Source: Treponema sp. (GTDB lineage: Bacteria > Spirochaetota > Spirochaetia > Treponematales > Treponemataceae). From it: a DNA stretch of 64,000 nt. A model generated the notes under the pieces. It had not been told where the DNA came from and did no database searches. It saw only the letters and a program-made list of their open reading frames with translations. The stretch lies in assembly GCA_016288205.1 (NCBI GenBank), contig JAEEYO010000011.1, positions 1 to 64,000 of the forward strand, given 5' to 3'. Shown one piece after another: positions 1 to 64,000 of the stretch; positions within the stretch are counted from its first letter, which is position 1; each line of letters starts with the position of its first letter. Made by a program: the position numbers and the translations under genes.

Positions 1-1
1 C

Positions 2-319
2 AGGTTTCTTGCGGAAAAGAAGGCTGAGACCGAACTGACAAGATCCATTGAGGAAAAAGTGTCCTTCGCTAGGAAAAACAAGGAATGGAGGCGACAGTAC
101 ATGACGTGGCAGCAGACAATAAACGAGGAAAGAGAGATTGCATTCGAAGATGGAATTGAAAGAGGATTTGAGAAAGGAATCGAGCAAGGAATTGAGCGTG
201 CGAGAATCGAAGACGCAGAGAATCTTCTGAAAATGGGAGTGGGCACTGTTGAGCAAATTTCACAGGCAACAGGACTTCCTTTGGAACAAGTCATGCAGAT
301 TAAAGAGCGGATTGTGTAA
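2..319 (+). CDS. Rpn family PD-(D/E)XK nuclease-like protein, C-terminal part (5' cut by window)
   Basis: The reading frame is open from base 2 to a TAA at 317-319, so only about 105 C-terminal residues of a longer protein are visible. They match the C-termini of the Rpn paralogs at 3950-4786 and 25411-26253: a basic segment (FARKNKEWRRQYMTWQQTI), then a charged run with GIE/GFE repeats, then an HTH-like tail ending in GLPLEQVMQIKERI. The family (recombination-promoting nuclease / PDDEXK_2) has its catalytic core in the N-terminal half, which lies outside the window. The tail is almost the same as that of the 3950-4786 copy at protein level and very similar at DNA level, so the two are recent duplicates. 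A GTG lies at 59, but the open frame and homology continue upstream, so it is not the start. Confidence 0.85.
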   Translation, partial: RFLAEKKAETELTRSIEEKVSFARKNKEWRRQYMTWQQTINEEREIAFEDGIERGFEKGIEQGIERARIEDAENLLKMGVGTVEQISQATGLPLEQVMQIKERIV

Positions 320-448
320 ATGTTACAAATCAGCAAGGTTTTTCACAAATTCTGATGACTGGAAAGAACATTATTCAGTAATTTTATGGTTAAACACTAA
401 GTACACATGGCTCATCGTAAAGTTTGATCTGCTCTTTGGTCTTTCATC

Positions 449-3400
449 TCATTCCTCATCTAATGCTTTTCTGCAATCATTTACAAATCTTCCAAAACCA
501 ATCGAATCAAGTTTTTGTTTTCTGGCTTTGGGAAAATCTTCTTTATACCAATCTCTGTTGTCATTTATAAATCTAGTTAATTTTTTCTCCAAAGGATCTT
601 TTGAGGATGAATTATTGGGAAAACTCCCATTATGAGTAACTAGCCATTGTTTTAACAACTCAAAGTTCTTATCCCAATTTTTTCCCGGTGACTTCTTTCT
701 ACCGTCTTGAATCCATTCAAAACCGATTGATTCTAATTGAACTATTTTGTCTTTTGATAGTTTACCATCATAATAATATGTTCTCTGGTCTTTGGCCCAA
801 GGACCGTAAACAGTTTTGCTTTTACTGCCTATTTTATCGTAATAGTTTGGCAAGAATCCATTTTTTTCATAATAACTCTTTAGATAAAGAAATTTATCAT
901 TCCAAGATTCTTTGTTAAAATCTATTATTTTAAAATCTCTTATTCTTATTTCTTCTAAGCATTTAATTCGATTTTGTGGTAATTGTAATTTGCTAGAGTT
1001 GTATTGCTTATACTGGTTTGATAACCAGTTATAAACTTTTTTATCTTCAATTTGATCTGGAAAATGACCTAATTCTTCAATTGCCCTTTTTGCATCTTCA
1101 AAACTTTTCATCCATTTAGGATCCTCAAATATAAAACCAATGGAAGAAAGTCTTTCATACCGTTCTTGTTTTAAGTTATTATTTCTATAATCACCCCTAA
1201 TCTGCATCATCCAAACTGCCAACTTATGTTCATCTCCTGTTGTTGCTTTATTTCCGCTTTTCTGGATTGGCCATTTTCCATTGTGAGTTTCAAGAAAATG
1301 AATCAATAAGTTAAAGTTGTCATTCCATTTATCTGCCTGGAAATCCCATGTAAAATTTAAGAATTCAAGTTTTTTTATCTTTTCTGCAGATAAAATTCCT
1401 TTTTTATAGAAAGTACGTTGTTGAGAACAAAATCGAGCAAGATTTTCATTATCTGAGTTTGTTGGAAAAGAATTATTATTGTTCTCCAAATACTCTTTTA
1501 GTTCCTTATAAAACAATTCCCATGTATTAGAGTTTTTTGAAATTATCTCCGTAAAAAGTGCAGTTTCTATATTCTTCTCTATGTTTTCAAAAGTTAACAA
1601 GTCATTTAATTTACTTTCCGAATCATAGACAAACCGTACTTTTAAATTTTCAAGGTTTTTATTTGTCTGCTTATATGCAAGATTGTTTATCTCATCTTGT
1701 AAACGCTCATCATGATCAGCAACAGAGCGAATTATTTTAATGACATTACTGAAGATACTTGTATCTATTTCTTCTTCGATATCCGTTTCTTTTTTAAAAT
1801 AGATTGGAATAATTATTTTCCCAATTTTATTTGGATTATTTTTATCTTTTCTAAGGGTTCTTCCCACAGCCTGCACAATATCAACTTTTGATTTTTTCGG
1901 GTCACAAAAAAACACCGCGTCAACAGAAGGGATATCTACACCTTCTGTCAGACATCTTGCATTTGCAACTACAGCTTTTTCCGAATTCCTAAAAGCATTT
2001 AAAATCAAACTTCTCTTGCTTGAAGGCAACTTTCCACTCACAAAGTATGATTCTATATCAGTGCTTATTTTTTTATTTCGTTCGGAAAAGAATTGGGCTT
2101 GATTCAGTTTTGAATGAAATGTGATTGCATGTTTTATAGAATACTTTTCGAAGGCAAGTTTTACTGCATAGTTATTTACAAAATCAGTTATAGAATTACT
2201 TTTGTCAATGTAATAATTGTTCTTTAACAAAGAATAAAGATTGTCATCGGCAATACCTAAACAAACAATCTGATAATCAACCAAAATCCCCAGTTGTATT
2301 GCCTCTGCAAACGACATTCTATATATTTCTTTTCCATAGGTAGTTTCATCGGACATATCAAAAAAAAGAATTCCTGTCTCTTCTATATTTTTCTTTATAG
2401 TTTGACTGTAAACTCTTGGGGTTGCTGTCATATACAGACGCTTTGCGATGTGCATGTTCTCTGTATCTTTATGAACCAATGGAAACACACCACAGTCTAT
2501 ACTCGCTGTTCTATGGGCTTCATCACATATTGCTAAATCAATTGCCGGAAGCTTCTCATCATAAGCTGCAATAATTTTATTAAAAGATTGATATGTAGAA
2601 AAAATGACTTTTTTATTGAAAGTTTCTTTTTTTATAAAACTCTTTATCTCAATTGGATTATCAATGACAAAGGAATCCAAATCATATAAATGAATATTTG
2701 ATGAATCCTCGTCTTTGTCGATATCCATTTCTGAACAAACAATTATATAATCAAAAGGAGCATTTGATTCTTTTATCCATTCATTTTTTGTTTGCCTAAT
2801 AAGGTTTAAGGAGGGAACTAAGAAAAGCGTTAGATTTACATCAAGTGTTTCTCTAATCCATAATGAAATTAGTGTTTTACCTGTTCCACAAGGTAATATC
2901 AATTTACCCCGATTAAGCTCTGAAAAATAGGATGAAACTGTATTTATTATTTCTTTTTGATATGGACGTGGACTTTTTTTAGTATATGAAACTTTTTTAC
3001 TGTTTTTTAAATATTCACGAAGATTAGCAAAGAAATCAGAATCAAGTTCCAAAAGATCCTTAATGCTAAGAAAGCACAAATTATCTGTTCTGTCTTTTGA
3101 AATATCATCAATTTCAGAAGCATTTGAGAAAATAATCAATTTTTGAATTTTACTAGATGAAGCAAAACCAAATAGATTTGCTAACTTATCCTTTGACCAT
3201 CCAAGTTTGCAACTCTCATCATTTTTAAATTTACATTGGACAGCGATAAAACTGTTATTATTATCTTGTAACAATAAGTCGATTCCATGGTCAGTATGGT
3301 TAATATTTAATTCTATTTTAGTATCCATTGGTATTTCATCAAACAACCATACTTCCTTGTATTCGTTCTGATATAGTGGATTACAAATAAAGAAATATTT

Positions 3401-3550
3401 TGCAAAATATTCAAATAGTTTTCCGGCTTCAGTGCTCTTCTTGCCACTATTTTGAATAGATGTATTGTATAATTGTTCCAGTTTTTCTTTTAGAGATTCC
3501 CAACTATTTTTGTTTTCGAGTAATTTTATTAACTCTGCTTTATAATCCAT
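449..3550 (-). CDS. Nuclease-helicase fusion: Mrr-like domain, SF2 DEAH helicase, five helicase-associated (HA) repeats
   Basis: 1033 residues. The N-terminal ~190 residues look like an Mrr-type PD-(D/E)XK endonuclease: GIDLLLQ with Asp91, then AVQCKF with Gln105-x-Lys107. Next is a superfamily 2 helicase/translocase: Walker A GTGKT (222-226), DEAH (343-346), motif III TAT (375-377) and motif VI QAVGRTLR (560-567). The C-terminal third (about 690-1030) holds five HA-type repeats, each with a W...F..L pattern, a short linker ending in FP/WP, and a closing LxxIGF. Start is ATG 3550 after a GTGAGGT ribosome site, with a TTGAAT-17-TATAAT promoter upstream. The gene is clearly more AT-rich than its neighbours and lies between two Rpn copies, which suggests horizontal acquisition. 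Such nuclease-helicase-HA proteins are often found in mobile or defence loci; a role here is inference. No methyltransferase or partner gene is next to it. Confidence 0.85.
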   Translation of the reverse strand: MDYKAELIKLLENKNSWESLKEKLEQLYNTSIQNSGKKSTEAGKLFEYFAKYFFICNPLYQNEYKEVWLFDEIPMDTKIELNINHTDHGIDLLLQDNNNSFIAVQCKFKNDESCKLGWSKDKLANLFGFASSSKIQKLIIFSNASEIDDISKDRTDNLCFLSIKDLLELDSDFFANLREYLKNSKKVSYTKKSPRPYQKEIINTVSSYFSELNRGKLILPCGTGKTLISLWIRETLDVNLTLFLVPSLNLIRQTKNEWIKESNAPFDYIIVCSEMDIDKDEDSSNIHLYDLDSFVIDNPIEIKSFIKKETFNKKVIFSTYQSFNKIIAAYDEKLPAIDLAICDEAHRTASIDCGVFPLVHKDTENMHIAKRLYMTATPRVYSQTIKKNIEETGILFFDMSDETTYGKEIYRMSFAEAIQLGILVDYQIVCLGIADDNLYSLLKNNYYIDKSNSITDFVNNYAVKLAFEKYSIKHAITFHSKLNQAQFFSERNKKISTDIESYFVSGKLPSSKRSLILNAFRNSEKAVVANARCLTEGVDIPSVDAVFFCDPKKSKVDIVQAVGRTLRKDKNNPNKIGKIIIPIYFKKETDIEEEIDTSIFSNVIKIIRSVADHDERLQDEINNLAYKQTNKNLENLKVRFVYDSESKLNDLLTFENIEKNIETALFTEIISKNSNTWELFYKELKEYLENNNNSFPTNSDNENLARFCSQQRTFYKKGILSAEKIKKLEFLNFTWDFQADKWNDNFNLLIHFLETHNGKWPIQKSGNKATTGDEHKLAVWMMQIRGDYRNNNLKQERYERLSSIGFIFEDPKWMKSFEDAKRAIEELGHFPDQIEDKKVYNWLSNQYKQYNSSKLQLPQNRIKCLEEIRIRDFKIIDFNKESWNDKFLYLKSYYEKNGFLPNYYDKIGSKSKTVYGPWAKDQRTYYYDGKLSKDKIVQLESIGFEWIQDGRKKSPGKNWDKNFELLKQWLVTHNGSFPNNSSSKDPLEKKLTRFINDNRDWYKEDFPKARKQKLDSIGFGRFVNDCRKALDEE

Positions 3551-3567
3551 ATTGACCTCACATTATT

Positions 3568-3596
3568 ATTATAGGTTTTAATACAGAATTATTCAA
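3568..3596 (-). promoter_or_regulatory. Sigma-70-type promoter of the nuclease-helicase gene
   Basis: On the minus strand, TTGAAT (3596-3591), a 17-base spacer and TATAAT (3573-3568). Transcription would start near 3561 and give a short leader carrying the GAGGT ribosome site. Confidence 0.55.
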
Positions 3597-3601
3597 CACT
3601 T

Positions 3602-3648
3602 AACAATTTAACTATACAAAACCATCAATTTAGCATAGTTAAATTGTT
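3602..3648. promoter_or_regulatory. 14-bp perfect inverted repeat upstream of the helicase promoter
   Basis: AACAATTTAACTAT at 3602-3615 is matched by its exact reverse complement at 3635-3648 across a 19-base spacer. It lies directly upstream of the -35 box of the helicase gene. That position suits a binding site for a dimeric regulator, or it may be an AT-rich cruciform or terminator. No regulator gene is adjacent. Confidence 0.5.
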
Positions 3649-3761
3649 ATAATTATGTAAAGAAAATTTTATTTCATGGTGAAATCTCATTTTTCCCTAA
3701 AACTAGGTAATCATTAATCACAAAAACTGGTACAAGTACACGGCACTGACAGCCCCAAAAT

Positions 3762-3857
3762 ATGACTTATAACATCCCAAACTTAGCTGACGCTGACGCA
3801 AAGAAGGTAAATGCCGCTTTCGAGTTATATTCCGCGGGAGTAAATCAGCTCTTATAA
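3762..3857 (+). other. Possible small ORF or gene remnant (31 codons)
   Basis: ATG at 3762 to TAA at 3855-3857 encodes a 31-residue peptide (MTYNIPNLADADAKK...). Its composition looks like real coding sequence, and the region is less AT-rich than the helicase next to it. There is no Shine-Dalgarno sequence, and an in-frame stop lies 12 bases upstream. It could be a remnant of a gene broken when the island formed, or chance. I do not recognise it. Confidence 0.2.
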
Positions 3858-3875
3858 CAAGATTTTATAAAAAAC

Positions 3876-3921
3876 TTTGCGAATTTGATTACCGTGGTGA
3901 AGATTTGCGGAATATTATAAT
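3876..3921 (+). promoter_or_regulatory. Conserved upstream element of Rpn gene, copy A
   Basis: The 35 bases 3876-3910 match 25289-25323 upstream of the third Rpn gene at 27 of 35 positions without gaps. The core is TGATTACCGTG, two variable bases, then GAAGATT. Both copies are followed by a TATTATA-rich, -10-like segment (here TATAAT at 3916-3921). No normal TTGACA-like box lies 16-18 bases upstream of that -10, so the core may be an activator or alternative-sigma site. Confidence 0.5.
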
Positions 3922-3949
3922 GCAGAGTCAAAAAAAAAGGAGCTGCATT

Positions 3950-4786
3950 ATGGGAAAAATACAAAAGTCTCCCGCGTGGGAAGACCTGACCTTTGCGAAC
4001 AATTTTCTTTTCTGCAAGATTATGGAAAGCGAGCCGGAGCTGTGCCGCCAAATTCTGGAGATGTTGCTAAACATTAAGATTGAGAGACTGGAGCCGGTCC
4101 AGGCTGAGCGAACCATGCTGGAGACGATGGACTCAAAAAGCGTCCGTTTCGACGTGTATGCAAAGGATGACAAGCGGATTTTCGACATTGAGATACAGAC
4201 AAGCGCGAACACAAATCTTCCGAAGAGAGCAAGGTACTATCAGAGCGTGATTGACATGGACAATCTTTCGCAGGGGGAGAATTACAGCAAGCTGAAAGAC
4301 TCCTACGTTATCTTTCTGTGCCTGACACCCCCCTTCAAGAAAAACCGTCCGGTCTATTTCTTCGAGAACACCTGCCGTGGGGACGACGAAATAAAATTGA
4401 ACGACAGGACCTTCAAGGTCTTTTTTATTGCCAGCGAATATGCTAAAATGGAAAGCGACGAGGAAAAGCACTTTTTCAAATTTTTAGCCGGGCAGAAAGC
4501 CGAGAGCGGGCTTACCAAATCAATAGAAGAAAAGGTCTCCTTCGCCAAGAAAAACATGAAGTGGAGGAAACAATATATGACATGGCAACAGACGATAGAT
4601 GAGGAAAAGGATATTGCCTTTGAGGAGGGAATGAAACTCGGAATCGAACAAGGGATAGAGCGTGCGAGAATCGAAAACGCAGAGAATTTTCTAAAAATGG
4701 GAATAGTCACTGCTGAGCAAATATCTCAGGCAACAGGGCTTCCGCTGGAGCAAGTCATGCAGATTAAAGAGCGGATTATGAAATGA
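3950..4786 (+). CDS. Rpn family PD-(D/E)XK nuclease-like protein (full length)
   Basis: 278 residues. ATG 3950 is chosen because AAGGAG lies 7 bases upstream (3937-3942); the frame stays open to 3905 with no better start. The first ~60 residues hold the family's typical opening (WEDLTFANNFLFCKIM). A PD-(D/E)XK-type core follows, with RFDVYAKDDKRIFDIEIQT giving the Asp...Glu-x-Gln pattern. The RARYYQS segment, a YVIFLCL strand and a VYFFEN strand come next, then a charged C-terminal tail. Rpn proteins are known as recombination-promoting, RecA-independent DNA nucleases, commonly present as many paralogs in one genome. This copy and the one at 2-319 flank the helicase gene as direct repeats. 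Confidence 0.88.
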   Translation: MGKIQKSPAWEDLTFANNFLFCKIMESEPELCRQILEMLLNIKIERLEPVQAERTMLETMDSKSVRFDVYAKDDKRIFDIEIQTSANTNLPKRARYYQSVIDMDNLSQGENYSKLKDSYVIFLCLTPPFKKNRPVYFFENTCRGDDEIKLNDRTFKVFFIASEYAKMESDEEKHFFKFLAGQKAESGLTKSIEEKVSFAKKNMKWRKQYMTWQQTIDEEKDIAFEEGMKLGIEQGIERARIENAENFLKMGIVTAEQISQATGLPLEQVMQIKERIMK

Positions 4787-4793
4787 GACTTTT

Positions 4794-4911
4794 ATCCCCC
4801 GCGTTAGGGATGCGGAGGGCGGCGGAGCCGTTCCGAAGGAATGGAGCGGGAATGCGGAACCCGGAGCAGCCCGACCCGCCTGTCCCGGAGCGCAGCGGAG
4901 GGGCAGGCGGG
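4794..4911. repeat. GC-rich multi-hairpin intergenic element, likely dispersed repeat
   Basis: About 118 bases of very GC-rich sequence following the Rpn gene, with at least four hairpins: ATCCC/GGGAT (4794-4811), CGGC-GGA-GCCG (4820-4830), TTCC-GAA-GGAA (4831-4841), and a long CCCGCCTG...CAGGCGGG stem (4875-4911). No coding potential is apparent. The base composition differs sharply from the AT-rich island beside it. It resembles a REP-type element, but a second copy is not present in this window. Confidence 0.45.
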
Positions 4912-4968
4912 GAACGCCCGCTTGAAGATTAATCGCTTGTTCTGAACGCCGTTAAGTTTCTTGCGCTT

Positions 4969-5355
4969 TTAATCCGTGCCACGACATTTTTTTTCGAGAA
5001 AACTATATACATGGTCGTTGAAGCCTTCTTTCAATATCATCAGTTTCTCACTTGCGGTCAAAGATTTGGAGCAGGACAAGTACATTTTCATTCCGCCCTC
5101 AAAAAGGTCAAGCATGTGGTCCAGAAAGTGTGACATGGTAAACACGATGTCATCATAGTCCGTATCGGGGCCTGGTTGGATGTGTCTTTGCGGACAGTAG
5201 GATAATGTCTCAGCCAATCGGATTATGGAATCCCACACGGTGTACTGGTCGCTCACTTCAAGCATGTCGCTTGTGAAGGTCCTGAGATCATGTAATTCAT
5301 TTTCGGTGAGGGGAAAACGGATGTCGCGGACAAGGTGGTAAAATTCCCATCGCAT
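4969..5355 (-). CDS. Hypothetical protein, probably 5'-truncated or with a misplaced start
   Basis: 128 residues from ATG 5355, ending in a TAA/TAG at 4969; I do not recognise the family. The protein is mostly helical, with acidic and aromatic residues and three cysteines, and has no signal peptide or membrane segment. The reading frame remains open for another 37 codons upstream to a stop at 5467-5469. That extension (PKTLREIYRKNPKALI...) looks coding, yet it contains no ATG, GTG or TTG. The ATG at 5355 has only a weak AGAAAAG upstream. The gene may therefore be a decayed fragment, or it may be translated from an unusual start just after the lipoprotein gene that precedes it on the same strand (stop at 5478). 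Confidence 0.55.
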   Translation of the reverse strand: MRWEFYHLVRDIRFPLTENELHDLRTFTSDMLEVSDQYTVWDSIIRLAETLSYCPQRHIQPGPDTDYDDIVFTMSHFLDHMLDLFEGGMKMYLSCSKSLTASEKLMILKEGFNDHVYSFLEKKCRGTD

Positions 5356-5477
5356 GCTTTTCTGCAGAATGTTCTCGTCGGTGAATCCAAGGTGTTGTGC
5401 AGCCGCATAGCAGATGAGTGCCTTTGGATTTTTCCGGTATATTTCCCTGAGCGTTTTCGGCGGATCTTAGGCGGGCT

Positions 5478-5978
5478 CTATTTCTGTTTCGGCAGGATTT
5501 CTATGGAGCATCGTTTGACTGCGCTCAGGTTTCCTGCATGATCCTCCGCCCTCGCACGGAATGTCCATTTGCCGGATGAGCCGGCCGTTAGCGGATGTGC
5601 GAAAAGAAACTGCTCCGCGTACTGATAGTCCATGTTTATGTCGAAGCTTTCGGATGCGGAATTCGGGGACTCGGCCTTCACATGCACGCACTTGATGTCC
5701 CAGTTTTTGTCTTTCAGCTCAAGGAAAAGAACCACGGGGCTTCCTTCCGACGTTTTTTTGACCTGGGTGGCGGAGGGGCTTCCCGACATGGAGAGAGTGA
5801 ACCCGATCTGGAGGATTTCAGGACAGACTCCGTTGCCAATGTGCAGCTCGCCCTCATCGGAGACCCTTTCCTTGTCCTGCTTTTGGCCCTGCTCCTTTGC
5901 GTTGCCCGCGGTATTTCCCGTCGTGGCGCAGGAAATCAGCAAAAAAATAAGCGCGAGCGGCAGAATCAGTCTTTTCAT
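5478..5978 (-). CDS. Small lipoprotein with a single Ig-like/Big-type domain
   Basis: 166 residues. Start ATG 5978 follows a GGAGG site 5 bases upstream; an in-frame ATG at 6017 has no ribosome site. The N-terminus is a lipoprotein signal (KR, hydrophobic stretch, LLISC lipobox), followed by a flexible Thr/Gly/Lys-rich linker. A beta-rich region of about 110 residues comes next and ends with FRARAEDHAGNLSA, the closing-strand pattern seen in bacterial Ig-like domains and in the giant proteins of this window. It is expected on a cell-envelope membrane. The promoter at 6006-6033 fits. Function unknown. Confidence 0.75.
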   Translation of the reverse strand: MKRLILPLALIFLLISCATTGNTAGNAKEQGQKQDKERVSDEGELHIGNGVCPEILQIGFTLSMSGSPSATQVKKTSEGSPVVLFLELKDKNWDIKCVHVKAESPNSASESFDINMDYQYAEQFLFAHPLTAGSSGKWTFRARAEDHAGNLSAVKRCSIEILPKQK

Positions 5979-6005
5979 GTTTCCTCCATTGTTCCCCACA
6001 GGCTC

Positions 6006-6033
6006 ATTATAGCACATTTTGGCGGGAATTCAA
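6006..6033 (-). promoter_or_regulatory. Promoter of the small lipoprotein gene
   Basis: Minus strand TTGAAT (6033-6028), 16-base spacer, TATAAT (6011-6006). It lies 28 bases upstream of the ATG and its SD. Confidence 0.5.
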
Positions 6034-6122
6034 TCCGTGTAACTTAAATATGAAGGGAATGTTTAATCTGTGTTGAATCCATTGCAAATTCTCCGATATG
6101 AAGATAGAATGGAGGTATGGGA

Positions 6123-8303
6123 ATGAAGAAAACACTTGGGATTATATTTTTATTTGCGCTATCAGCATGCCTCAGTTTTGCAGCTCCATCGGGGGCTCTC
6201 CGTACCGTTTTGGACGAGATGAACATGGCGAGAACGGCTCCGTCGGACTATGCGGCGACAAGATTGGAACCTCTCCTTTCCGGGGACAAGACTCCATACC
6301 AGAGGGCACTTGCCGAGTGCATAAAGCAGCTGAATTCAATGGAACCGCTTCCGGCATTGACATGGGGGGACGGGCTCGCATCCTGCGCGGACGAGGTCGT
6401 GAAATCAAAATGCGCCGGGGTGGATTACCCGGAGATTTCAGAGCGGATCGGAAAATACTGCAACTGGAAGGGATGCACGGAGTCCCTTGTAAGCGGTCAG
6501 TCGGTTCCAAGGTCCATCGTCATAAAGCTGCTGGTGGACAGTGACTCGGCGAAAAGGGTCAACCGGAACAACGTGCTTTCAAAGGAATACTCGCACGTGG
6601 GTCTCAGCATGGCCCCGCACAAGGAAGAGGCATACATCTGCTGCATGGATTTCGCCACGGGATATTTTTCTTCTGACGCCGCAAGCCAAAAGGTTCTCCT
6701 TACCAAAAACGGAGCAAAGTCGCTGGTCTCGGAGCTCAATTTCGCGCGGACCAAGCCACGTGATTATGTGAAGACACGTCTCATGCCCCTTTACTCAGGC
6801 GGGAACAGCAGATATCAGAAAGCCCTCGGCGAGCTGATTGACGAGATGAACGGAATGGTCGCGGTGAACCAGCTTGCGTTCAGTGAGGAGCTTTATTCCT
6901 CGGCAAAGGACTGGACCGATTTCCAGACCGCGGATGTGACGGAAGAGCCAGTGGCAGAGACTGCGGACGGGGACGGGAATACGGAGGCGGAGAAGGAGCT
7001 CAGCTGGGAGGAAAGGCTCAGAAAATACAGGAGCTTCGGAACCGTTGCGGAAAGCGTCGCATTCGGATCAGGGAGCGTGCAGGCATACGTCGCGGACCTG
7101 CTGATTGACGAGGGAAACAAGGAGTCCGTGAACCGGAGGAACCTGCTTTCATCAGTCTTCACACATGCGGGGGCAAGCGTGGGCGTGAGGGACGGAGTCT
7201 CCATCTGCTGCGTGGATTTGGGCACATGGTATGACGTGAACACAGTCCCGACCGAGGCATTTGACCTTCTTTCGGACAGGGCTCCCAAACAGATTCTTGA
7301 GGAAATCAACTTCGCAAGGACGAACCCGACTGAATACGTGAAGACAAGACTTGAGCCCCTGCTTACCGACGAGACTGACGAGACTCAGAAAGCGATCAAG
7401 GAGCTCATAAGAAAGATGCTCGGAATGCCGGCGCAGAGCCCCATGATTTACGTGAGGACACTTGAGAACGCGGCGAAGGAATGGGTCAGGAGCCAGTCAT
7501 CCACGGCGGACACGGCCTATGACCAGAACTGGGAGGCAAGGATCGGCAAGTACTGCATGTGGAACGGAGGAAGCGAGAGCCTTTATTTCGGTTCCGCGAA
7601 TCCCGAGAACATGGTGCGCGAAATGCTCATCGACGCTGAGAATCCGTCAAGGTCAAGGCGGGAGAACATTTTGTCCCGGGTCTACACTCACATCGGAGCC
7701 GCAACCGGAGTACACGCGAAGTATGAGGGAATCTGCCTGATTGAGTTCGTGGGGGACTACCTGGAGTTCAACGAGAACGCACTGAAATCACCGAATTCAC
7801 GGCTCGGAAAGGGAATCAGCCTCGCGGAGCAGAACGTAATAGCCGAAATCAACTTCGCACGCACGGAGCCCCAGCGCTATGTCACCGAAAGACTTGAGGG
7901 GCTGGTAAGAAACGAGGTGAGCACATATCAGAGCGCGCTTCTTGAGCTGATTACCGAGATGAACAAGATGTCGCCGAGGAAAAAGCTTGATTTCAAGGCT
8001 GAGCTTCACAATGCGGCGGACGAGTGGGTCAAGGAAAGCGGTCCCGAGGGAGTCGTGGGCTATGCGAAGGACTGGAGCGACAGGATTGCGAAATTCTGCA
8101 AGTGGAAGGTATGCTCGTCAAACATCTCTTACGGCGCTTTTACCCCACAGGACATAGTGCTGCAGCTTCTGATTGACGCGGGTGAGCCGAACCGTGGGCA
8201 CCGGAAAAATCTTCTTGACGAGAACATGAGCGCGGCGGGTGATGCGATCGGAGAGCACGCTGAGTACGGAATCATGTGCTGCATAAACCTGATCTCCGAG
8301 TAA
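6123..8303 (+). CDS. Secreted or lipid-anchored protein with four tandem CAP (SCP/PR-1-like) domains
   Basis: 726 residues. ATG 6123 is preferred over the in-frame ATG 6117 because GGAGG (6111-6115) is 7 bases away from the former and only 1 from the latter. The signal sequence offers either a lipobox (ALSAC) or a signal peptidase I site (SFA|AP). Four repeats start near residues 28, 205, 388 and 569. Each carries NFART-P-YV-TRL, a YQ.AL.ELI.EMN segment, W..RI.KYC.W and a late (V/R)N(I/L)L motif. CAP family members bind lipids or act in envelope and host interactions. Repeats 1-3 keep the GEN-type Glu (TES, AES, SES) but lack the GHR histidine; repeat 4 has GHRKNLL but Asn instead of Glu. No repeat shows both cavity histidines, so catalysis looks unlikely. 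Confidence 0.85.
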   Translation: MKKTLGIIFLFALSACLSFAAPSGALRTVLDEMNMARTAPSDYAATRLEPLLSGDKTPYQRALAECIKQLNSMEPLPALTWGDGLASCADEVVKSKCAGVDYPEISERIGKYCNWKGCTESLVSGQSVPRSIVIKLLVDSDSAKRVNRNNVLSKEYSHVGLSMAPHKEEAYICCMDFATGYFSSDAASQKVLLTKNGAKSLVSELNFARTKPRDYVKTRLMPLYSGGNSRYQKALGELIDEMNGMVAVNQLAFSEELYSSAKDWTDFQTADVTEEPVAETADGDGNTEAEKELSWEERLRKYRSFGTVAESVAFGSGSVQAYVADLLIDEGNKESVNRRNLLSSVFTHAGASVGVRDGVSICCVDLGTWYDVNTVPTEAFDLLSDRAPKQILEEINFARTNPTEYVKTRLEPLLTDETDETQKAIKELIRKMLGMPAQSPMIYVRTLENAAKEWVRSQSSTADTAYDQNWEARIGKYCMWNGGSESLYFGSANPENMVREMLIDAENPSRSRRENILSRVYTHIGAATGVHAKYEGICLIEFVGDYLEFNENALKSPNSRLGKGISLAEQNVIAEINFARTEPQRYVTERLEGLVRNEVSTYQSALLELITEMNKMSPRKKLDFKAELHNAADEWVKESGPEGVVGYAKDWSDRIAKFCKWKVCSSNISYGAFTPQDIVLQLLIDAGEPNRGHRKNLLDENMSAAGDAIGEHAEYGIMCCINLISE

Positions 8304-8310
8304 AGGATGG

Positions 8311-8337
8311 GCCGAGAGATTCCGATTTCCCGGCTTT
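8311..8337 (+). terminator. Hairpin between convergent CAP and sigma-factor genes
   Basis: GCCGAGA (8311-8317) pairs with TCCCGGC (8328-8334), with one G-T pair, followed by a short TTT. It is a weak terminator candidate for the CAP gene. Confidence 0.35.
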
Positions 8338-8345
8338 CCATACGA

Positions 8346-9164
8346 TCACACGGCCACGTTTCTTCTGAGATGGCGAATGGCGCGGATTTCCGTCTGGCGG
8401 ATTGCCTCGGGACTGATTCCGAAAAGGGTCGAAAGATCACGGAGAGTCTTCTGCTTTTCATCGCACGCGAAATTGAAGCGGTACCAGAGAACCTTGGACT
8501 CGTTGGCTGAAAGTGTGCCGAGAAGGCTCCTGACCTCTTCCTTTTCCTCCCTTATCATGTACTGCTCTTCCGGTGAGTAGGTCGTATCCGGGAGCATGTC
8601 GCCAAGGCTTGTTGCTTTCTCGCCGTCCCCCACTTCCATGTCGAGCGATGAGACAGAGAAATCATACTTGAGCAGGCTTCTGAGGGCTGACTCGGAGATT
8701 CCCATGTATTCGGCAAGCTCAGAGTTTGACGGTGCCTCGCCGTTTTCAAGGGTCAGATCCTCCCTCGCCTTGTGCATGGCCTTGAGCATCGCATCCTTTC
8801 TGTTCGGTATGACGATTGCAGCGACCCTCGTCTTCATATAGCGGATCATGTACTGTACGATCCAGGGATAAGCGTATGTGGAGAATCTTGTGCCGTATTT
8901 TCCGTTGAATTTGTGCGCCGCCGTAATCAGGCCCATGTTTCCTTCCTGAATAAGGTCCATCAGCGGGGCGGAGAGTTTCGTAAAGCGAAGTGCCACCGTA
9001 ATAACGAGACGGAGATTTGAGTTGACCAGTTTCTCCAGGGCGGCTCTGTCTCCCTGCGCGATTCTGTGTGCCAGCTCGGATTCCTCATTTGCTGAGAGGA
9101 GCGGGAACCTCTTTATCTGGCTGATATAAACACTGTCAATTTCCGTATAAACGTTCGCTTTCAT
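8346..9164 (-). CDS. Sigma-70 family RNA polymerase sigma factor
   Basis: 272 residues. ATG 9164 follows AGGAG. Region 1.2 spans about residues 10-40. Region 2 includes DLIQEGNMGLI (70-80, core binding) and FSTYAYPWIVQ (94-104, -10 recognition). Region 3 covers about 125-205, and region 4 ends in a helix-turn-helix (TLRDLSTLFGISPEAIRQTE) that reads the -35 box. The length is that of group 2/3 factors (RpoH/RpoS-like) and it lacks the long N-terminal region of a primary sigma. The region 2.4 and 4.2 signatures are complete, so it should be active. It is not an ECF factor, as region 3 is present. Which stress or growth state it serves cannot be told from this sequence; no anti-sigma gene is adjacent. 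Confidence 0.88.
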   Translation of the reverse strand: MKANVYTEIDSVYISQIKRFPLLSANEESELAHRIAQGDRAALEKLVNSNLRLVITVALRFTKLSAPLMDLIQEGNMGLITAAHKFNGKYGTRFSTYAYPWIVQYMIRYMKTRVAAIVIPNRKDAMLKAMHKAREDLTLENGEAPSNSELAEYMGISESALRSLLKYDFSVSSLDMEVGDGEKATSLGDMLPDTTYSPEEQYMIREEKEEVRSLLGTLSANESKVLWYRFNFACDEKQKTLRDLSTLFGISPEAIRQTEIRAIRHLRRNVAV

Positions 9165-9206
9165 TTTTCTCTCCTGACGGTTTTTAGTTTTCTACTTTCA
9201 GTTTGC

Positions 9207-9234
9207 ATTTTATTATTAGCAAATTCCGTGCCAA
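9207..9234 (-). promoter_or_regulatory. Promoter of the sigma-factor gene
   Basis: Minus strand TTGGCA (9234-9229), 16-base spacer, TAAAAT (9212-9207). The leader is about 35 bases and contains the AGGAG site. Confidence 0.4.
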
Positions 9235-9346
9235 GTTCAGAAAAAGCACTCATTTCTTATTTTTTCTTGATTTTGTGCAAAATTTATGGTAATTGAAGTA
9301 AAAAATAGATTGGAGGTATTTGATTTTTTAAAGATAATTGTATAAA

Positions 9347-9387
9347 TTTTTAGACTCGGACATTCGAATTTTGTAGACAGTCTAAAA
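9347..9387. repeat. 9-bp inverted repeat in the 9165-9484 intergenic region
   Basis: TTTTAGACT (9347-9355) and its exact reverse complement AGTCTAAAA (9379-9387) enclose a 23-base loop. The gap 9165-9484 is AT-rich and otherwise holds only the sigma-factor promoter and the terminator of the transaldolase gene. This hairpin could be a bidirectional terminator or an operator. No ORF of note is present. Confidence 0.35.
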
Positions 9388-9404
9388 AAGTGCACACGGC
9401 AGGC

Positions 9405-9444
9405 GTAAAAAAAAATCCGGCCAGCTGTAAAAACCGACCGGATT
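9405..9444 (-). terminator. Rho-independent terminator of the transaldolase gene
   Basis: On the minus strand an 11-bp stem begins with AATCCGG (9444-9438) and closes at 9414, around a short T-rich loop. A run of eight or nine T (positions 9413-9405) follows. It lies 40 bases beyond the stop codon. Confidence 0.8.
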
Positions 9445-9484
9445 CTTCCATTATATTGAGTTTATCGTGCTGAAAAGCAGCGGA

Positions 9485-10204
9485 CTACTTCAGGATGCTG
9501 AATCCCAAGTCCTTGATGTCCTTTGCGAAGGTAAGGACTGTGTCCTTTGATCCCTGCATTGCCGGCTTTCCCATTCCCGGAATCTTTGCGAGGATGCTGT
9601 TCGGCACCGTGATGATGTCGCACTTGCACCTGTCAGCCTCGACGAGGTTGTAGAGCTCTCTTGTGGATGCCCAGAGACTCATTGTTCCCGGCTTTGAGCG
9701 GCAGATTTTTGCTGTCTTTCTCATTACTGGGATGGGGTCAATTCCCTGGTCTGCGAGACGTCCTGCGAAAACAGAGACGATGTTCTTTGTTCCGGCCTTG
9801 AATGCGTTTACCGTGGCGCGTACCTGAGAGATTGTGAAGATAGCCGTGACGTTGAGCTGGATGCCCTGGTCAGAGAGCTTCTTGATGAGAGGAGCTGTTG
9901 AGGTTCCGTCTGTGAGCATGATCGGGATTTTTACGAAAACATTTTTTCCGAGCGCGCTGATGATCTTTGCCTCTTTCTCCATGGTCTCGAAATCATCTCC
10001 GAAAACCTCGAAGCTGAGAGGAAGATCGGGAATGGCTGCCACAACCTCTTTTGCGAAGCTCACGTAATCAGTGACTCCGGCCTTCTTCATCAGGCTAGGG
10101 TTGGTTGTAAATCCTGTGACGTAGCCTTTCTTGTACTCTGCAATCATCGCATCCTTGTCAGCACCGTCGGCATAAACGGCGACTCTCAACTGTTTGAATG
10201 TCAT
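9485..10204 (-). CDS. Transaldolase / fructose-6-phosphate aldolase (small TalC/FSA-type)
   Basis: 239 residues. ATG 10204 has AGGAG upstream; a much longer open frame continues to 10423 but has no ribosome site and no homology. It is a TIM-barrel enzyme of the short transaldolase subfamily. TTNPS (33-37) binds substrate phosphate, and Lys92 in FVKIP is the Schiff-base lysine. The family moves dihydroxyacetone units between sugar phosphates, or splits fructose 6-phosphate, in the cytoplasm. The gene is monocistronic, with its own terminator at 9405-9444 and a TTGACA promoter at 10329-10356. A perfect palindrome sits near its start point, so LacI-type control is likely. The usual ~215-220 residue family length is slightly exceeded at the C-terminus. 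Transaldolase and aldolase activity cannot be separated by eye. Confidence 0.88.
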   Translation of the reverse strand: MTFKQLRVAVYADGADKDAMIAEYKKGYVTGFTTNPSLMKKAGVTDYVSFAKEVVAAIPDLPLSFEVFGDDFETMEKEAKIISALGKNVFVKIPIMLTDGTSTAPLIKKLSDQGIQLNVTAIFTISQVRATVNAFKAGTKNIVSVFAGRLADQGIDPIPVMRKTAKICRSKPGTMSLWASTRELYNLVEADRCKCDIITVPNSILAKIPGMGKPAMQGSKDTVLTFAKDIKDLGFSILK

Positions 10205-10304
10205 TTTTACACTCCTGCGTTTATCTATGGAAGAAAATAATATCGGCTGATTTCTCCATGTTTTTTTGCACACAGCCCGTGCCGGGATCCGTCGCATACT
10301 CAAA

Positions 10305-10316
10305 GCAACCGGTTGC
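10305..10316. promoter_or_regulatory. Perfect 12-bp palindrome GCAACCGGTTGC, LacI-type operator candidate
   Basis: GCAACC/GGTTGC has the central CG and AAC..GTT arms typical of LacI/GalR-family operators. It begins about 6 bases after the predicted transcription start of the transaldolase gene, which is a repressing position. Confidence 0.5.
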
Positions 10317-10328
10317 CCTAATGCTTCT

Positions 10329-10356
10329 ATTTTATCCACAATTCCAAGTATGTCAA
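10329..10356 (-). promoter_or_regulatory. Promoter of the transaldolase gene
   Basis: Minus strand consensus TTGACA (10356-10351), 16-base spacer, TAAAAT (10334-10329). It gives a leader of roughly 118 bases. Confidence 0.6.
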
Positions 10357-10387
10357 GTATGTCTGGTATATTGGAGCTAAAAAATGC

Positions 10388-10416
10388 TTGTATAAACGCT
10401 CTTTTTCTTCGATAAT
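10388..10416 (+). promoter_or_regulatory. Promoter of the polysaccharide deacetylase gene, possibly leaderless
   Basis: TTGTAT (10388-10393), 17-base spacer, GATAAT (10411-10416). The start point predicted about 7 bases later falls at 10423-10424, directly on the ATG. There is no Shine-Dalgarno sequence. Confidence 0.5.
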
Positions 10417-10423
10417 AATACAA

Positions 10424-11890
10424 ATGGCAAATGGTGGGAAAAAAGCAGGGGGAAAGTCCTCCGCTAAATCAAACAACAGAAAGAAATCCTCTGGCTCCAA
10501 GCCGAAATCCAAGGGACGGAAAAGATCCGGCAAATTCAGCCTGAACACTCCTGCGGCGGCGGTGCTTGCTGGCGCTATAATCGCTGTCTGCGCGCTCACT
10601 CTTATTGTGACGAACCGTCTTACGGGTGCCGAGCGTGAGAAATCCGCATCCGAATTCGCATGGGCAATCAATTCCGAGGCTACGGAAGAGAATCCGTTTG
10701 TGCCAGTTCCCGAGCAGGATGAAAAATCAGCTGCCGAGGAAACCCCAAGGAAAACAAGAAGGGCACGGACTCCCGACCCCGCGGATTACGAGGATGAGAA
10801 CGGCAAGGACCAGAAAAAATATACCGGCGGCGTGATTCTGCTTCCAAGTCCGGAGGTGGTTCTCGTGAGCTCGGAAAAGGACGACACAAAGGAAAGCGAA
10901 AAGACCCTGGAGACGGCGGAAAAAGAGGAAAAGGCACCGTCGCTTGAATCTGAGGCGGCAAATGAAAAGACTGAACCCCTCGCGCAGGATGAGCCCGAAC
11001 ATGTGCCGGTACCCGAAAGCGAAAAACCGGATGTGCGTGAGACCGTTTCCGAAAGCAGGACGCGCATCACCACACCGCCAAAACCACCCATGACCACAGT
11101 AACAGAAAGACCCAGTTTTCCGGCATCATCCCTGAAGAAAAAAGCCAAGGCACAGATGGAGCCCAAATCTGAGGAAAAAGCGAAGCTGGACATTCCCAAG
11201 GCCACGCCCGGAGCGAAAGTCTGCTTTGTTTTCGATGACGGAGGACTTCATGCCGAGAACGTAAAGAAATACACGTCCCTTCCCTTCCCACTGACGGTAG
11301 CGGTTCTTCCCAAGCTCTCAGAATCCGAGGCCTGCGCAAAGACCGTGCTGTCATCCGGAAAGGAGCTGATCCTGCACCAACCCATGCAGGCACACGATTA
11401 TCCCGACGGAAAGACCCCGAATCCGGGACCCGGAGCCATACTTCCAGGAATGAGCATGGACGAGGCGGCGGCGGTCATACGGGAGAACCTGGATTCCCTT
11501 GGTGCGTCGGTCGCAGGTTTCAACAACCACGAGGGCTCCCTGATTACCGAGGACGCGGAGCTTATGGGTGCGGTTCTGTCCGTGGCGCAGGAGAAAAAAA
11601 TCCGCTTCATCGACTCAAGGACCACATCCCAGAGCGCGGTTCCGAATGTGGCGGAGTCCCTTGGGATGAAGTACATCGGTCGTTTCGCGCCCTTCGTTGA
11701 CAACAAGATTGACAGGAACACGATGCTTGAGATGATACGCAAGGGACTTGAGGTGGCAAACCGTGACGGATACGCCGTAATCATAGCCCATGTGGACAAA
11801 TCCGTGGAGATTCTTCCCTCCCTGCTGCAGGAGCTCTATCCCAGTCTTGTGGAAGCTGGCTACACACTGACCACGCCGTCCAAGCTGTAA
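10424..11890 (+). CDS. Membrane-anchored divergent polysaccharide deacetylase family protein
   Basis: 488 residues from ATG 10424; the frame is open to 10388 but upstream codons overlap the promoter. A Lys/Ser-rich basic head (about 1-38) precedes one transmembrane helix (about 42-62). A long disordered Glu/Lys/Pro-rich linker runs to about residue 260, and a C-terminal domain of about 225 residues follows. That domain has the marks of the divergent polysaccharide deacetylase family (NodB-like fold): CFVFDDGG, LHQPM, FNNHEGS, FIDSRTT and a late IIAHVD. The topology puts the domain in the periplasm, where family members are thought to act on peptidoglycan or other envelope glycans. The linker resembles spacers that span the cell wall. 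No terminator is obvious before the HD-GYP gene, which has its own promoter. Confidence 0.82.
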   Translation: MANGGKKAGGKSSAKSNNRKKSSGSKPKSKGRKRSGKFSLNTPAAAVLAGAIIAVCALTLIVTNRLTGAEREKSASEFAWAINSEATEENPFVPVPEQDEKSAAEETPRKTRRARTPDPADYEDENGKDQKKYTGGVILLPSPEVVLVSSEKDDTKESEKTLETAEKEEKAPSLESEAANEKTEPLAQDEPEHVPVPESEKPDVRETVSESRTRITTPPKPPMTTVTERPSFPASSLKKKAKAQMEPKSEEKAKLDIPKATPGAKVCFVFDDGGLHAENVKKYTSLPFPLTVAVLPKLSESEACAKTVLSSGKELILHQPMQAHDYPDGKTPNPGPGAILPGMSMDEAAAVIRENLDSLGASVAGFNNHEGSLITEDAELMGAVLSVAQEKKIRFIDSRTTSQSAVPNVAESLGMKYIGRFAPFVDNKIDRNTMLEMIRKGLEVANRDGYAVIIAHVDKSVEILPSLLQELYPSLVEAGYTLTTPSKL

Positions 11891-11939
11891 CGTAAATCCG
11901 GCGGAGGACTCAAAACAGGCGGACTTTTAAAACGTTCTA

Positions 11940-11968
11940 TAGACAAATTCCCAAAAATGGGGTATACT
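11940..11968 (+). promoter_or_regulatory. Promoter of the HD-GYP gene
   Basis: TAGACA (11940-11945), 17-base spacer, TATACT (11963-11968). The spacer contains CCC-AAAAAT-GGG, a short near-palindrome that could be an operator overlapping the promoter. Confidence 0.6.
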
Positions 11969-11991
11969 GAGACTAAGGACAGTTGTTTGCT

Positions 11992-13752
11992 ATGGATTTA
12001 GTTTTGATTTATAAAATCTGCTGTGAGATTTCAATTGCCGTGCTTGGAATATGTCTGGTGGTCCTCGCTACAAGGAGAGCTACCGAGGCGCAGAAATTCA
12101 TATATTATGCCTTTACGCTCGTACTGCTTTATCTGACAGGATATGCCGTAACTTTCATAGGAACCTCACCCGACATGATTCTGCTCGGACAAAAACTGAA
12201 ATACATAGGCGCGTTCTGCCTGATTCTGACTCTTTTCATCGTATTCCAGCAGGTCTACAACGTAGCGTCCTCCGTGCCCGTCATGATTGTTCTGAGCATT
12301 GATTTTATTTTCGTCAACGGCACAATAATAATCGGAAACCTCAAGACCTCATGGGCTCCCACCAAATGGTTCTGCAAGGGGATTGAGTTCCTGACGAGGA
12401 CGGACGGAAAGCAGGTCATCCTGTTCAACGGAAACTGGGGCACTATGGTCGCGAGCGTCTCCATGGTCACTTTGCTTATAGCAACGGCGGTAGTGTTTTT
12501 CTCGGCAGTCTCATCCGCGGTCAAGAGAAGTTTCCGCGTGAGCATGCTGTTTTTCCTTGCGGCATTCTTCCCGGAGATACTGATTTTCCTCTCCCTGTTT
12601 CAGAAAGAAGTCCAATCGTTCCCGCTGGTTCCACTTGTCCTTGCTGTGGCAGCCATCGTTGTCACCATTCTTGTGTGCAAGGAGAAATTCACGAACCTCT
12701 ACGACCTTTCCTACAAGGAGATCATGAACTCCCTCAACTCTCCGCTCTTTATTGTGGACAGCAAATTTTTCGTGCACAAAGTGAATTATGCGGCAAAGGT
12801 TCTCTTCCCCGAGTACAAGACTCTCGCCGTGAACTCATACAAGCGTCTTCCCGCAATCAAGGAGCTTCAGGACATAATCACGCCGCCCCTGCATGAGTCG
12901 GAGTCGGACAATCCATTCGGCCTGATCTCAATCGGAAACCAATATTTCGAGCCGGAGCTTCATCACCTGGGTCAGGACAAGCACATCTACGGATACGTCA
13001 TAGCACTGAACGACGTCACCGAGCAGTATTCAAGGAGCAACGAGCTTTCCGCGCTGGCATCAAAACTCTCCACTTCACTCAGGTCGGACAGGAGCCGCAG
13101 CAACGAGGAGAGGGAAAAAATCATTTCCGGAGCATTGCAGTTCATGCGTGACAAGGACCCGATGACAGCCGAGCACATGAGACGCATGAGCAACTACACC
13201 TTCATCATTGCTCGTGAGCTGAGACGCATGGGAAAATTCACGGACATACTGACCGACGCATATATGGAGACCCTCTGCCAGGTCGCACCCCTTCACGACA
13301 TCGGAAAGCTGATGCTTTCATCCGAAATCCTGCACAAAACCGATCTCTCCGAGGAAGAGCTCAAGCTGCGACGCTCCCACGTGAACATCGGCTCACAGAT
13401 TGTGGACCGCATGGTGGTGAATGATCCGAAGAGCCTTTACTACAAGCTTTCTAAGGAAGTGACCCTCTATCATCATGAGTGGTGGAACGGACAGGGATTC
13501 CCCAAGGGACTTTCCAACGAGGACATTCCCCTTGCGGCGCGCATTGTTGCCGTTGCCGACGTACTCGACACGCTTGCCTCTCGTCATGCGGAAAAAAAGA
13601 ACTATCACTTCGATGAGCTCATAAACATGATCCAGTCACACTCAGGCACTTACTTCGATCCGCTCGTGGTCGAGGCATGTGTCAGCTGCAAGGAAAAGCT
13701 GCGTGAGCTGTACGACGTTCTGTACGGAAAAAGCTTCTCGGAAAACGTATAA
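11992..13752 (+). CDS. Membrane HD-GYP domain protein with 7TM-like input region and PAS domain
   Basis: 586 residues from ATG 11992; an in-frame TTG at 11983 is only 3 bases from the AAGGA site and is less likely. The first ~235 residues form about seven hydrophobic helices resembling the histidine-kinase 7TM sensor region. A PAS-like domain follows (about 245-345, from NSLNSPLFIVDS to VIALNDVTEQ), then a short coiled linker. The output domain is HD-GYP: AEHMRRM, LHDIGK with the HD pair, HHEWWNGQGFP and VADVLDTL. HD-GYP proteins hydrolyse cyclic di-GMP. Here the third residue set reads GFP rather than GYP, a tolerated change, and the metal-binding HD and HH residues remain. The protein probably links a membrane signal to c-di-GMP level. 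It converges with recG, with 7 bases between the stops. Confidence 0.87.
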   Translation: MDLVLIYKICCEISIAVLGICLVVLATRRATEAQKFIYYAFTLVLLYLTGYAVTFIGTSPDMILLGQKLKYIGAFCLILTLFIVFQQVYNVASSVPVMIVLSIDFIFVNGTIIIGNLKTSWAPTKWFCKGIEFLTRTDGKQVILFNGNWGTMVASVSMVTLLIATAVVFFSAVSSAVKRSFRVSMLFFLAAFFPEILIFLSLFQKEVQSFPLVPLVLAVAAIVVTILVCKEKFTNLYDLSYKEIMNSLNSPLFIVDSKFFVHKVNYAAKVLFPEYKTLAVNSYKRLPAIKELQDIITPPLHESESDNPFGLISIGNQYFEPELHHLGQDKHIYGYVIALNDVTEQYSRSNELSALASKLSTSLRSDRSRSNEEREKIISGALQFMRDKDPMTAEHMRRMSNYTFIIARELRRMGKFTDILTDAYMETLCQVAPLHDIGKLMLSSEILHKTDLSEEELKLRRSHVNIGSQIVDRMVVNDPKSLYYKLSKEVTLYHHEWWNGQGFPKGLSNEDIPLAARIVAVADVLDTLASRHAEKKNYHFDELINMIQSHSGTYFDPLVVEACVSCKEKLRELYDVLYGKSFSENV

Positions 13753-13759
13753 GAGCCTT

Positions 13760-15985
13760 TCAGCTCCGGGCTTTCAACTCACAGATTGCGTCATAGCGAG
13801 CGAGGGTGAGCAGATCCTTGTCCCTCGCCAAATCCGCAATTCCAAGCGTGAGATAGCCTGACTGTGCCGTACCCGACACCTGCCCCGGTCCCCTGAGTTT
13901 CAAATCCTCCTCCGCAATCACAAAGCCGTCGGTGCTCTCATGAAGCGCCTTCATCCTGAGTTTTCCGTCCTCGCTGATGTTTTTTCCATAAATCAGGAAA
14001 CAGAATGACTGCAACGAGCTTCGTCCCACGCGTCCCCTGAGCTGGTGCAATTCCGCAAGACCGAATCTGTCGGCGTGCTCAATGACTATGCATGTCGCGT
14101 TCGGAACATCCACACCGACCTCAACCACAGTCGTAGCAACCAGAATCTGGATCTCATTGTCGCGGAACTCCCTCAGAATCCGGGTCTGCTCGTCCTCATC
14201 CACCTTGCTGTGTATCAGCGCGCACTTGTACTCTGGATAAACCTTTTCGCTCAGAAGCTTGAACATGTCCTCAGCATTCTTCAATCCTCCGCCGTGAAAA
14301 TCCAGTTCGGTCTGCGTCTCACCGTCTCCCGCTCCGTCCGAAATCCTCGGGTAGACGAAATATGCCTGGTGTCCCGCCCCAAGTTCCTTTCTTACCGCCT
14401 CGTATACGTTTGACTCATGTCCCATCACCGTGAGATAAGTCTTAACCGGCTTTCTTCCCTCGGGCATGGTGCGTATTGTGCTCACGTCCAAATCTCCGAA
14501 CACCGTAAGCGCAAGGGTCTGGGGAATCGGGGTCGCGCTCATCATAAGCACGTCGGGAGTGTGCGTGTACTCACCCTGACTCTGCCGTCCCTTTTCCACT
14601 ATGGATTCCCTCTGAACCACGCCGAACCTGTGCTGCTCGTCAATTACCGCCATCTGGAGGTTCTTGTACTGGATGTTGCGGCTGAAAAGTGCATGGGTTC
14701 CGACCGCAATGTTCACGACTCCGTTTTTGAGCGCGTTAATCAGCGGGGTGCGTCCTGAGGCTTTTGTGTTGCCTGTCAAAAATGCGACCTTAACGCCGAT
14801 GGGCTCCAGAAGTTTTGCCGCGTTTTCTGCGTGCTGTTTCGCAAGAAGCTCGGTCGGTGCCATGAGAACGCACTGTCCGCCGTAGTCAATTGTCCTGAGG
14901 CAGACAAAAAATGCGACGAGAGTTTTTCCGGATCCAACGTCCCCCTGAAGGAGTCTCTGCATTGAAAAGGGATTGCGGGTAAGTTTCTCAGGCTTGTTGA
15001 GCATCCAGTTGCACTCATCCTGACTCCGGTCCACGTCCATGTTCATTTCCGCTATGGCAGCCATCTGCCCCTGGGTGAGCGAGAACGGAAGCCGGGAATA
15101 AAGTTCCTTTTGTCTCGGAGAAAGCTGGGCCTCGAAATTTTCCCTGGTGATTGCGGGAGTCTCAAAAAAAGGAGCCGCTGACGGAACCGAGGATGAATCC
15201 GTGGATTTTCCCGCCGCCTCAAAGACCGCACTCTGCTCAAGGGACGGAAGCTTTCCCCGGTGATCCAGCGCCCTCTGCGCCATCTTGTACTCAAAGTGAT
15301 AGAGCTCCTCGTAGATAAGCGTGCGTCTTGCCTCCTGCATCTGGGACAAATCCGTCGGACAGTGAATCTGCATGATCGCGTCGCTTTTGTGAAGGAGCTT
15401 TCTTTCTTCTATTATATTGGAGGGAATCTCATCCTCAATTCCACGCGCGTACTGCCTCAGAGCGGCTGATATGGTTTTTCGCAGGTTCTTCTGGGAAAGA
15501 CCCTCGGTAAGCGGATAAACCGGGAGAAGTCCGCTGTTCGGAATGGGGGTGGACGCAAAATCATCAAGTTCGCCTGAGTCCGCTATTTTCTGAGCCTCAA
15601 AGGAGGATGACTGGAGGGAGTTGTATTTTACCTCGAATTTACCGGTCACGGCAATGACGCTTCCCTCGCTCAGGGATTTTTCCAGAAAGGGACGGTTAAA
15701 AGCGATGAGCCATGCGGAGGCCGTACCGTCGTTTATCGCAATCTTCAGTGTGCGCATCTTTCCGTAACCGAACCAGTCATGCGCCGTCACAGTACAGATT
15801 GTATGAACCTTCCCGGACGCGAAATCTTTCAGCGGGACCCTTTTCGTGCGGTCATCGTAAGAACGCGGGTATGTGGAAAGCAAATCTGCCACGGTAAAAA
15901 TCCCCAGCTTCGCAAAAAGCCGGGACGTGTTTGGTCCCACGCCGGGAAGTCCGTCCACCGATGCGCCCAGTTCCGACAGTTTCAT
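13760..15985 (-). CDS. recG: ATP-dependent DNA helicase RecG
   Basis: 741 residues. ATG 15985 has a strong AAGGAGG site. The N-terminal wedge/OB domain (about 1-270) starts with GLPGVGPNTSRLFAKLGI and includes the YPRSYDDRT motif. The helicase motor shows QGDVGSGKT (Walker A), DEQHRFGV (motif II), SATPIPQTL (motif III) and ATTVVEVGVDVPNA with RGRVGRS (motifs V-VI). RecG remodels stalled replication forks and branches Holliday junctions in the cytoplasm. The length is normal apart from a Ser/Pro-rich insertion of some 30 residues after the wedge. It is the last gene of the leftward cluster dnaE - YggT - recG, 24 bases behind the YggT gene. Confidence 0.96.
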   Translation of the reverse strand: MKLSELGASVDGLPGVGPNTSRLFAKLGIFTVADLLSTYPRSYDDRTKRVPLKDFASGKVHTICTVTAHDWFGYGKMRTLKIAINDGTASAWLIAFNRPFLEKSLSEGSVIAVTGKFEVKYNSLQSSSFEAQKIADSGELDDFASTPIPNSGLLPVYPLTEGLSQKNLRKTISAALRQYARGIEDEIPSNIIEERKLLHKSDAIMQIHCPTDLSQMQEARRTLIYEELYHFEYKMAQRALDHRGKLPSLEQSAVFEAAGKSTDSSSVPSAAPFFETPAITRENFEAQLSPRQKELYSRLPFSLTQGQMAAIAEMNMDVDRSQDECNWMLNKPEKLTRNPFSMQRLLQGDVGSGKTLVAFFVCLRTIDYGGQCVLMAPTELLAKQHAENAAKLLEPIGVKVAFLTGNTKASGRTPLINALKNGVVNIAVGTHALFSRNIQYKNLQMAVIDEQHRFGVVQRESIVEKGRQSQGEYTHTPDVLMMSATPIPQTLALTVFGDLDVSTIRTMPEGRKPVKTYLTVMGHESNVYEAVRKELGAGHQAYFVYPRISDGAGDGETQTELDFHGGGLKNAEDMFKLLSEKVYPEYKCALIHSKVDEDEQTRILREFRDNEIQILVATTVVEVGVDVPNATCIVIEHADRFGLAELHQLRGRVGRSSLQSFCFLIYGKNISEDGKLRMKALHESTDGFVIAEEDLKLRGPGQVSGTAQSGYLTLGIADLARDKDLLTLARYDAICELKARS

Positions 15986-16009
15986 GCAGCCTCCTTACGG
16001 AAAATCAGT

Positions 16010-16591
16010 TTAGAACGGAATGAGTCCCACAAGATGGCAGATTGAGGCGATTACGAGAGAGCCGACTATATCCGCGACGACCAGTATGATTATGGAAGCG
16101 ATGAGCCTTGTCTTGAACGGAACCGGTTTTCCTCCTGAGAAGGGACGGATGATTGCTCCCGAGATCTGATTTATGGGTCCGTCCACCATGTCCCAGAACT
16201 GATCGTTGTCCTTGCCAATCAGGAACACAATCAGGCGGATCACAAGAATAAGGATGAAGAACGAGATGATTGAGGCGGCGATGCTCCATGCAAGGCTAAT
16301 GATCGTGGAGAGGATGAAACCGAAATGCAGCCCTCCCCTGCCGATGGAGGAAATCAGGGCAGCCACAGCCCCAAGGATAGAGATTCCAAGCGCGGGTCCA
16401 AAATCAAGGCCGGCGATGCACAGGATTCTTTTGCCCCGGAACAGATTCAGATAGGGATCGCACACGCCCGCAAGAAACCTCGCGAAGGGACTGTAAGAAA
16501 GGCTCCGTATCCATGTTATGATTATGCGGATCATGCACAGAACCGCGTAGATTGAGATGACTGCCGAAACGAGCATAAGAATCAGTTTCAT
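16010..16591 (-). CDS. YggT family integral membrane protein
   Basis: 193 residues. ATG 16591 follows AGGAG. It contains two YggT-type units, the first with RIIITWIRSL...FLAGVCDPYLNLFRG and the second with VRLIVFLIG...DGPINQISGAIIRPF. Hydrophobic helices make at least five membrane passes. YggT proteins are small inner-membrane proteins linked to cell division, osmotic protection or cofactor assembly in different bacteria; the exact role is unsettled. The central hydrophobic block is longer than in two-unit homologs. It lies between dnaE and recG, so it is probably cotranscribed with them. Confidence 0.8.
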   Translation of the reverse strand: MKLILMLVSAVISIYAVLCMIRIIITWIRSLSYSPFARFLAGVCDPYLNLFRGKRILCIAGLDFGPALGISILGAVAALISSIGRGGLHFGFILSTIISLAWSIAASIISFFILILVIRLIVFLIGKDNDQFWDMVDGPINQISGAIIRPFSGGKPVPFKTRLIASIIILVVADIVGSLVIASICHLVGLIPF

Positions 16592-16610
16592 TTTTTTCTC
16601 CTATATTATT

Positions 16611-19600
16611 CTATTCGCACCAAACGTCGTGAACAAGGCTCATGTCCTTTAGAGTCTGTATGGTCGCAGCGTCGGAGGGAATCCTGAGCTGGGGGTCCGC
16701 CTTTACGATGTACTGCTTTCCCTCAGAGTCTATATGAAAATATAATACACAATTGCCCTGAACGCCAAATAAAAATTCTTTTATTTCATCAATTCCATTG
16801 CCCCAGTTCCCCTGCCGGGTCAAATCCTTTTCCATCTGCAAGTGCACCGAGGTGATTGATTTCGCCTCCATCTCCTCAGGATCCTCCATTGAGCTGACCA
16901 CGAAAGAGGGGGTCTCACGGGAAGCGTCAACCTTGCCCTTGAAAGCGCAGACTTTTTCGTTCTGGATTTGATCCTTCATCTTCTCCCACTCGTCGGAGAA
17001 GAAGGTAATGTCGATGGTTCCCTTGAAATCAGCAAGTTTTGCGAAGGCCATGAGCTTGCCCTTTTTGTTCATAATCTCCCTGAGTCCCTGAATCATTCCG
17101 ATGGCGGTATAGGTCCGGCCCGAGTTTCTGACCTGCCACGGCTTCATCCCGGAAGCAATCATGGAGTCCCTCGTCTCTTTCTCTTCCTTGCCGATTCTCT
17201 CCATGTTGTCGCTGTTGACCGTCGCACATTTCTCAATCAGCTTACGCCAGTCGTCAAGAGGATGTCCGCTTACAAAACAGCCGATGAATTCCTTCTCCAT
17301 GTTCAGAAGCTCCATCTTCGGCATTTCCTCGACTTCCTCATATTTGAAATCCACGAATTCCTGGAGTCCCGCCATCTCAAACAGACTGCCCTGTCCGCTC
17401 TCCTCGCCAGAATGTTTCTTTTCCTCGTAGGCAATCGCGGCCTCGTAGTTCAGAATCAGCGTCGCGCGGTTCTTGTCCAGCCTGTCGAATCCTCCCGTCT
17501 TAATCAGAACTTCTATGGCCTTTTTGTTCACAGTGTGCGTGTCAATTCTCGCGATGAAGTCACCGAAGGACTTGTAGGGGCCGTTTTTCTCCCTCTCCCT
17601 CACAATCGCCTCGGCAGCTCCCTGTCCCATGCCCTTGATTCCCATGAGACCGAAAACAATGCGTCCGTCAACAACGTCGAAAATGGAGTCGGAGCGGTTC
17701 ACGTCGGGCTGATCCACCGGGATTCCCATCTTACGGGCCTCCTCTATGTAGATCGGGATTTTGTCCGTGGATGTAATTTCGTTCGTAAGGTTCGCTGCCA
17801 TGAACTCTGCGGGACAGTTTGCCTTGAGCCAACCGGTGCGGTATGCGACAACCGAATATGCGGCTGCGTGTGACTTGTTGAATCCGTATCCCGCGAATGG
17901 AACCATGATGTCGAAAATCTCATCGGCGTGTTCCTTGGTGAATCCCTGCTTGACGGCTCCCTCCTCGAACTCCTTCTTCTTTCCCATCAGGACCTCGGGT
18001 TTTTTCTTTCCCATGGCACGTCGAAGCATGTCCGCACCACCAAGACTGAATCCCGCGATTTTCTGGGAAACCTGCATGACCTGCTCCTGATAGACCATGA
18101 CTCCGTAGGTTTCCTTCAGGATGTCTTCCAGGCATGGGTCGGGATAGTGGATGGTCTCGGGCTTCCATTTTCCGTCAATGTAATTCGGGATGTAGTCCAT
18201 AGGTCCCGGGCGGTAAAGCGCGTTCAAAGCAACAAGCTCTTCGATGCACCTTGGTTTCGCCTGCCTCAGGATTTTCTGCATTCCCGGCGACTCAAACTGG
18301 AAGATTGCGACAGTGTCCCCGCGGCAGAAAAGGTCGAAGGTCTTCTCATCTTCCTCGCTCACTTCCTCCGCCCTGAATTCCGGGGTTCCTTCCTTTCTGT
18401 GCTTGTTGATTATGTTCTCGGCATAGCGTATCAGCGAAAGGGTCTTTAGTCCGAGGTAGTCAAATTTGACGAGTCCGCACGGCTCGATTATGTCCATCGT
18501 GTATTGAACCGCCTTGCTTCCTGTCTTGTTATCCTTGAACACCGGAGCCCAATCCGGGAGAGCGGTAAGGCCGATCACCATTCCCGACGCGTGAAGACCT
18601 GTGTTTCGGTTCACGTTCTCAAGTTTTTTGCAGAGAGAGAACATGTGCTGGTAAAGGTCGAACTTGGTCTTGTCGTTGTTGAAGGTCTCCATCTTCGTGT
18701 AGGGGATGAGCTGTCCGTTGTCGGGGTGCTTCTCATCCGGCTCCGTGAAAGCGTCCTTGAGCTTGGCCTTGGGGTTGTCGGGTATGCATGCCTTGAGCGC
18801 GTTGACTTCGGAAAGAGGCACGTCAAGGATTCGTCCCACGTCCGCGATGCACTGCTTGGGCTTGAGCGTACCGAAAGTAACGATGTGTCCCACCTGCGGC
18901 TCTCCGTAAAGATCCACCGTGTGCTCGATGATTCTCTGACGGAATTCGAAGTCCATGTCCACGTCAAAGTCCGGCATGGAGACACGCTCAGGATTCAAGA
19001 ATCGCTCGAAAATCAGCTTGAATCGGAAAGGGTCAATGTCGGTTATGGTCATGCAGTATGCGACAAGACTACCCGCGCCCGATCCACGTCCCGGCCCGAT
19101 GGGGATTCCGTTCTGCTTGGACCAGTTGATGAACTCCCAAACAATCAAAAAGTAGCCGGAGAATCCCATGCTGAAAATGATTCCCAGCTCATACTCGCAT
19201 CTCTCGCGGATTTCCGGGGTGATTTCCTTGTACCGCCTTTTAAGTCCTTCCTCGACGATGTGCCGCACGTAAGCGTCCTGATTTTTCGTGTAGTCGTCGC
19301 TTATCTGGAATTCCTTGGGAAGCTCGAAGCGCGGAAGACAGGTCTTGAGCTCCTGGGTCTTGTACTGGTGGATCGTGAGGTCGCACATGGAGGCAATCTT
19401 CAGGGTGTTCTCCATCGCCTCGGGATATTCGGGGAAAAGCTCGGCCATCTCCGCGTCGGATTTCAGATACCATTCCTGTCCCTGCGCGTACATGCTGATT
19501 CGGTTCGGGTCCTTCATGGATTTTTTTATTCCGATGCACACAAGGGCGTCCTGAGCCTCCGCGTCCTCCTTCCTGCAGTAATGCACATCGTTCGTAAGCA

Positions 19601-20282
19601 CGAGCGGTATGTCAAGGTCACGGGCAAGCTTAACCAGTTTCGGGGCGACCCTTTTCTGATCCTCAATCCCATGGTCCTGAATCTCTATGTAATAATGGTC
19701 GGGACCAAAAAGCTCCTTGTATTTTTTCGCCGTCTCATAGGCCCTCTCCTCGTCACCGTAAAGAAGAGCCATGGGAATCTCTCCCTGAATACATGCCGAA
19801 AGACAGATCAGACCCTCGTGGTATTTCTGCAAAAGATCGAAGCTGATCCTCGGTTTCTCAAAGATTCCACCGTTGTACATTCCCTCGGTAAAAGCAAGTG
19901 ACGAGAGCCACGAGAGATTTTTATATCCGGTCTCATTCTGAGCGAGAAGAATCAGGTGATAGTTGTAATGATGCTTTCCGTTTCTTGAGAAAGGCAGGGG
20001 ATTGTGCTCCAGATGGCTTCCCTCGGCCACATAGAATTCCTCGCCGCAGATCGGGTTGATTCCGTTCGCATGGCAGATATGCTCGAAGTTGAGTATGCCG
20101 AACATATTTCCGTGATCCGTGAGCGCAAGGGATTTCATGTTCATTTCCTTGGCCCGCGCAATCAGTGTGTCCAATTTCGAAACGCCGTCCAAAAGCGAAT
20201 AGTCCGAGTGCACGTGAAGATGTACGAATTTGCTTTCGGGCGTTCCTTCCGGTGCGTCCGGGAAAACGTGGATGTCTGCCAT
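16611..20282 (-). CDS. dnaE: DNA polymerase III subunit alpha
   Basis: 1223 residues. ATG 20282 has AAGGAG 6 bases upstream. The N-terminal PHP domain opens with FVHLHVHSDYSLLDG and has ALTDHGNMFG. The polymerase core includes GPGRGSGAGS (about 395-405) and the catalytic aspartates in MPDFDVDMDF (about 434-443), then YQEQVMQ and GYGFNKSHAAAYS. The helix-hairpin-helix and OB domains follow near the C-terminus (TYTAIGMIQGLREIMNKKG). It replicates the chromosome as the catalytic subunit. The protein is of the DnaE1 type, with no exonuclease insertion as in PolC. A promoter of good quality lies at 20320-20348. It is the first gene of the cluster with YggT and recG. Confidence 0.97.
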   Translation of the reverse strand: MADIHVFPDAPEGTPESKFVHLHVHSDYSLLDGVSKLDTLIARAKEMNMKSLALTDHGNMFGILNFEHICHANGINPICGEEFYVAEGSHLEHNPLPFSRNGKHHYNYHLILLAQNETGYKNLSWLSSLAFTEGMYNGGIFEKPRISFDLLQKYHEGLICLSACIQGEIPMALLYGDEERAYETAKKYKELFGPDHYYIEIQDHGIEDQKRVAPKLVKLARDLDIPLVLTNDVHYCRKEDAEAQDALVCIGIKKSMKDPNRISMYAQGQEWYLKSDAEMAELFPEYPEAMENTLKIASMCDLTIHQYKTQELKTCLPRFELPKEFQISDDYTKNQDAYVRHIVEEGLKRRYKEITPEIRERCEYELGIIFSMGFSGYFLIVWEFINWSKQNGIPIGPGRGSGAGSLVAYCMTITDIDPFRFKLIFERFLNPERVSMPDFDVDMDFEFRQRIIEHTVDLYGEPQVGHIVTFGTLKPKQCIADVGRILDVPLSEVNALKACIPDNPKAKLKDAFTEPDEKHPDNGQLIPYTKMETFNNDKTKFDLYQHMFSLCKKLENVNRNTGLHASGMVIGLTALPDWAPVFKDNKTGSKAVQYTMDIIEPCGLVKFDYLGLKTLSLIRYAENIINKHRKEGTPEFRAEEVSEEDEKTFDLFCRGDTVAIFQFESPGMQKILRQAKPRCIEELVALNALYRPGPMDYIPNYIDGKWKPETIHYPDPCLEDILKETYGVMVYQEQVMQVSQKIAGFSLGGADMLRRAMGKKKPEVLMGKKKEFEEGAVKQGFTKEHADEIFDIMVPFAGYGFNKSHAAAYSVVAYRTGWLKANCPAEFMAANLTNEITSTDKIPIYIEEARKMGIPVDQPDVNRSDSIFDVVDGRIVFGLMGIKGMGQGAAEAIVREREKNGPYKSFGDFIARIDTHTVNKKAIEVLIKTGGFDRLDKNRATLILNYEAAIAYEEKKHSGEESGQGSLFEMAGLQEFVDFKYEEVEEMPKMELLNMEKEFIGCFVSGHPLDDWRKLIEKCATVNSDNMERIGKEEKETRDSMIASGMKPWQVRNSGRTYTAIGMIQGLREIMNKKGKLMAFAKLADFKGTIDITFFSDEWEKMKDQIQNEKVCAFKGKVDASRETPSFVVSSMEDPEEMEAKSITSVHLQMEKDLTRQGNWGNGIDEIKEFLFGVQGNCVLYFHIDSEGKQYIVKADPQLRIPSDAATIQTLKDMSLVHDVWCE

Positions 20283-20319
20283 TGGGTCTCCTTTGCGGTG
20301 GGATTTTTTCTCTGCGTCT

Positions 20320-20348
20320 ATTATAGTACAAATCGCGATAAAAGTCTA
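20320..20348 (-). promoter_or_regulatory. Promoter of the dnaE cluster
   Basis: Minus strand TAGACT (20348-20343), 17-base spacer, TATAAT (20325-20320). The TAGAC(A/T) -35 form also occurs at the HD-GYP gene. The leader is about 30 bases. Confidence 0.6.
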
Positions 20349-20526
20349 TGCGCGGATTTCCTAAAGAGGATTACTCAAAAAAAGAGACCGCCTGAAATCG
20401 CTCGCAGGGGGTATTTGTGGAGGTGTTACTAAAAAAACAAATGCACCTTGCTCCGCTGATTCCGGCAGTCCCGAATGTTTTTAAATGTATGTTTCGTTAT
20501 ATATGGTCAGGAGGCTTCGCCATTTT

Positions 20527-21273
20527 TTACTTCTGTCCGTAATACGCGTTCTTTCCGTGCTTCCTCTGATAGTGCTTGTCAATCACGTAGTCGGCAAGTC
20601 TGCTCCAGTTTGGATTGATCTGCATAGTCATCCATGCCATGCGAGCGACCTCTTCAAGGACGGCGGCATTGTAGACGGATTTGTCCGCGTTGCTTCCCCA
20701 TGTGAAAGGTCCGTGTCCCGCGACAAGCACCATGGGATTCTCTGACGGCACGAGGGGCTTCAGTGGATTTCCCCAGTAGTCAACGGCACCGACCTTCTCT
20801 GGATGCAGGAATGTGTCCGCAATCAGGACTCCGGTTTCCTTTTCATAAGCGCTTTCCACGGCTTCCTTGGTCAGAAGCGGAGTGCAGGGAATGTCGTTCG
20901 CGCTGTGGTCGGCGTGGGTCGTTCCCAAGAGAGGGATTCCTTTTCCTGCCTGTGCCCATGCGACCGCGTGAGGTGAGTGCGTGTGAGTGATGCCGCCGAT
21001 GTTATCAAAATATTTGTAGAGTATGGCGTGAGTCGGTGTGTCGGAGGACGGATTGAGTTTTCCCTCCACCTTTTTCATGTCCAGATCAACTATTACCATG
21101 TCATCCACAGTCATCGTGTCGTAGGGAACCCCGGACGGTTTGATTGCGAAAACTCCCTTGTCCTTGTCAAATGCGGAGACGTTGCCCCATGTGTAGATTG
21201 CAAGTCCGCGTTTCGGTATCTGTATGTTGGCCTCGAAAGCCTCTTCCTTCAAGCTCTGATAAATTGAACCCAT
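20527..21273 (-). CDS. araD: L-ribulose-5-phosphate 4-epimerase (AraD/SgbE-type)
   Basis: 248 residues. ATG 21273 follows AGGAG. It is a class II aldolase/epimerase: GLAIYTWGNVSAFD near the N-terminus, KPSGVPYD, SSDTPTH, the metal-binding histidines 97 and 99 in THTHSPHAVAWAQAG, GTTHADH, and His187 in AGHGPFTWG. The enzyme interconverts L-ribulose 5-phosphate and D-xylulose 5-phosphate, feeding pentose into the pentose phosphate pathway. It is the third gene of the operon behind the regulator and kinase, 9 bases from the kinase stop. The closely related UlaF/SgbE enzymes of ascorbate or xylulose use cannot be excluded. No isomerase gene (AraA) is present within the window. Confidence 0.9.
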   Translation of the reverse strand: MGSIYQSLKEEAFEANIQIPKRGLAIYTWGNVSAFDKDKGVFAIKPSGVPYDTMTVDDMVIVDLDMKKVEGKLNPSSDTPTHAILYKYFDNIGGITHTHSPHAVAWAQAGKGIPLLGTTHADHSANDIPCTPLLTKEAVESAYEKETGVLIADTFLHPEKVGAVDYWGNPLKPLVPSENPMVLVAGHGPFTWGSNADKSVYNAAVLEEVARMAWMTMQINPNWSRLADYVIDKHYQRKHGKNAYYGQK

Positions 21274-21282
21274 ATTTTTCTC

Positions 21283-22878
21283 CTATTTCAGATTTTCCAC
21301 GGCTGCTTTTTCCACCGCAAGACCGGCCGTATAGTTTGCGAAGAATGCGTTGAATCCTTCCTTGTCCTCCGCGCTTGCCTCGTAGCTCTTTGACTTTGCA
21401 GATGCGAAAACCTCCGCGTCAAGATAATCGGCGAGGCTCTTTCCCTTTCCGTTCACGACATAGGATGCGAGAAGTGCCATTCCCCAGGGGCCGCCCTCTC
21501 CTGCTGTCTCCATGAGCGAGATCGGTGTGTGCATGGCCGACGACATTGCCATGAGACCTGTCTCCTGAGTCTTGAAGAATCCTCCGTGACCCGTGAGCCT
21601 GTCAATCTTCACGTTCTCCTCATTGAAGAGAATGTCCATTCCCGCCCTGAGTGCGCCGAGAGACGTGAAAAGCTGTGCGCGCATAAAGTTTGCGAGCGTG
21701 AAATTATTTTTCTGTGTCCTTACAAAAAGCGGACGACCTTCGCTCAAGCCCGTGATTGACTCGCCCGAGATGTAGTTGTAGGGAACGCATCCTCCGCAAT
21801 CCTTGTCGCCCTCAAGAGCCGCACCGAGAAGGCTGTCGTAAAGCTTTCCCTTGTCAACATCGAAGCCGCATTTTTTGATCGCCTCTCCGAAAAGATGAAT
21901 CCACTTGTCGTACTCGCCGGTACAGTTGTTGGCGTGTGCCATTGCGACGAGCTCACCTGACGGGGTTGTGACCAAATCAATCTTGCCGCTGTATGCCTTT
22001 GACAGCTCTTTCTCGAGGACGACCATCGCAAAGACCGACGTTCCCGCAGAGACGTTTCCTGTCCTTGTCCTTACAGAATTCGTTGCGACCATTCCGGTTC
22101 CTGCATCACCCTCAGGAGGAGCGAGTACTGTGCCGCTTTCCAAATCACCGTCTTTGTCAAGGAATTTGATTCCTGCATCAGTGAGCTTTCCGGCTTCCGT
22201 TCCTGCAGTGAGTACCTCTGGCAAAATCTGCTCAAGGGTAAATGAGAATCCGCACGGCTTGATGAGAGAGTCGAACTGCTCAACCATCTTCTTGCTGTAG
22301 TTCTTTGTGCTCATGTCGATGGGGAACATACCGGACGCGTCCCCGATTCCAAGAACCTTTTTGCCCGTGAGCTTCCAGTGCACGTAACCCGCAAGAGTCG
22401 TGATGTATGCGATGTCCTTTACGTGCTCCTCCTTGTTGAGGATGGCCTGGTACAGATGTGAAATGCTCCAACGCTCCGGGATGGGATAGTTGAAAAGAGC
22501 CGAGAGTTTTTCGGATGCCTCTCCCGTAATCGTGTTGCGCCATGTCCTGAACGGAACGAGCAGATTGTCGTTTTTGTCGAAAGCGAGATATCCGTGCATC
22601 ATCGCGCTGATTCCGAGTGCCTTCAGTTTGGTGAGCTTGACCCCGTATTTTTCCTGCACGTCCTTTTTCATGTTCGCGTAGCAGGTGGCAAGTCCGTTGT
22701 GGATTTCATCCAGCGAGTAAGTCCAGATTCCGTTGACCAGAGAGTTCTCCCAGTCGAATGCACCGGATGCGATCGGCTTGTTGTGGTCGTCAATCAGGAC
22801 CGCCTTGATTCTTGTGGATCCGAACTCAATTCCGAGCACCGCATTTCCGTCAGCGATGAATTGTGCGAGATTTTCCAT
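21283..22878 (-). CDS. FGGY family carbohydrate kinase (ribulokinase/xylulokinase-like)
   Basis: About 531 residues. Either ATG 22878 (11 bases from AAGGAG) or the in-frame TTG 22884 (5 bases away, overlapping the LacI-type gene stop as TTGA) could start it. The N-terminal phosphate loop GIEFGSTRIKAVLID is typical of FGGY kinases. Further marks are ISAMMHGYL, GDASGMFPID, PPEGDAGTGMVATNSV with NVSAGTSVFAM (ATP site), and GHGGFFKT near the C-terminus. It should phosphorylate a ketopentose in the cytoplasm. Next to araD the likely substrate is L-ribulose, but this subfamily is not the classic AraB and its substrate is not fixed by sequence. It is the second gene of the operon, translationally coupled to the regulator. 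Confidence 0.88.
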   Translation of the reverse strand: MENLAQFIADGNAVLGIEFGSTRIKAVLIDDHNKPIASGAFDWENSLVNGIWTYSLDEIHNGLATCYANMKKDVQEKYGVKLTKLKALGISAMMHGYLAFDKNDNLLVPFRTWRNTITGEASEKLSALFNYPIPERWSISHLYQAILNKEEHVKDIAYITTLAGYVHWKLTGKKVLGIGDASGMFPIDMSTKNYSKKMVEQFDSLIKPCGFSFTLEQILPEVLTAGTEAGKLTDAGIKFLDKDGDLESGTVLAPPEGDAGTGMVATNSVRTRTGNVSAGTSVFAMVVLEKELSKAYSGKIDLVTTPSGELVAMAHANNCTGEYDKWIHLFGEAIKKCGFDVDKGKLYDSLLGAALEGDKDCGGCVPYNYISGESITGLSEGRPLFVRTQKNNFTLANFMRAQLFTSLGALRAGMDILFNEENVKIDRLTGHGGFFKTQETGLMAMSSAMHTPISLMETAGEGGPWGMALLASYVVNGKGKSLADYLDAEVFASAKSKSYEASAEDKEGFNAFFANYTAGLAVEKAAVENLK

Positions 22879-22880
22879 AC

Positions 22881-23873
22881 TCAAAGATTCTCCTTTAAAT
22901 GTATTGTTATGGGCATTGAAATGTTTTCCGTCACATTTCCGTCAGTTGCTTTCTGATAGATTGTCTTCACTGCCTCGTACCCCTGCTGCTCCGCCTGCTG
23001 AGAAAGAAGACAGTCGATGAATCCTTCCTTTAAATACTGCATGTTCTTTTTCATCAGGTCATAGCCCACGAGCGTAAAAGATTTTTTGATTCCGTTCTGC
23101 TTGCAATACTCCGCGAAACGGTAGCTTGAGTTGTCGGTCAAAAAGATTCCGTCGGGATTCTCGTCCAGCACGGATTTGATGAATCTTCCGGCTTTCTCCT
23201 TCGTCGTGACGTTCTCCGTTATGCTGATGATTTTCTTCCCGCTGAAATACTCCGTGAATCCCTTGGCCCTTTCCTTCAGGTTGTAGGTTCCCGAGTGCAT
23301 CTGGAGGCAGAAGATTTTTTTCGCGTCCGGTGAAAGGAGGTCCATCATGCGTCCGGCGCAAAATCCTCCGTTGTAGGGGTTCTGTGCCACAGTCGAGATC
23401 GGATCCCCGTCGGGCAGCGGCGAGTCGACGAAAACATAGGGAACGTCCGAGAAAAGACCTATGGATTTCCAAACTTCCTCGGCAACCACCGGAGCAATGA
23501 TCAGCGCGTCAAATTTTTCACCCGCCACCCTCTGAGCCTTCTCCAGATAGTCTCCGTCCTTGTTGCGCGAGAACTCCACGAGGACCGTCTCCATGGAAAG
23601 CAGCTTCAAGTCCTCCACTGCGCGCATGATTCCCGAGTAGATGAGGTTCCAGTATGACGAGTCGCTTTTCAGCTTGGGAAGAAGCACCGCAATCCTGAGA
23701 GGCTTTTTCAATGCGAGCTGTCTTGCCAGCGGATTCGGCCTGAACCCTGAGTCCTTGATTATTTTTTCAATTCTTGCGACCGTTTCCTTTGAGACCCTGC
23801 CCCGCTTGTGGATTACGCGGTCAACAGTCCCTATGGAGACTCCGGCTTTTTCCGCAATCTCGTTTATCGTCAT
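22881..23873 (-). CDS. LacI family transcriptional regulator
   Basis: 330 residues. The N-terminal LacI helix-turn-helix (TINEIAEKAGVSIGTVDRVI, residues 2-21) is followed by the hinge helix region (NPLARQLA). A periplasmic-binding-protein-like sensor domain follows (about 58-330, type 1 fold, beginning with RIAVLLPKL). The last base of the central HTH has D-R-V-I rather than the usual S-R-V/A-L, as in the subgroup acting on sugars such as ribose or xylose. It is the first gene of the operon with the kinase and araD, so it probably regulates them and itself. The perfect inverted repeat at 23880-23897 is the best operator. There is no Shine-Dalgarno sequence before the ATG, which follows a run of T. 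Confidence 0.9.
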   Translation of the reverse strand: MTINEIAEKAGVSIGTVDRVIHKRGRVSKETVARIEKIIKDSGFRPNPLARQLALKKPLRIAVLLPKLKSDSSYWNLIYSGIMRAVEDLKLLSMETVLVEFSRNKDGDYLEKAQRVAGEKFDALIIAPVVAEEVWKSIGLFSDVPYVFVDSPLPDGDPISTVAQNPYNGGFCAGRMMDLLSPDAKKIFCLQMHSGTYNLKERAKGFTEYFSGKKIISITENVTTKEKAGRFIKSVLDENPDGIFLTDNSSYRFAEYCKQNGIKKSFTLVGYDLMKKNMQYLKEGFIDCLLSQQAEQQGYEAVKTIYQKATDGNVTENISMPITIHLKENL

Positions 23874-23879
23874 AAAAAA

Positions 23880-23897
23880 TGCGTGTACCTACACGCA
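23880..23897. promoter_or_regulatory. Operator candidate in the lacI-type/binding-protein divergent region
   Basis: TGCGTGTA (23880-23887), centre CC, and TACACGCA (23890-23897) form a perfect 8-bp inverted repeat. It covers the predicted start point of the regulator operon, immediately downstream of its -10 box. This fits autorepression by the LacI-type protein. Confidence 0.65.
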
Positions 23898-23898
23898 A

Positions 23899-23927
23899 AT
23901 TATAGTACGCTTCCAGTGAAAATGCAA
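23899..23927 (-). promoter_or_regulatory. Promoter of the regulator-kinase-epimerase operon
   Basis: Minus strand TTGCAT (23927-23922), 17-base spacer, TATAAT (23904-23899). The start point would fall inside the inverted repeat and give a leader of about 18 bases. Confidence 0.55.
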
Positions 23928-23933
23928 GCCCCC

Positions 23934-23962
23934 TTTACTATTTTTTGAAAATTCTTTAATAT
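23934..23962 (+). promoter_or_regulatory. Promoter of the substrate-binding lipoprotein gene
   Basis: TTTACT (23934-23939), 17-base spacer, TAATAT (23957-23962). The leader of about 25 bases contains GGAGG. Confidence 0.4.
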
Positions 23963-23993
23963 GTAGCAAATCTTAAAATGTTTGGAGGTTTAT

Positions 23994-25151
23994 ATGAAGA
24001 AATCATTTGGAATGGTTTTAGCCGGTGCGCTTTTGGCCGGCGGAATTCTTCTTGCGTCATGTGGAAAATCCGGTGCGAACGAGATCGTCATCGGAGGTGT
24101 GGCACCCCTTTCAGGACAGTACACCGAGTACGGACTTGAGTGCAAGAAGGGAATTGACCTTGCCGTAAAGGAAATCAATGCGGCCGGTGGAATCAACGGA
24201 AAGAAGGTCAAATTCATCTGCGAGGATGACGAGGGAGATCCTGCGAAATCCGTGAACGCATACAAAAAGCTCACGACCCAGAACAAGGTACGCATGGTCA
24301 TCGGATCCCTTACCTCTGGCGCGACAATCGCAATCACACAGCAGGCACAGGCGAACGGCGTCGTACAGATTGCACCTGCGGCCACGGCTCTTGCGGTAAC
24401 TGACGCAGGAAACTACATTTTCCGCGCATGTTTTACGGATCCTTTCCAGGGAAGAATCGGAGGAAAATTTTCCGCGGTTAACCTTGGTGCGAAAAAGGCC
24501 GCTATCCTTTATGACATTGGAAACGACTATTCCGTGGGTCTCATGGAGAACTTCGTGAGCGAATTCACGGCACAGGGCGGAAGCATTGTCTCAACAGAGT
24601 CCTACAGCACAAACGACAAGGACTTCAACGCTCAGCTTACAAAAATCAAGGCTACGAATCCTGACGTGGTATATCTTCCCGACTACTACGCGACTGTTGC
24701 GCTCATCGTAAAGCAGCTCCGCGCACAGGGAATTGACACACCGATTGTCGGTGCGGACGGATGGGACGGTCTCGTTGGTCTTCTTGCAGGAGAGAGCGGC
24801 GATGAGTTCGTGAACGGATACTATTCCAACCACTATGCGGCTGACAGCACAAGTCCTGCAGTACAGAAGTTCGTACAGTCATTCAAGGACGAGTACAAGG
24901 TGGCTCCCAACGCATTCGCAGCACTGGGATACGACAGCATGTGCATGCTCAAGGACGCAATTGTCTCCGCAGGTTCTGCTGATCCCGCTGCCGTACGCGA
25001 GGCACTTGAGAAAACAGACAGCGACTATGTGACCGGACACATCACATTTGACGAGAAGCACAACCCGGTCAAATCCGCAGTCATGATCAAGCTCACCAAG
25101 GACGGAGGAGATCTCAGCTCAGCCTACGAAGCCACAGTTGACATCAAATAA
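23994..25151 (+). CDS. ABC transporter substrate-binding lipoprotein, branched-chain amino acid (LivJ/K) type
   Basis: 385 residues. ATG 23994 has GGAGG 5 bases upstream; the in-frame start at 23982 overlaps that site. A lipoprotein signal ends in LLASC (Cys23). The mature part is a type 1 periplasmic-binding fold of the Peripla_BP_6 family: IVIGGVAPLSGQYTEYG, GIDLAVKEINAAGGINGKKV, EDDEGDP, MVIGSLTSGATIA, and DVVYLPDYYATVALIVKQLRAQG. These proteins capture amino acids or related compounds outside the inner membrane and hand them to a permease. No permease or ATPase gene is adjacent, so it is an orphan that would need a transporter encoded elsewhere. It shares the divergent control region with the sugar operon. 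It is followed by a clear terminator. Confidence 0.9.
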   Translation: MKKSFGMVLAGALLAGGILLASCGKSGANEIVIGGVAPLSGQYTEYGLECKKGIDLAVKEINAAGGINGKKVKFICEDDEGDPAKSVNAYKKLTTQNKVRMVIGSLTSGATIAITQQAQANGVVQIAPAATALAVTDAGNYIFRACFTDPFQGRIGGKFSAVNLGAKKAAILYDIGNDYSVGLMENFVSEFTAQGGSIVSTESYSTNDKDFNAQLTKIKATNPDVVYLPDYYATVALIVKQLRAQGIDTPIVGADGWDGLVGLLAGESGDEFVNGYYSNHYAADSTSPAVQKFVQSFKDEYKVAPNAFAALGYDSMCMLKDAIVSAGSADPAAVREALEKTDSDYVTGHITFDEKHNPVKSAVMIKLTKDGGDLSSAYEATVDIK

Positions 25152-25185
25152 GGTCCCGGCCTGACTCAATTCTGACCACAATCCT

Positions 25186-25240
25186 AGACGGATCCGTCTG
25201 CCCACGATGATGACTCGGAGCAAGCGGGTCCGTTTTTTTT
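25186..25240 (+). terminator. Rho-independent terminator of the binding-protein gene
   Basis: ACGGATCC (25188-25195) pairs with GGGTCCGT (25226-25233), with one G-T pair, followed by a run of T to 25240. The 5' side is also part of a palindrome, AGACGGATCCGTCT. Confidence 0.75.
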
Positions 25241-25288
25241 CACCCAAACAGCATAAGAAACCTAAAAATTTCAATTTTTCAAAAAAAA

Positions 25289-25335
25289 TTTGTCAAAATG
25301 ATTACCGTGACGAAGATTCGTGGCTATTATATATA
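25289..25335 (+). promoter_or_regulatory. Conserved upstream element of Rpn gene, copy B
   Basis: 25289-25323 aligns with 3876-3910 without gaps at 27 of 35 positions, including TGATTACCGTG and GAAGATT. A TATTATATATA segment follows as the -10-like part. The leader to the ATG at 25411 is about 70 bases, longer than at the other copy. Confidence 0.5.
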
Positions 25336-25410
25336 GTGGGGGACGGATTGGATGTAAAAGAATCGCGTTGACGACTGGCCAATCCGTATGACAACTATGG
25401 AGACACAAAA

Positions 25411-26253
25411 ATGAATGACTCAAAAAACAACGGATATGTTGAATGGGAAAAGATTACATTCTCAAACAACTTCATGTTCTGCAAAATTTTGGAACCTGAA
25501 CCCGAAATATGCCGACACATTTTGGAAATTCTTCTGCACATAAAAATAGAGAGAATTGAAAAATCGTATGCAGAAAAGACCATGCTTCCCGGTTTCGATT
25601 CCAAAAGTGTCAGATTCGATGTTTATCTAAAATCCGAAAATCGTGTTTTCGACGTGGAGATGCAGACCACATTAAAAAAAGGTCTTCCGAAACGATCCCG
25701 GTATTATCAAAGCACCATTGACATGGAACTTTTATCCCGCGGCGAGCCCTACAACCGGCTGAAAGAATCCTACGTGATTTTTCTTTGTCTGGAAGACCCT
25801 TTTGACGAAAAGCTCCCTGTGTACTTTTTCGAAAATTTGTGCCATAACGGAAAGAAAAGAAAATTGCAGGATGGGGCATACAAAGTCTTTTTCAATGTGT
25901 CAGAATATGATAAAATAAGAGACGAAGAGGAGAAGGCTTTTTTCAAATTCATTTCACAAAAAGATGCGGGGAGCGATTTGACCAAGGCCATAGAGGAAAA
26001 AGTAGCCTTCGCCCGAAAAAACAAGGAATGGAGGAAACAATACATGACATGGCAGCAGACTATAATGGAAGAAAGGGAATCCGCATTTCAGGAAGGAATT
26101 GAAAGGGGACGTGCACAGGGACTGGAACGTGGGAAAATTGAAAGGACTTATGAGCTTGCCAGGAATTTCCTCAAGATGGGGCTCTCCCCGGAGCAGATTG
26201 CAGCCGGCACGGGACTTTCACTCGCCGAGGTTAATTCGCTCCTTGAGCCATAG
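25411..26253 (+). CDS. Rpn family PD-(D/E)XK nuclease-like protein (third copy)
   Basis: 280 residues. ATG 25411 has GGAG 8 bases upstream. The layout is the same as in the copy at 3950-4786: WEKITFSNNFMFCKIL opening, a core with VRFDVYLKSENRVFDVEMQ (Asp...Glu-x-Gln), RSRYYQSTIDME, YVIFLCLEDPF and VYFFEN. The C-terminal tail diverges from the other two (LERGKIERTYELARNFLKMG, then an HTH-like GLSLAEVNSLLEP). Its base composition is lower in GC than the genes upstream. The stop codon TAG at 26251-26253 lies inside a 34-base segment copied from the gene's own coding region. The present C-terminus may therefore have been made by a recombination event. Confidence 0.88.
   Translation: MNDSKNNGYVEWEKITFSNNFMFCKILEPEPEICRHILEILLHIKIERIEKSYAEKTMLPGFDSKSVRFDVYLKSENRVFDVEMQTTLKKGLPKRSRYYQSTIDMELLSRGEPYNRLKESYVIFLCLEDPFDEKLPVYFFENLCHNGKKRKLQDGAYKVFFNVSEYDKIRDEEEKAFFKFISQKDAGSDLTKAIEEKVAFARKNKEWRKQYMTWQQTIMEERESAFQEGIERGRAQGLERGKIERTYELARNFLKMGLSPEQIAAGTGLSLAEVNSLLEP
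25987..26020 (+). repeat. 34-bp direct repeat, first copy (inside the third Rpn gene)
   Basis: Identical over 34 bases to 26247-26280, a distance of 260 bases. It encodes the AIEEKVAFARK segment common to all Rpn copies in the window. Confidence 0.85.
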
Positions 26254-26280
26254 AGGAAAAAGTAGCCTTCGCCCGAAAAA
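26247..26280 (+). repeat. 34-bp direct repeat, second copy (remnant of an Rpn gene)
   Basis: It repeats 25987-26020 and is followed by a diverged stretch (to about 26310) that still reads, in the corresponding frame, like the KKWRRR part of Rpn proteins. It is out of phase with the present stop codon. A decayed 3' fragment of an Rpn gene. Confidence 0.7.
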
Positions 26281-26333
26281 CAAAAAAATGGAGGCGGAGG
26301 GATTCCTCTAAAAAACTCACACACAAACAAAAT

Positions 26334-26360
26334 GGGGCACCGATTCAAAACCGATGCCCC
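26334..26360 (-). terminator. Terminator after the 4266-residue protein gene (possibly bidirectional)
   Basis: GGGGCACCGATT and AACCGATGCCCC (26334-26360) form a 12-bp stem with two G-T or A-C positions and a 3-base loop. On the minus strand it is followed by ATTTTGTTT. It lies about 60 bases beyond the stop of the giant gene and 80 bases beyond the Rpn stop. Confidence 0.6.
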
Positions 26361-26419
26361 AAACCTTTAAGACAAATGTCGGATTTCCATTAACTCCCGG
26401 CATCCATCCGTCGTCGAAA

Positions 26420-29400
26420 CTACCTCATCTGGGCGGTCTCTACAGTAGTATCAGGTGCAGTTGCCCAAACCTGATATCCCAGAATAGGATAGTCCGTTCC
26501 GTTTCCATAAACCTTGTTTCCGTTTGTGGTTTGCCCTCCGGTATAACTAGTAATAACTCCTGTAGAGTTATTCTTCCACACACCGACATTGATTCGGCTG
26601 TTGTTCGGAGAGCTCGAATCTACCTTGTAGATATTCTTCGGTGTGGGAACATAGGTCACCTCCCAGTTTCCTGTAAAGAAATCCTCTGATGCACCAGCCG
26701 CAAAATCTGTTGAAACAAGCTTTGCAAGTTTCGGATACTTGTCATAGACATAGCCGATATATGGAACTGCATGAGAACCTGTTATTGTACCATTATCATC
26801 GACATCATTTACCAAGCCAACATCCAGTGTGAGCTGCTTACCTACGACACTTCTTGAATCCACAATGCAGGAATCAGTTGCCTCACTATAGCCTTCACCA
26901 GTGTAAGAAGCCAATCTTGCATAACGCACATCTCCCCTGATGGAATCGTAAGCCGCAATGTGCACACCACCTTTTCCATCAACCTTTACCTGACAGAACT
27001 CACCGGCACCTTCAAAAATCGTCTTTGCTCCTGACCAGTTAGCATGATTGAGACCACAGAAATGATTACTTGTATCACGCCAATCTTCATTCAACGGATT
27101 CGTATTATAAGTATAGCGAGTACATTTGGCGGCAGCGTCATACCATACAAGCACGACTGTCCCAGCGCCTGATGGAGCAGAAGCAGGTACCGTCGCTATG
27201 GAAACATAGGGGCCGGCACCTCCAAGTGGAGTACCATCATACTTCGCGGAGATACTCGTCTCAGTTGGCTTAAACGATGTTGCAATCACCTGCGCATCCC
27301 TGCAAGAATAATAACCCGCATTGACATTATTAACAGAATTTTCATTAATAGTTTTGGTCTTATAGGCATCCCTGAATATATTTCCCGAATAAGTGCTACC
27401 ACTAACTTTTCCTCCCCTGAACCTTATTTCACCGTTCCAGCTGTCATAGTAAGCGATGTATACATTTGTTGTCGTCCCGCTTAGATAGGTCGCCATTACA
27501 GGATTCTTTATCTTATTCTTAAGATTGTAGGACTCAGTATCCCTGCCAGAATGGTCTTCACCATCAACTCTTTTGCCCACCTGACCGGTAAGTTCAATTC
27601 TGTAATTACCATCTCCTTTCTTTCCATAAACCCAGAAAGGATCCGCTTTATTATCATCAGAATCTTGACCGGCAGAACATCCATAAGTATTTCCAGCAGT
27701 GTCATAGGTGAAATATCCGCTTACCATAAAGTCAGTTGTCGATTTCTTTCCTGTCTTATAGGAATTATCGGAACTCTCTGGCATAGCAAACCACATGGCT
27801 CCATCCAAGAAAGAGAATCCCAGCATGCCATTGTTCGGGTTTATCTCCATATGCGGATCATCTGTTTTTCCTGTTGTTGATGCCGCTCTGGAGTTAAACT
27901 GCCAGACATCGATTTCCATGTCGTCGGTGAGGCGGTTGTTTGTGGCTCCGTCCGGGAATCTGTTCGGGTAGTTGTCATAGAGCTTGTTCTTCTTGGACTC
28001 GCTGTAGGTCTTGGTGCTGGAGTACTTTCCCTTGGCATCATTGTCGTTCATGTTGTTAATAGAGACCATGGTGTTAACAGTTACGGTAAACTTTCCTGAG
28101 TACAGGGAACTTGCCGCAACCTTGAACAATGAGTAACCATTGTAACTGGTCGGATCATTAGCACCAGGAGCCGCGAGCGACACAGAATGAGATTTATTAT
28201 CCTTGAAAGTTGCTCCCGTCGCAAGATTAAATCCATAGACGAAGAACGACTCATCCTTGTTTACCGGGAAATGGCCCAGTGCGGTTCTGTCGTAGAAAGT
28301 ACGTCCTGTCGTTGAGAGGGAAGTCCTCAGTCCGAGGATATAGGGCACTACATCCATCTGATATTTAGACTTGTTCTCAACTCCATCAACCTTAGTCGTG
28401 TCGTCATCGGCAGGAGAGGTAGTATAGCCGCCGTCCATAGCATAAACAAGCAGCTTAACGTCCTTGTTTGCACTTCCGGCAATCTTGGAAGTGTCTACAC
28501 TCAAAGTCCAGCGAACTTTATGTCCCCTCTGATCGAAGTAGACAGGCTCCACGGCAATTTCCCAGAAATCATCAGCCATAGAAGGTGAGGCTACATTCCA
28601 TCCGGTATCTCCAGTACCTGTATAGTTCGCAACCTCAAAGCAGTCGACATCACCCACAGTATAGGTTCCGCCTGAACAGAATCCGTCAGTCACATGACTA
28701 GTGAATGTCATGCCGCCGAAGTTCATCAGCAGAGATTTAATCATTGTCTCATCATAGGCATATCCGGTAAATGTCACCTTACCAGAAACCTTGGGATCTC
28801 CGTCATACTGTCCGTTAACAGCTTCAGAACTATAAGAGGTTCCATCCTTCTTCCACTCATAATCGAGCTCAATGTGACCGTTTGCCTTGCTGTTCTTATA
28901 AAGGCTGTTGTCGCTGCCGCTGTTCCAGTAAAGCGGTTCAATCACCGTCCTTGGAGGAACTTTGTCAGTAAGAGAAAGCTCAAGATCCATGATACGGAGC
29001 ACACAACTCTGGGTCGTCTGACCTTGAATAAGCTCTTCAGTTGAATCCCAGATTGTAAATGACATCACCTTGGATCCGTCGTCACTAGCCGTCCAAGTAT
29101 TCTCCTCTTTTCCCGTGAGCAACACGTTGGAGAGCACATAACCGGAAGTTACCTTAGTATTGCCGGTGAAATTCGTAGTGGCTGCATGAATCAGATCAGT
29201 TCCAGAGCCCTGAGTCGGAGTCGGATAAATGTATGTTACGCCATCATCATCTGTTCCTGAACCCTCAGCATCCTCGGCATCCCTGTTGAACACAAGGAGC
29301 TTCTCCCCATTTCCGCCAACCAGCTCAGCATACAGGGCAAGCTTGTTCGTGATCTTGAATGCCGGCCTTGTGCTTGCAGAAACGACCAAGGACTTTCCGC

Positions 29401-32400
29401 TGCCGCTTACAGTGCTGTATCCGGCCGTAGTAAGGTCATAAGCGTCCTGATACATTGACGTTACACCGTGAATGTCATAAAGCTCGAACTCGCTGTCCTC
29501 AAATTTGTTGTTATTGTTCAAGTCAGTACCGAGGTAGACTTTGGCAAGACGAGGCGGATTGTTTTCAATGGAACCTGTCCTTGTCGCGGCGGAGATGTTT
29601 CCAGCATTATCCATTGCAAGCACAACGAAGGTTACAGGACCGTCCGCCATGTAGTTTCCGTGGAGGGTGGCATCCCATGTCCAAGTGTTTCCTGACTTGC
29701 TGACAGATTCAGGCATGCCGTCACCGTCATCGCGGGAATTCTTGAAAGTATGTCCGCTTTCGGTCCATGTCTGGAGCGTCTCCGCGGATGTATTGTCAAC
29801 CACCTGCATATATGGGAAGAATGCAGACGTAACGTCGGTGCTCGCGCTCTCTGCTATGGTGATGTTTGTTCCGTTTACGGCACTTATAATGTACCAGACA
29901 TCACCAATCATAACAGTTCCGCCCTTGCGCACAAAGCTGTCGGCACTTCCTGTGTAGCTAAACTGTGTGCTGCTGTCCGTCGCCCAAGTGATGCTGTAGG
30001 TCTTACCATAAATATTCTGTCCGGCGACTTCCTTGGTCGTTATGGTAGAATCGACAGTTACAGTCTGACCAGAAACCTGAGAATCAATGACTTTAACCGA
30101 AGAGCTTCCACGGTAGAATGCGAAGAGAAGCTTGGAGAATCCAGATCCTGGCACTTCGTCTGTACCGTCTGTCACAGTTCCGCCAACAGTAAGCTGGAGA
30201 TTGCTGTTCTGCAGTTTCTTGTTGTTTTCAAAAACATCTCCATTCGCAAGCAGCGTCTGTATATTCGGAGCAGTATTATCGTATCTGAAGGTGTAAAGCT
30301 GCTCCTTGAACAAAGCAGTCTCACTTCCCTCAATTGCGGTAACACGGACCTCCCTTGTGCCGTTACCAGTATTGGTTGAAAGAGGAACCTTAATAGTGTA
30401 TCCTTCCTTGCCGTTCGTACCGGTAGTTGAAAGGCCGTCAAAGTCCTCCGCCACGGCTCCTGTTCCGTCTCCGATTACACCATCAACAACATGGTTAATG
30501 ACGGTCTGATCATTTGATTGATACTCACCTTCTGAGCTGGTGATGGAACTGATTCCGTTGGCATGCTCGGCGGTTGTAATGAGGGCGGCATATCCCTTAA
30601 CCCACATATCATCAACATATTCTTTTTCACCAACCTTGTGCTGCATTGCCTCGTCGCTGTAGAAGAACACCTTCGGCACATGGTTTCCAATGGCGGGAGA
30701 CTTAGGATTGATGCTGATCGGAAGCGGGTTGCTCCACGGTCCCAAAAGTCCGTTGATGTCCACGGCGGCGGCACGTACCCACACAGTATAGGTCTCAGTG
30801 CTGTCTGTGTCCAGAGCGGCCGTAATCTGAAGGTCATTGAGCTTGTTCAGGACTGAGTACCAGCTTCCTGTTGACCTAGCCTCAATGCCCCAGAACTCAG
30901 GATCCGCAACGTAGAGAGAAGGATCATTAGAGTAAACGCTGTTTTCACCTGTCCAAAGATCAGAGACTGTCTTGACGGTGTAGGTGGCGGGAAGCTTTGT
31001 GCGATCCCACTTGGAGCCACTCTTCATGAGATTAATGCCGGCTGCCGTATTTCTGTTGTCAGAATCACCAAGAGCTATCTGAATGAACACCTTGTCCACG
31101 GCCTCATTGTCTCTGGCTGTTCCTGCGACACGGATATTTCCAGAAGCCTTTGCGAACAAATCGGTGGATCCGGAAGCAGGAGCCGGTGAAACAATCGTCG
31201 CAATCGGTCTGTTTCCGTAGGGGTTGTATGTAATCTTGCCCTGGTGAACACTCTCGTTACCGAGCTCGTCCTTCGCCAAGACAAAAACGTCCAGCGTGTA
31301 GATGTCCTGCTCGGTATGATAAACCTTCGTATAAGACGCAAGCTCGGCTGCCGTAGAAGGAAGCTTCCTGTACAGCTTTGTAGAATCCTCCTGATCGAAT
31401 TCCACGGACCAGCTCAAAAGCGAGTCTTCCTTAACCTCGTCAGCAAAATCTGTATAAAGCTTTGTCTTAAGTGCTGAATAATCATCCGCCGTCAAAGATG
31501 AGAGCAGTGTACCATCCGAATCGTAGTAGGTATCGTCAGGTATGAAGCACCAAAGCGCACTCACATTGGAACCAAGCTGATCGTAGGTTGTACCCGCTAT
31601 CTCAACGAGTCCGGTGAGAACCGTATTCTGATTTGTTGAGACAGTAATGACAGGACCGTCATTGTCAAAAATCACTGGAGTAACGCTGCTCGCATCAAGA
31701 CCGGACGTGTCGCTCGCAGTAACCGTCAGTGTGCTCTGACCGCTTGTAAGCTCCGAGACATCGTAGTTATATACGTAAACAGGGCACTCCCTGCCGTCGG
31801 GGTAGGTGTATATCACATCTTCAATCTTTACGTAGGGGACAGAAGAGTCATTTTCAAAGTCAGTTCCTGTCACAGAGGAAATGCCGTTTGTGTCATAGGG
31901 CGCGACCAAAATGGACATGAACATCCTTTCAGTACCACCGAAGACTTCTGAGACACCCATTGTCTTTCCCTGTTCAAGATTGGCAAGAGCTTTAGTCTGT
32001 GCGGCTGCGGCAGTTGCACCGTATCCTGACACTACACGTACTGTCGGAGGAGTGCTGTCAGAGCGGTATTTAACCTCAGAATCAAGATCTGTCTCTGCCG
32101 TAGTTCCGGCGTATACAGCCTTTGGCTGCTTCCATGCCGGAGAATTTGAAGTCCAGAAGGTATTTCCAGCAGTATCCCTTATATAGATATAAAGTGTCTT
32201 TACGCCGTCCAAGGTTCCCTGCGGCACATAGTTGAATGAAACGCTCGTGCTTCCCGGAGTATAGTTAAGCGTTCCCGCGGGCTGAGGATAGGTCTCCCAG
32301 TTTCCCGGCAACGAAGAGGCAATCTTGATTTCAGCCACACCGTCATCGTCGGTAACGGTTCCGTAAATGCGAGAGGAGTACTTTGACGTGTACATAGGCA

Positions 32401-35400
32401 CATCGGGCTCACCCAAACCGTTGTTGGTAATCTCATTGAACTTCACGACAGGTCTGTCCGTATTCATGTCAACGGTATAAGTCGTGTAGTTAGCGCTTGT
32501 GATATTTTCCTTGTCTACGTTCCAGTTTCCGGCCTCATCACAGGCAACCAGCATGAGGTATCCAGTTCCAGTGCCACTAGAACCTGCAAATTCATTCAGG
32601 TCAATGTCAGCGAAAGTACAGTGATAGATTTTTGAGACTTCCTGCAAACTTATATTACGTGCAACATCAACCTCAGTGCTGTCAGTGGTGTAAGCTCCGA
32701 CCAAATCCCAATCATCAAGGTCTGTGGGAGCAGTTCCGGATGCCTTGTAGAGATAGACTGATTTCGGTGCATTGGGTCCGTCCGAGACAGTACCGAGAAC
32801 GTCGAATGTTCCGTTGTGAATGTCGGTGTTCGGGCTGTCAATAACCGTTGTCGGAGGAGTCGTGTCAACCTTGAGTGTCGCCACAGGATAGCGGTAAGCA
32901 TTTCCCGCCCAGTCTTTGACATTCGCGTAGACCACAGGAGTGGTTCCAAGATTGCCCTCAGAGAACCATTCGGGCTTCGGAGTAATCGTAAGCTCCCACT
33001 TAACCTTCGAGGAGCCGTCCTGCATATAGAACGGGGGCAATGTGCCATCCTGATTGAAACTCCATGCTCCGGCATCAGTCTTGCTGTAGTCTATCTTTTC
33101 CAAATCACCCTTATTGTCCTCGGCCGTAGCATCCCACTTGTAGAAGCGGACCTTTCCGTAGCTGCTGTAGGAATTCGGGGCTGCGTTCGGATTCTGAGAA
33201 AGATAGGTGTTTATCTCCGCCTTATTATTCAATGCCGTATAACTGTCGTAGGCAGGAATATACAGAGGATCATGGCCCACCACGAAATTGATAATCTCAA
33301 GTCCAGAAAGATCGTCTTCCGCAGTTCCGGTAAGCACAATGTCTGCCTCACCGTTAGTAAGCTTCGTTTCGCCCGAATCAGAATCGACGACACTTACAGT
33401 CTGGTCAACATTAATCTTAACTTCCTTGCGTAAGCTTGTGTTTCCGCAGTTATCTACCGCAATCAGGTAGAGTCTGTCTGAAACACCGCCCTCGACGGGT
33501 CTGAATCCGTTAAGAACCTCTGAGAAGCTGTAGTATGTGGAATTCGTGTAGGATTCCTTCTCAATCTCTTGAGTTGACGGATTTACTTTGGGAGTTCCGT
33601 AAACATCTCCCGAGGCAGGAGCATTCAGCTGGTATTTTTTCAACTCACCGGAGCTGCTGCTGGGCTTGTTACCCGCGCACCGTGGCAGAGAAGTAATTAC
33701 TCCCGTAGAGGAGGTTTCATAGGTGCTGAGCGTCATCGGCGTGTCACCGGGATGACAAATCTGGTAGTAGAGTTTTGCCATACCGCTGCCCTTTTCCTCA
33801 AAGTATCCTGCGACGGGTATTGAAGTCTTGTTAGTAAACGTACTTTCAGAATACTTTCCACCCCCAACGAAGAACGCGGTATCCTTATAGACTGGTGCCC
33901 CATTATAGGTGTAAGAGGCCTTGAACATGTTTGAAAGGAAACTTGGGCCCACAGAGTCAATAATAATCTTATAGTTCTTCTCTGCGGTTCTTCCGACCTC
34001 ATCGGTAGAGACCACAGTAAGCACGCCCTCATTGCCATTACCCCATGTGCTCAGATCAGTGAAGCTAAGCGTAAATGACCAGACACTTGGTGCGGTAGCT
34101 GAGCCTGAAGCAATTTCTTCCGAACCTTTTTTCAGCGTATATACGGTTGAAGTCACCCCGTAATTGTCCGTGCTTGTACCGGAGAATGTGAATGTAGAAT
34201 TGTTCACATAATATATCGCGTCAAAAGTGCCTGTAGAATCATCTTCCCTATATGCACCAGAAATGACGGCACTGTTAATCTCAGGGGGTCTATCATCTAT
34301 AGTCAGAGCGAACGCGGTCTTTACGGAACCGTTGCCCGCCTTGTCCTTCGGCTTTGCGGAAACAGTCTTTCCGGCAATGTAGTCAAGGTTGGCTCCGCTG
34401 GTAACAACAGCCCTCCAGTGCTTAATCAGATTCTTATTGCTGTCGTTAATAGTATTTATCCATCCTGTGTAAGTAGCGAAATCCGTGACCGCAGCAGGAG
34501 CGTAGCTGACCGAGACTTTGCTATTTATGTTCTCGGAACCAAGGAAGAAGTCTATTCCGTCAACGCCTGAGCCTGTATCTTCGTAAGTTCCATAGACAAT
34601 AAAGTCCGCGTCTCCCTTAGTGAGAACCTTTCCCTGAATCTCCACCGGAGTCTGGTTTCCGTTCTGATAGTGAGTGACGCTGAATTCAGGCGCGTTGGTG
34701 TCCACATGCACAGGGTACTTCTTCACAATGCTGCTATTGTCCTCCTTGTCGAATGCCTGAATATAGAGATAGTTGCAAGGATGTTCGGTACTGTCAACAG
34801 AGAATCCGTTGTCCGTCGCATAGAAATCAACGGCGTTACCCTTGCCGTTCAGATAGACGGTCTTCGCGGAGCTGTCACCGCTGAGAGTTGTCGGAAGCGT
34901 TGAGTCGTCGGAAATCTTGTAAAGGATTTTGCCCATAGCAACAGATTCGTTCACTGTGCCGGAGAACTTCAGGGTCGTGCTGTTATAATACGAGAGGCTT
35001 TCGGACCATAACTGATCCTTTATCTTGAAGCCATCGTTTATTACCGGTGCCGTGCCGTCAAATACGAGGCTAAAGTTCTTTGTCACAGGTCTGTCGGCAA
35101 GATCCGTTGCGGTAACAGTAATATTCCACTTACCATCAGCATTCGGAGCCGTCAGCGTTATGGATCCGGTCGCAGTGGTTCCGCTTGAACCAGGATTTAT
35201 GCCGATGCCCAGAGATGCGTTAGTTTCAGTAACAGGGGCTTCGTCATCCTTTTTGGCGGAAATTTCGATGCCTGCGATTCCAAGGCTGTCCGCCGCATTA
35301 ATAGTGATTGTAGCTTTTCCAGCCGACGTAATATTACCGGATGTCAGGTTATAAGAAGCCTGGTTATTTACCACCAACGTCGGCGCGCCTGTATCAATGG

Positions 35401-38400
35401 TAAGGTCAGATATAGTGACTGTATTTTCATTTCCGGCATTATCGGCATAGACCAGCTCAATGCTCTGTCCAGTGCCCTCCACCACATCAAGGGAGAAACT
35501 CCATCCTACGGCAGGAGTCTTAATATTTGTGGCGATGGAATCCACAAGCACATGGTTCGGATCCTCGGCCTCACTGTAGCGGTATTTGAGCCAGGCTGTA
35601 CCAGAGGCATCGTCCGACCATTTTCCGCTTACGGTCAGCTTGTAGGTTCCGTCCCCGTTATCTGTCATTGAGGTCTCTTTTATTACGGTGTTAGACTGAA
35701 TGCTCAGAGTTGACGCGTAAATTTCTGGAGGTGTTGTGTCCTCAATCAAAGTGCCAAGAGAAACATCGTTTCCTTCCAGACCGGCCTTGTCCTTTGGAGT
35801 TGCGGTAAGAACAACAGGTGTCGTGCTCGCGGGGTACACTGCCTTCCATGACCTTACGTTCAGAGGAGTCACTGAGCCGGACTCAGAAATACTACTAACC
35901 CATGTAATGGAAGTCGCATTGGCTTCGGTTACAGTCTCAGAAGAATAGTATATTGACGTCGGGTTGGTGCTGAACTCTATGCTGTCAAGTCCGGTCTGTC
36001 CGTCGCTTGCGGTTCCATAAAGTGTTACGGGAACATTCTTCCTGTAGAGCACGGAACTAGCGGGCTTTACAACCGTTTCGCTGCCGCTGCCAATGGAGTA
36101 GCATATATAGTCCAGACGAGGCGGAGTTACGTCAATATTTACGTTAAAGGCCTTTTTGTCGGAAACATTTCCAGCCACATCCTTTGCACGCACATAAAGC
36201 ACGTTGTACACTCCGTTTCCAGTCTGCAAATATCCGCTTGCAGAAAGAGGAACAGAAATAGCCGCGCCCTTTCCTGAAGTCGCAACCCTTGTCCAACCGG
36301 TAACGTCATCCGAGTCAGACAACGGCGGCTCATCCGTATTTTTCTTGAGGATATAGTACACGGAGTCAAGTCCTGACGTAGGCTCATTTACAGTCAGATT
36401 TAACACCGGGCTGTTGAGGGAGAAGTAATTGTTCTCTCCATTATACTGGAATGTACCTGATACTCCCGGCACAGTAAAATTATCACCGATCACGGGCTTG
36501 GTTGAGTCAAAGACCATGTTAAATGACTTGGAGGTCGTACGTCCAGACTTATCTTTGGCGACACAGTTAACAACCCAGCTTCCGTCCATCTGGCTGCCAT
36601 TGAAATGGATTGTTCTGGAAGCCGTCTTTTGATCATCAGAATACGTCACATTTGTCAGGAATCCGGATGTGGATGCGTTGTACACAGTGCCGTCGTCCTT
36701 AGTAGCCGTCACAACGATATCGTCCATGAGATAAGTGTCATGTGCTGATACAGTAAAGTCCCACGCATCCTTTTCTGTGTTGCTTGCAGACGGGAACGCC
36801 GTGAACTCAGGAGCAGAGAAGTCAAAGTACACAGTTTTCGACTCAGTTACAGGTCCATTGCCAACCTTGTCGGTCACTTGTACGTTAATGGTGGCCGGTC
36901 CCTCAACAAGATTGTGCGTCGCATCAGGGATGTCATGGATGACAGTAATATTGTCAGCTCCGGCACCATCCACATTGCCAGTTGCGATTACGGTTCCGCC
37001 CTGGGTAACATTGTATGTGTATGAATCAATTCCAGATCCGTTGGTATCAGCGAGTGACAGGTGGAGCTTGTATGTATTCTTGCCGTCAACCTTGGCATAG
37101 TAGTTGTTGCTTTCCTCAACGCGCAAGGGAGTGGTGCTGCCATTCAACGCTCTGTCATTGAACGTGACAGAGGGAGTCCCTGCGTCCACATAAATCAAAT
37201 ACTTCTTCCGGCTTGAGGAACCGTTAACATTTGTCGCCGTTATGTCAAGCAGGTAGGTATAAGTCGTAACACCGGACACAAGACCAAATGAGTTAAGATT
37301 AATGATTTCCTTAAACTCGTTTGTGCCTGAAACAAGAGTATTCGAGTTGAACTCACTAATGTTCAGAGCTCTGTGCCAGTTATCTGATGACGGAAGGCTT
37401 GCCTCGGACTCATAATAGCCGTTATAGCGCTTCACTGTTCCAGTTATTCCGTCCGCTCCCTTATGATGGTAGTCCGACATTCCCATGGAATCGGTTATTC
37501 TGACCTCAAATGGATATGTTGCTCCCGCAGCATACTTTACCCACGTTTTGTTGCTAGCCTCAATGCTTGGCGGAGCACCAGAAGTCGATGTATAGAAGCC
37601 GAAAAACTGTCCGTTTAAATTTTCAAGAGCATCTCCTGACGCATCCTGTCCTTCAAGAACAACATAGTAGTATCTGCGCAGATGAACTCCATGGTTGTCA
37701 TCCACAATACCGGGAAGTTTGAAAGAATATGTGGCAGAGTCAACATTTATATTCTTTTGGAAAAGGGGTGTCTTAGTATCCGCCTCAAAAAGATTGGATG
37801 AACTAAGTCCACTCTCCCACACACAGGTTCCAAGTTGGGTCCGACTTGTGGGTTTTGTCAAGGGCTTAACATCATCGCCACCATATTCGTAAATTTTGGC
37901 TTGAATAGAACTCGGCACAACCTTCGCCTTATCCACCCCTTGATTTACAGTGAATGAAAGCACCGAATCATTATTTACGTTATGGAAATTGAGGTCATTG
38001 CCAATTTCGAAAGAGGGGAAGTAGTATGTCGGACTGACATCCTTATTTACGTTGAAGGCAAGGGGTGTCTCCTCGCATCCAAGGTATTTATGAGAACCTT
38101 CATTGAGAGTCGCGTCATCACCATTAAGGGCACTGATAATCGTGCTCCTCTGCGCATTGGTAATAGCTCCTTTATATGTGCCGTTCCAAATCTGTCTGAA
38201 ATCAGAGCCTTCCAAGGTTGTGCCGACTCCGATCTCATTAGTCAACGCCAAAAGCTTTTCGCGGACATACACCTTAGTATTCTTGTTTGAGTCCAAGTCT
38301 TCCATTGAGTTAACAATACTCCAGTCTATTGGGGCATCAAGACCTGTCGTGGCGTTCGGACCTATTGCGTTATCATAAATATCCACCTCAAGGTAGAACT

Positions 38401-39220
38401 GCTGATTCTTATTAGCACCGTTAGCATAGTTATCCGTATAAGCTGTCTTATAGTTGTTCTCTATATCGGTGGAAGGAGAGTCCGCATAGCGACCTATGAC
38501 AATGGTAGCATTCGCCGCATCGGACACAATGAAGTCCTTTACAGGGAGATTTATCTTAGTGCCCTTGGAGCCGTCGCTTTCCCTGGGGTACATTCTCACC
38601 TTCACGCTATCTTTGTCCGTGCTCAGGTGGTCATCGGAGATGGTTCCCTTCAGGCTGATTGTCTTACCGAATTTCGTAAAATTCGCCAAATCCTCAGAGC
38701 TTATGGAAGTCGGGGTGGAAAGCAGGAAAATTGGAGGAGTGTTGTCAATGTCAAACGCACGAGAAAGCTTTCCTGACATACGTCCGGACGTATCCACGGC
38801 AACCAGCTCAAGGACATAGGTTCCGTCGGGAAGATAAATGTTCTTCTCTCCGTTTCCTGTCTTGAATTTATAGTTATAGCCCTCGCCGTCGGGATAATAA
38901 TCCAGATCGAAGCTCCAGTCAGTTCCGGATGTGGGCTTGAGCTCATCCCACTCAACCCTGAAATCATCGGGATAATCATTATTTATAAGAAGGACCTTGA
39001 GGTAGTCTACTCCGGTGTCATCGGAACAAGTTCCTGCAACGTGAATGCTGCTTCTCCTGGCCACATTTTCCCTCGGGCTCACAATGCTTTCCACGAGAGG
39101 AGCGTCCGTATCCACGGCGGCACCAAGTCCTATTTCACAGGATGAAAAAGCAAAAATGAAAGATGCAGCAAAAACCGCAATAACACTATTCTTGAAAAAA
39201 GTCTTGATTCCTATCTTCAT
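26420..39220 (-). CDS. Giant Ig-like-repeat lipoprotein (4266 residues) with C-terminal propeller-like region
   Basis: 4266 residues in one uninterrupted frame. ATG 39220 follows AGTGAGGT. The signal ends in AFSSC and the mature protein begins CEIGLGAAVDT. About 22 Ig-like modules of 100-200 residues follow, each opened by a hinge such as DNTPP, FDSTKP, IDDRPP or YDNTAP and ended by a strand like A.D.AGN. An EF-hand-like loop, DLNNNNKFEDSE, occurs at about 3233-3244. The last ~480 residues (from about 3780) lose the hinges and carry repeated Y-Y-D blades (VYIAYYDSWNGEIRF, VVLVWYDAA, VHIAAYDSIRGDVRY) suggestive of a beta-propeller. It ends VETAQMR. It should be lipid-anchored to an envelope membrane and reach far from it; adhesion or glycan binding is a guess. 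It is collinear with the paralog upstream (39656-52252). Confidence 0.88.
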   Translation of the reverse strand: MKIGIKTFFKNSVIAVFAASFIFAFSSCEIGLGAAVDTDAPLVESIVSPRENVARRSSIHVAGTCSDDTGVDYLKVLLINNDYPDDFRVEWDELKPTSGTDWSFDLDYYPDGEGYNYKFKTGNGEKNIYLPDGTYVLELVAVDTSGRMSGKLSRAFDIDNTPPIFLLSTPTSISSEDLANFTKFGKTISLKGTISDDHLSTDKDSVKVRMYPRESDGSKGTKINLPVKDFIVSDAANATIVIGRYADSPSTDIENNYKTAYTDNYANGANKNQQFYLEVDIYDNAIGPNATTGLDAPIDWSIVNSMEDLDSNKNTKVYVREKLLALTNEIGVGTTLEGSDFRQIWNGTYKGAITNAQRSTIISALNGDDATLNEGSHKYLGCEETPLAFNVNKDVSPTYYFPSFEIGNDLNFHNVNNDSVLSFTVNQGVDKAKVVPSSIQAKIYEYGGDDVKPLTKPTSRTQLGTCVWESGLSSSNLFEADTKTPLFQKNINVDSATYSFKLPGIVDDNHGVHLRRYYYVVLEGQDASGDALENLNGQFFGFYTSTSGAPPSIEASNKTWVKYAAGATYPFEVRITDSMGMSDYHHKGADGITGTVKRYNGYYESEASLPSSDNWHRALNISEFNSNTLVSGTNEFKEIINLNSFGLVSGVTTYTYLLDITATNVNGSSSRKKYLIYVDAGTPSVTFNDRALNGSTTPLRVEESNNYYAKVDGKNTYKLHLSLADTNGSGIDSYTYNVTQGGTVIATGNVDGAGADNITVIHDIPDATHNLVEGPATINVQVTDKVGNGPVTESKTVYFDFSAPEFTAFPSASNTEKDAWDFTVSAHDTYLMDDIVVTATKDDGTVYNASTSGFLTNVTYSDDQKTASRTIHFNGSQMDGSWVVNCVAKDKSGRTTSKSFNMVFDSTKPVIGDNFTVPGVSGTFQYNGENNYFSLNSPVLNLTVNEPTSGLDSVYYILKKNTDEPPLSDSDDVTGWTRVATSGKGAAISVPLSASGYLQTGNGVYNVLYVRAKDVAGNVSDKKAFNVNIDVTPPRLDYICYSIGSGSETVVKPASSVLYRKNVPVTLYGTASDGQTGLDSIEFSTNPTSIYYSSETVTEANATSITWVSSISESGSVTPLNVRSWKAVYPASTTPVVLTATPKDKAGLEGNDVSLGTLIEDTTPPEIYASTLSIQSNTVIKETSMTDNGDGTYKLTVSGKWSDDASGTAWLKYRYSEAEDPNHVLVDSIATNIKTPAVGWSFSLDVVEGTGQSIELVYADNAGNENTVTISDLTIDTGAPTLVVNNQASYNLTSGNITSAGKATITINAADSLGIAGIEISAKKDDEAPVTETNASLGIGINPGSSGTTATGSITLTAPNADGKWNITVTATDLADRPVTKNFSLVFDGTAPVINDGFKIKDQLWSESLSYYNSTTLKFSGTVNESVAMGKILYKISDDSTLPTTLSGDSSAKTVYLNGKGNAVDFYATDNGFSVDSTEHPCNYLYIQAFDKEDNSSIVKKYPVHVDTNAPEFSVTHYQNGNQTPVEIQGKVLTKGDADFIVYGTYEDTGSGVDGIDFFLGSENINSKVSVSYAPAAVTDFATYTGWINTINDSNKNLIKHWRAVVTSGANLDYIAGKTVSAKPKDKAGNGSVKTAFALTIDDRPPEINSAVISGAYREDDSTGTFDAIYYVNNSTFTFSGTSTDNYGVTSTVYTLKKGSEEIASGSATAPSVWSFTLSFTDLSTWGNGNEGVLTVVSTDEVGRTAEKNYKIIIDSVGPSFLSNMFKASYTYNGAPVYKDTAFFVGGGKYSESTFTNKTSIPVAGYFEEKGSGMAKLYYQICHPGDTPMTLSTYETSSTGVITSLPRCAGNKPSSSSGELKKYQLNAPASGDVYGTPKVNPSTQEIEKESYTNSTYYSFSEVLNGFRPVEGGVSDRLYLIAVDNCGNTSLRKEVKINVDQTVSVVDSDSGETKLTNGEADIVLTGTAEDDLSGLEIINFVVGHDPLYIPAYDSYTALNNKAEINTYLSQNPNAAPNSYSSYGKVRFYKWDATAEDNKGDLEKIDYSKTDAGAWSFNQDGTLPPFYMQDGSSKVKWELTITPKPEWFSEGNLGTTPVVYANVKDWAGNAYRYPVATLKVDTTPPTTVIDSPNTDIHNGTFDVLGTVSDGPNAPKSVYLYKASGTAPTDLDDWDLVGAYTTDSTEVDVARNISLQEVSKIYHCTFADIDLNEFAGSSGTGTGYLMLVACDEAGNWNVDKENITSANYTTYTVDMNTDRPVVKFNEITNNGLGEPDVPMYTSKYSSRIYGTVTDDDGVAEIKIASSLPGNWETYPQPAGTLNYTPGSTSVSFNYVPQGTLDGVKTLYIYIRDTAGNTFWTSNSPAWKQPKAVYAGTTAETDLDSEVKYRSDSTPPTVRVVSGYGATAAAAQTKALANLEQGKTMGVSEVFGGTERMFMSILVAPYDTNGISSVTGTDFENDSSVPYVKIEDVIYTYPDGRECPVYVYNYDVSELTSGQSTLTVTASDTSGLDASSVTPVIFDNDGPVITVSTNQNTVLTGLVEIAGTTYDQLGSNVSALWCFIPDDTYYDSDGTLLSSLTADDYSALKTKLYTDFADEVKEDSLLSWSVEFDQEDSTKLYRKLPSTAAELASYTKVYHTEQDIYTLDVFVLAKDELGNESVHQGKITYNPYGNRPIATIVSPAPASGSTDLFAKASGNIRVAGTARDNEAVDKVFIQIALGDSDNRNTAAGINLMKSGSKWDRTKLPATYTVKTVSDLWTGENSVYSNDPSLYVADPEFWGIEARSTGSWYSVLNKLNDLQITAALDTDSTETYTVWVRAAAVDINGLLGPWSNPLPISINPKSPAIGNHVPKVFFYSDEAMQHKVGEKEYVDDMWVKGYAALITTAEHANGISSITSSEGEYQSNDQTVINHVVDGVIGDGTGAVAEDFDGLSTTGTNGKEGYTIKVPLSTNTGNGTREVRVTAIEGSETALFKEQLYTFRYDNTAPNIQTLLANGDVFENNKKLQNSNLQLTVGGTVTDGTDEVPGSGFSKLLFAFYRGSSSVKVIDSQVSGQTVTVDSTITTKEVAGQNIYGKTYSITWATDSSTQFSYTGSADSFVRKGGTVMIGDVWYIISAVNGTNITIAESASTDVTSAFFPYMQVVDNTSAETLQTWTESGHTFKNSRDDGDGMPESVSKSGNTWTWDATLHGNYMADGPVTFVVLAMDNAGNISAATRTGSIENNPPRLAKVYLGTDLNNNNKFEDSEFELYDIHGVTSMYQDAYDLTTAGYSTVSGSGKSLVVSASTRPAFKITNKLALYAELVGGNGEKLLVFNRDAEDAEGSGTDDDGVTYIYPTPTQGSGTDLIHAATTNFTGNTKVTSGYVLSNVLLTGKEENTWTASDDGSKVMSFTIWDSTEELIQGQTTQSCVLRIMDLELSLTDKVPPRTVIEPLYWNSGSDNSLYKNSKANGHIELDYEWKKDGTSYSSEAVNGQYDGDPKVSGKVTFTGYAYDETMIKSLLMNFGGMTFTSHVTDGFCSGGTYTVGDVDCFEVANYTGTGDTGWNVASPSMADDFWEIAVEPVYFDQRGHKVRWTLSVDTSKIAGSANKDVKLLVYAMDGGYTTSPADDDTTKVDGVENKSKYQMDVVPYILGLRTSLSTTGRTFYDRTALGHFPVNKDESFFVYGFNLATGATFKDNKSHSVSLAAPGANDPTSYNGYSLFKVAASSLYSGKFTVTVNTMVSINNMNDNDAKGKYSSTKTYSESKKNKLYDNYPNRFPDGATNNRLTDDMEIDVWQFNSRAASTTGKTDDPHMEINPNNGMLGFSFLDGAMWFAMPESSDNSYKTGKKSTTDFMVSGYFTYDTAGNTYGCSAGQDSDDNKADPFWVYGKKGDGNYRIELTGQVGKRVDGEDHSGRDTESYNLKNKIKNPVMATYLSGTTTNVYIAYYDSWNGEIRFRGGKVSGSTYSGNIFRDAYKTKTINENSVNNVNAGYYSCRDAQVIATSFKPTETSISAKYDGTPLGGAGPYVSIATVPASAPSGAGTVVLVWYDAAAKCTRYTYNTNPLNEDWRDTSNHFCGLNHANWSGAKTIFEGAGEFCQVKVDGKGGVHIAAYDSIRGDVRYARLASYTGEGYSEATDSCIVDSRSVVGKQLTLDVGLVNDVDDNGTITGSHAVPYIGYVYDKYPKLAKLVSTDFAAGASEDFFTGNWEVTYVPTPKNIYKVDSSSPNNSRINVGVWKNNSTGVITSYTGGQTTNGNKVYGNGTDYPILGYQVWATAPDTTVETAQMR

Positions 39221-39655
39221 AGACCTACCTCACTATAGGGCTCACCAAAAACAAAGTTTTCAGTGTTTTCCTGTACTAGCCACATGAAGAATAACCGCAG
39301 CTACCCTTCAGTAAACCGCCCATCCCATCAATATAGAATCGGCACAAAAACACCTTTCGCACAGCAAAAGATACAGGCATCCTTTAAACATCACAAGGCT
39401 TCTGACAGTTACGCACAACGACGGCACTGAAAGTTCCTCACGAGATGCCACGAATTTTAAATCATCACAATACAACAATTTAAAAATCGTACCAGAGTTA
39501 CCTCTGTATCAACTTTATAATTTTGCAGGTCAGACCGGAGTGTTGGAATTTTCTCCAGCCATTAACCCATATTTTACTCCAAATTCCCCAAAATGTCAAA
39601 CATTTAGGAATTTTTTTCATCAGGATTCCCCCCGCACAAGACGGAGGGAACCGAA
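39221..39655 (-). other. 435-base gap between the two giant lipoprotein genes
   Basis: AT-rich leader region of the 4266-residue gene with no credible ORF. A hairpin at 39623-39652 (GGTTCCCTCCG / CGGGGGGAATCC on the minus strand, 11 pairs, one bulge) lies just after the stop of the upstream gene. It lacks a T-run, so it may stabilise or process the mRNA rather than terminate it. No promoter with good boxes was found. Confidence 0.35.
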
Positions 39656-42600
39656 CTACTTCATCTGGGCGGTTTCGACCCAGTAGGTGGCTCCATCCTC
39701 ATTTCGGATATAACCTACAACAGCATTTGGTGAGCCATTACCGTAACATTGTCCATTATACAAGTTACCACCAAGATGATAATCGTTCGTACCAGTCTGA
39801 GAAGCTATAATTCCACCAGATGAATCCTTCCAAAGTCCGACGTTTATTCTGTCCTCAGAGATAATGCTGCTTGTTGGCACATAAGTGCATTCCCACTTTC
39901 CAGTGAACAACTCAGAGGCAGCTCCTGCACTAACTCCGAGATTTGCTCCTCCCGGGAGACAGGCCATCTTCGGCATGGAACCAGCATAGTAGCTTATGTA
40001 AGGAACAACCTTAGTACCGACAAGTCCGACATCCAGCGTAAGCTGGGTTCCGACAATTCCATAAGAATCAACGATAACGGAGTTATCTGCTTCAACATAG
40101 TCCGCTTCAGGGGAACTCAGATATGCGTAGCGCAAGTCTCCATCCAGGATATCACAGGCCGCAATGTGCACTCCCCCATTACCATCTACGGCAACCTTAC
40201 AGAACTCTCCTGCACCTGTGAAGATTTTCTTAGGTGTTGCCCAGTAGTCAGTCAATGTTCCTGTTCCTGTATAGCGGGAAGTAGCATTTCCACTCATGTT
40301 ATCTGGAGTAGAATCATTAATTTCCTTGGTACCCGTAATGTTCTTGGTGTATGTATACATTGTGTTTTCCCCATCATACCAGACAAGCACAACCCTGTCG
40401 TCAGTGCCTGTTGAAGACGGTATAACATCAATACATACATATTCACCGGCATTGCCCAATGTACCGCTAGAATGAGTGCCGTCATCAAGCGTGTCAGCTA
40501 TTACCTGTATATATTTGCCATAATACCAATGCTTGTTATTATTACCAAGATTAGCCTCCGTACACCAATCGTTAAGATAACCTGCACTTTCTTTGGCACT
40601 AGCTGTAAACTTTCCCCATTTAAAGCGTATCTCCTTGTTTATACCATCGTAATAGGCAAGATAGACATTGGTTGAAGCGGTCCTTCCAGATCCGCTGAAA
40701 CTGTTAGCCGCAATAGACGGACTCTTTATGCGTCTCTTGTCGATTCTTTTAGCAGAACTTGAGGCATCTGCTTTAATGCCCCACTGACCGATTTCCTCCA
40801 GCCTAAGGCTGTTACCTTCATCCTTAGCACCACGCAACTTTAGACCAGTAAGATTTTTGCCCCAACGACCGGTCATAAAAATCCACTTGGCATTTGAAAA
40901 ATTACCGTTAATATCGCCACCTGCTCCTACCGCATACGCATTGCCAGCCCTGTCAAATCCAAGACCGACTGCGGACCATGCGTCATAGTCCCTTGCCCAC
41001 AACTCATTGGAGCGATCATTGGCAGCCGTATCCGCATTTCCCCTAGGAATAGAAATCGCACCACTACCATTCGTAAATGCGAATCCGAGGAGCTTATTGT
41101 TCTGGTTGATTTTCATGACAAGATCACGAAGTTCACCCGTGCCAGTCTCTCCAACCGCAGCCTGATTGTTGATTGTCCACACGTCAATGTAGACATCATC
41201 GGTAAGCACGTTGTTGTTCGTGTTGTTGGGGCGGCGGTTGTAGTAGTTGGAGTAAAGATCATAGTCACCGCTCAAAGGAATAGTGTCCGGATGAAGCACA
41301 TAATTCTTGAGGTCATCGTCATCGCCGCCATCATAGCTTCCATGTCCGTCGTTGTAGTTAATGTTGTTGAGAGAGACAAGGTTGTTGACGGTCACACTGA
41401 ACGCTCCAGAGGCTGAGGTATCTGTAATTTCGTATGTCTTTACACCCGAGCTCAGGTTAAAGCCGTTTACTGTTACGGTCTCTCCCTCTCCACCGTAGTA
41501 CTGCACCGGGTAGTGTCCCATGGCGGTACGGTTGTACTCAGAGGCATCCTCCCTGGTGGTCATTGAGGAAAGGAAGGTCGTCAAAGACGTAATGTAGGGC
41601 ACTACGTCCATCTGATACTCAGGCTTGTTGTATGTTCCGTCACCTTCCGTTGCGTTGGCTGTTGTGGAAGCAAGGCGATTCGCGGCATCCTTTGAGATGA
41701 CCGTCACCTTCACGTCTGTCTGCGCAAGGTCAGCTACCTTTTCGGTATCCAGAGAAAGAGTCCATTTCACCTTGTGTCCGAGCTGGTTGAAGTAAGAGCC
41801 CTTGTCCTCAGGATCCACCTCAAACTTCCAGCCGTTAGTTATATCGCTGGAACCGTAAGTCCACACGCCTCCCGTGCAGTTTGCCGCAACAAGATATCCC
41901 GACTCAGTTCCAAGACTGCTTGTCAGCGAGAAGTGATCGAGCTTTATAAGAATCTTGGAAAGTCTTGTCTCATCAAAGGCATATCCCTCAATCTTAATCT
42001 TTCCGGAGACCTTTGGATCCCCATCCTTCTCAGCGTCAGAGCCATTGCTTACGTATCCGGTAGATTCCTTCCAGTCATCCTCAAGCTCAATGTGTCCGTT
42101 TGCGGAAGAGTTCTCATAGAGGCTGTTGTCATCCTCTCCCTTCCAGTAGAACGGAGTGATTGCAGAAGTAGGATTAACTACGTCCGTAAGATCAAGAGTG
42201 AAATCTTCTATTCTAAGCACGCTGTATTGAGTGGTATCTCCGATGTCAAGATCCTCCGTGCTGTCCCAGAATGAGAGGAGCACAGGAACAGTGCCGTCGT
42301 CATTGTTGTCATAACCAGCCCTGCCCGCCAAAGTCTCGTTGTCCACCTCATAGATTCCACCCGTCACCAGCCCGTTTTCACCGTGGAGATTTGTAGCAGA
42401 GGGGCCAATGAGTCCCGCTCCACCTACGGCCTTCTGAACAAGAGGTATTATCTCACTGTTTTCGTCCACCGTATAATGGGTACCAGCTTCCGAAGCATTC
42501 CGCGTGAACTTCATCTTTATGGGATCCTTTCCGCCTATGAACTCCGCGTAAACCGCAAGCTTGTTCTTTGCCTTGAACGCGGGACGAGTGCTTTCAACAA

Positions 42601-45600
42601 CCTCATCTCCTTCCATGAGACTGAATCCTGCCGTAACAAGGTTATAAGCCTCGAAATAAGAGCCCTTCACTCCGTAGAGGTCATAGGGTTCAAACTCAGA
42701 GTCTGAATACTTGTTGTCGGCGTTCAAGTCGGTTCCCAGGAACACCTTGGCAAGACGAGGAGGATTATTCTGCAGAGTACCTGCGACAGACTTCGCGGAG
42801 ACGTTTCCGGCCTTATCAGCGGCAAAGACCACCAATGTTACAGGACCGTCAGGAATGTAGTTTCCGTGGATGGTCGCATCCCATGTCCATGTGGTACCGC
42901 TCTTGCTTACGGACTCGGGCATGAAGTCTCCGTCATCTCCGGTTCTGAACGAATGGCCTCTTGAGGTCCATGTCTTTATGGTCTCGCTTGAAAGATTGTC
43001 CACAACCTGAGCATACGGGAATTCAACAGTATTTCCGGCCTGCGTGTAATCTGCAACACCTCCCTCAATGTTGACCGTTACGGTTCCAGTTCCCAAGACG
43101 GAGCCAATCCTGTACCAGTGGCCATTGATTATCGCTACGCCGCCCTTTCTTACATGCACGTCTTCACTCATGGTAAAGCTGGTGTTATTAATCCAGTTTA
43201 CGGTCTTTCTTGAAGAATAAAGTTTTTCTCCATTCTTTTCCACAGAGCTTACCAAGGAAGTTAAGGCAGTAGTGGAAGACACACTTGTGTCAGTGTAGTC
43301 AAGCTGCGGGTCGTAAATATTTCCGGTACCGCTTCTGTAGAAGTAGAACAGAAGTCTTTCGAATCCTGCGTCATCATCATCCACAGTACCGCCGACAGTC
43401 AGCTGCAGGTTGCTGTTCTGCATCTTTCCGCCAGCAGCGAAGGCCTCATCGTTCAGCACAAAGTCTCCGATCGTCGGAGCCGTGTTATCGTAATTAATCG
43501 TGTAGTACTCAGTCTTTGAAAGACCGTTTGCCTTTTCAATCGCTGAGACCTGAACGAGTTTGCTTCCTCCGCCAGAACCGGTTCCAAGGATAATTTCGAC
43601 ATCATAGCACTTGCCATCAGTGTCACCAGTATGATGTGAGGCACCATTGGCAATTGTTACAGCTCCCTCAGAATTGGTAGAAACTGCCGCCACCGGTGTC
43701 GCCGTCGCATCTCCTTCGGCAACAGAGTAAGAGAGATCGGAAATTCCATTCACATGCTCCGCCGATGTAATCAGCTTGGCATTTCCGCTGATCCACATAT
43801 CGGGTGTATACGGAATGTCAGAACCTGCTATGGCATTAGTACACGCCGCATCGGTATAGAAGCGGACGGTCGGAGTAACTGTACCACCGATGGAAGGTGC
43901 GTTCGGGTTCAAGGAAAGAGCCACAGGTGTTGACCATGCGCCGAGGAGTTTGTTATTGTCCATTGCCGCCGCACGGATCCAGATTGTGTACGTCTTGTCT
44001 TTGTCTGCCGCATCAGGATCATCAATAGACGCGCTGTTCTGGAACTCACGGCTCTTGTTCAGAGTTATGTACCAGCTTTCCGTTGAAGTAACTTGAATTC
44101 CCCAGAAATTCGGATCAGCATCGAAGTTACCACCGGACAGACTTTCCGTTGACGTTGTTACGATTTGACCCGAGTATGAGGGACATGCCGCAGCCAACGC
44201 GGTCTTGCTCCAGAATGAAGTATCTCCGGAAGCCGCATTCTTTACAGTCGTAATACCAGACTCTGTCTTCAGCTCTCCATGACCGAAAGCGATCTGGAGG
44301 AAGACTTTGCTGACTTCCACATTGTCCACTGCCGTACCGCTGACACGGACTGAACCGGACATATCGGCGGAATAAGCTCCCTCTTTTACATCCGGGTAAA
44401 CAATTTCCGCAATCGGGCGGTCGCCGTAGGGGTTGTAGCGGAGAACCTTAGTCAAATCCAGAGTCTCGTTGCCCAAAGAGTCCTTAGCATAGAAAGCGAG
44501 CTTCAAAGTATAAATGTCTCCGGCTTCTTTCGCATAATCATAGGGCTCCAGTGCACTTGCGCTTCCAGCAGGCAGCACGGGAGAGAATTTCCAGTTATAC
44601 ACTGTATGCTCGTCATCCATTTCCATTGGAGACTCTGTGCGGGCAGAACCAAGGATCGCATCACTGTTCGGCACTCCACCTGTAAAGTCATCGTCAGTGA
44701 GTATGAAGCACTTCAAATCCTGCACGCCGCTTCCCAATGTATCGCTTGTAGTTCCATGCAGATCCACCTCGCCGGAGAATATTACGGTCTGGCTTGTAGT
44801 CATGGTTATGACGGGGCCTGTTTTGTCAAAGAGGAAGTTGACCTGCGGCTGGCTTTCAAAGCCACAATTGTCCGCCACTGTAACAGAACAAACCTTCTGT
44901 CCGTCACCAAAGCTTGAAATGTCCTGCGTTGCGACCCAGCACTTGTAAACGTCCGTACCAATCGTTACATCCGAAGCCGTTGAGAAAGAGGACATTGCAG
45001 GCGTACCCTCACCGAAGGTGCCCGTCAAACTTGATCCGTCAATTCCGTTCTCGTCTTTTGCAAGGACTTTTATTCCAACAAACTTCGTATTGCTTCCACC
45101 AACGCGGATAATACCGGTTGCTTCGTCTGTGGCATTAAGAGCCGCAGTTCTTGCGCTTGCCGCACTGCTTGAGGAAGCGACATAGACTTTTACTGCCGGA
45201 GGTGTAGAATCGAATCTGTAAGTTACGACACCATCAAGGCCCACAAAGTCTGTTGCCTGGGCAAATTTCACCTTGGGTCTCATCCATGTCGTTGTATGAG
45301 CCGTCCAGAATTTGCCGCCCTGCTCATCTTCCACATAAATGTAGAGAGGCTTTGCACCGTCAGAGCCGTCCGCAGGCGTGTAAGTGAACGTCACGGTTGA
45401 AGAGCCTGTGTCACACTCCAAAGTTCCCGCCGGCTGAGTATAAGCCTCCCAGTCATCAACAGGGTTAGGTGAGATCTTTACGGCAGTGATTGCGTCATCG
45501 TCGTGGATGATACCGCCGACACTGCTTCTGTACTTGGCATTATAACCTGTTGTACCGGTAATTTCATTGAATGAGATTTCCGGTCTGTCAGAATCAAGGT

Positions 45601-48600
45601 CCACAGTGTACTGAGTGTACATGCTTGAAGTAATGGCGTCTGTCTTGATGCTGACATTTCCTGCCACATCATAGGAGACAGGCAGCACGTAAAGTTTTCC
45701 CTGCTGAGAATTCGCCGCCACACACTGATTGAAGTTCAGGCCGGGGATGCTGAAGTTGTAGATTTCAGAAAGGTTCGCAGAGTCAAGCTTAGCGTTTCCA
45801 GCAGCCTCAGTTGAATCTGTGGTCAGCCCCTTGAACAGAGTCCAGCCAGAAATGTTCGTAGGCACGGAATTTCCAAAGTAAGTATAAATCTCCACTTTCT
45901 TCGGTGAGATGTTGTCATCCACGGTTCCCTTTACGGAAAGCTGTCCGTTTACAGAAGACGATGCGGATGGTGAAGAAATGCTTACGGTAGGACTTACGGT
46001 GTCAACCTTGAGCGTGGCGACAGGATAAGTCGCGACATTTCCAGCCCAATCCTTTATGGTCGCATAGACTTTCGGTGAAGAGCCAAGCAAGGCACTTGAG
46101 AACCATATGGGATCAGGCATGATGGTCAGCTCCCACTTAATCTCATTCGGACCGTCGGCAAGGAAGAAGTCCGGGTTTCCAGTCCACTGCTTGCTGTCAT
46201 TCCTGTAGAAATCTATAAGTTCGAAATCATCTGAATAAACATTTTGTACATTTGAACCGGAACCTGTCGTACCTGTCTTCCTGTAGAATCTGACATAACC
46301 GCGGGTCTTATATCTGTTACCGATCGGATCGTCCGTTGAAGACAATCTTGAGTCCTCATCATAGGCATAAATTGAATTCGCGTCGTTCTCGCCGACCCTG
46401 AAGTTAACGATTTCAATTCCAGCAAGACTATCAGACGCCGTTCCTGTCAGCGTAAACTGAGATGAGCCATTGGTCGGAACAGACTCTGTCTCATTTGTAT
46501 CAACAGAACCTGCATCAAGATCCACATTGATTCTGGCTTCCTTGACAGCACTCTTATTGCCGCATTTGTCAACTGCCACCAGATAGAGCACGTCCGTCGT
46601 AGTGTCGGAGGTCGCCGCGAATCCTGCCAGAGTTTCCCCGAAACTGAAATACTTAGAGCTCGGCCAATTTTCAGTTACTATAGAATCGCCGCTCATTTCC
46701 AAATTGTGCTCGGCATCGGTCTTGTACTTATCGACAACGGTTGTTCCATAATGAGGCAGAGTATATCCATCGGCAGAGACCGAGAAGTATCCGTTCATTC
46801 CGCTGATAACTTCATCCGCCGTCTTGGTCGGAATAGAGCCAGAGGGAACATTTGTTACTATATAATAGACCCTGTCGATTCCACTGCCGGCCTCATCGTA
46901 ATAACCGGAGACGGAGAGAGATGTCTTGTTCGCAAAGCTGCTGTCGGAGTATTTTCCTCCGCCAACGAAGAACACCTTGTCCTTCTTTACATCCACATTC
47001 TTGTACTTGTAGCCCGCCTTGAATACATTGCTCAGAAGAGAAGGAGCCGTGTCGTCCACAATCAGACTGAAGCTCTTTTCAACCGACGCATTTCCTGCGG
47101 CATCCACAGCCTTTACGGTAACGGAACCAGTTTCCTTGTCGTTCCATGCGGATGTATTCACAGTGAAGCTGAACGTCGGATCGCCCGGAGTTGTGACGTC
47201 AGTCAAAACCTCCACGCCATTTTTCTTCAATGAGAAATTCGTTATTCCTATGGCATAATTGTCCAGCACAGTACCGGAGAGAGTAAAGCTTCCCTTGGGA
47301 ATATAATATGTTGTTCCGGTAAGATAAGCACCGGTTCCGGTAAGTTTCACGTCATGGAGAGTAGGAGGTGTTGTATCCACCGTTACGGAGAACGATGTGG
47401 AGCCTTCATTTCCTGCCTGATCAACGGACACAACAGAAACCGTTCCTTGAGGAACATCGGAGCTTGCAAAGACAGCCTTCCACCACTTCACGGTCTTGCG
47501 GTTGGTATCAGACAAAACTCCCCATGTGCTTGAAGATGTCAAATCAGAGACACTTGTATTTGCCGCTGCAGTTGAATAAGAGACAGTAGCCTTGTTGGTA
47601 ATGTTCGTAGAGCCGTTAATGAACTTGATGCTGTTCAAACCGGAAATGTCATCGCTTACATGTCCATAAATAGTAAGGGACTGATTCCTGTTGGAAAGAA
47701 TCTGATGACCGTCGAAGGCACTGACAACATCCCCATTGGCATAATAAGCGACATCAATCTCGGCTTCGTTCAAATCCACGTGGATGGGGAAATCCTGAAC
47801 ATCACTCGGGTTTCCGGCGGCATCCACAGCCTGAATGTAAAGCCAGTTGTAAGCAGTATCCGTGTCAGACTCGAAATCCGTTGATGTCGTGTTGAAGGTA
47901 CCGTCTGAGCCGATGGCAACCACATCAGTGTAATCAGAAACAATGCTGTCAGGTTTAACGGCAGTGTCTCCGCCCCTCACCAGCTTGTAGTACACAGATC
48001 CCTGTTCCACGGTCTCCGTCACGGAACCTGCGAATTTCAGAGAGGTATTATTATAGTACTTGTCGGTATAGGCGGTCTTTAACGATGCGGCTCCGTCATT
48101 TATGCTCAGCCTGTCAGAAAGAACCGGCTTCGTTCCGTCCACAGTCAGGGTCACAGAAGATTCAGTAAAACGTCCGACCTTGTCCTTCGCTGTTGCCGTT
48201 ATGGTCCAAGTGCCATCAGCCGCAGGAGAGGTAAACTTAATTGTCGCTTCTTGATTTTGTCCGAGCGTTATATTGTTGTTGATTTCAATGCCAGCAGATG
48301 AGGTCGTCTCGGAAATTTCAGTTTCACCCCTGACAGCCTTAATTGATGTGCTCTCAAGATTATAGCTGTCATAAGAGGTGAAAGCAAACACCACGGACTT
48401 ATTGGCATCCAATGCGATGAGGTTGTAGACCGGATTGATTGTTGGGACTGTCAGTGTCGGCTTACTGAAATCAATCTTCAGGTCTGTAATAGAAGCCGGC
48501 TCAGACTGATTGTCAGCCTCATCAGTTCCACGAACCTCAATTTTCTGTTCCGCACCTTGAGTTATAGGAACGGTGAAAGACCATGCGACAGTGTTTTTTG

Positions 48601-51600
48601 ACTTTGGAGCGGAGGGTTCTTCCGTCCAGTCGCCCCATTCAGATCCGTTGAATATGCGGTACTCAAGTTTATTTGTACCGGAAACAGCGTCAGACCAATT
48701 TCCAGTTACGGTCAGCGAATAAGTTCCTGGGCCGGTGGAAGTAAGCCTGTTTTCAACGATTTCATTTCCAGCAAAAATTTCCTCGTTGCTCTCTATATTA
48801 AGGATGTTTACCGTAGGCGGCGCATTGTCTTTTGCCAAGGTACATACAGAAATCTGAGTTTCCTTTCCTGCCTTGTCCTTTGCTGTGGCAGTAACGTCCA
48901 CACCTGTATTTCCAGGAGTGAACACGGCTTTCCAAGAATGAACCGTAGTTCCATCAGCCGGAAGCGTTGTTGACCAAATCGAGTCGTCGTCATAGTTACT
49001 GTCATTTACAGAAGATGTGGAGTAGTAAACTGTCGGTGAGATTCCCGTAAATGTAATGGCTCCTGCACCCAATCCTGTTCCAGAATCAGAAACATCACCA
49101 TAAAGAGCCATCGCGGTACCCTTGTGATAAACTGTTCCCGAAATCTGCTTGAATCCGTCACCCACAGAATAATGAGTTGCCGTGAATGTCGGAGCGGTGG
49201 AATCCACATAGATATCGAAACAAACTGGCTGAGCACTGTGATTTCCGGCATTATCTACAGCCACGAAATAAAGCTTGTCATGAACATCGCCCACAGCGGA
49301 AGCAAATACGTCCGAAGTAAGAGTAAATGGAACGGCATTGCCCTTGCCAGAAACAGGAAGCTCATTTCCGCCGGACACTACATCATCAGCAGACGGATCT
49401 GATCCGACGTTGGACCGACGCTTTAACCAGCGGAGTTCCTTAAGACCGGAAGTACTTTCATTGACAGTTCCAGACAAAGTGAGGGTGCTACTTGTAAAGT
49501 AAGCCGGAGTACCCGCAGTATAGCTTCCAGTATATCCGTTTACCGTATAAGCATTCTGTACGACTGGAGGAGTTCCATCAACTGTGACGGAGAATTCCAC
49601 CGGAGTGACATTTCTGTTATCTGAATCAGAGGCCTTTATCCTGAGATTCCACACACCGTCTGCAGCAGTCGGAGTCAGGGTTATGCGTTTTACCCATTCC
49701 GTGGCATCTGATGTCTTTGAAACCTCACTTACAGCGAAACCTGCACTGGCAGAAGTCGTATATGTTCCACCATTTTTGCTTGCCTCAATTGTGAAAGTTT
49801 TCACTCCGGAACCATCTGTTACCGTAACATCATAGCTCGTAGCAGAATTAATCATAGTACGGTCCAAATTGGTGACAGACACCTCAGGGGCTCCCAGATT
49901 GACTTTCACTCCATCAATATTAACTGTATAGGAATTGCCAACATGATCCTCTGCAGTAAAGCTGTAGTTGGTACCCTTGCTTTCGGATACCGGAATAGAA
50001 GCGGTCCAGTTAAGAGTCTGAGAAACAGGTGATGACAACTCTGAAATAATTACAGGAGCACCGCCGTTTACTGAGTATTTCAGAGTTTTGATTCCAGAAC
50101 CATTAAGATCAGACCATGTTCCGCCAACATTATATTTGTACTGAGAGCTTTGAGCATCATAAACACACATGGTATCAAGGATGGTCTTGTTGGACATGAA
50201 TTCAGTGCCGTTGATTACGATAGACGGATTACCGGCATCCACATAGGCCAGATACTGCTTGCGTGGTGTTTCTCCACCGGCATTCTTTCCCTTGACAGAA
50301 AGCACGTAAGTATAATTTTTCTCAGTACCAGCCAGACTAAAGGTCGGTAGCTTTATCAAATACGGATATGTCGAATCAGAGGGAGTTACGTTTGGATTTG
50401 TCACAATCTGTGAGGAGGGACCGGAGAAATTTCCAGAATTAAGCTTAGTAAAACTGCTTATCTGTGTCAGAGAAGGTATATGTCCGCTGTAAAGGTCATA
50501 GCTTACCTGCAGTCCATCAGGCATAACATTGTGGCAGGAAGCACCGCTAAGTGAATCATTTACAGAAAGTTTAAAATTAATGGTACCGGTGTCCGTCCAT
50601 TTAATATACTGGCCGTTGTCAGCATCCAGAGTAGGAGCATTGCCGCTACCTGTGGCATGGAAACCAAACATCGTAGAGGAGTCGGAGGAGACCAGCTCAA
50701 CATCATCCATATCCGCTCCAGTTATCTCAACAATATAGTATCTTCCATTTACAATGTGGAAGCCGCTCTCATCTGAGGGCATATCCAACTGGTATGAGCC
50801 TGTAAACACGCCTGAAGTATTATCATACAGGTAATCTTTGTTGCCGCTTCCCTTATCCTCATAGATATATGTATTAGCCGCTCCTTCAGGAGTTGTCCAT
50901 GACGGACCTGCGGCAAGCAACTCATCAAGTTCTTCCCTTGTCAAAGTAGCAGACGGAGACTCGTAAATCTTTGCGGCGATTGTAGATGGGTTCACACCTA
51001 TACCGTCGTCACCGGCCTGGACGAGAATGGTCAGCGGATTTCCTGTCGTAGCATCCTCCCATGAGTCCGCATTGATTATGACAGAACCGCTCTCCGTCGG
51101 CACAGGAAGAGAACAGTTATTGATTGTATATTTAGGATTACTTGCGACGTTCATTTTGATCGCAAGGGGCGTATCACTATTCTCTCCCGAAAGAACCAGA
51201 GAGGCCGGATTGTCTGCGCATACCATATAACTGGAGGCTTCGTCATCATCACCCGCGAGAATGCTTTTTATTGCGTCGCACACTTCCTGAGACTCCTCAG
51301 ACATTCCGGTGAGGATTTTCTTCATATCCGCTCCGGTAAGCTTTGAAATACCGGATCCCTTCAGAGGAGAAGCAGGGTTTACATCGTACCATTTCAAACG
51401 GGCACTAAGGTTTTCTTCTATATATGTCTTCCGTGTGCTGTTTCCCGCAGCATCAGTCAGCTCAACGACAAGATAAAACTTCTGAGATCCCTTCGCAACG
51501 CAATCGTATGCACGGATATAGTTTTCATGTTTTATACGCTCATTCGCATTTACATCCGAAGGATCCTGATAATATTTTGCAATTTCAACGATGGTGTCAG

Positions 51601-52252
51601 AAACATCGAATCCAGAAAAATCTGACTTCTGAAGGACGACAGGTGTGGTTTCGCCCTCTTTGTAGAGGTAGACAGTCATTTTCTGAATGTTATGATCATC
51701 CGCAATCGTTCCCAAAATTTTTACGGATTTTCCGTATGCCGTCGGCTCACCTATATTAAGGGAGTTTGGCTTCGAGAGGAGGAAAATCGGGGGAGTGTTG
51801 TCAACGTCAAATGAGCGGGAGACAATTCCTGAGATGCGTCCCTGCTCGTCATAAGCCTTCATGCTCAAAGTGTATGTTCCGTCTCTCAGAGTGAAGTGCG
51901 AGCCGTTGAAATTATAATTGGAGCCGCCCTCGTGATTGAGAGTGAAAGACCATTCTGTTCCCCTGCTGTACGTTGAGATTTCCTGTCCGCTCAGCGGGGT
52001 GATTTCCTCACCAGTCTCGTAGTACCTGAGTGATTCTATGACCAGATGATCCATCTTCGCATCATCGAAGCAGGTTCCACTAACAGTGATGTTATGCCCC
52101 ACAGCCTCTTTAACGGCGGGGCTTACAATGGCGGCGGAAGGGGCTTCCGTATCAACGGCGGCTCCCAGACCGATTTCACAAGATGTCGTAATCAGTAGGA
52201 AAATCCCAAGACCCAAAAAAGCCCTAAAGAATGAAACAAATCTTCCCTTCAT
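39656..52252 (-). CDS. Giant Ig-like-repeat lipoprotein (4198 residues), paralog of the 4266-residue protein
   Basis: 4198 residues. ATG 52252 has GAGG 7 bases upstream (AGTGAGGT, the same box as at the paralog); an in-frame GTG at 52258 is too close to it. The signal ends in ITTSC and the mature N-terminus CEIGLGAAVDT is identical to the paralog. The 22 hinge motifs follow in the same order as in the paralog (DTEAP, DNTPPIFLLS, VDAGNP ... NPYGDRP, YDNTAP, NNPPRLAKV, TDVVNP). The EF-hand-like loop is DLNADNKYSDSE (about 3175-3186). The C-terminal region (from about 3715) has the same blades (VYLAYYDG, VVLVWYDG, VHIAACD) and ends VETAQMK. It therefore arose by duplication of the whole gene. 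Predicted to be an envelope-anchored, rod-like protein; ligand unknown. Confidence 0.88.
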   Translation of the reverse strand: MKGRFVSFFRAFLGLGIFLLITTSCEIGLGAAVDTEAPSAAIVSPAVKEAVGHNITVSGTCFDDAKMDHLVIESLRYYETGEEITPLSGQEISTYSRGTEWSFTLNHEGGSNYNFNGSHFTLRDGTYTLSMKAYDEQGRISGIVSRSFDVDNTPPIFLLSKPNSLNIGEPTAYGKSVKILGTIADDHNIQKMTVYLYKEGETTPVVLQKSDFSGFDVSDTIVEIAKYYQDPSDVNANERIKHENYIRAYDCVAKGSQKFYLVVELTDAAGNSTRKTYIEENLSARLKWYDVNPASPLKGSGISKLTGADMKKILTGMSEESQEVCDAIKSILAGDDDEASSYMVCADNPASLVLSGENSDTPLAIKMNVASNPKYTINNCSLPVPTESGSVIINADSWEDATTGNPLTILVQAGDDGIGVNPSTIAAKIYESPSATLTREELDELLAAGPSWTTPEGAANTYIYEDKGSGNKDYLYDNTSGVFTGSYQLDMPSDESGFHIVNGRYYIVEITGADMDDVELVSSDSSTMFGFHATGSGNAPTLDADNGQYIKWTDTGTINFKLSVNDSLSGASCHNVMPDGLQVSYDLYSGHIPSLTQISSFTKLNSGNFSGPSSQIVTNPNVTPSDSTYPYLIKLPTFSLAGTEKNYTYVLSVKGKNAGGETPRKQYLAYVDAGNPSIVINGTEFMSNKTILDTMCVYDAQSSQYKYNVGGTWSDLNGSGIKTLKYSVNGGAPVIISELSSPVSQTLNWTASIPVSESKGTNYSFTAEDHVGNSYTVNIDGVKVNLGAPEVSVTNLDRTMINSATSYDVTVTDGSGVKTFTIEASKNGGTYTTSASAGFAVSEVSKTSDATEWVKRITLTPTAADGVWNLRIKASDSDNRNVTPVEFSVTVDGTPPVVQNAYTVNGYTGSYTAGTPAYFTSSTLTLSGTVNESTSGLKELRWLKRRSNVGSDPSADDVVSGGNELPVSGKGNAVPFTLTSDVFASAVGDVHDKLYFVAVDNAGNHSAQPVCFDIYVDSTAPTFTATHYSVGDGFKQISGTVYHKGTAMALYGDVSDSGTGLGAGAITFTGISPTVYYSTSSVNDSNYDDDSIWSTTLPADGTTVHSWKAVFTPGNTGVDVTATAKDKAGKETQISVCTLAKDNAPPTVNILNIESNEEIFAGNEIVENRLTSTGPGTYSLTVTGNWSDAVSGTNKLEYRIFNGSEWGDWTEEPSAPKSKNTVAWSFTVPITQGAEQKIEVRGTDEADNQSEPASITDLKIDFSKPTLTVPTINPVYNLIALDANKSVVFAFTSYDSYNLESTSIKAVRGETEISETTSSAGIEINNNITLGQNQEATIKFTSPAADGTWTITATAKDKVGRFTESSVTLTVDGTKPVLSDRLSINDGAASLKTAYTDKYYNNTSLKFAGSVTETVEQGSVYYKLVRGGDTAVKPDSIVSDYTDVVAIGSDGTFNTTSTDFESDTDTAYNWLYIQAVDAAGNPSDVQDFPIHVDLNEAEIDVAYYANGDVVSAFDGHQILSNRNQSLTIYGHVSDDISGLNSIKFINGSTNITNKATVSYSTAAANTSVSDLTSSSTWGVLSDTNRKTVKWWKAVFASSDVPQGTVSVVSVDQAGNEGSTSFSVTVDTTPPTLHDVKLTGTGAYLTGTTYYIPKGSFTLSGTVLDNYAIGITNFSLKKNGVEVLTDVTTPGDPTFSFTVNTSAWNDKETGSVTVKAVDAAGNASVEKSFSLIVDDTAPSLLSNVFKAGYKYKNVDVKKDKVFFVGGGKYSDSSFANKTSLSVSGYYDEAGSGIDRVYYIVTNVPSGSIPTKTADEVISGMNGYFSVSADGYTLPHYGTTVVDKYKTDAEHNLEMSGDSIVTENWPSSKYFSFGETLAGFAATSDTTTDVLYLVAVDKCGNKSAVKEARINVDLDAGSVDTNETESVPTNGSSQFTLTGTASDSLAGIEIVNFRVGENDANSIYAYDEDSRLSSTDDPIGNRYKTRGYVRFYRKTGTTGSGSNVQNVYSDDFELIDFYRNDSKQWTGNPDFFLADGPNEIKWELTIMPDPIWFSSALLGSSPKVYATIKDWAGNVATYPVATLKVDTVSPTVSISSPSASSSVNGQLSVKGTVDDNISPKKVEIYTYFGNSVPTNISGWTLFKGLTTDSTEAAGNAKLDSANLSEIYNFSIPGLNFNQCVAANSQQGKLYVLPVSYDVAGNVSIKTDAITSSMYTQYTVDLDSDRPEISFNEITGTTGYNAKYRSSVGGIIHDDDAITAVKISPNPVDDWEAYTQPAGTLECDTGSSTVTFTYTPADGSDGAKPLYIYVEDEQGGKFWTAHTTTWMRPKVKFAQATDFVGLDGVVTYRFDSTPPAVKVYVASSSSAASARTAALNATDEATGIIRVGGSNTKFVGIKVLAKDENGIDGSSLTGTFGEGTPAMSSFSTASDVTIGTDVYKCWVATQDISSFGDGQKVCSVTVADNCGFESQPQVNFLFDKTGPVITMTTSQTVIFSGEVDLHGTTSDTLGSGVQDLKCFILTDDDFTGGVPNSDAILGSARTESPMEMDDEHTVYNWKFSPVLPAGSASALEPYDYAKEAGDIYTLKLAFYAKDSLGNETLDLTKVLRYNPYGDRPIAEIVYPDVKEGAYSADMSGSVRVSGTAVDNVEVSKVFLQIAFGHGELKTESGITTVKNAASGDTSFWSKTALAAACPSYSGQIVTTSTESLSGGNFDADPNFWGIQVTSTESWYITLNKSREFQNSASIDDPDAADKDKTYTIWIRAAAMDNNKLLGAWSTPVALSLNPNAPSIGGTVTPTVRFYTDAACTNAIAGSDIPYTPDMWISGNAKLITSAEHVNGISDLSYSVAEGDATATPVAAVSTNSEGAVTIANGASHHTGDTDGKCYDVEIILGTGSGGGSKLVQVSAIEKANGLSKTEYYTINYDNTAPTIGDFVLNDEAFAAGGKMQNSNLQLTVGGTVDDDDAGFERLLFYFYRSGTGNIYDPQLDYTDTSVSSTTALTSLVSSVEKNGEKLYSSRKTVNWINNTSFTMSEDVHVRKGGVAIINGHWYRIGSVLGTGTVTVNIEGGVADYTQAGNTVEFPYAQVVDNLSSETIKTWTSRGHSFRTGDDGDFMPESVSKSGTTWTWDATIHGNYIPDGPVTLVVFAADKAGNVSAKSVAGTLQNNPPRLAKVFLGTDLNADNKYSDSEFEPYDLYGVKGSYFEAYNLVTAGFSLMEGDEVVESTRPAFKAKNKLAVYAEFIGGKDPIKMKFTRNASEAGTHYTVDENSEIIPLVQKAVGGAGLIGPSATNLHGENGLVTGGIYEVDNETLAGRAGYDNNDDGTVPVLLSFWDSTEDLDIGDTTQYSVLRIEDFTLDLTDVVNPTSAITPFYWKGEDDNSLYENSSANGHIELEDDWKESTGYVSNGSDAEKDGDPKVSGKIKIEGYAFDETRLSKILIKLDHFSLTSSLGTESGYLVAANCTGGVWTYGSSDITNGWKFEVDPEDKGSYFNQLGHKVKWTLSLDTEKVADLAQTDVKVTVISKDAANRLASTTANATEGDGTYNKPEYQMDVVPYITSLTTFLSSMTTREDASEYNRTAMGHYPVQYYGGEGETVTVNGFNLSSGVKTYEITDTSASGAFSVTVNNLVSLNNINYNDGHGSYDGGDDDDLKNYVLHPDTIPLSGDYDLYSNYYNRRPNNTNNNVLTDDVYIDVWTINNQAAVGETGTGELRDLVMKINQNNKLLGFAFTNGSGAISIPRGNADTAANDRSNELWARDYDAWSAVGLGFDRAGNAYAVGAGGDINGNFSNAKWIFMTGRWGKNLTGLKLRGAKDEGNSLRLEEIGQWGIKADASSSAKRIDKRRIKSPSIAANSFSGSGRTASTNVYLAYYDGINKEIRFKWGKFTASAKESAGYLNDWCTEANLGNNNKHWYYGKYIQVIADTLDDGTHSSGTLGNAGEYVCIDVIPSSTGTDDRVVLVWYDGENTMYTYTKNITGTKEINDSTPDNMSGNATSRYTGTGTLTDYWATPKKIFTGAGEFCKVAVDGNGGVHIAACDILDGDLRYAYLSSPEADYVEADNSVIVDSYGIVGTQLTLDVGLVGTKVVPYISYYAGSMPKMACLPGGANLGVSAGAASELFTGKWECTYVPTSSIISEDRINVGLWKDSSGGIIASQTGTNDYHLGGNLYNGQCYGNGSPNAVVGYIRNEDGATYWVETAQMK

Positions 52253-52267
52253 AATCACACCTCACTC

Positions 52268-52282
52268 TGTGGAAAACCCACA
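52268..52282 (-). promoter_or_regulatory. Hairpin immediately 5' of the ribosome site of the 4198-residue gene
   Basis: TGTGG (52268-52272) and CCACA (52278-52282) form a 5-bp stem with a 5-base loop, ending 4 bases before the GAGG box. It could influence translation. The gap 52253-52502 holds no ORF and no convincing terminator for the upstream gene. Confidence 0.3.
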
Positions 52283-52502
52283 TGAACTCTCACAACAAAA
52301 ACTAAGCGACAACGCAGAAATCCGAATCGGTCTCCTGCCAGTCCCAAAGACACACAAGCGTCTTTTACGAACTTTTTCCATAACACTATATAATACAAGT
52401 CATGGCACCCCCGGAAGTTACGCGCTTTCAGGAATGCCCGCTTGGTTCAGTACATTTTATATGCCCTGACGGCACAATTCCGCCGCCACAGGAAATCCAT
52501 CA

Positions 52503-55500
52503 TCAGAACACGCTCGTCCTGATACCCAAAGCAAAGTTAAACAGCAGCGAGCTTCCAACATTGACGTCGGACGGTATGAACCAAAGCTGCGGTTCCATGT
52601 AGAAGGACCAGGTCTTGAAGTAAGACAGATCCTTGAAGGTCATCCTCGGGAACTCAAGCTGCATGATCGCCGCTGAAAGAATCTGAGGCTTGCCCGCACC
52701 AGACTGACTGAAGTATGAGAACTGGGCACCCAGCGAGATTGATCCGCTCAGCCAGTCGAAGTCATGTCCGAAGAAGTAGTTGAACGGCAGGTATCCGAGC
52801 TGTGCGATAATCTTCGCGCTGATTACATAAGGTCCACCATAGCGCATGTTCGTGAAGTCACGTCCGAGCACCTTGGAAGCCAGATCGCGCTGTCCCTGAG
52901 TGAACTGACCGAATGAGAGCTGGATCTTCACAGCGTTGTCAAATGCCGTAAGTCCGACACCGAAGTTCCAGAGCGTAGCACCCCAAAGGTTCAGGTCAAG
53001 GTAAAGTCCCTGGATGAACTTCGGAACCTCATAAGCGGAGCGGTCTCCCCTACGCAGGTAGAGCACCACATCCTCAAGCTCCACGTCATCGCTTGAAAGT
53101 CCCTCGAACTTGAGCTGCTGGTTGTAATGTCCGCCGACACCCGGAGAAATCAGCCTGACCTCAGGCAATGTACGGTCAACCTGCACGATTGTTCTTGTAA
53201 TCGCACTCTCACCGTTCGCCATCTCCGCCTTTACGAGCAGGAAGTGATAGCCCTCGGCAACATCCTGGTTCTCAATGCGGTACTTCCAGTCGCCCTTGTT
53301 GAGCTTAGATACCGGAGTATATGTCTTTCCGTTGTCAAGACTCAGGTATACGCGCTCGACTTTCTTTCCCTCAAGCGCAGTCCTTTCCTCAAGCGGCAGT
53401 TTCTTGTTCTTGAGGGCTGTCTTCTCCTCATCGGTAAGCGTGTAGCCGGCCTTTCCACGGAGCATCGGGCGCTCGATGGCAAAATCACCGTAAGTGAAGT
53501 TGTCCAGAGTTACCCAAGGTCCGTACGGATTGTAAATTACAGTCTGTATGTTGGACTTAACCTCACGTCCGGCATCGGTCTTCGCAATAACCTGATACGT
53601 GTGATTTCCCTGAGTAAGGCAGAACACTCCGGTCTCATAGACACCGGCGGCCTCTTCCTCATATACCTCAGGCTCAAACTCAGGTCCGTCGTATTCAACT
53701 CCAGCCTCCTGGGCGGCAGCCTTCGCGGCATCAATCTTAGCCTTCTTCGCCTCGTTCGCATTGTCCACGGCAAGTTTCTTCGCGGCATTTCTTTCCGCTC
53801 TCTTCTGTGCGTCGGACTCAGCCCTTGCAAGGTCAGCCTCGGAGAATGCGCCCTTGTCAACTGCAATCTGATTCTTCATGCGGAAGGTGAAGTATCCGGA
53901 ATCCCTGAGCTCAGTGGTAAGTCCCGGCACTCTCTCGCCGTCCACAAGAAGCGTGATTTCGGTAATTTTTTCCTCGACGCTCTCCGCCATTCCGTAGATG
54001 TTGAACTCACCCTGCACGTACTCGCCGTTCAGAGGATAGAGGAGACCGACCTTCGTTGTATGCTCGTCCTTCTTGAGATGCACGTTGCGGCTTACGCTCG
54101 TCACATTTCCGGCATCATCCTTTCCGGTTATCTCAACGTTATATGTTCCGTCAGCAAGCTCGCTTATGTCGAACACCTGAGAGATGATTGAGTCGGGATA
54201 AAGATCGTTCACCGCAATGTCAGCCGGAACCTTCTTTCCGTCCAGGCTGGTGATGCGCATCATAAGGCTTGAGAGACCGATGTTGTCCGTCGTCTGTCCT
54301 GAAATCACAAGGTTGGAGACGATCGTGCTGTCGTCAAGAGGAAGCTCCAGATGCAGCTCAGGCGCGGTGTTGTCCACGTTGATCAATGAGGTGAACAGAC
54401 CGGTAATGTCATAGCCGTCCCAAATCTTCAGATAGATAACGTGGGTTCCGTCCTGAATTACGCGGGTGTCAAACTCATAGCTCCATGTGGCCTTGTCCTC
54501 GCGGGTCTTGCCTGGAGTAACCACAGCCTCATTGTAGCTCGCACCGTTGTCCACGGAAACCTGCACGCGGCTGATTCCGTTCTTGTCCATTGCCCATCCG
54601 CTCAGGGTCACGAATCCGCTTACGGCAGCATCCATCTTCGGCAGCTCGACGCTTCCCTCAGGCTCAGCAAGAGAGACCTTGAAGTTGCGGGTCACTTCCT
54701 TACCCTTGACACCGTTGATGTCCTCTGCATAGATTGTGATGGTGTGCTCGTTGTCAGTAAGCATTGAGAGCGGGTTCACGGAAATCTCAAAGCTGGAGTG
54801 TCCGTCCGGGTTCTCAAGAATCTGGAAGTCACCGTCATCCATCTTATAGTAGGTTTTGCACATCGTTCCGTCGGAAGACTTCATGCCGTCATCATCATAC
54901 ATAACGCCGGTAATCTCGAAGGCCGTGGTAAGCACGGAATTCTCGAACGGCATGTGGATCTCAACCACGGGGAGGTCACCCTCAGGATCATAGTCGAAAT
55001 CATACTTGTCGATTACGGTCGTATTTCCGGCAAGGTCGCTGACAGTGAACTTCATAGTCTTGTCGATGGGAAGACCTTCCTGTCCGAGATATGTTGATGG
55101 CATGGGGCCGGTGAGTATGTTGGTGTACCTGTCAATCTTCCTCATCGGAGGAGCCTTCTTTTCAGCCGGTTCAGACTCTGCGGATGCCTCGCCTTCCTGT
55201 GCAGGAGCCTCTGAGCCCTCAGCGCTTTCAGCTTCATCACTTGTTTCCTCAGCCGGGAGATTGTCAGCAGCCCTCAAAAGGAATTCCTTCTTGATCTTGC
55301 CCTTCGGCCCCGTGAAGTGGATTGAGTCAACATAGCTGTCATCCTTTACCTTGAACACGAACAAAGTCTCTCCGTTGACGGATGAGCCCGGATCAGGAAG
55401 AATGATCGTGACCTCAGGAGGAGTTGAGTCCTTTCTGAGCGCGGAGTTGAAGAGGCTGACCTTTCCAGTCATGTCCACAGCACGGATTGTCACAGGCATA

Positions 55501-58500
55501 TATCCGTCCGGAACACCCTCAAGGCTGACTGTCTCTTTGAAGGATCCGTTGGAAGTCATGCGAAGATCCTTCCAGTCCTCATCAGTAGGAGACTCGGCGA
55601 CTGTATACTGCAATGATTTCACACCGTTTCCGTCACGTGCCGTACCTGCGATCACAAGCTTGTCCTTGATGTAGTCCATCGGCTTGATGCTGGTCACGTC
55701 AAGGATCGGAGATGATGTGTCAACCACAAGGTTCGCAGCAGGAGATGCCCATGATCCGCCCGCCTCGTTGGTAACGCGCACGCTCACATTGCTGAAAGTA
55801 CCGTCGCCGGAGGGAACGATTTTCACGAGTTTGCCGTCCGTAGTCACGCTGAGTCCCCTGACCGCCTTAATCATGGAGGCGTTCAGTTTTCCAGGAACGT
55901 TCGCGAATCCCACGAGAGGAGCGCCGTTGTTAAGAACATAAAGCCTTGAAGAGCTGTCATAAACAACGTTTCCGGCCGTGGTCCAGTAGATTGTCTCGGA
56001 GTTGTCCACAACGGCATGACGGCGAAGTACGCTCAGAGTTCCGGAAACATTGGAGCTTCCGTTAATGAGCGCGTTGATTTTCACAAGTCCGGCAGGCAGG
56101 TTCACAAGCGGAACCTCAATCTCATAGCGTCCTGCGGTTCCGGTCTCACGGATGGCACCCTCTCCCAAGGGATTTCCATTGGCCGTCCAGACCACAGACT
56201 GAATCGGAGTGTCAGAGCTGACCTGCGCGACAAGAGAATGCGGGTCGCTGTCAAGAGTTCCGCCCTTCTGCGCTATGAGCTCCATACCGCTCATATATGG
56301 CATTCCGTCCACGCTTACGAAACGTCCGTCTACAGCGGAGGATGCCTTGGTCACGTTAAGAGTCGTGCCGTTGAATTCCAAAGTGGAGTTACCCGAGGGA
56401 AGCTTTGCGTAGCTCTTGTACATATACATGGAGCCGACGTCCCCCTGATAAACGCATACACCATAATAGTCCATGCCGTCTCCGTCACCATGGAGCCAGT
56501 AAGACGCGGGAGGAGCAGGCTCGGCAACAACTCCGTCACTGAGATCTGCGCTCACCGCATTTCGGATCTTTCTGACCAAAGCAGCAGTGGATGAGTATTT
56601 TCCGGTTGCGTTAGTGGCGATGAACTCGACGACAGAAATACCGTCAACGAAATCATCCGCGCTGAGGTTAAGCGTAAAGGCACCCCTTCTCAATGGCAGG
56701 GTCGGACACTCCGCAAGTTTCGGAGCAGGGACCGCCTGTGAGCCGATTACAGTTCCGTTCTCATCATAAATAACCTTTGCGGCAAGAACCCTGTAACGCA
56801 CGGTGGCGGCTGACTGACTCACGACTGATCCCGAGAGAGTCAGAGTATTCTTTGTGTTGAAATTATTGAAAACGCCAGTCTGCAAGCTGTTGTCATTCGT
56901 AAGCGCAATGGTCGGAGCAGATTCCTGAGACGGGAAATAAAGAGGCTTGGACTCATATACAGCCCCGGAAGATGTCGTGACGCGCACAGTAAATTTGTCG
57001 GTCGGCACAGTGCATCTGAGGATGATTGAATTTCCTGAGGCAGAGGCAGAGATGGACTTGTTCTTCGGGCTGATCGCAACGCCTGCAATCTTTCCGCCAG
57101 CAAAGTAACCGGTGACATTTCCGTTTGAGTCAGCCTTCAAGGCTCCGTCCGCAGAAACAGCGCTGTCAGTGAAGAACACTCCCGCAGTCTCGCTGTAAGT
57201 ATGGGTATAATCAGAGACGTTGAAAATCGCTCCGTGAGTAGAAACCCTGTCAAATTTGTCCACGGCCTTAATAGTAAGCTTTGAGACACCCCAAGGAATG
57301 TCCTCGCCGCCGAAATCAATCTTCACGGTCGCGCTCTTGTTGCCGTCAACGCCCTCAAGGCTCTTCTCAATCTTGCCGGAAGTGCCCCATGTCCATTCAT
57401 AGGAAACGGTCTTAAGTCCGGTGGTTGAAGTAACTTCTATTGAATAAGGATCGCTGCCCTCAGGATTGATTGTCATTCCGTTGGCAAAATCAGCAGAGCC
57501 GTATTTTTCATTTGAGAATGACGGAGCAGCACCCTTTGATGAGAAATTCGCGGTAACAGTGTCTCCCTTAACTCCGAATTTGTCCACGGCATAAACGGAA
57601 ACCTTGTGCTCGCCGTTTGAAAGCTCACCCGGAACAGGGGCATAGAAAACGCCGGAGGACTCAAGCTTGTGCTCAGGGCCGTCATCAACGCTGTAGTACA
57701 CGGAAGCGACACCGTCATCATCATTCGCAAGACCACGGATGAAAAGCGCGCCGTCCTCACCGTCAACCTCGCCCACAGGATATTTCAGCTCAACGACAGG
57801 CTTGTCACCGTTCTGATTTATCCACACGATGTTTCCGGAATTCTTTCCGGCTTTGTCGGCATTCATGAAGGTGCGTGAGACGCTTGCCTCGTTGCCCATC
57901 GTATCAACTGCCTTGATTATGAAATCCCTGGAGCTCTTTACGGAGCGTGAGTCAAGCTCGATCGCCCAGTAGGGGTTTCCTGCGATCAGAGGAAGTGACT
58001 CCTCCTTGTCGCCCCATTTATAGATAAGGCTCTTGATTCCGTTTCCGTCCTTGGCGTAACCCGCAATCGTGAACACACCGTTGACAGACTCTCCGGTGGC
58101 AGGGGTAACGATCCTCATGTCAGGGCCAGAGTTATCTATATAATAGAGGAAAGATGAAATGCTCATCACTCCGCCGGTATCAATTCCCTTGAACCAGACC
58201 AGGGTCGGGCCGTCACGGAGTTTCTTTGTGTCAAACGGAAGGCTGAATGTCCAGTAAGCGGTGATGCCGTCCTCGTCAGGATTTGAGAGCTTGTGTTTTT
58301 TAAGCTTGAGAACCTCATAATGCTCGCCGTTGTCAAGACTGTACTGAAGGGAGTCGATTCCGTTTCCGTCCTTCACATATCCGTTCAGCGTCACCTTGCC
58401 GGAAATCATGGATCCCATCGACATGTTCGTAATTTCCACGACAGGGGCGTAGCGGTTAAGCTCCCATGTCACCTTCACGGAATGTCCGGTCTTGGGCTTG

Positions 58501-59021
58501 ACCTTTGCCTCGTCAACTGTGCCGTCCTCAAGGAGGTATGCGTTCGGATTTCCGTCATCCACGCCGTAAGCCTCGATCGTGTGAGGTCCTTCCTTCAGGT
58601 TAGTCGTATCAAGATAATATGACCAGAAATCGGTTCCCTGAACAAGGACAGGATTTTCCTTGTCGCCGTCAAGAATGAGGTAGACCGCGGCAACCTTGTC
58701 ATCATCATAACAGGTACCGACTATGTTGAGGTTTCCGGGGATGGTCATTCCGGGGAGCGGGTTGGTCACGGCGATAACCGGAAGGTCAGACTCCTCGTCA
58801 ATATAAACGTTGAAGGGGCCCGCTATTCCCTCGTTTCCGGCCTTATCCGTTGCGGTCGCATAAACGTTATACTTGCCGGACCGGTTCTTTATGTCAAAAG
58901 TTTCAGACCAGCTGTTTTCAGGGCCAACAGATTTCTCTGAGACCTCCTTTTTTCCGCCTGCGAAAGCGAGATTCGAGAGGAGTAGTAATCCGAATAAAAA
59001 AACAAGTCCTTTTCTGTCCAT
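52503..59021 (-). CDS. Large Ig-like-repeat surface protein with C-terminal outer-membrane beta-barrel (2172 residues)
   Basis: 2172 residues. ATG 59021 has GGAAGGA 7 bases upstream; the frame is open to 59090 without a better start. A signal peptidase I sequence ends LAFA|GGKKE, so this protein is not a lipoprotein. About 13 Ig-like modules follow, with hinges LPVIAVTNP, YAPVVEI, DNSGPDMRIV, DSTPPEVTI, DNTAPELHL and DRTLPEVRL. Two low-complexity inserts interrupt the modules: a Glu/Ala-rich one (about 1255-1300) and a Lys/Ala helix-rich one (about 1725-1790). From about residue 1990 alternating hydrophobic strands (LYLDLNLWGATLW, FGVGLTAF, SISLGAQFSYF, SFYMEPQLWFIP) lead to a C-terminal Phe (RTSVF), typical of outer-membrane barrels. 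It shares the YNPYG hinge with the two giant lipoproteins downstream, suggesting common origin and a joint role at the surface. Confidence 0.82.
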   Translation of the reverse strand: MDRKGLVFLFGLLLLSNLAFAGGKKEVSEKSVGPENSWSETFDIKNRSGKYNVYATATDKAGNEGIAGPFNVYIDEESDLPVIAVTNPLPGMTIPGNLNIVGTCYDDDKVAAVYLILDGDKENPVLVQGTDFWSYYLDTTNLKEGPHTIEAYGVDDGNPNAYLLEDGTVDEAKVKPKTGHSVKVTWELNRYAPVVEITNMSMGSMISGKVTLNGYVKDGNGIDSLQYSLDNGEHYEVLKLKKHKLSNPDEDGITAYWTFSLPFDTKKLRDGPTLVWFKGIDTGGVMSISSFLYYIDNSGPDMRIVTPATGESVNGVFTIAGYAKDGNGIKSLIYKWGDKEESLPLIAGNPYWAIELDSRSVKSSRDFIIKAVDTMGNEASVSRTFMNADKAGKNSGNIVWINQNGDKPVVELKYPVGEVDGEDGALFIRGLANDDDGVASVYYSVDDGPEHKLESSGVFYAPVPGELSNGEHKVSVYAVDKFGVKGDTVTANFSSKGAAPSFSNEKYGSADFANGMTINPEGSDPYSIEVTSTTGLKTVSYEWTWGTSGKIEKSLEGVDGNKSATVKIDFGGEDIPWGVSKLTIKAVDKFDRVSTHGAIFNVSDYTHTYSETAGVFFTDSAVSADGALKADSNGNVTGYFAGGKIAGVAISPKNKSISASASGNSIILRCTVPTDKFTVRVTTSSGAVYESKPLYFPSQESAPTIALTNDNSLQTGVFNNFNTKNTLTLSGSVVSQSAATVRYRVLAAKVIYDENGTVIGSQAVPAPKLAECPTLPLRRGAFTLNLSADDFVDGISVVEFIATNATGKYSSTAALVRKIRNAVSADLSDGVVAEPAPPASYWLHGDGDGMDYYGVCVYQGDVGSMYMYKSYAKLPSGNSTLEFNGTTLNVTKASSAVDGRFVSVDGMPYMSGMELIAQKGGTLDSDPHSLVAQVSSDTPIQSVVWTANGNPLGEGAIRETGTAGRYEIEVPLVNLPAGLVKINALINGSSNVSGTLSVLRRHAVVDNSETIYWTTAGNVVYDSSSRLYVLNNGAPLVGFANVPGKLNASMIKAVRGLSVTTDGKLVKIVPSGDGTFSNVSVRVTNEAGGSWASPAANLVVDTSSPILDVTSIKPMDYIKDKLVIAGTARDGNGVKSLQYTVAESPTDEDWKDLRMTSNGSFKETVSLEGVPDGYMPVTIRAVDMTGKVSLFNSALRKDSTPPEVTIILPDPGSSVNGETLFVFKVKDDSYVDSIHFTGPKGKIKKEFLLRAADNLPAEETSDEAESAEGSEAPAQEGEASAESEPAEKKAPPMRKIDRYTNILTGPMPSTYLGQEGLPIDKTMKFTVSDLAGNTTVIDKYDFDYDPEGDLPVVEIHMPFENSVLTTAFEITGVMYDDDGMKSSDGTMCKTYYKMDDGDFQILENPDGHSSFEISVNPLSMLTDNEHTITIYAEDINGVKGKEVTRNFKVSLAEPEGSVELPKMDAAVSGFVTLSGWAMDKNGISRVQVSVDNGASYNEAVVTPGKTREDKATWSYEFDTRVIQDGTHVIYLKIWDGYDITGLFTSLINVDNTAPELHLELPLDDSTIVSNLVISGQTTDNIGLSSLMMRITSLDGKKVPADIAVNDLYPDSIISQVFDISELADGTYNVEITGKDDAGNVTSVSRNVHLKKDEHTTKVGLLYPLNGEYVQGEFNIYGMAESVEEKITEITLLVDGERVPGLTTELRDSGYFTFRMKNQIAVDKGAFSEADLARAESDAQKRAERNAAKKLAVDNANEAKKAKIDAAKAAAQEAGVEYDGPEFEPEVYEEEAAGVYETGVFCLTQGNHTYQVIAKTDAGREVKSNIQTVIYNPYGPWVTLDNFTYGDFAIERPMLRGKAGYTLTDEEKTALKNKKLPLEERTALEGKKVERVYLSLDNGKTYTPVSKLNKGDWKYRIENQDVAEGYHFLLVKAEMANGESAITRTIVQVDRTLPEVRLISPGVGGHYNQQLKFEGLSSDDVELEDVVLYLRRGDRSAYEVPKFIQGLYLDLNLWGATLWNFGVGLTAFDNAVKIQLSFGQFTQGQRDLASKVLGRDFTNMRYGGPYVISAKIIAQLGYLPFNYFFGHDFDWLSGSISLGAQFSYFSQSGAGKPQILSAAIMQLEFPRMTFKDLSYFKTWSFYMEPQLWFIPSDVNVGSSLLFNFALGIRTSVF

Positions 59022-59456
59022 AGCCAAGTCCTTCCAAAGCATTTTGGATCCCCGGTGAAGTTCTGCTCCACCGAAGCCTGATTGAATCATATTTTAGGTC
59101 TTCCCTCTCAGGGAGAAGTCTAAATCTACGCAACAACCCTTGAAGACATTTCGGACTTGCAAGGGAGGGGTGTTCGAAATTGTTCTGCAATAACGTGAAT
59201 AAAATGTCAGACTCCGGGACAATACCAAGCACCCTAGAATCTTCTTTTACCCTTCCTTATCGGCAGAATCAAACAATTCCTTTAATTCAACCAATTTTAA
59301 ATGGAACCGCCGCCAATACCAAAGGCAGCCCGTTCATAAAACACTCGGAGACCGGATCAGGTAACACATTTTCACGACTCCGGAACTCGCTCATTGCATT
59401 AAATAAGACTAAGATTTTTAAATATTCTACCCGAGCAACATGCTTTCGCACGAAAC
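59022..59456 (-). other. 435-base gap between the sirtuin and the barrel protein genes
   Basis: It contains the leader and presumably the promoter of the 2172-residue gene, but no pair of boxes with normal spacing stands out. Two inverted repeats are visible: CCCTTG...CAAGGG (59137-59165) and an imperfect CTTCCCT/AGGGAGAAG hairpin near 59099-59118. No credible ORF. Confidence 0.3.
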
Positions 59457-60197
59457 TCAGACTTTTATTTGATCCAGCACCTTTCCGATGCTGTCATTAA
59501 TCACCAAATCCGCCATCGAGTCGTTCGGAGTGGGATCCCGGTTTATGAGCACGAGATGCCGTCCCGAAAAGGCCCTTATGAAACCGGCGGCAGGATACAC
59601 CGTAAGCGATGTGCCACCGATTATCAGCATGTCGGCGTTCTCAAGATGCCACAGGGTCCTTCTGATAACATCATCGTCCAGTCCCTCGCCGTAAAGAACC
59701 ACGTCCGGCTTTATTATGCCTCCGCAGCCGCACCTCGCGATTCCGTCCTCACCACGGTTCTCCATCACGTACTCAAGGCCGCAGGGCTTTCCGCATGACG
59801 AGCAGTGATTTCTGAGCACCGACCCGTGAAGCTCCAGCACATTCTTGCTTCCAGCAGCCTGATGCAGACCGTCGATGTTCTGAGTAATGACAGCCTTCAG
59901 TTTTCCGGCCCTCTCCATCTCGGCAAGCTTCAAGTGCGCCTTGTTGGGCTGGATTCCTGAAATCAGGATCTTCTCCCTGTAGAAGCGGTAGAACTCCTTC
60001 GGGTCGCTCCTGAAAAATCCAGCGCTCAGGATCTCCTCCGGGGGATAGTCCCACTTCTGGTTGTACAGTCCGTCAACGCTGCGGAAATCCGGGATGCCAC
60101 TTTCGGTGGAAACTCCCGCGCCACCAAAAAACACAATATCCGAGCTCTCATCAACAAAAGACTGTAGCTTTTCTATCTGTTTCTCAGTCACTTCCAT
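59457..60197 (-). CDS. Sirtuin (SIR2 family NAD-dependent protein deacylase)
   Basis: 246 residues. ATG 60197 has GGAGG 7 bases upstream; an in-frame start at 60230 lacks one. GAGVSTESGIPDFRS (26-40) binds NAD, TQNIDGLH (105-112) lines the active site, and His124 in LELHG is the catalytic base. Zinc is held by Cys132/Cys135 (CSSC) and Cys156/Cys158 (CGC). GGTSLTVYPAAG completes the Rossmann part. All key residues are present, so the enzyme should remove acyl groups from lysines in the cytoplasm using NAD. The length is usual for bacterial CobB-like proteins. It follows rsmG on the same strand with a gap of 149 bases, so it may or may not be cotranscribed. Confidence 0.94.
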   Translation of the reverse strand: MEVTEKQIEKLQSFVDESSDIVFFGGAGVSTESGIPDFRSVDGLYNQKWDYPPEEILSAGFFRSDPKEFYRFYREKILISGIQPNKAHLKLAEMERAGKLKAVITQNIDGLHQAAGSKNVLELHGSVLRNHCSSCGKPCGLEYVMENRGEDGIARCGCGGIIKPDVVLYGEGLDDDVIRRTLWHLENADMLIIGGTSLTVYPAAGFIRAFSGRHLVLINRDPTPNDSMADLVINDSIGKVLDQIKV

Positions 60198-60346
60198 TTT
60201 TCCGCCTCCGTCAGATTCCGAAATCTCCACAAGTTAGACACAAAAATCCGCCAAAAGTTGCACTCTATTTGCAAGGTGAAGTGCATGACTCCATCCACCA
60301 TATTTTATAATATCATAAAAAACAAAAAAATCAAGCTTTTTTTCAA

Positions 60347-61045
60347 TTATTCGGGATTTTTTCTTACCACCACCAGATTACGCTCGTGGTCCTCAAGGAA
60401 GGGGACTGAAAGGGGAATTTTCGTGTATGATGGAATCAGGAAGCGAATTGAGTCCATCTCGGCCTGTATTTTCTCGCTCCTTGCCTTGTAAGCCGCCATC
60501 ACGCCGCCTTTTTTCAGCATACGGAGGAGCAACGTGGCTGTCTGCTTGTCGAAGGGATGGAAAGCCCGGAACACCTCAAGGTCAAAGGACTCATCCGGAA
60601 CATTCACGGCCTGGGTGCAGAGGACCTTCACATTTTTCAGTCCCATGCGGCGGACAGTGCTCTCAAGGAATACGCAGCGTTTTTCCATACGCTCCACAAG
60701 GGTAAAATCCTGATCAGGGAAAAGTACCGCAAGAGGAATCCCGGGGCATCCTCCCCCGCTCCCGATGTCGGCAATGGAAATAGAGGAGTCCTCTTTCTCC
60801 GCGACCTTTTTCGCCGCGATTTTTTTCGCGCTGATTTCTTCTATTATATGTGCAAGATGGGAATAAGGGGCAAGGGAATCCAGGACATGATTTACGGCAA
60901 GCTCATCGCGGCTCTCCGCCTTCATCAGATTGTAGCCCTGGTTGAATTCCATTACTGAGTCAATGTATGAGTCAAGGGCGGCAAGCTTAGCAGAATCAAC
61001 AGGGAGCCCAAGTTTCCCGCAGCCCTCCTCAAGAACAGTCCCCAT
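60347..61045 (-). CDS. rsmG: 16S rRNA (guanine(527)-N(7))-methyltransferase RsmG
   Basis: 232 residues. It starts with ATG 61045 directly after the stop of the preceding gene. The SAM-binding motif is ADIGSGGGCPGIPLAVLFP (about 91-109), followed by LVERMEKRCVFLESTVRRMGL and CTQAVNVP, as in the RsmG family. The N-terminal helical part contains FNQGYNLM (N-x-x-x-N-L), the family's substrate-side motif. It methylates G527 of 16S rRNA in the small ribosomal subunit. An insertion of Lys/Ala/Glu (SAKKIAAKKVAEKEDSS) precedes the SAM motif and makes it slightly longer than usual. It is the third gene of an apparent leftward operon. Confidence 0.93.
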   Translation of the reverse strand: MGTVLEEGCGKLGLPVDSAKLAALDSYIDSVMEFNQGYNLMKAESRDELAVNHVLDSLAPYSHLAHIIEEISAKKIAAKKVAEKEDSSISIADIGSGGGCPGIPLAVLFPDQDFTLVERMEKRCVFLESTVRRMGLKNVKVLCTQAVNVPDESFDLEVFRAFHPFDKQTATLLLRMLKKGGVMAAYKARSEKIQAEMDSIRFLIPSYTKIPLSVPFLEDHERNLVVVRKNPE

Positions 61046-61954
61046 TTACTTCGACTCTCCAAGGTCAATCAAAAGCTCAAGCTTCCAGTCGGGGTCGGTC
61101 GTCCTCATGGTGACAAGATTTCCAGTCCTGAGCGCGCTCAAATCATTTCTCTGGGCGAGCTGATAGAGGAATGAATACTGGTTCATGTAGTCCTGGGTAA
61201 CGGCAGCGGCGGCATGGTAGTTCTGTCGTCCGGCTGAATCCGCGTCCGTCTTGAAAAGCAGGTGGAAGGTCTCGGATCTCGTAACGCCGTCACTCAGATA
61301 GCGTCTGTCCCCGGTGACGAGAAAGGTTCCGTCAGCCTGCACGTCGGAGATGTATACTGTCCGGCAGGTCCTGAGCACGTCATATCCGTTCACGTTGAAC
61401 CTGATGAGTCTGGACTGCTTGCTCTGTGCCACGGTGGAGGTTACCACAGGCGCCTGGATTGAGGATCTGACCGTCTCAGCCTCCACGCCGCCCTGCTTTT
61501 TGATTTCCTCCATCTCGCTCAGCACTTTATTCAGCAGCTTGTTCGTCTCGGAGTTCGTTGATGACGCGGCTACATTGGAAAGAGTACTCGATGCAAGCCC
61601 CGCGTTTCCGTCAAGAAGGTTTCCGAGCACTCCGCTCACATTCAGTGTCTTTATGTCGCTGGCCGTAAGTGTGGACACGGTTGACGAGGATGTCTGTGAT
61701 TTTTCCGCGCAGGTTTTCTCGTCAGCTTTCTCCGAAGGTGAATTCTTCTCGCATCCTGATTTGCCGGACTTAGTTTTTTGAACCTGTCTCTGTCTGTGCG
61801 TGTCAAAAAAATCGTCGCTCAAGGTTGGGGCGGAGACTGTCGGCATGGACGGCGCGGTTATGCCCCCAATTCCACTCTGTGCAAAAATCATGCTTCCGGC
61901 AGAGACTGCGATAACCGAAAAAAATAAGACTCTTAGTTTTCTACAAATTTGCAA
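61046..61954 (-). CDS. Exported protein of unknown function
   Basis: About 302 residues. I favour TTG 61954 as start because GGAGG (61965-61961) is 6 bases upstream. In-frame ATG 61969 has no ribosome site and lies deeper in the preceding gene. The N-terminal signal peptide ends SMIFA|QSG. A Ser/Thr/Pro-rich, partly disordered region follows, with two cysteines (about 67 and 81), then a Ser-rich helical segment (VSGVLGNLL...NKLLNKVLSEM). The C-terminal ~130 residues form a compact beta-rich domain (RLIRFNVNGYDVLRTCRTVY, GTFLVTGDRRY, ETFHLLFKT). I do not recognise the family. It sits between a SprT-like gene (overlap 14 bases) and rsmG (adjacent), so it is part of their operon, though its envelope location suggests a separate role. 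Confidence 0.75.
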   Translation of the reverse strand: MQICRKLRVLFFSVIAVSAGSMIFAQSGIGGITAPSMPTVSAPTLSDDFFDTHRQRQVQKTKSGKSGCEKNSPSEKADEKTCAEKSQTSSSTVSTLTASDIKTLNVSGVLGNLLDGNAGLASSTLSNVAASSTNSETNKLLNKVLSEMEEIKKQGGVEAETVRSSIQAPVVTSTVAQSKQSRLIRFNVNGYDVLRTCRTVYISDVQADGTFLVTGDRRYLSDGVTRSETFHLLFKTDADSAGRQNYHAAAAVTQDYMNQYSFLYQLAQRNDLSALRTGNLVTMRTTDPDWKLELLIDLGESK

Positions 61955-62750
61955 GGCTTTCCTCCACATATTCAAGTCTGGTTGTAAGTTCGTTTATGGT
62001 TTTGGTCAGACGGTCCCTCTCTTTCTCAAGCTTGGTGCGGGGATCCTCCGTCTTGGCCTTTTTCTTCATCATCGCGATCACCGAGTCGGGGCTTTTTCCG
62101 CTCTTGATCGCATTCTGCGCGGCGTTTCTCTCGTCGGGCTTTTTGATTGAGGAGACAATCTTCATGTTGTCGAACCCCATCTCGGCATCCTCGTCCGGAA
62201 GCATTCCGACCTGAACCACGGATTTCGCCGTGCTGCGGGGTATCTGCAGGATTCTGTCAAGATAGTCCTCGTAACGCACGTTGCACTGGTCGCAGAGATT
62301 GTGTGCCTGGCTCAGCTTCTTTCCGAACTCAAGCATGAGACGTCCGTTCGGGACAATATACTTCTCCTTGATTTCCTTGGTAAGCTCCTCCAGTTCCGGG
62401 GACGCCGATATGTCCATCTTGTAGTAGCCCTTCTGCTCGGCAATCTCAAGAAGTCCGTGGAACTTTGCCCAGAACGCGTTGTTGTGCACACGTCCGCAAT
62501 GAGGAGGCTCCCTTCCGCCGGATGCCTCAATCATCTCCTCGTTTATGAGGTGATGCGTATACTCGTGCACCGCAGTGTAGACAAGCTCATTGTCCGTCTT
62601 GAAGTTCTTGTTGTGAAGGAGGATTTCCCGCGTCTCAGGCTTGTACAGTCCGTTCACGCGCTTGCTTTCCTTTCCAGTCATCACGACCGAAAACTCCAGC
62701 CTGCTCTCCTCTATGTCAAGAAGCATCTCCTTGATTTTCTCGTTATCCAT
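61941..62750 (-). CDS. SprT-like zinc metallopeptidase-type protein with C-terminal coiled coil
   Basis: 269 residues. ATG 62750 follows GGGGAAG; an in-frame GTG lies at 62756. The HEYTHH motif (62-67) is the HExxH zinc site, and HNNAFWAKFHGL further on supplies a likely third ligand, the pattern of SprT-type proteins. Two cysteines (CDQC) and a tail of about 60 residues rich in Lys/Glu with heptad-like spacing (TKLEKERDRLTKTINEL) follow. SprT relatives include DNA-protein crosslink proteases and uncharacterised bacterial proteins; substrate is not evident here. It is the first gene of an operon with the unknown exported protein and rsmG. A promoter TTGTTT-16-TATAAT lies at 62812-62839. Confidence 0.72.
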   Translation of the reverse strand: MDNEKIKEMLLDIEESRLEFSVVMTGKESKRVNGLYKPETREILLHNKNFKTDNELVYTAVHEYTHHLINEEMIEASGGREPPHCGRVHNNAFWAKFHGLLEIAEQKGYYKMDISASPELEELTKEIKEKYIVPNGRLMLEFGKKLSQAHNLCDQCNVRYEDYLDRILQIPRSTAKSVVQVGMLPDEDAEMGFDNMKIVSSIKKPDERNAAQNAIKSGKSPDSVIAMMKKKAKTEDPRTKLEKERDRLTKTINELTTRLEYVEESLANL

Positions 62751-62811
62751 TCCCACTTCCCCAATCTCTCGGCCTGAAAAAAAAGCCGTTTCCTTCTATA
62801 TATATTTGTGC

Positions 62812-62839
62812 ATTATAGCACACCCACCCCACAAAACAA
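62812..62839 (-). promoter_or_regulatory. Promoter of the SprT-like - unknown - rsmG operon
   Basis: Minus strand TTGTTT (62839-62834), 16-base spacer, TATAAT (62817-62812). The leader of about 55 bases contains a small CGGC/GCCG hairpin around a T-run. Confidence 0.5.
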
Positions 62840-62860
62840 CACTAAAAAATAGAGAAAATT

Positions 62861-62876
62861 CCTATAAAAATATAGG
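62861..62876 (-). terminator. Terminator of rsmE
   Basis: On the minus strand CCTATA-TTTT-TATAGG is a perfect 6-bp hairpin followed by a T-rich tract (AATTTTCTCTATTTTTT). It lies about 55 bases after the rsmE stop. Confidence 0.5.
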
Positions 62877-62929
62877 CTTCTCCAAAATCTCCAGCAAAAA
62901 TCCCCTGTCCTCAGCTCCTGCCGCCCGGC

Positions 62930-63727
62930 TCAGTCCAAGGCACCCATCCCGCCCAGAATCAGAGACGCCGCCACGGTGGATGCGGTCTCGGTCCTCAGCA
63001 CACGGTTTCCCATGCTCAGTCTGACGAAGCCCCTTTGCTCAAGCAGCTTTCTCTCGCGGTCAGTCCATCCACGCTCAGCCCCGATCGCGGCCACTGAAAC
63101 CGACCCTTCCGCCGGCGGATTTTCCCTCAAAAAGCAGGGGAGGCTTCCGGACGGATTTACGTTGTCAAGAGCATAAAGTCCATTACCGTTCCGCCCCTCC
63201 TGCAAAAGGGGAGCCACAGACTCAAAGCATTCCTCCAAAGAAGAATGCATGAAAAGTTCGGGAACATGAGTGCTTGCAGCCTGCTCGCATCCTTCAATCA
63301 GCATCCTACGGCCCTCACCTCCTGTGGCCATACCCGACTTCAAGTAGGACTTTTCTCCCAAATCCGTCACGGTCAGATGTATTTCAGAAACTCCAAGCCC
63401 CGCCATGTCCCGAAGCAACCTTTTTAACTGGATGGGTCGTGGAAACCCGATTATCATCACCAGGGGATGCAATGGTTTACCGTCTCCGTCTGGCTCAAAA
63501 CGGAAGGAAATGCTGCCCCCGGTAAATGTCTTGCGTCCGTCGGAAGATTTCTCATCATGGACATCAATGGCCGTAATCACAGCCCTGCCAGATGGTCCGC
63601 CGACTATACCAGCCGCAAACGTGTCATTAACTTTTTTATGAAGGATTTTTATAATATGCTCTGCCCGCTCATCCCTGAGGTCCAGCGGTTTTTCAATTTC
63701 ATCTAGCTCGAAAAGACAGATATTCAT
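62930..63727 (-). CDS. rsmE: 16S rRNA (uracil(1498)-N(3))-methyltransferase RsmE
   Basis: 265 residues from ATG 63727. The N-terminal PUA-like part includes ERAEHIIKILHKKVNDTF. The SPOUT methyltransferase knot has GVSEIHLTVTD, IEGCEQAAS, VAAIGAERGWTDRE and MGNRVLRTETA near the C-terminus, all characteristic of the RsmE family. It methylates U1498 of 16S rRNA using SAM. There is no Shine-Dalgarno sequence before the ATG. A TTGCAA-16-TTAAAC pair (63767-63740) would start the mRNA only some 6 bases upstream, so translation may be nearly leaderless. It is divergent from the hisA-like gene and ends at a hairpin terminator. Confidence 0.93.
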   Translation of the reverse strand: MNICLFELDEIEKPLDLRDERAEHIIKILHKKVNDTFAAGIVGGPSGRAVITAIDVHDEKSSDGRKTFTGGSISFRFEPDGDGKPLHPLVMIIGFPRPIQLKRLLRDMAGLGVSEIHLTVTDLGEKSYLKSGMATGGEGRRMLIEGCEQAASTHVPELFMHSSLEECFESVAPLLQEGRNGNGLYALDNVNPSGSLPCFLRENPPAEGSVSVAAIGAERGWTDRERKLLEQRGFVRLSMGNRVLRTETASTVAASLILGGMGALD

Positions 63728-63803
63728 CTACAAACATAAGTTTAACACGGTCACAAATATTTTGCAAGCGGAATTTTTAAAATTGATTATTGAATGCGGA
63801 TAA

Positions 63804-63832
63804 TTGATAATTCTCGGAAAATCTGATATGCT
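63804..63832 (+). promoter_or_regulatory. Promoter of the hisA-like gene, possibly leaderless
   Basis: TTGATA (63804-63809), 17-base spacer, TATGCT (63827-63832). The expected start point near 63839 is only a few bases from the ATG at 63842, and there is no SD. Confidence 0.5.
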
Positions 63833-63841
63833 GAATGTATT

Positions 63842-64000
63842 ATGGTAATTTCTTCTATTGACTTGAAAGACGGACACGTAGTCCAGCTTAAGAACGGAAA
63901 AGATTTGGTCCTCCAGCGCGACGATGCGGACGCCCTTATCGGAGACTTCAATAAATACGGCGAGGTTGCAATCATCGACCTTGATGCGGCCATGAGAAAC
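63842..64000 (+). CDS. hisA: HisA-like phosphoribosyl isomerase, N-terminal part (cut by window end)
   Basis: The first 53 residues are visible, running to the window edge. SSIDLKDGHVVQL matches the first strand and substrate loop of HisA/HisF TIM barrels, with the catalytic Asp in IDLKDG. EVAIIDLDAA matches the second strand. HisA converts ProFAR to PRFAR in histidine biosynthesis. The segment between (KNGKDLVLQRDDADALIGDFNKYG) resembles a HisA-like subgroup, so a related isomerase function is possible. HisF is less likely given the LKDG sequence. Confidence 0.7.
   Translation, partial: MVISSIDLKDGHVVQLKNGKDLVLQRDDADALIGDFNKYGEVAIIDLDAAMRN

Follow-up and report, generated by a model that had tools for sequence, protein, structure and literature searches.

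What does a gene do that joins a nuclease, a motor and a run of helicase-associated (HA) repeats in one chain, and does it serve defence? It sits within Rpn repeats where a draft contig of a Treponema sp. genome ends, and is considered here within the window, that is, the whole stretch of 64,000 nucleotides analysed. The parts of the gene are as follows.

449-3550, minus strand: open reading frame of an Mrr nuclease, SF2 translocase and HA-repeat protein of 1033 aa.
3107-3382, minus strand: Mrr_cat_2 (PD-(D/E)XK) nuclease domain, residues 57-148, with Asp91 and Gln105-x-Lys107 (Pfam, 8.8e-13).
2414-2977, minus strand: first RecA-like half of the SF2 motor (ResIII, residues 192-379), with G222-T-G-K225-T and DEAH at 343-346 (Pfam, 4.9e-22).
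1847-2149, minus strand: second RecA-like half of the SF2 motor (Helicase_C, residues 468-568), with R564/R567 (Pfam, 5.6e-14).
494-1522, minus strand: five HA repeats, residues 677-1019 (Pfam HA, five stretches, 2.4e-43).

The frame opens with ATG, contains no internal stops and is intact over its 1033 residues. A preliminary description had read it as an Mrr-like nuclease, a DEAH helicase and five HA repeats in one protein, and on this point Pfam and a family-built HA profile agree, the latter likewise placing five repeats at residues 677-1019. The residues named there (Asp91, Gln105-x-Lys107, Lys225 and the DEAH motif, which falls at 343-346) are in place, and D91, Q105-C-K107, G222, G224, K225, DEAH and R564 are invariant in all 15 aligned rows. 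The AlphaFold model of the protein has a pLDDT of 73.8, and a single HA repeat is modelled as a confident three-helix bundle (pLDDT 87.6). Two fold comparisons of the HA repeat, by Foldseek (best E 3) and by a second method among 10 chains only (best Z 4.0), returned no match pointing to DNA binding.

The key kinship of the protein, which the preliminary description had missed, is by sequence and modelled fold with the type ISP enzymes minus their methyltransferase half. Among solved structures the best matches are LlaBIII (4xqk, residues 21-638, 5.5e-62) and LlaGI (5ffj, 6.5e-54); a fold ranking of the AlphaFold model also places LlaBIII first, with SauUSI, HsdR, XPB and RadD behind it, and the D...QxK of the nuclease aligns with that of LlaBIII. 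The closest PADLOC models are ISP/IIG-type enzymes only, covering residues 22-650, and a whole-length match to any PADLOC model was not found. Similarity to the ISP enzymes ends at residue ~640, the position from which complete ISP enzymes of the same phylum carry the coupler and, if the piece is long enough, methyltransferase domains. Neither the coupler (PF22240) nor a methyltransferase family (N6_Mtase/Eco57I) was found by Pfam in the window protein at E<=1, and the HA array occupies the place of the ISP coupler, methyltransferase and recognition domain. The coupler is present in 7 of 9 scanned relatives, the exceptions being a stand-alone HA protein and a protein with INT_rpt repeats. Four spirochaete genomes (L048-L051) have open frames of 213-252 aa that contain HA repeats and no in-frame motor.

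A phylogeny of the motor speaks against an ISP-like defence reading, since the motor groups with HA helicases, a kind of protein of which at least one example, TtrA, reportedly acts in plasmid transfer and not in defence. In this tree of 49 rows, in which bootstrap is not fully settled and several branches are long, among the HA helicases, the 14 Mrr-HA rows cluster together (100/99), L073 and L081 being omitted as near-copies of L072, and 25 ISP rows, the authors' own choice among those fetched, form a clade of their own (100/95). It is with the HA helicases and the protein bearing INT_rpt repeats, and not with ISP, that the Mrr-HA clade groups (24 rows, 100/95). The order of parts in the window protein, SF2 motor and then HA repeats, is also that of the PF03457 HA helicases.

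A scan of one genome per species returned 20 loci, 17 of which (L067-L083; one Treponema and 16 Bacteroidota) carry the same front half together with HA repeats; of the other three, L084 encodes an ISP-like protein, L085 is a fragment and L086 is a match to an archaeal helicase. L067, in a Treponema MAG, is a close relative of the window gene, and the Bacteroidota proteins share its layout at 36-44% identity. Three relatives are incomplete, L069 being cut by a contig end and L071 and L075 broken, and the whole genes carry 5 (window), 6 (L067), 7, 8, 10, 13 or 14 HA repeats. Within the genus, 2 of 200 genomes carry the gene (its own and G958) and seven more match the nuclease-motor part only. 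Across Spirochaetota, 29 of 392 genomes match at E<=1e-25; among these, HA repeats behind the motor are known only in the window's genome and INT_rpt in one, G151, and the part of the remaining matches that was scanned for domains carries the ISP coupler. No further full-length relative beyond the known centre was found among 395 Bacteroidota genomes, where one ISP-sized protein matched. In viral contigs neither a single-protein search nor alignment A1 returned a relative; alignment A3 gave 43 loci, none with HA repeats by the family profile and, by ORF size, mostly ISP-type with a few short or broken. Phage records gave 48 matches, weak or partial.

Selection has acted unevenly along the gene. 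Between the window gene and L067, dN/dS (w) is 0.18 for the nuclease, 0.18 for the motor and 0.38 for the HA repeats; over 11 pairs the calculable values span 0-0.18, 0.04-0.18 and 0.09-0.47, respectively, 3 of the 33 region values not being calculable and those at high dS being rough. Strong purifying selection acts on the nuclease and the motor, while the HA array evolves faster and is less constrained. Because the same layout recurs in Bacteroidota at such distant identity, and because dN/dS against L067 is low, the arrangement of domains is not a matter of chance.

The array is also replaced in blocks. L072 and L076 are 93% identical in the nuclease and 92% in the motor, and the ends of their arrays are similarly close (repeats 1-3 at 91/81/68%, the last two at 89/94%), whereas repeats 4-11 in the middle find best matches of only 35-56% each and have been replaced. 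Repeats 3-4 of L080, moreover, resemble the last two of L072 (62% and 58%). Such turnover is the behaviour that would be expected of exchangeable recognition parts, and it leaves the recognised object unproven. As for the gene as a whole, L072, L073 and L081 are 93-97% identical in DNA along 5.1-5.3 kb that take in the gene and a little flank and go no further. Their records nevertheless belong to separate lineages, Cyclobacteriaceae, Aquiflexum and Saprospirales; two of the three are MAGs, in which mis-binning is possible, and L073 comes from a named strain. The window gene and L067 share 86% DNA identity over 442-3553 only. The gene is rare and, as these alignments read, moves almost alone between lineages.

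The preliminary description had proposed a survey of neighbouring genes, and a defence gene is present within 6.5 kb at 7 of the 17 loci.

L067: PDC-S04, Fic-like, 195 bp downstream.
L073: PDC-M65A/B, 16 bp downstream.
L076: PDC-S15, directly upstream.
L078: DNA methylase and specificity subunit.
L080: AbiGi, 49 bp downstream, with a reverse transcriptase also near.
L082: Drt9 (3.3e-208).
L083: PD-Lambda-2_B.

The PDC families are themselves candidates only. The 148 gene neighbours within 6.5 kb (of 156 listed proteins, the 8 of L085 being left out) match 133 PADLOC families at 1e-10, and a control of 89 proteins, taken from contig 5 in these genomes (99 less those that ran to a region end), matches 4, these counts being of families and not of proteins, with a few proteins such as reverse transcriptases and methylases matching many models. 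PADLOC was run individually on 30 chosen proteins, rather than on every neighbour of every locus. At the other 10 of the 17 loci a defence neighbour is absent or was not seen; the homologs are not consistently placed in core metabolic loci, though L068, L070 and L075 have ordinary metabolic neighbours. The L067 locus also holds a WYL-type regulator, an IetA-like AAA protein and an IS3-type transposase, the regulator and transposase being recognised by eye. A literature search, with subscription journals mostly outside its coverage, found nothing relevant on the PDC families, on HA domains together with ISP enzymes, phage or restriction, or on integron-like defence cassettes in Bacteroidota.

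The flanks of the window gene contain the following features.

59-319, plus strand: Rpn-family gene, 3' part, incomplete at the contig start; flank, outside the system.
3905-4786, plus strand: Rpn-family gene, whole; flank, outside the system.
3601-3649, no strand assigned: inverted repeat with a 17-bp stem, 1 mismatch and a 15-nt loop, ~50 bp upstream of the start codon.

The base composition of the gene differs from its surroundings, as had been described (~30% GC beside ~50%): windowed GC is 0.29-0.32 across the gene, rises to ~0.41-0.44 at either edge and stands at 0.5-0.57 through most of 4500-9000. Both of the duplicated Rpn copies that had been noted are real, the left one being incomplete, but with 36 Rpn (TIGR01784) matches in the genome their presence here says little; on the same count, the idea that Rpn genes mobilise the gene was rejected. 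The 17-bp stem of the inverted repeat exceeds the longest stem (14) in 100 mononucleotide shuffles of 3540-3905; the repeat may be an operator, a recombination site or something else. Elsewhere in the window, a 728-aa protein with four tandem CAP (PF00188) stretches lies at 6117-8303 on the plus strand, and three consecutive giant ORFs lie on the minus strand at 26420-39220, 39656-52258 and 52503-59090 (4266, 4200 and 2195 aa).

Much of the defence reading put forward at the outset has held: homology to the ISP enzymes, a sporadic, mobile distribution, the defence genes near the seven relatives and an exchangeable, fast-evolving array all speak for it, and the gene quite probably serves defence, broadly understood. 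The Rpn copies contribute nothing to the case. The single-gene form of the reading need not hold everywhere, because three relatives (L073, L076, L080) seem to stand in one unit with a second defence gene.

In Bacteroidota, comparison of flanks revealed a hairpin of the form armA-ACA-armB-loop-armB'-AGA-armA', its ACA/AGA internal loop conserved, at both ends of the unit, in the orientation of the gene.

L072, 9892-9954 and 14946-15004: the two hairpins of one unit.
L073, L074, L076, L077, L078, L080 and L081: further hairpin loci.
L162, L173, L192-L194, L196-L199 and L247-L258: further hairpin loci.

A pattern scan of all loci found 17 hairpins, all at Mrr-HA loci (one counted twice), and 1 in three block-shuffled copies. 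In ten aligned hairpins 12 of 14 pairs change on both sides, so that the arms covary, a result biased in favour of pairing in that most sites had been chosen for it; this alignment (A7) holds the 10 sites that MAFFT placed in register, the other upstream type being left out. Hairpin model R1, with 150 candidates scored in each genome, gave at least 31 matches, spread over 6 of 14 genomes; with 18 candidates scored in each, it matched in at least 43 of the 296 Bacteroidota species. The last stop codon lies 6-19 bp ahead of the downstream hairpin in 11 of the 12 units measured. Outside Mrr-HA units R1 marks 18 places, 17 of which were viewed: eight look ordinary by their ORFs and nine carry PADLOC-grade genes, namely type I RM, a methylase, AbiEii with type IIG, a Ppl-like gene, a HerA-like gene with a methylase, HerA, LmuB, a type II endonuclease and a weakly MkoA-like gene. 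A further 12 units with two hairpins per contig, their ORFs judged by eye, comprise six defence-like, three metal-resistance or efflux and three unclear. Restriction systems, AbiE, HerA, Lamassu-like genes and metal resistance are all among the cargo.

At L078 the units form an array, with a hairpin, a methylase and specificity subunit, a hairpin, a GNAT gene, a hairpin, the Mrr-HA gene and a last hairpin; a tyrosine recombinase, which scores under the integron-integrase cut-off, faces away. In gene order this looks like an integron, and the hairpins possibly bound an uncatalogued integron-like or single-strand mobile cassette; they could instead be terminators or transposon-type ends. Hairpin-bounded cassettes offer a new handle for mining Bacteroidota defence genes. 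An integron origin of the window gene itself was rejected, no attC-like site having been found at it, and R1 has no match in the window, L067, G000 (the window's genome) or G446. G446, a related Treponema, holds a true integron integrase (1.3e-125, L154 8655-9836), and the window's genome holds only a C-terminal remnant, apparently the same gene in frameshifted form (L155 3071-3568, G000:C11).

How such a protein would act is best approached through its relatives. Type ISP enzymes recognise an unmethylated site and translocate downstream at 1-2 ATP per bp, and LlaGI/LlaBIII complexes nick upon colliding (PMC4666363, PMC7049714). Because the nuclease and motor are shared with these enzymes, the same motion and cutting are likely in the window protein, and because the ISP recognition part is absent and the array is the sole candidate part, recognition is assigned to the HA repeats. 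The exchangeable array of 5-14 repeats would recognise a target or trigger and load the protein on DNA; the SF2 motor would then hydrolyse ATP and move along the duplex, and the front Mrr nuclease would nick or break the invading DNA, probably when moving enzymes meet one another or a roadblock, as in LlaGI/LlaBIII. We infer DNA binding by the HA repeats, translocation, cleavage and the antiviral effect alike. The mechanism in full, that of a mobile, methyltransferase-free, ISP-like translocating nuclease with its target set by the HA array, has an even chance of being right. No mechanism or gene for sparing self DNA is visible; the host may be spared because the target is rare in it or absent, because what is attacked is modified DNA or a DNA structure that phages make, or through a partner. 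A wider proposal is offered tentatively, and is rather doubtful as a whole: the array would be a modular, block-exchanged reader naming the DNA, or the phage structure, to attack, long arrays would specify targets absent from the host so that no protective methylation is needed, and the Bacteroidota hairpin cassettes would carry it along with many other defence systems.

Self DNA could also be spared by modification-dependent restriction of a type IV-like kind, in which the array would read modified phage DNA and leave unmodified host DNA alone. This accounts for the missing methyltransferase, and SauUSI, an ATP-dependent endonuclease cutting modified DNA, is the next fold family after ISP; but the Pfam matches of the window protein include no known modified-base reader domain, and so many repeats, exchangeable as they are, go beyond the needs of one modified base, so the proposal is unlikely. 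That no self-protection gene is visible would also suit a sensor for abortive infection, in which the array, on binding a protein or a replication structure of the phage, would release a non-specific nuclease that damages the host as well. Array turnover would likewise suit an arms race with a phage protein; the conserved ISP-type SF2 motor, however, suggests action along DNA, and such a sensor is unlikely.

A helicase with nuclease for DNA transfer, telomeres or repair, like TtrA of Streptomyces, is improbable. HA helicases are abundant on plasmids, Streptomyces accounting for 345 of the 698 plasmid records that match any part of the query, and one of the genes sampled opens a linear plasmid, as does ttrA, which lies at replicon ends and whose product is reported in PMC8743542 to act in plasmid transfer and not in defence. 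The window-type gene, on the other hand, is scattered across species, rare, intact in its nuclease and found beside defence genes. That the gene is a decaying or inactive remnant of foreign DNA is very improbable indeed, since it is intact and under purifying selection, even if there are broken relatives (L071, L075) and one on a Rhodococcus plasmid without the Walker, DEAH and QxK residues. That plasmid relative (L061 9977-12943, plasmid pRZP4) has HA-like repeats, with the Walker lysine, DEAH and QxK all replaced, and seems to be a form without catalytic activity that a mobilizable plasmid maintains.

If the ISP-like translocating nuclease is the right reading, an ISP-type nuclease-motor half would be at work without the methyltransferase half, its recognition part replaced by block-exchanged repeats. 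Should the array read DNA, nature would here have joined a targeting module of variable length to a motor nuclease, and how a methylation-free motor nuclease spares its host becomes a directly testable question.

Compared with known systems, the HA helicases of plasmids and linear replicons (TtrA-like, and Pseudomonas and Cupriavidus genes) are alike in having an HA array behind an SF2 motor that falls on the same side of the motor tree, but the sampled Pseudomonas and Cupriavidus plasmid proteins begin at the motor, without an Mrr nuclease. The type found in spirochaete genome G151 (L027/L053; Mrr nuclease, SF2 motor and INT_rpt at L053 7508-10648) has the same front half, an intact QCK and neither coupler nor methyltransferase, and differs in that about six Trp-containing INT_rpt repeats (PF14882) replace the HA repeats. 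SauUSI, at rank 4 of the fold matches, is alike in ATPase-coupled restriction without a methyltransferase, but it is without an HA array and similarity is low, at 14% identity in the fold alignment. The type ISP enzymes LlaGI and LlaBIII are, like the window protein, single chains with a front Mrr nuclease bearing D...QxK and an SF2 motor behind it, homologous over residues 21-638; unlike them, the window protein is without the coupler, the methyltransferase and any known recognition domain, and carries the HA array instead.

Follow-up and report, generated by a model that had tools for sequence, protein, structure and literature searches.

We have analyzed a 64,000-nt stretch of Treponema DNA (the window), about half of which is taken up by three consecutive ORFs on the minus strand (26420-59021), and asked whether their giant products belong together as one surface apparatus and, if so, how its parts are arranged. 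An earlier note on this DNA had described three leftward genes for exported proteins of 2172, 4198 and 4266 residues, and the ORFs and their translations agree. P1 (26420-39220, minus strand; 4266 aa) and P2 (39656-52252, minus strand; 4198 aa) are predicted giant lipoproteins, and P3 (52503-59021, minus strand; 2172 aa) is predicted to consist of a signal peptide, an Ig-like rod and a C-terminal 8-strand barrel. The ORF of P2 spans 39656-52258 and has 4200 aa from a GTG, the length of 4198 aa being counted from the ATG at 52252; that of P3 spans 52503-59090 and has 2195 aa from its first ATG, the length of 2172 aa being counted from the ATG at 59021. P1 and P2 share 35.6 percent identity end to end and on this sequence evidence are paralogues, whereas BLAST gives no match between P3 and either of them. 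A promoter-like site, TTGACA-17-TAAAAT, lies upstream of P1 (39571-39599, minus strand; an 11/12 match to the consensus only), and a consensus search of the gap between P3 and P2 found neither a promoter-like nor a terminator-like site. No type I exporter is present among the annotated neighbours inside the window.

Ig-like modules are present in all three proteins, as the earlier note had proposed. P3 matches Pfam Big_7 (6e-49, 165 bits) and Big_13 (8e-18, 65 bits), both above the curated cut-off, and P1 and P2 match Big_13 at about 1e-11 (45-47 bits against a cut-off of 27). Since simple counts of Ig boundary motifs were only mildly above those in shuffled sequences, modules were counted with a self-derived repeat profile. 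It found 15 modules in P1, 14 in P2 and 9 in P3, numbers that depend on a profile made from P1's own repeats and that leave long stretches of P1 and P2 outside its matches. By length, the rod of P3 (53169-58958, minus strand) would hold about 20 modules, and an Ig-fold domain in the P3 model (residues 31-149) resembles the Ig domains of sulfite oxidases (VIA-align Z about 9.8). Ig-like repeats of spirochaete surface proteins are also known from the OmpL47 repeat proteins of Leptospira, but the NCBIfam models Lepto_OmpL47 and barrel_OmpL47 match P2 and P3 weakly, with scores far under their cut-offs (38.3 against 250 for P2, 26.9 against 40 for P3). The pentapeptide YNPYG, which had been seen as a hinge common to the three proteins, does occur once in each of P1, P2 and P3. 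However, the exact form is found in just 7 of 52 P3 relatives, and the 19 other giants all lack the form found in P1 and P2, YNPYG-x-RP. It was rejected as a shared part because it is not conserved; it is an ordinary Ig-linker resemblance.

The translations of P1 and P2 contain the lipoboxes FAFSSC and LLITTSC, respectively, and both are predicted lipoproteins by virtue of a signal peptide with a lipobox Cys. Just past this Cys all aligned giants carry the motif C-x(1-5)-G-L-G-xx-[VI]-D-xxx-P, which with the Cys occupies 39098-39139 (minus strand; CEIGLGAAVDTDAP) in P1 and 52139-52180 (minus strand; CEIGLGAAVDTEAP) in P2. The C, GLG, D and P are invariant in an alignment of 17 giants from four families, and the signal peptide itself is variable. 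In 11-12 genomes, nearly every match to a profile of this N-terminal motif is on a very large ORF; a single genome holds the exceptions, with 778 and 988 residues. In the present genome the two matches are P1 and P2. At the other end of the giants is a module of ~640 aa common to the relatives, at residues 3622-4266 of P1 (26423-28357, minus strand) and 3550-4200 of P2 (39659-41611, minus strand, with the predicted propeller at about 39659-40987). Sequence searches of this module against Pfam and PDB gave no match worth noting. Its best Foldseek and VIA-align matches, obtained with a model of mean pLDDT 44, are beta-propellers, with lectins of the PLL/PHL/AAL type first and sialidases after them; the match to a PLL-type lectin reaches a Z of 15.8 over 251 residues of this low-confidence model. 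Lectins of the PLL type are propellers of seven blades that have sugar-binding sites. By fold comparison the module is likely to be a beta-propeller. Thus the lipoprotein part of the earlier description of P1 and P2 holds at the level of sequence, and their propeller-like C-termini are borne out as far as a low-confidence model allows. The resemblance to PLL/PHL/AAL lectins is one of predicted fold only, since the module has ~10 percent identity to them and is embedded in giant lipoproteins, and sugar binding by the predicted propeller is best treated as a lead.

P3 begins with a predicted signal peptide of the SPI type (58959-59021, minus strand; AFA/GG), which in translation reads MDRKGLVFLFGLLLLSNLAFA before the cleavage site and GGKK after it. 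It ends in a predicted OmpA/NspA-like barrel whose final residue is Phe (52506-53015, minus strand). The barrel model was obtained by AlphaFold for the last 371 residues, with an alignment with 51 relatives, and shows 8 strands at residues 202-369 with block confidence mostly between 80 and 94. Near-top VIA-align matches are OprF (Z 13.5), NspA (13.2), CarO (12.5) and OmpA (12.2); Foldseek on the same model returned mostly Ig matches, the barrel being resolved by VIA-align. Directly ahead of the barrel lies a conserved 48-residue segment (LRRGDRSAYEVP; 53025-53168, minus strand), which is modelled with low confidence. Comparison of the P3 C-terminus with Pfam and PDB sequences gave nothing beyond Ig domains and chance-level matches. 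Both the signal and the barrel had been predicted from the letters of the window, and structure prediction, which had been named as a check, places a barrel and Ig-like modules in P3.

The position of the P3 rod was deduced from the barrel. Because the number of strands is even, both ends of the barrel should lie on one side of the membrane. Loops 1, 3, 5 and 7 differ in length among the 25 relatives compared, which come from four families (loop 3 has 4-25 residues, in 8 lengths); the length is constant in loops 2 and 4 and hardly varies in loop 6. In 8-strand barrels the variable loops are the extracellular ones (PMC8407342). Since the strands are even in number and only the odd loops vary much, the termini and the Ig rod are predicted to be periplasmic, and on structure prediction and alignment together the rod should sit in the periplasm and not on the surface, where the earlier note had placed it. 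About 20 Ig modules at the usual spacing would measure 70-80 nm if straight, which exceeds the width of the spirochaete periplasm, so the rod would need to tilt or fold.

Of 394 Treponematales genomes sampled, 208 matched a profile of the P3 barrel and 159 a profile of the C-terminal module of the giants. P3 is also present in 156 of these 159 genomes, against about 84 expected from the hypergeometric distribution, although this comparison rests on a hand count made by eye and ignores the relatedness of the genomes, which inflates it. The giant module is present and P3 absent in three genomes (G088, G306 and G316); in four more giant-positive genomes the P3 matches are weak, and without these the overlap is at least 152. 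Within the same sample the giant module was not found in some P3-positive genomes, nor P3 in several near-complete genomes. Among the matches listed, P3 and a giant stand on one contig in 47 genomes and are no more than 15 kb apart in 34 of these. Some complete genomes, G173, G206 and G208 among them, have the two at a great distance from each other. Phylum-wide, the barrel profile matched in 51 of 198 genomes, many of the weak matches being to Ig modules only, and full barrel matches extend to other spirochaete classes. In other families, too, P3 has giants around it, and these carry the N-terminal motif, in a looser form in the deepest lineages. No P3 or giant was found in a genome of the family of T. 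pallidum size (1.1 Mb), and no P3 barrel in genomes of Borrelia size (1.0-1.8 Mb).

Gene order is P3 followed by giants in most Treponemataceae, and elsewhere the giant is upstream or divergent. In T. zioleckii and T. saccharophilum a giant follows P3 immediately, and in T. bryantii the giants are several kb from P3. Relatives have about 1 to 5 giants, so that of the proposed set of one barrel-anchored partner and two rods the pairing survives and the number two does not. A lack of conservation in relatives had been named beforehand as a refuting outcome, but conservation was found across the order and beyond: the P3-giant pair is a lineage-wide system, kept over much of the spirochaete phylum.

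The two members of the pair evolve at different rates. Compared with the nearest relative, UBA3649, P3 has 82 percent identity and the flanking genes 75-91 percent, but P2 only 48 percent. Over 18 same-locus pairs, which draw on shared genomes and hence are not independent, P3 has a median identity of 0.63, and the nearest giant one of 0.35. P3 thus changes at about the rate of housekeeping genes and the giants about twice as fast. The first 200 residues of P2 are more conserved than the stalk behind them, as would fit a docking site near the anchor.

The anatomy of P3 and the giants, their linkage, the topology logic and the rate contrast are supported by computation; from the whole we infer that the giants lie on the surface, bind glycans and are in physical contact with P3. 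The reading that we favour, while giving it slightly less than an even chance, is that P3 serves surface giants as a partner in the outer membrane for their docking or assembly. P3 would be inserted in this membrane through an OmpA-like barrel of 8 strands. The Ig-like rod, the N-terminal tip of which is strongly conserved, would hang from it in the periplasm. The giants would be exported lipoproteins that their N-terminal lipid keeps close to the outer membrane, and would extend outward as long, fast-diversifying Ig rods tipped by a lectin-like beta-propeller, which may bind glycans of the host, of food particles or of other cells. P3 would serve them as a dedicated docking, assembly or tethering partner and probably reads, next to the lipid anchor, the GLG-xx-VD segment and the first Ig module. 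This docking model is weakened by the low pLDDT of the propeller, by a rod whose length exceeds the width of the periplasm, by the genomes in which P3 and giants are unlinked and by those with P3 only.

The periplasmic topology of the rod and its conservation at about the housekeeping rate would suit a P3 that acts chiefly as a tether or strut of the outer membrane, like OmpA or OmpM, with the giants as periplasmic or structural partners and not as surface adhesins. There is a precedent in OmpM of diderm Firmicutes, in which a periplasmic stalk is joined to a barrel (PMC10628300). We consider this unlikely, because a Pfam scan of P3 shows no peptidoglycan-binding OmpA domain (PF00691), although proteins with this domain exist elsewhere in the present genome, because the quick divergence, variable number and lectin-like end of the giants better suit the surface, and because the near-complete genomes without P3 would be odd for a basic strut. 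An autotransporter-like P3, acting as a surface adhesin with its N-terminal Ig rod exported as the passenger, would be closer to the view of the earlier note and has the passenger-then-barrel order of the classical autotransporters, and one of the 25 P3 relatives has a weak match to PF03797 (E 0.019). However, the classical type Va barrel has 12 strands and that of P3 has 8, with no room for a passenger; no helical plug was seen in the barrel model, its fold matches are of the OmpA type and P3 evolves slowly, unlike a surface adhesin. We regard this as the least probable of the readings.

P3 could also act on the giants more directly, by exporting or flipping GLG-motif lipoproteins to the cell surface, like the Slam of proteobacteria in function but unrelated to it. 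This accords with the linkage of P3 to GLG lipoproteins in several classes and with the conserved segment directly past the lipid anchor, which is almost wholly confined to giants; moreover, a surface-lipoprotein translocation system had been proposed for spirochaetes and not found as of a 2020 review (PMC7857515). An 8-strand barrel is, however, too small for a translocated chain, so P3 could be a guide or chaperone only and another channel would be needed, and we hold a role in export to be rather improbable. A related proposal, in which GLG-xx-VD would be a sorting signal by the lipid anchor and P3 its cognate factor in the outer membrane, responsible for placing the giants on the surface, is a doubtful one in our estimation; if true, it would amount to a dedicated surface-lipoprotein system in spirochaetes. 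Docking or assembly of surface giants by P3 remains the reading we prefer.

Both halves of the pair have known counterparts. P3 is like OmpA, OprF and NspA in its 8-strand fold, C-terminal aromatic residue, variable odd loops and periplasmic termini, a likeness of predicted fold and not of sequence homology; it differs in having its barrel C-terminal to a very long Ig rod, in lacking PF00691 and in having no Pfam or PDB sequence match. The giants recall Ig-repeat adhesins of the SiiE, MpAFP and LapA/BapA type in their thousands of Ig-module residues, long rod and presumed adhesive end. Those adhesins are non-lipidated substrates of type I secretion, whereas P1 and P2 have an N-terminal lipobox anchor, a predicted C-terminal propeller and a barrel-rod partner. 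OmpM resembles P3 in combining a periplasmic stalk with an outer-membrane barrel, but it forms a trimeric porin and binds peptidoglycan through the stalk (PMC10628300), and P3 has Ig modules, a small barrel and giant-lipoprotein neighbours. Slam likewise has an outer-membrane barrel gene adjoining genes for surface-type lipoproteins, and a periplasmic N-terminal part; this part consists of TPRs and the predicted barrel has 14 strands (PMC7857515), in contrast to the Ig modules and 8 strands of P3. The combination fits none of the families compared, and the earlier note, too, could match it to no named system. We found no description of giant Ig-repeat adhesins paired with OmpA-type barrels, each of which is known by itself, and no matching description of giant Ig-like proteins in Treponema in the open-licence literature.

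The P3 barrel family and the C-terminal module of the giants are thus both without a Pfam or PDB sequence match, and the pair spans spirochaete classes with gut, rumen and probably free-living lineages. It provides concrete genes for the possible make-up of the long surface structures of treponemes and for the question of how spirochaetes put lipoproteins on their surface, which the anchor-side motif makes directly testable. Small genes near the pair were considered as further components. The idea that one conserved small lipoprotein stands between the giants and P3 was rejected, the two neighbours concerned (in G040 and G044) being of a different family, Aminopep. A membrane-anchored SBP-like protein of 320-425 aa is a lead only for a third component, since in the present genome it is on a separate contig with unrelated genes alongside; in several families it adjoins P3 or the giants.

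A membrane-anchored solute-binding-like protein is a repeated neighbour of P3, the exported protein with an Ig-like rod and a C-terminal barrel, or of the giant lipoproteins in several families (loci L064, 11702-12979; L061, 13141-14328; L195, 13398-14576; and L201); in the source Treponema sp. genome its gene lies on a contig other than that of P1-P3. Directly upstream of P3 in T. bryantii is a gene for a 996-aa exported protein with a C-terminal Phe (L090, 2567-5557), which has no match in Pfam and is possibly a further barrel protein. Two P3 barrels lie a short distance apart in one genome (G149, contig C54, 75929-84163). Cas12a (Cpf1) N-terminal domains are found close to a P3 homologue in a deep spirochaete genome (L186, 18517-20000).

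A PDDEXK_2 transposase-family gene (25411-26253) adjoins the giant lipoprotein P1 in the window, and another is flanked by giants of a relative (L066, 11912-12718). At the left end of the window the GC content is 0.31-0.33 (positions 1-4000), versus about 0.5. This stretch, which was probably acquired, contains a gene (449-3550) for a helicase/helicase-associated-domain protein, with an additional match to a restriction endonuclease domain.
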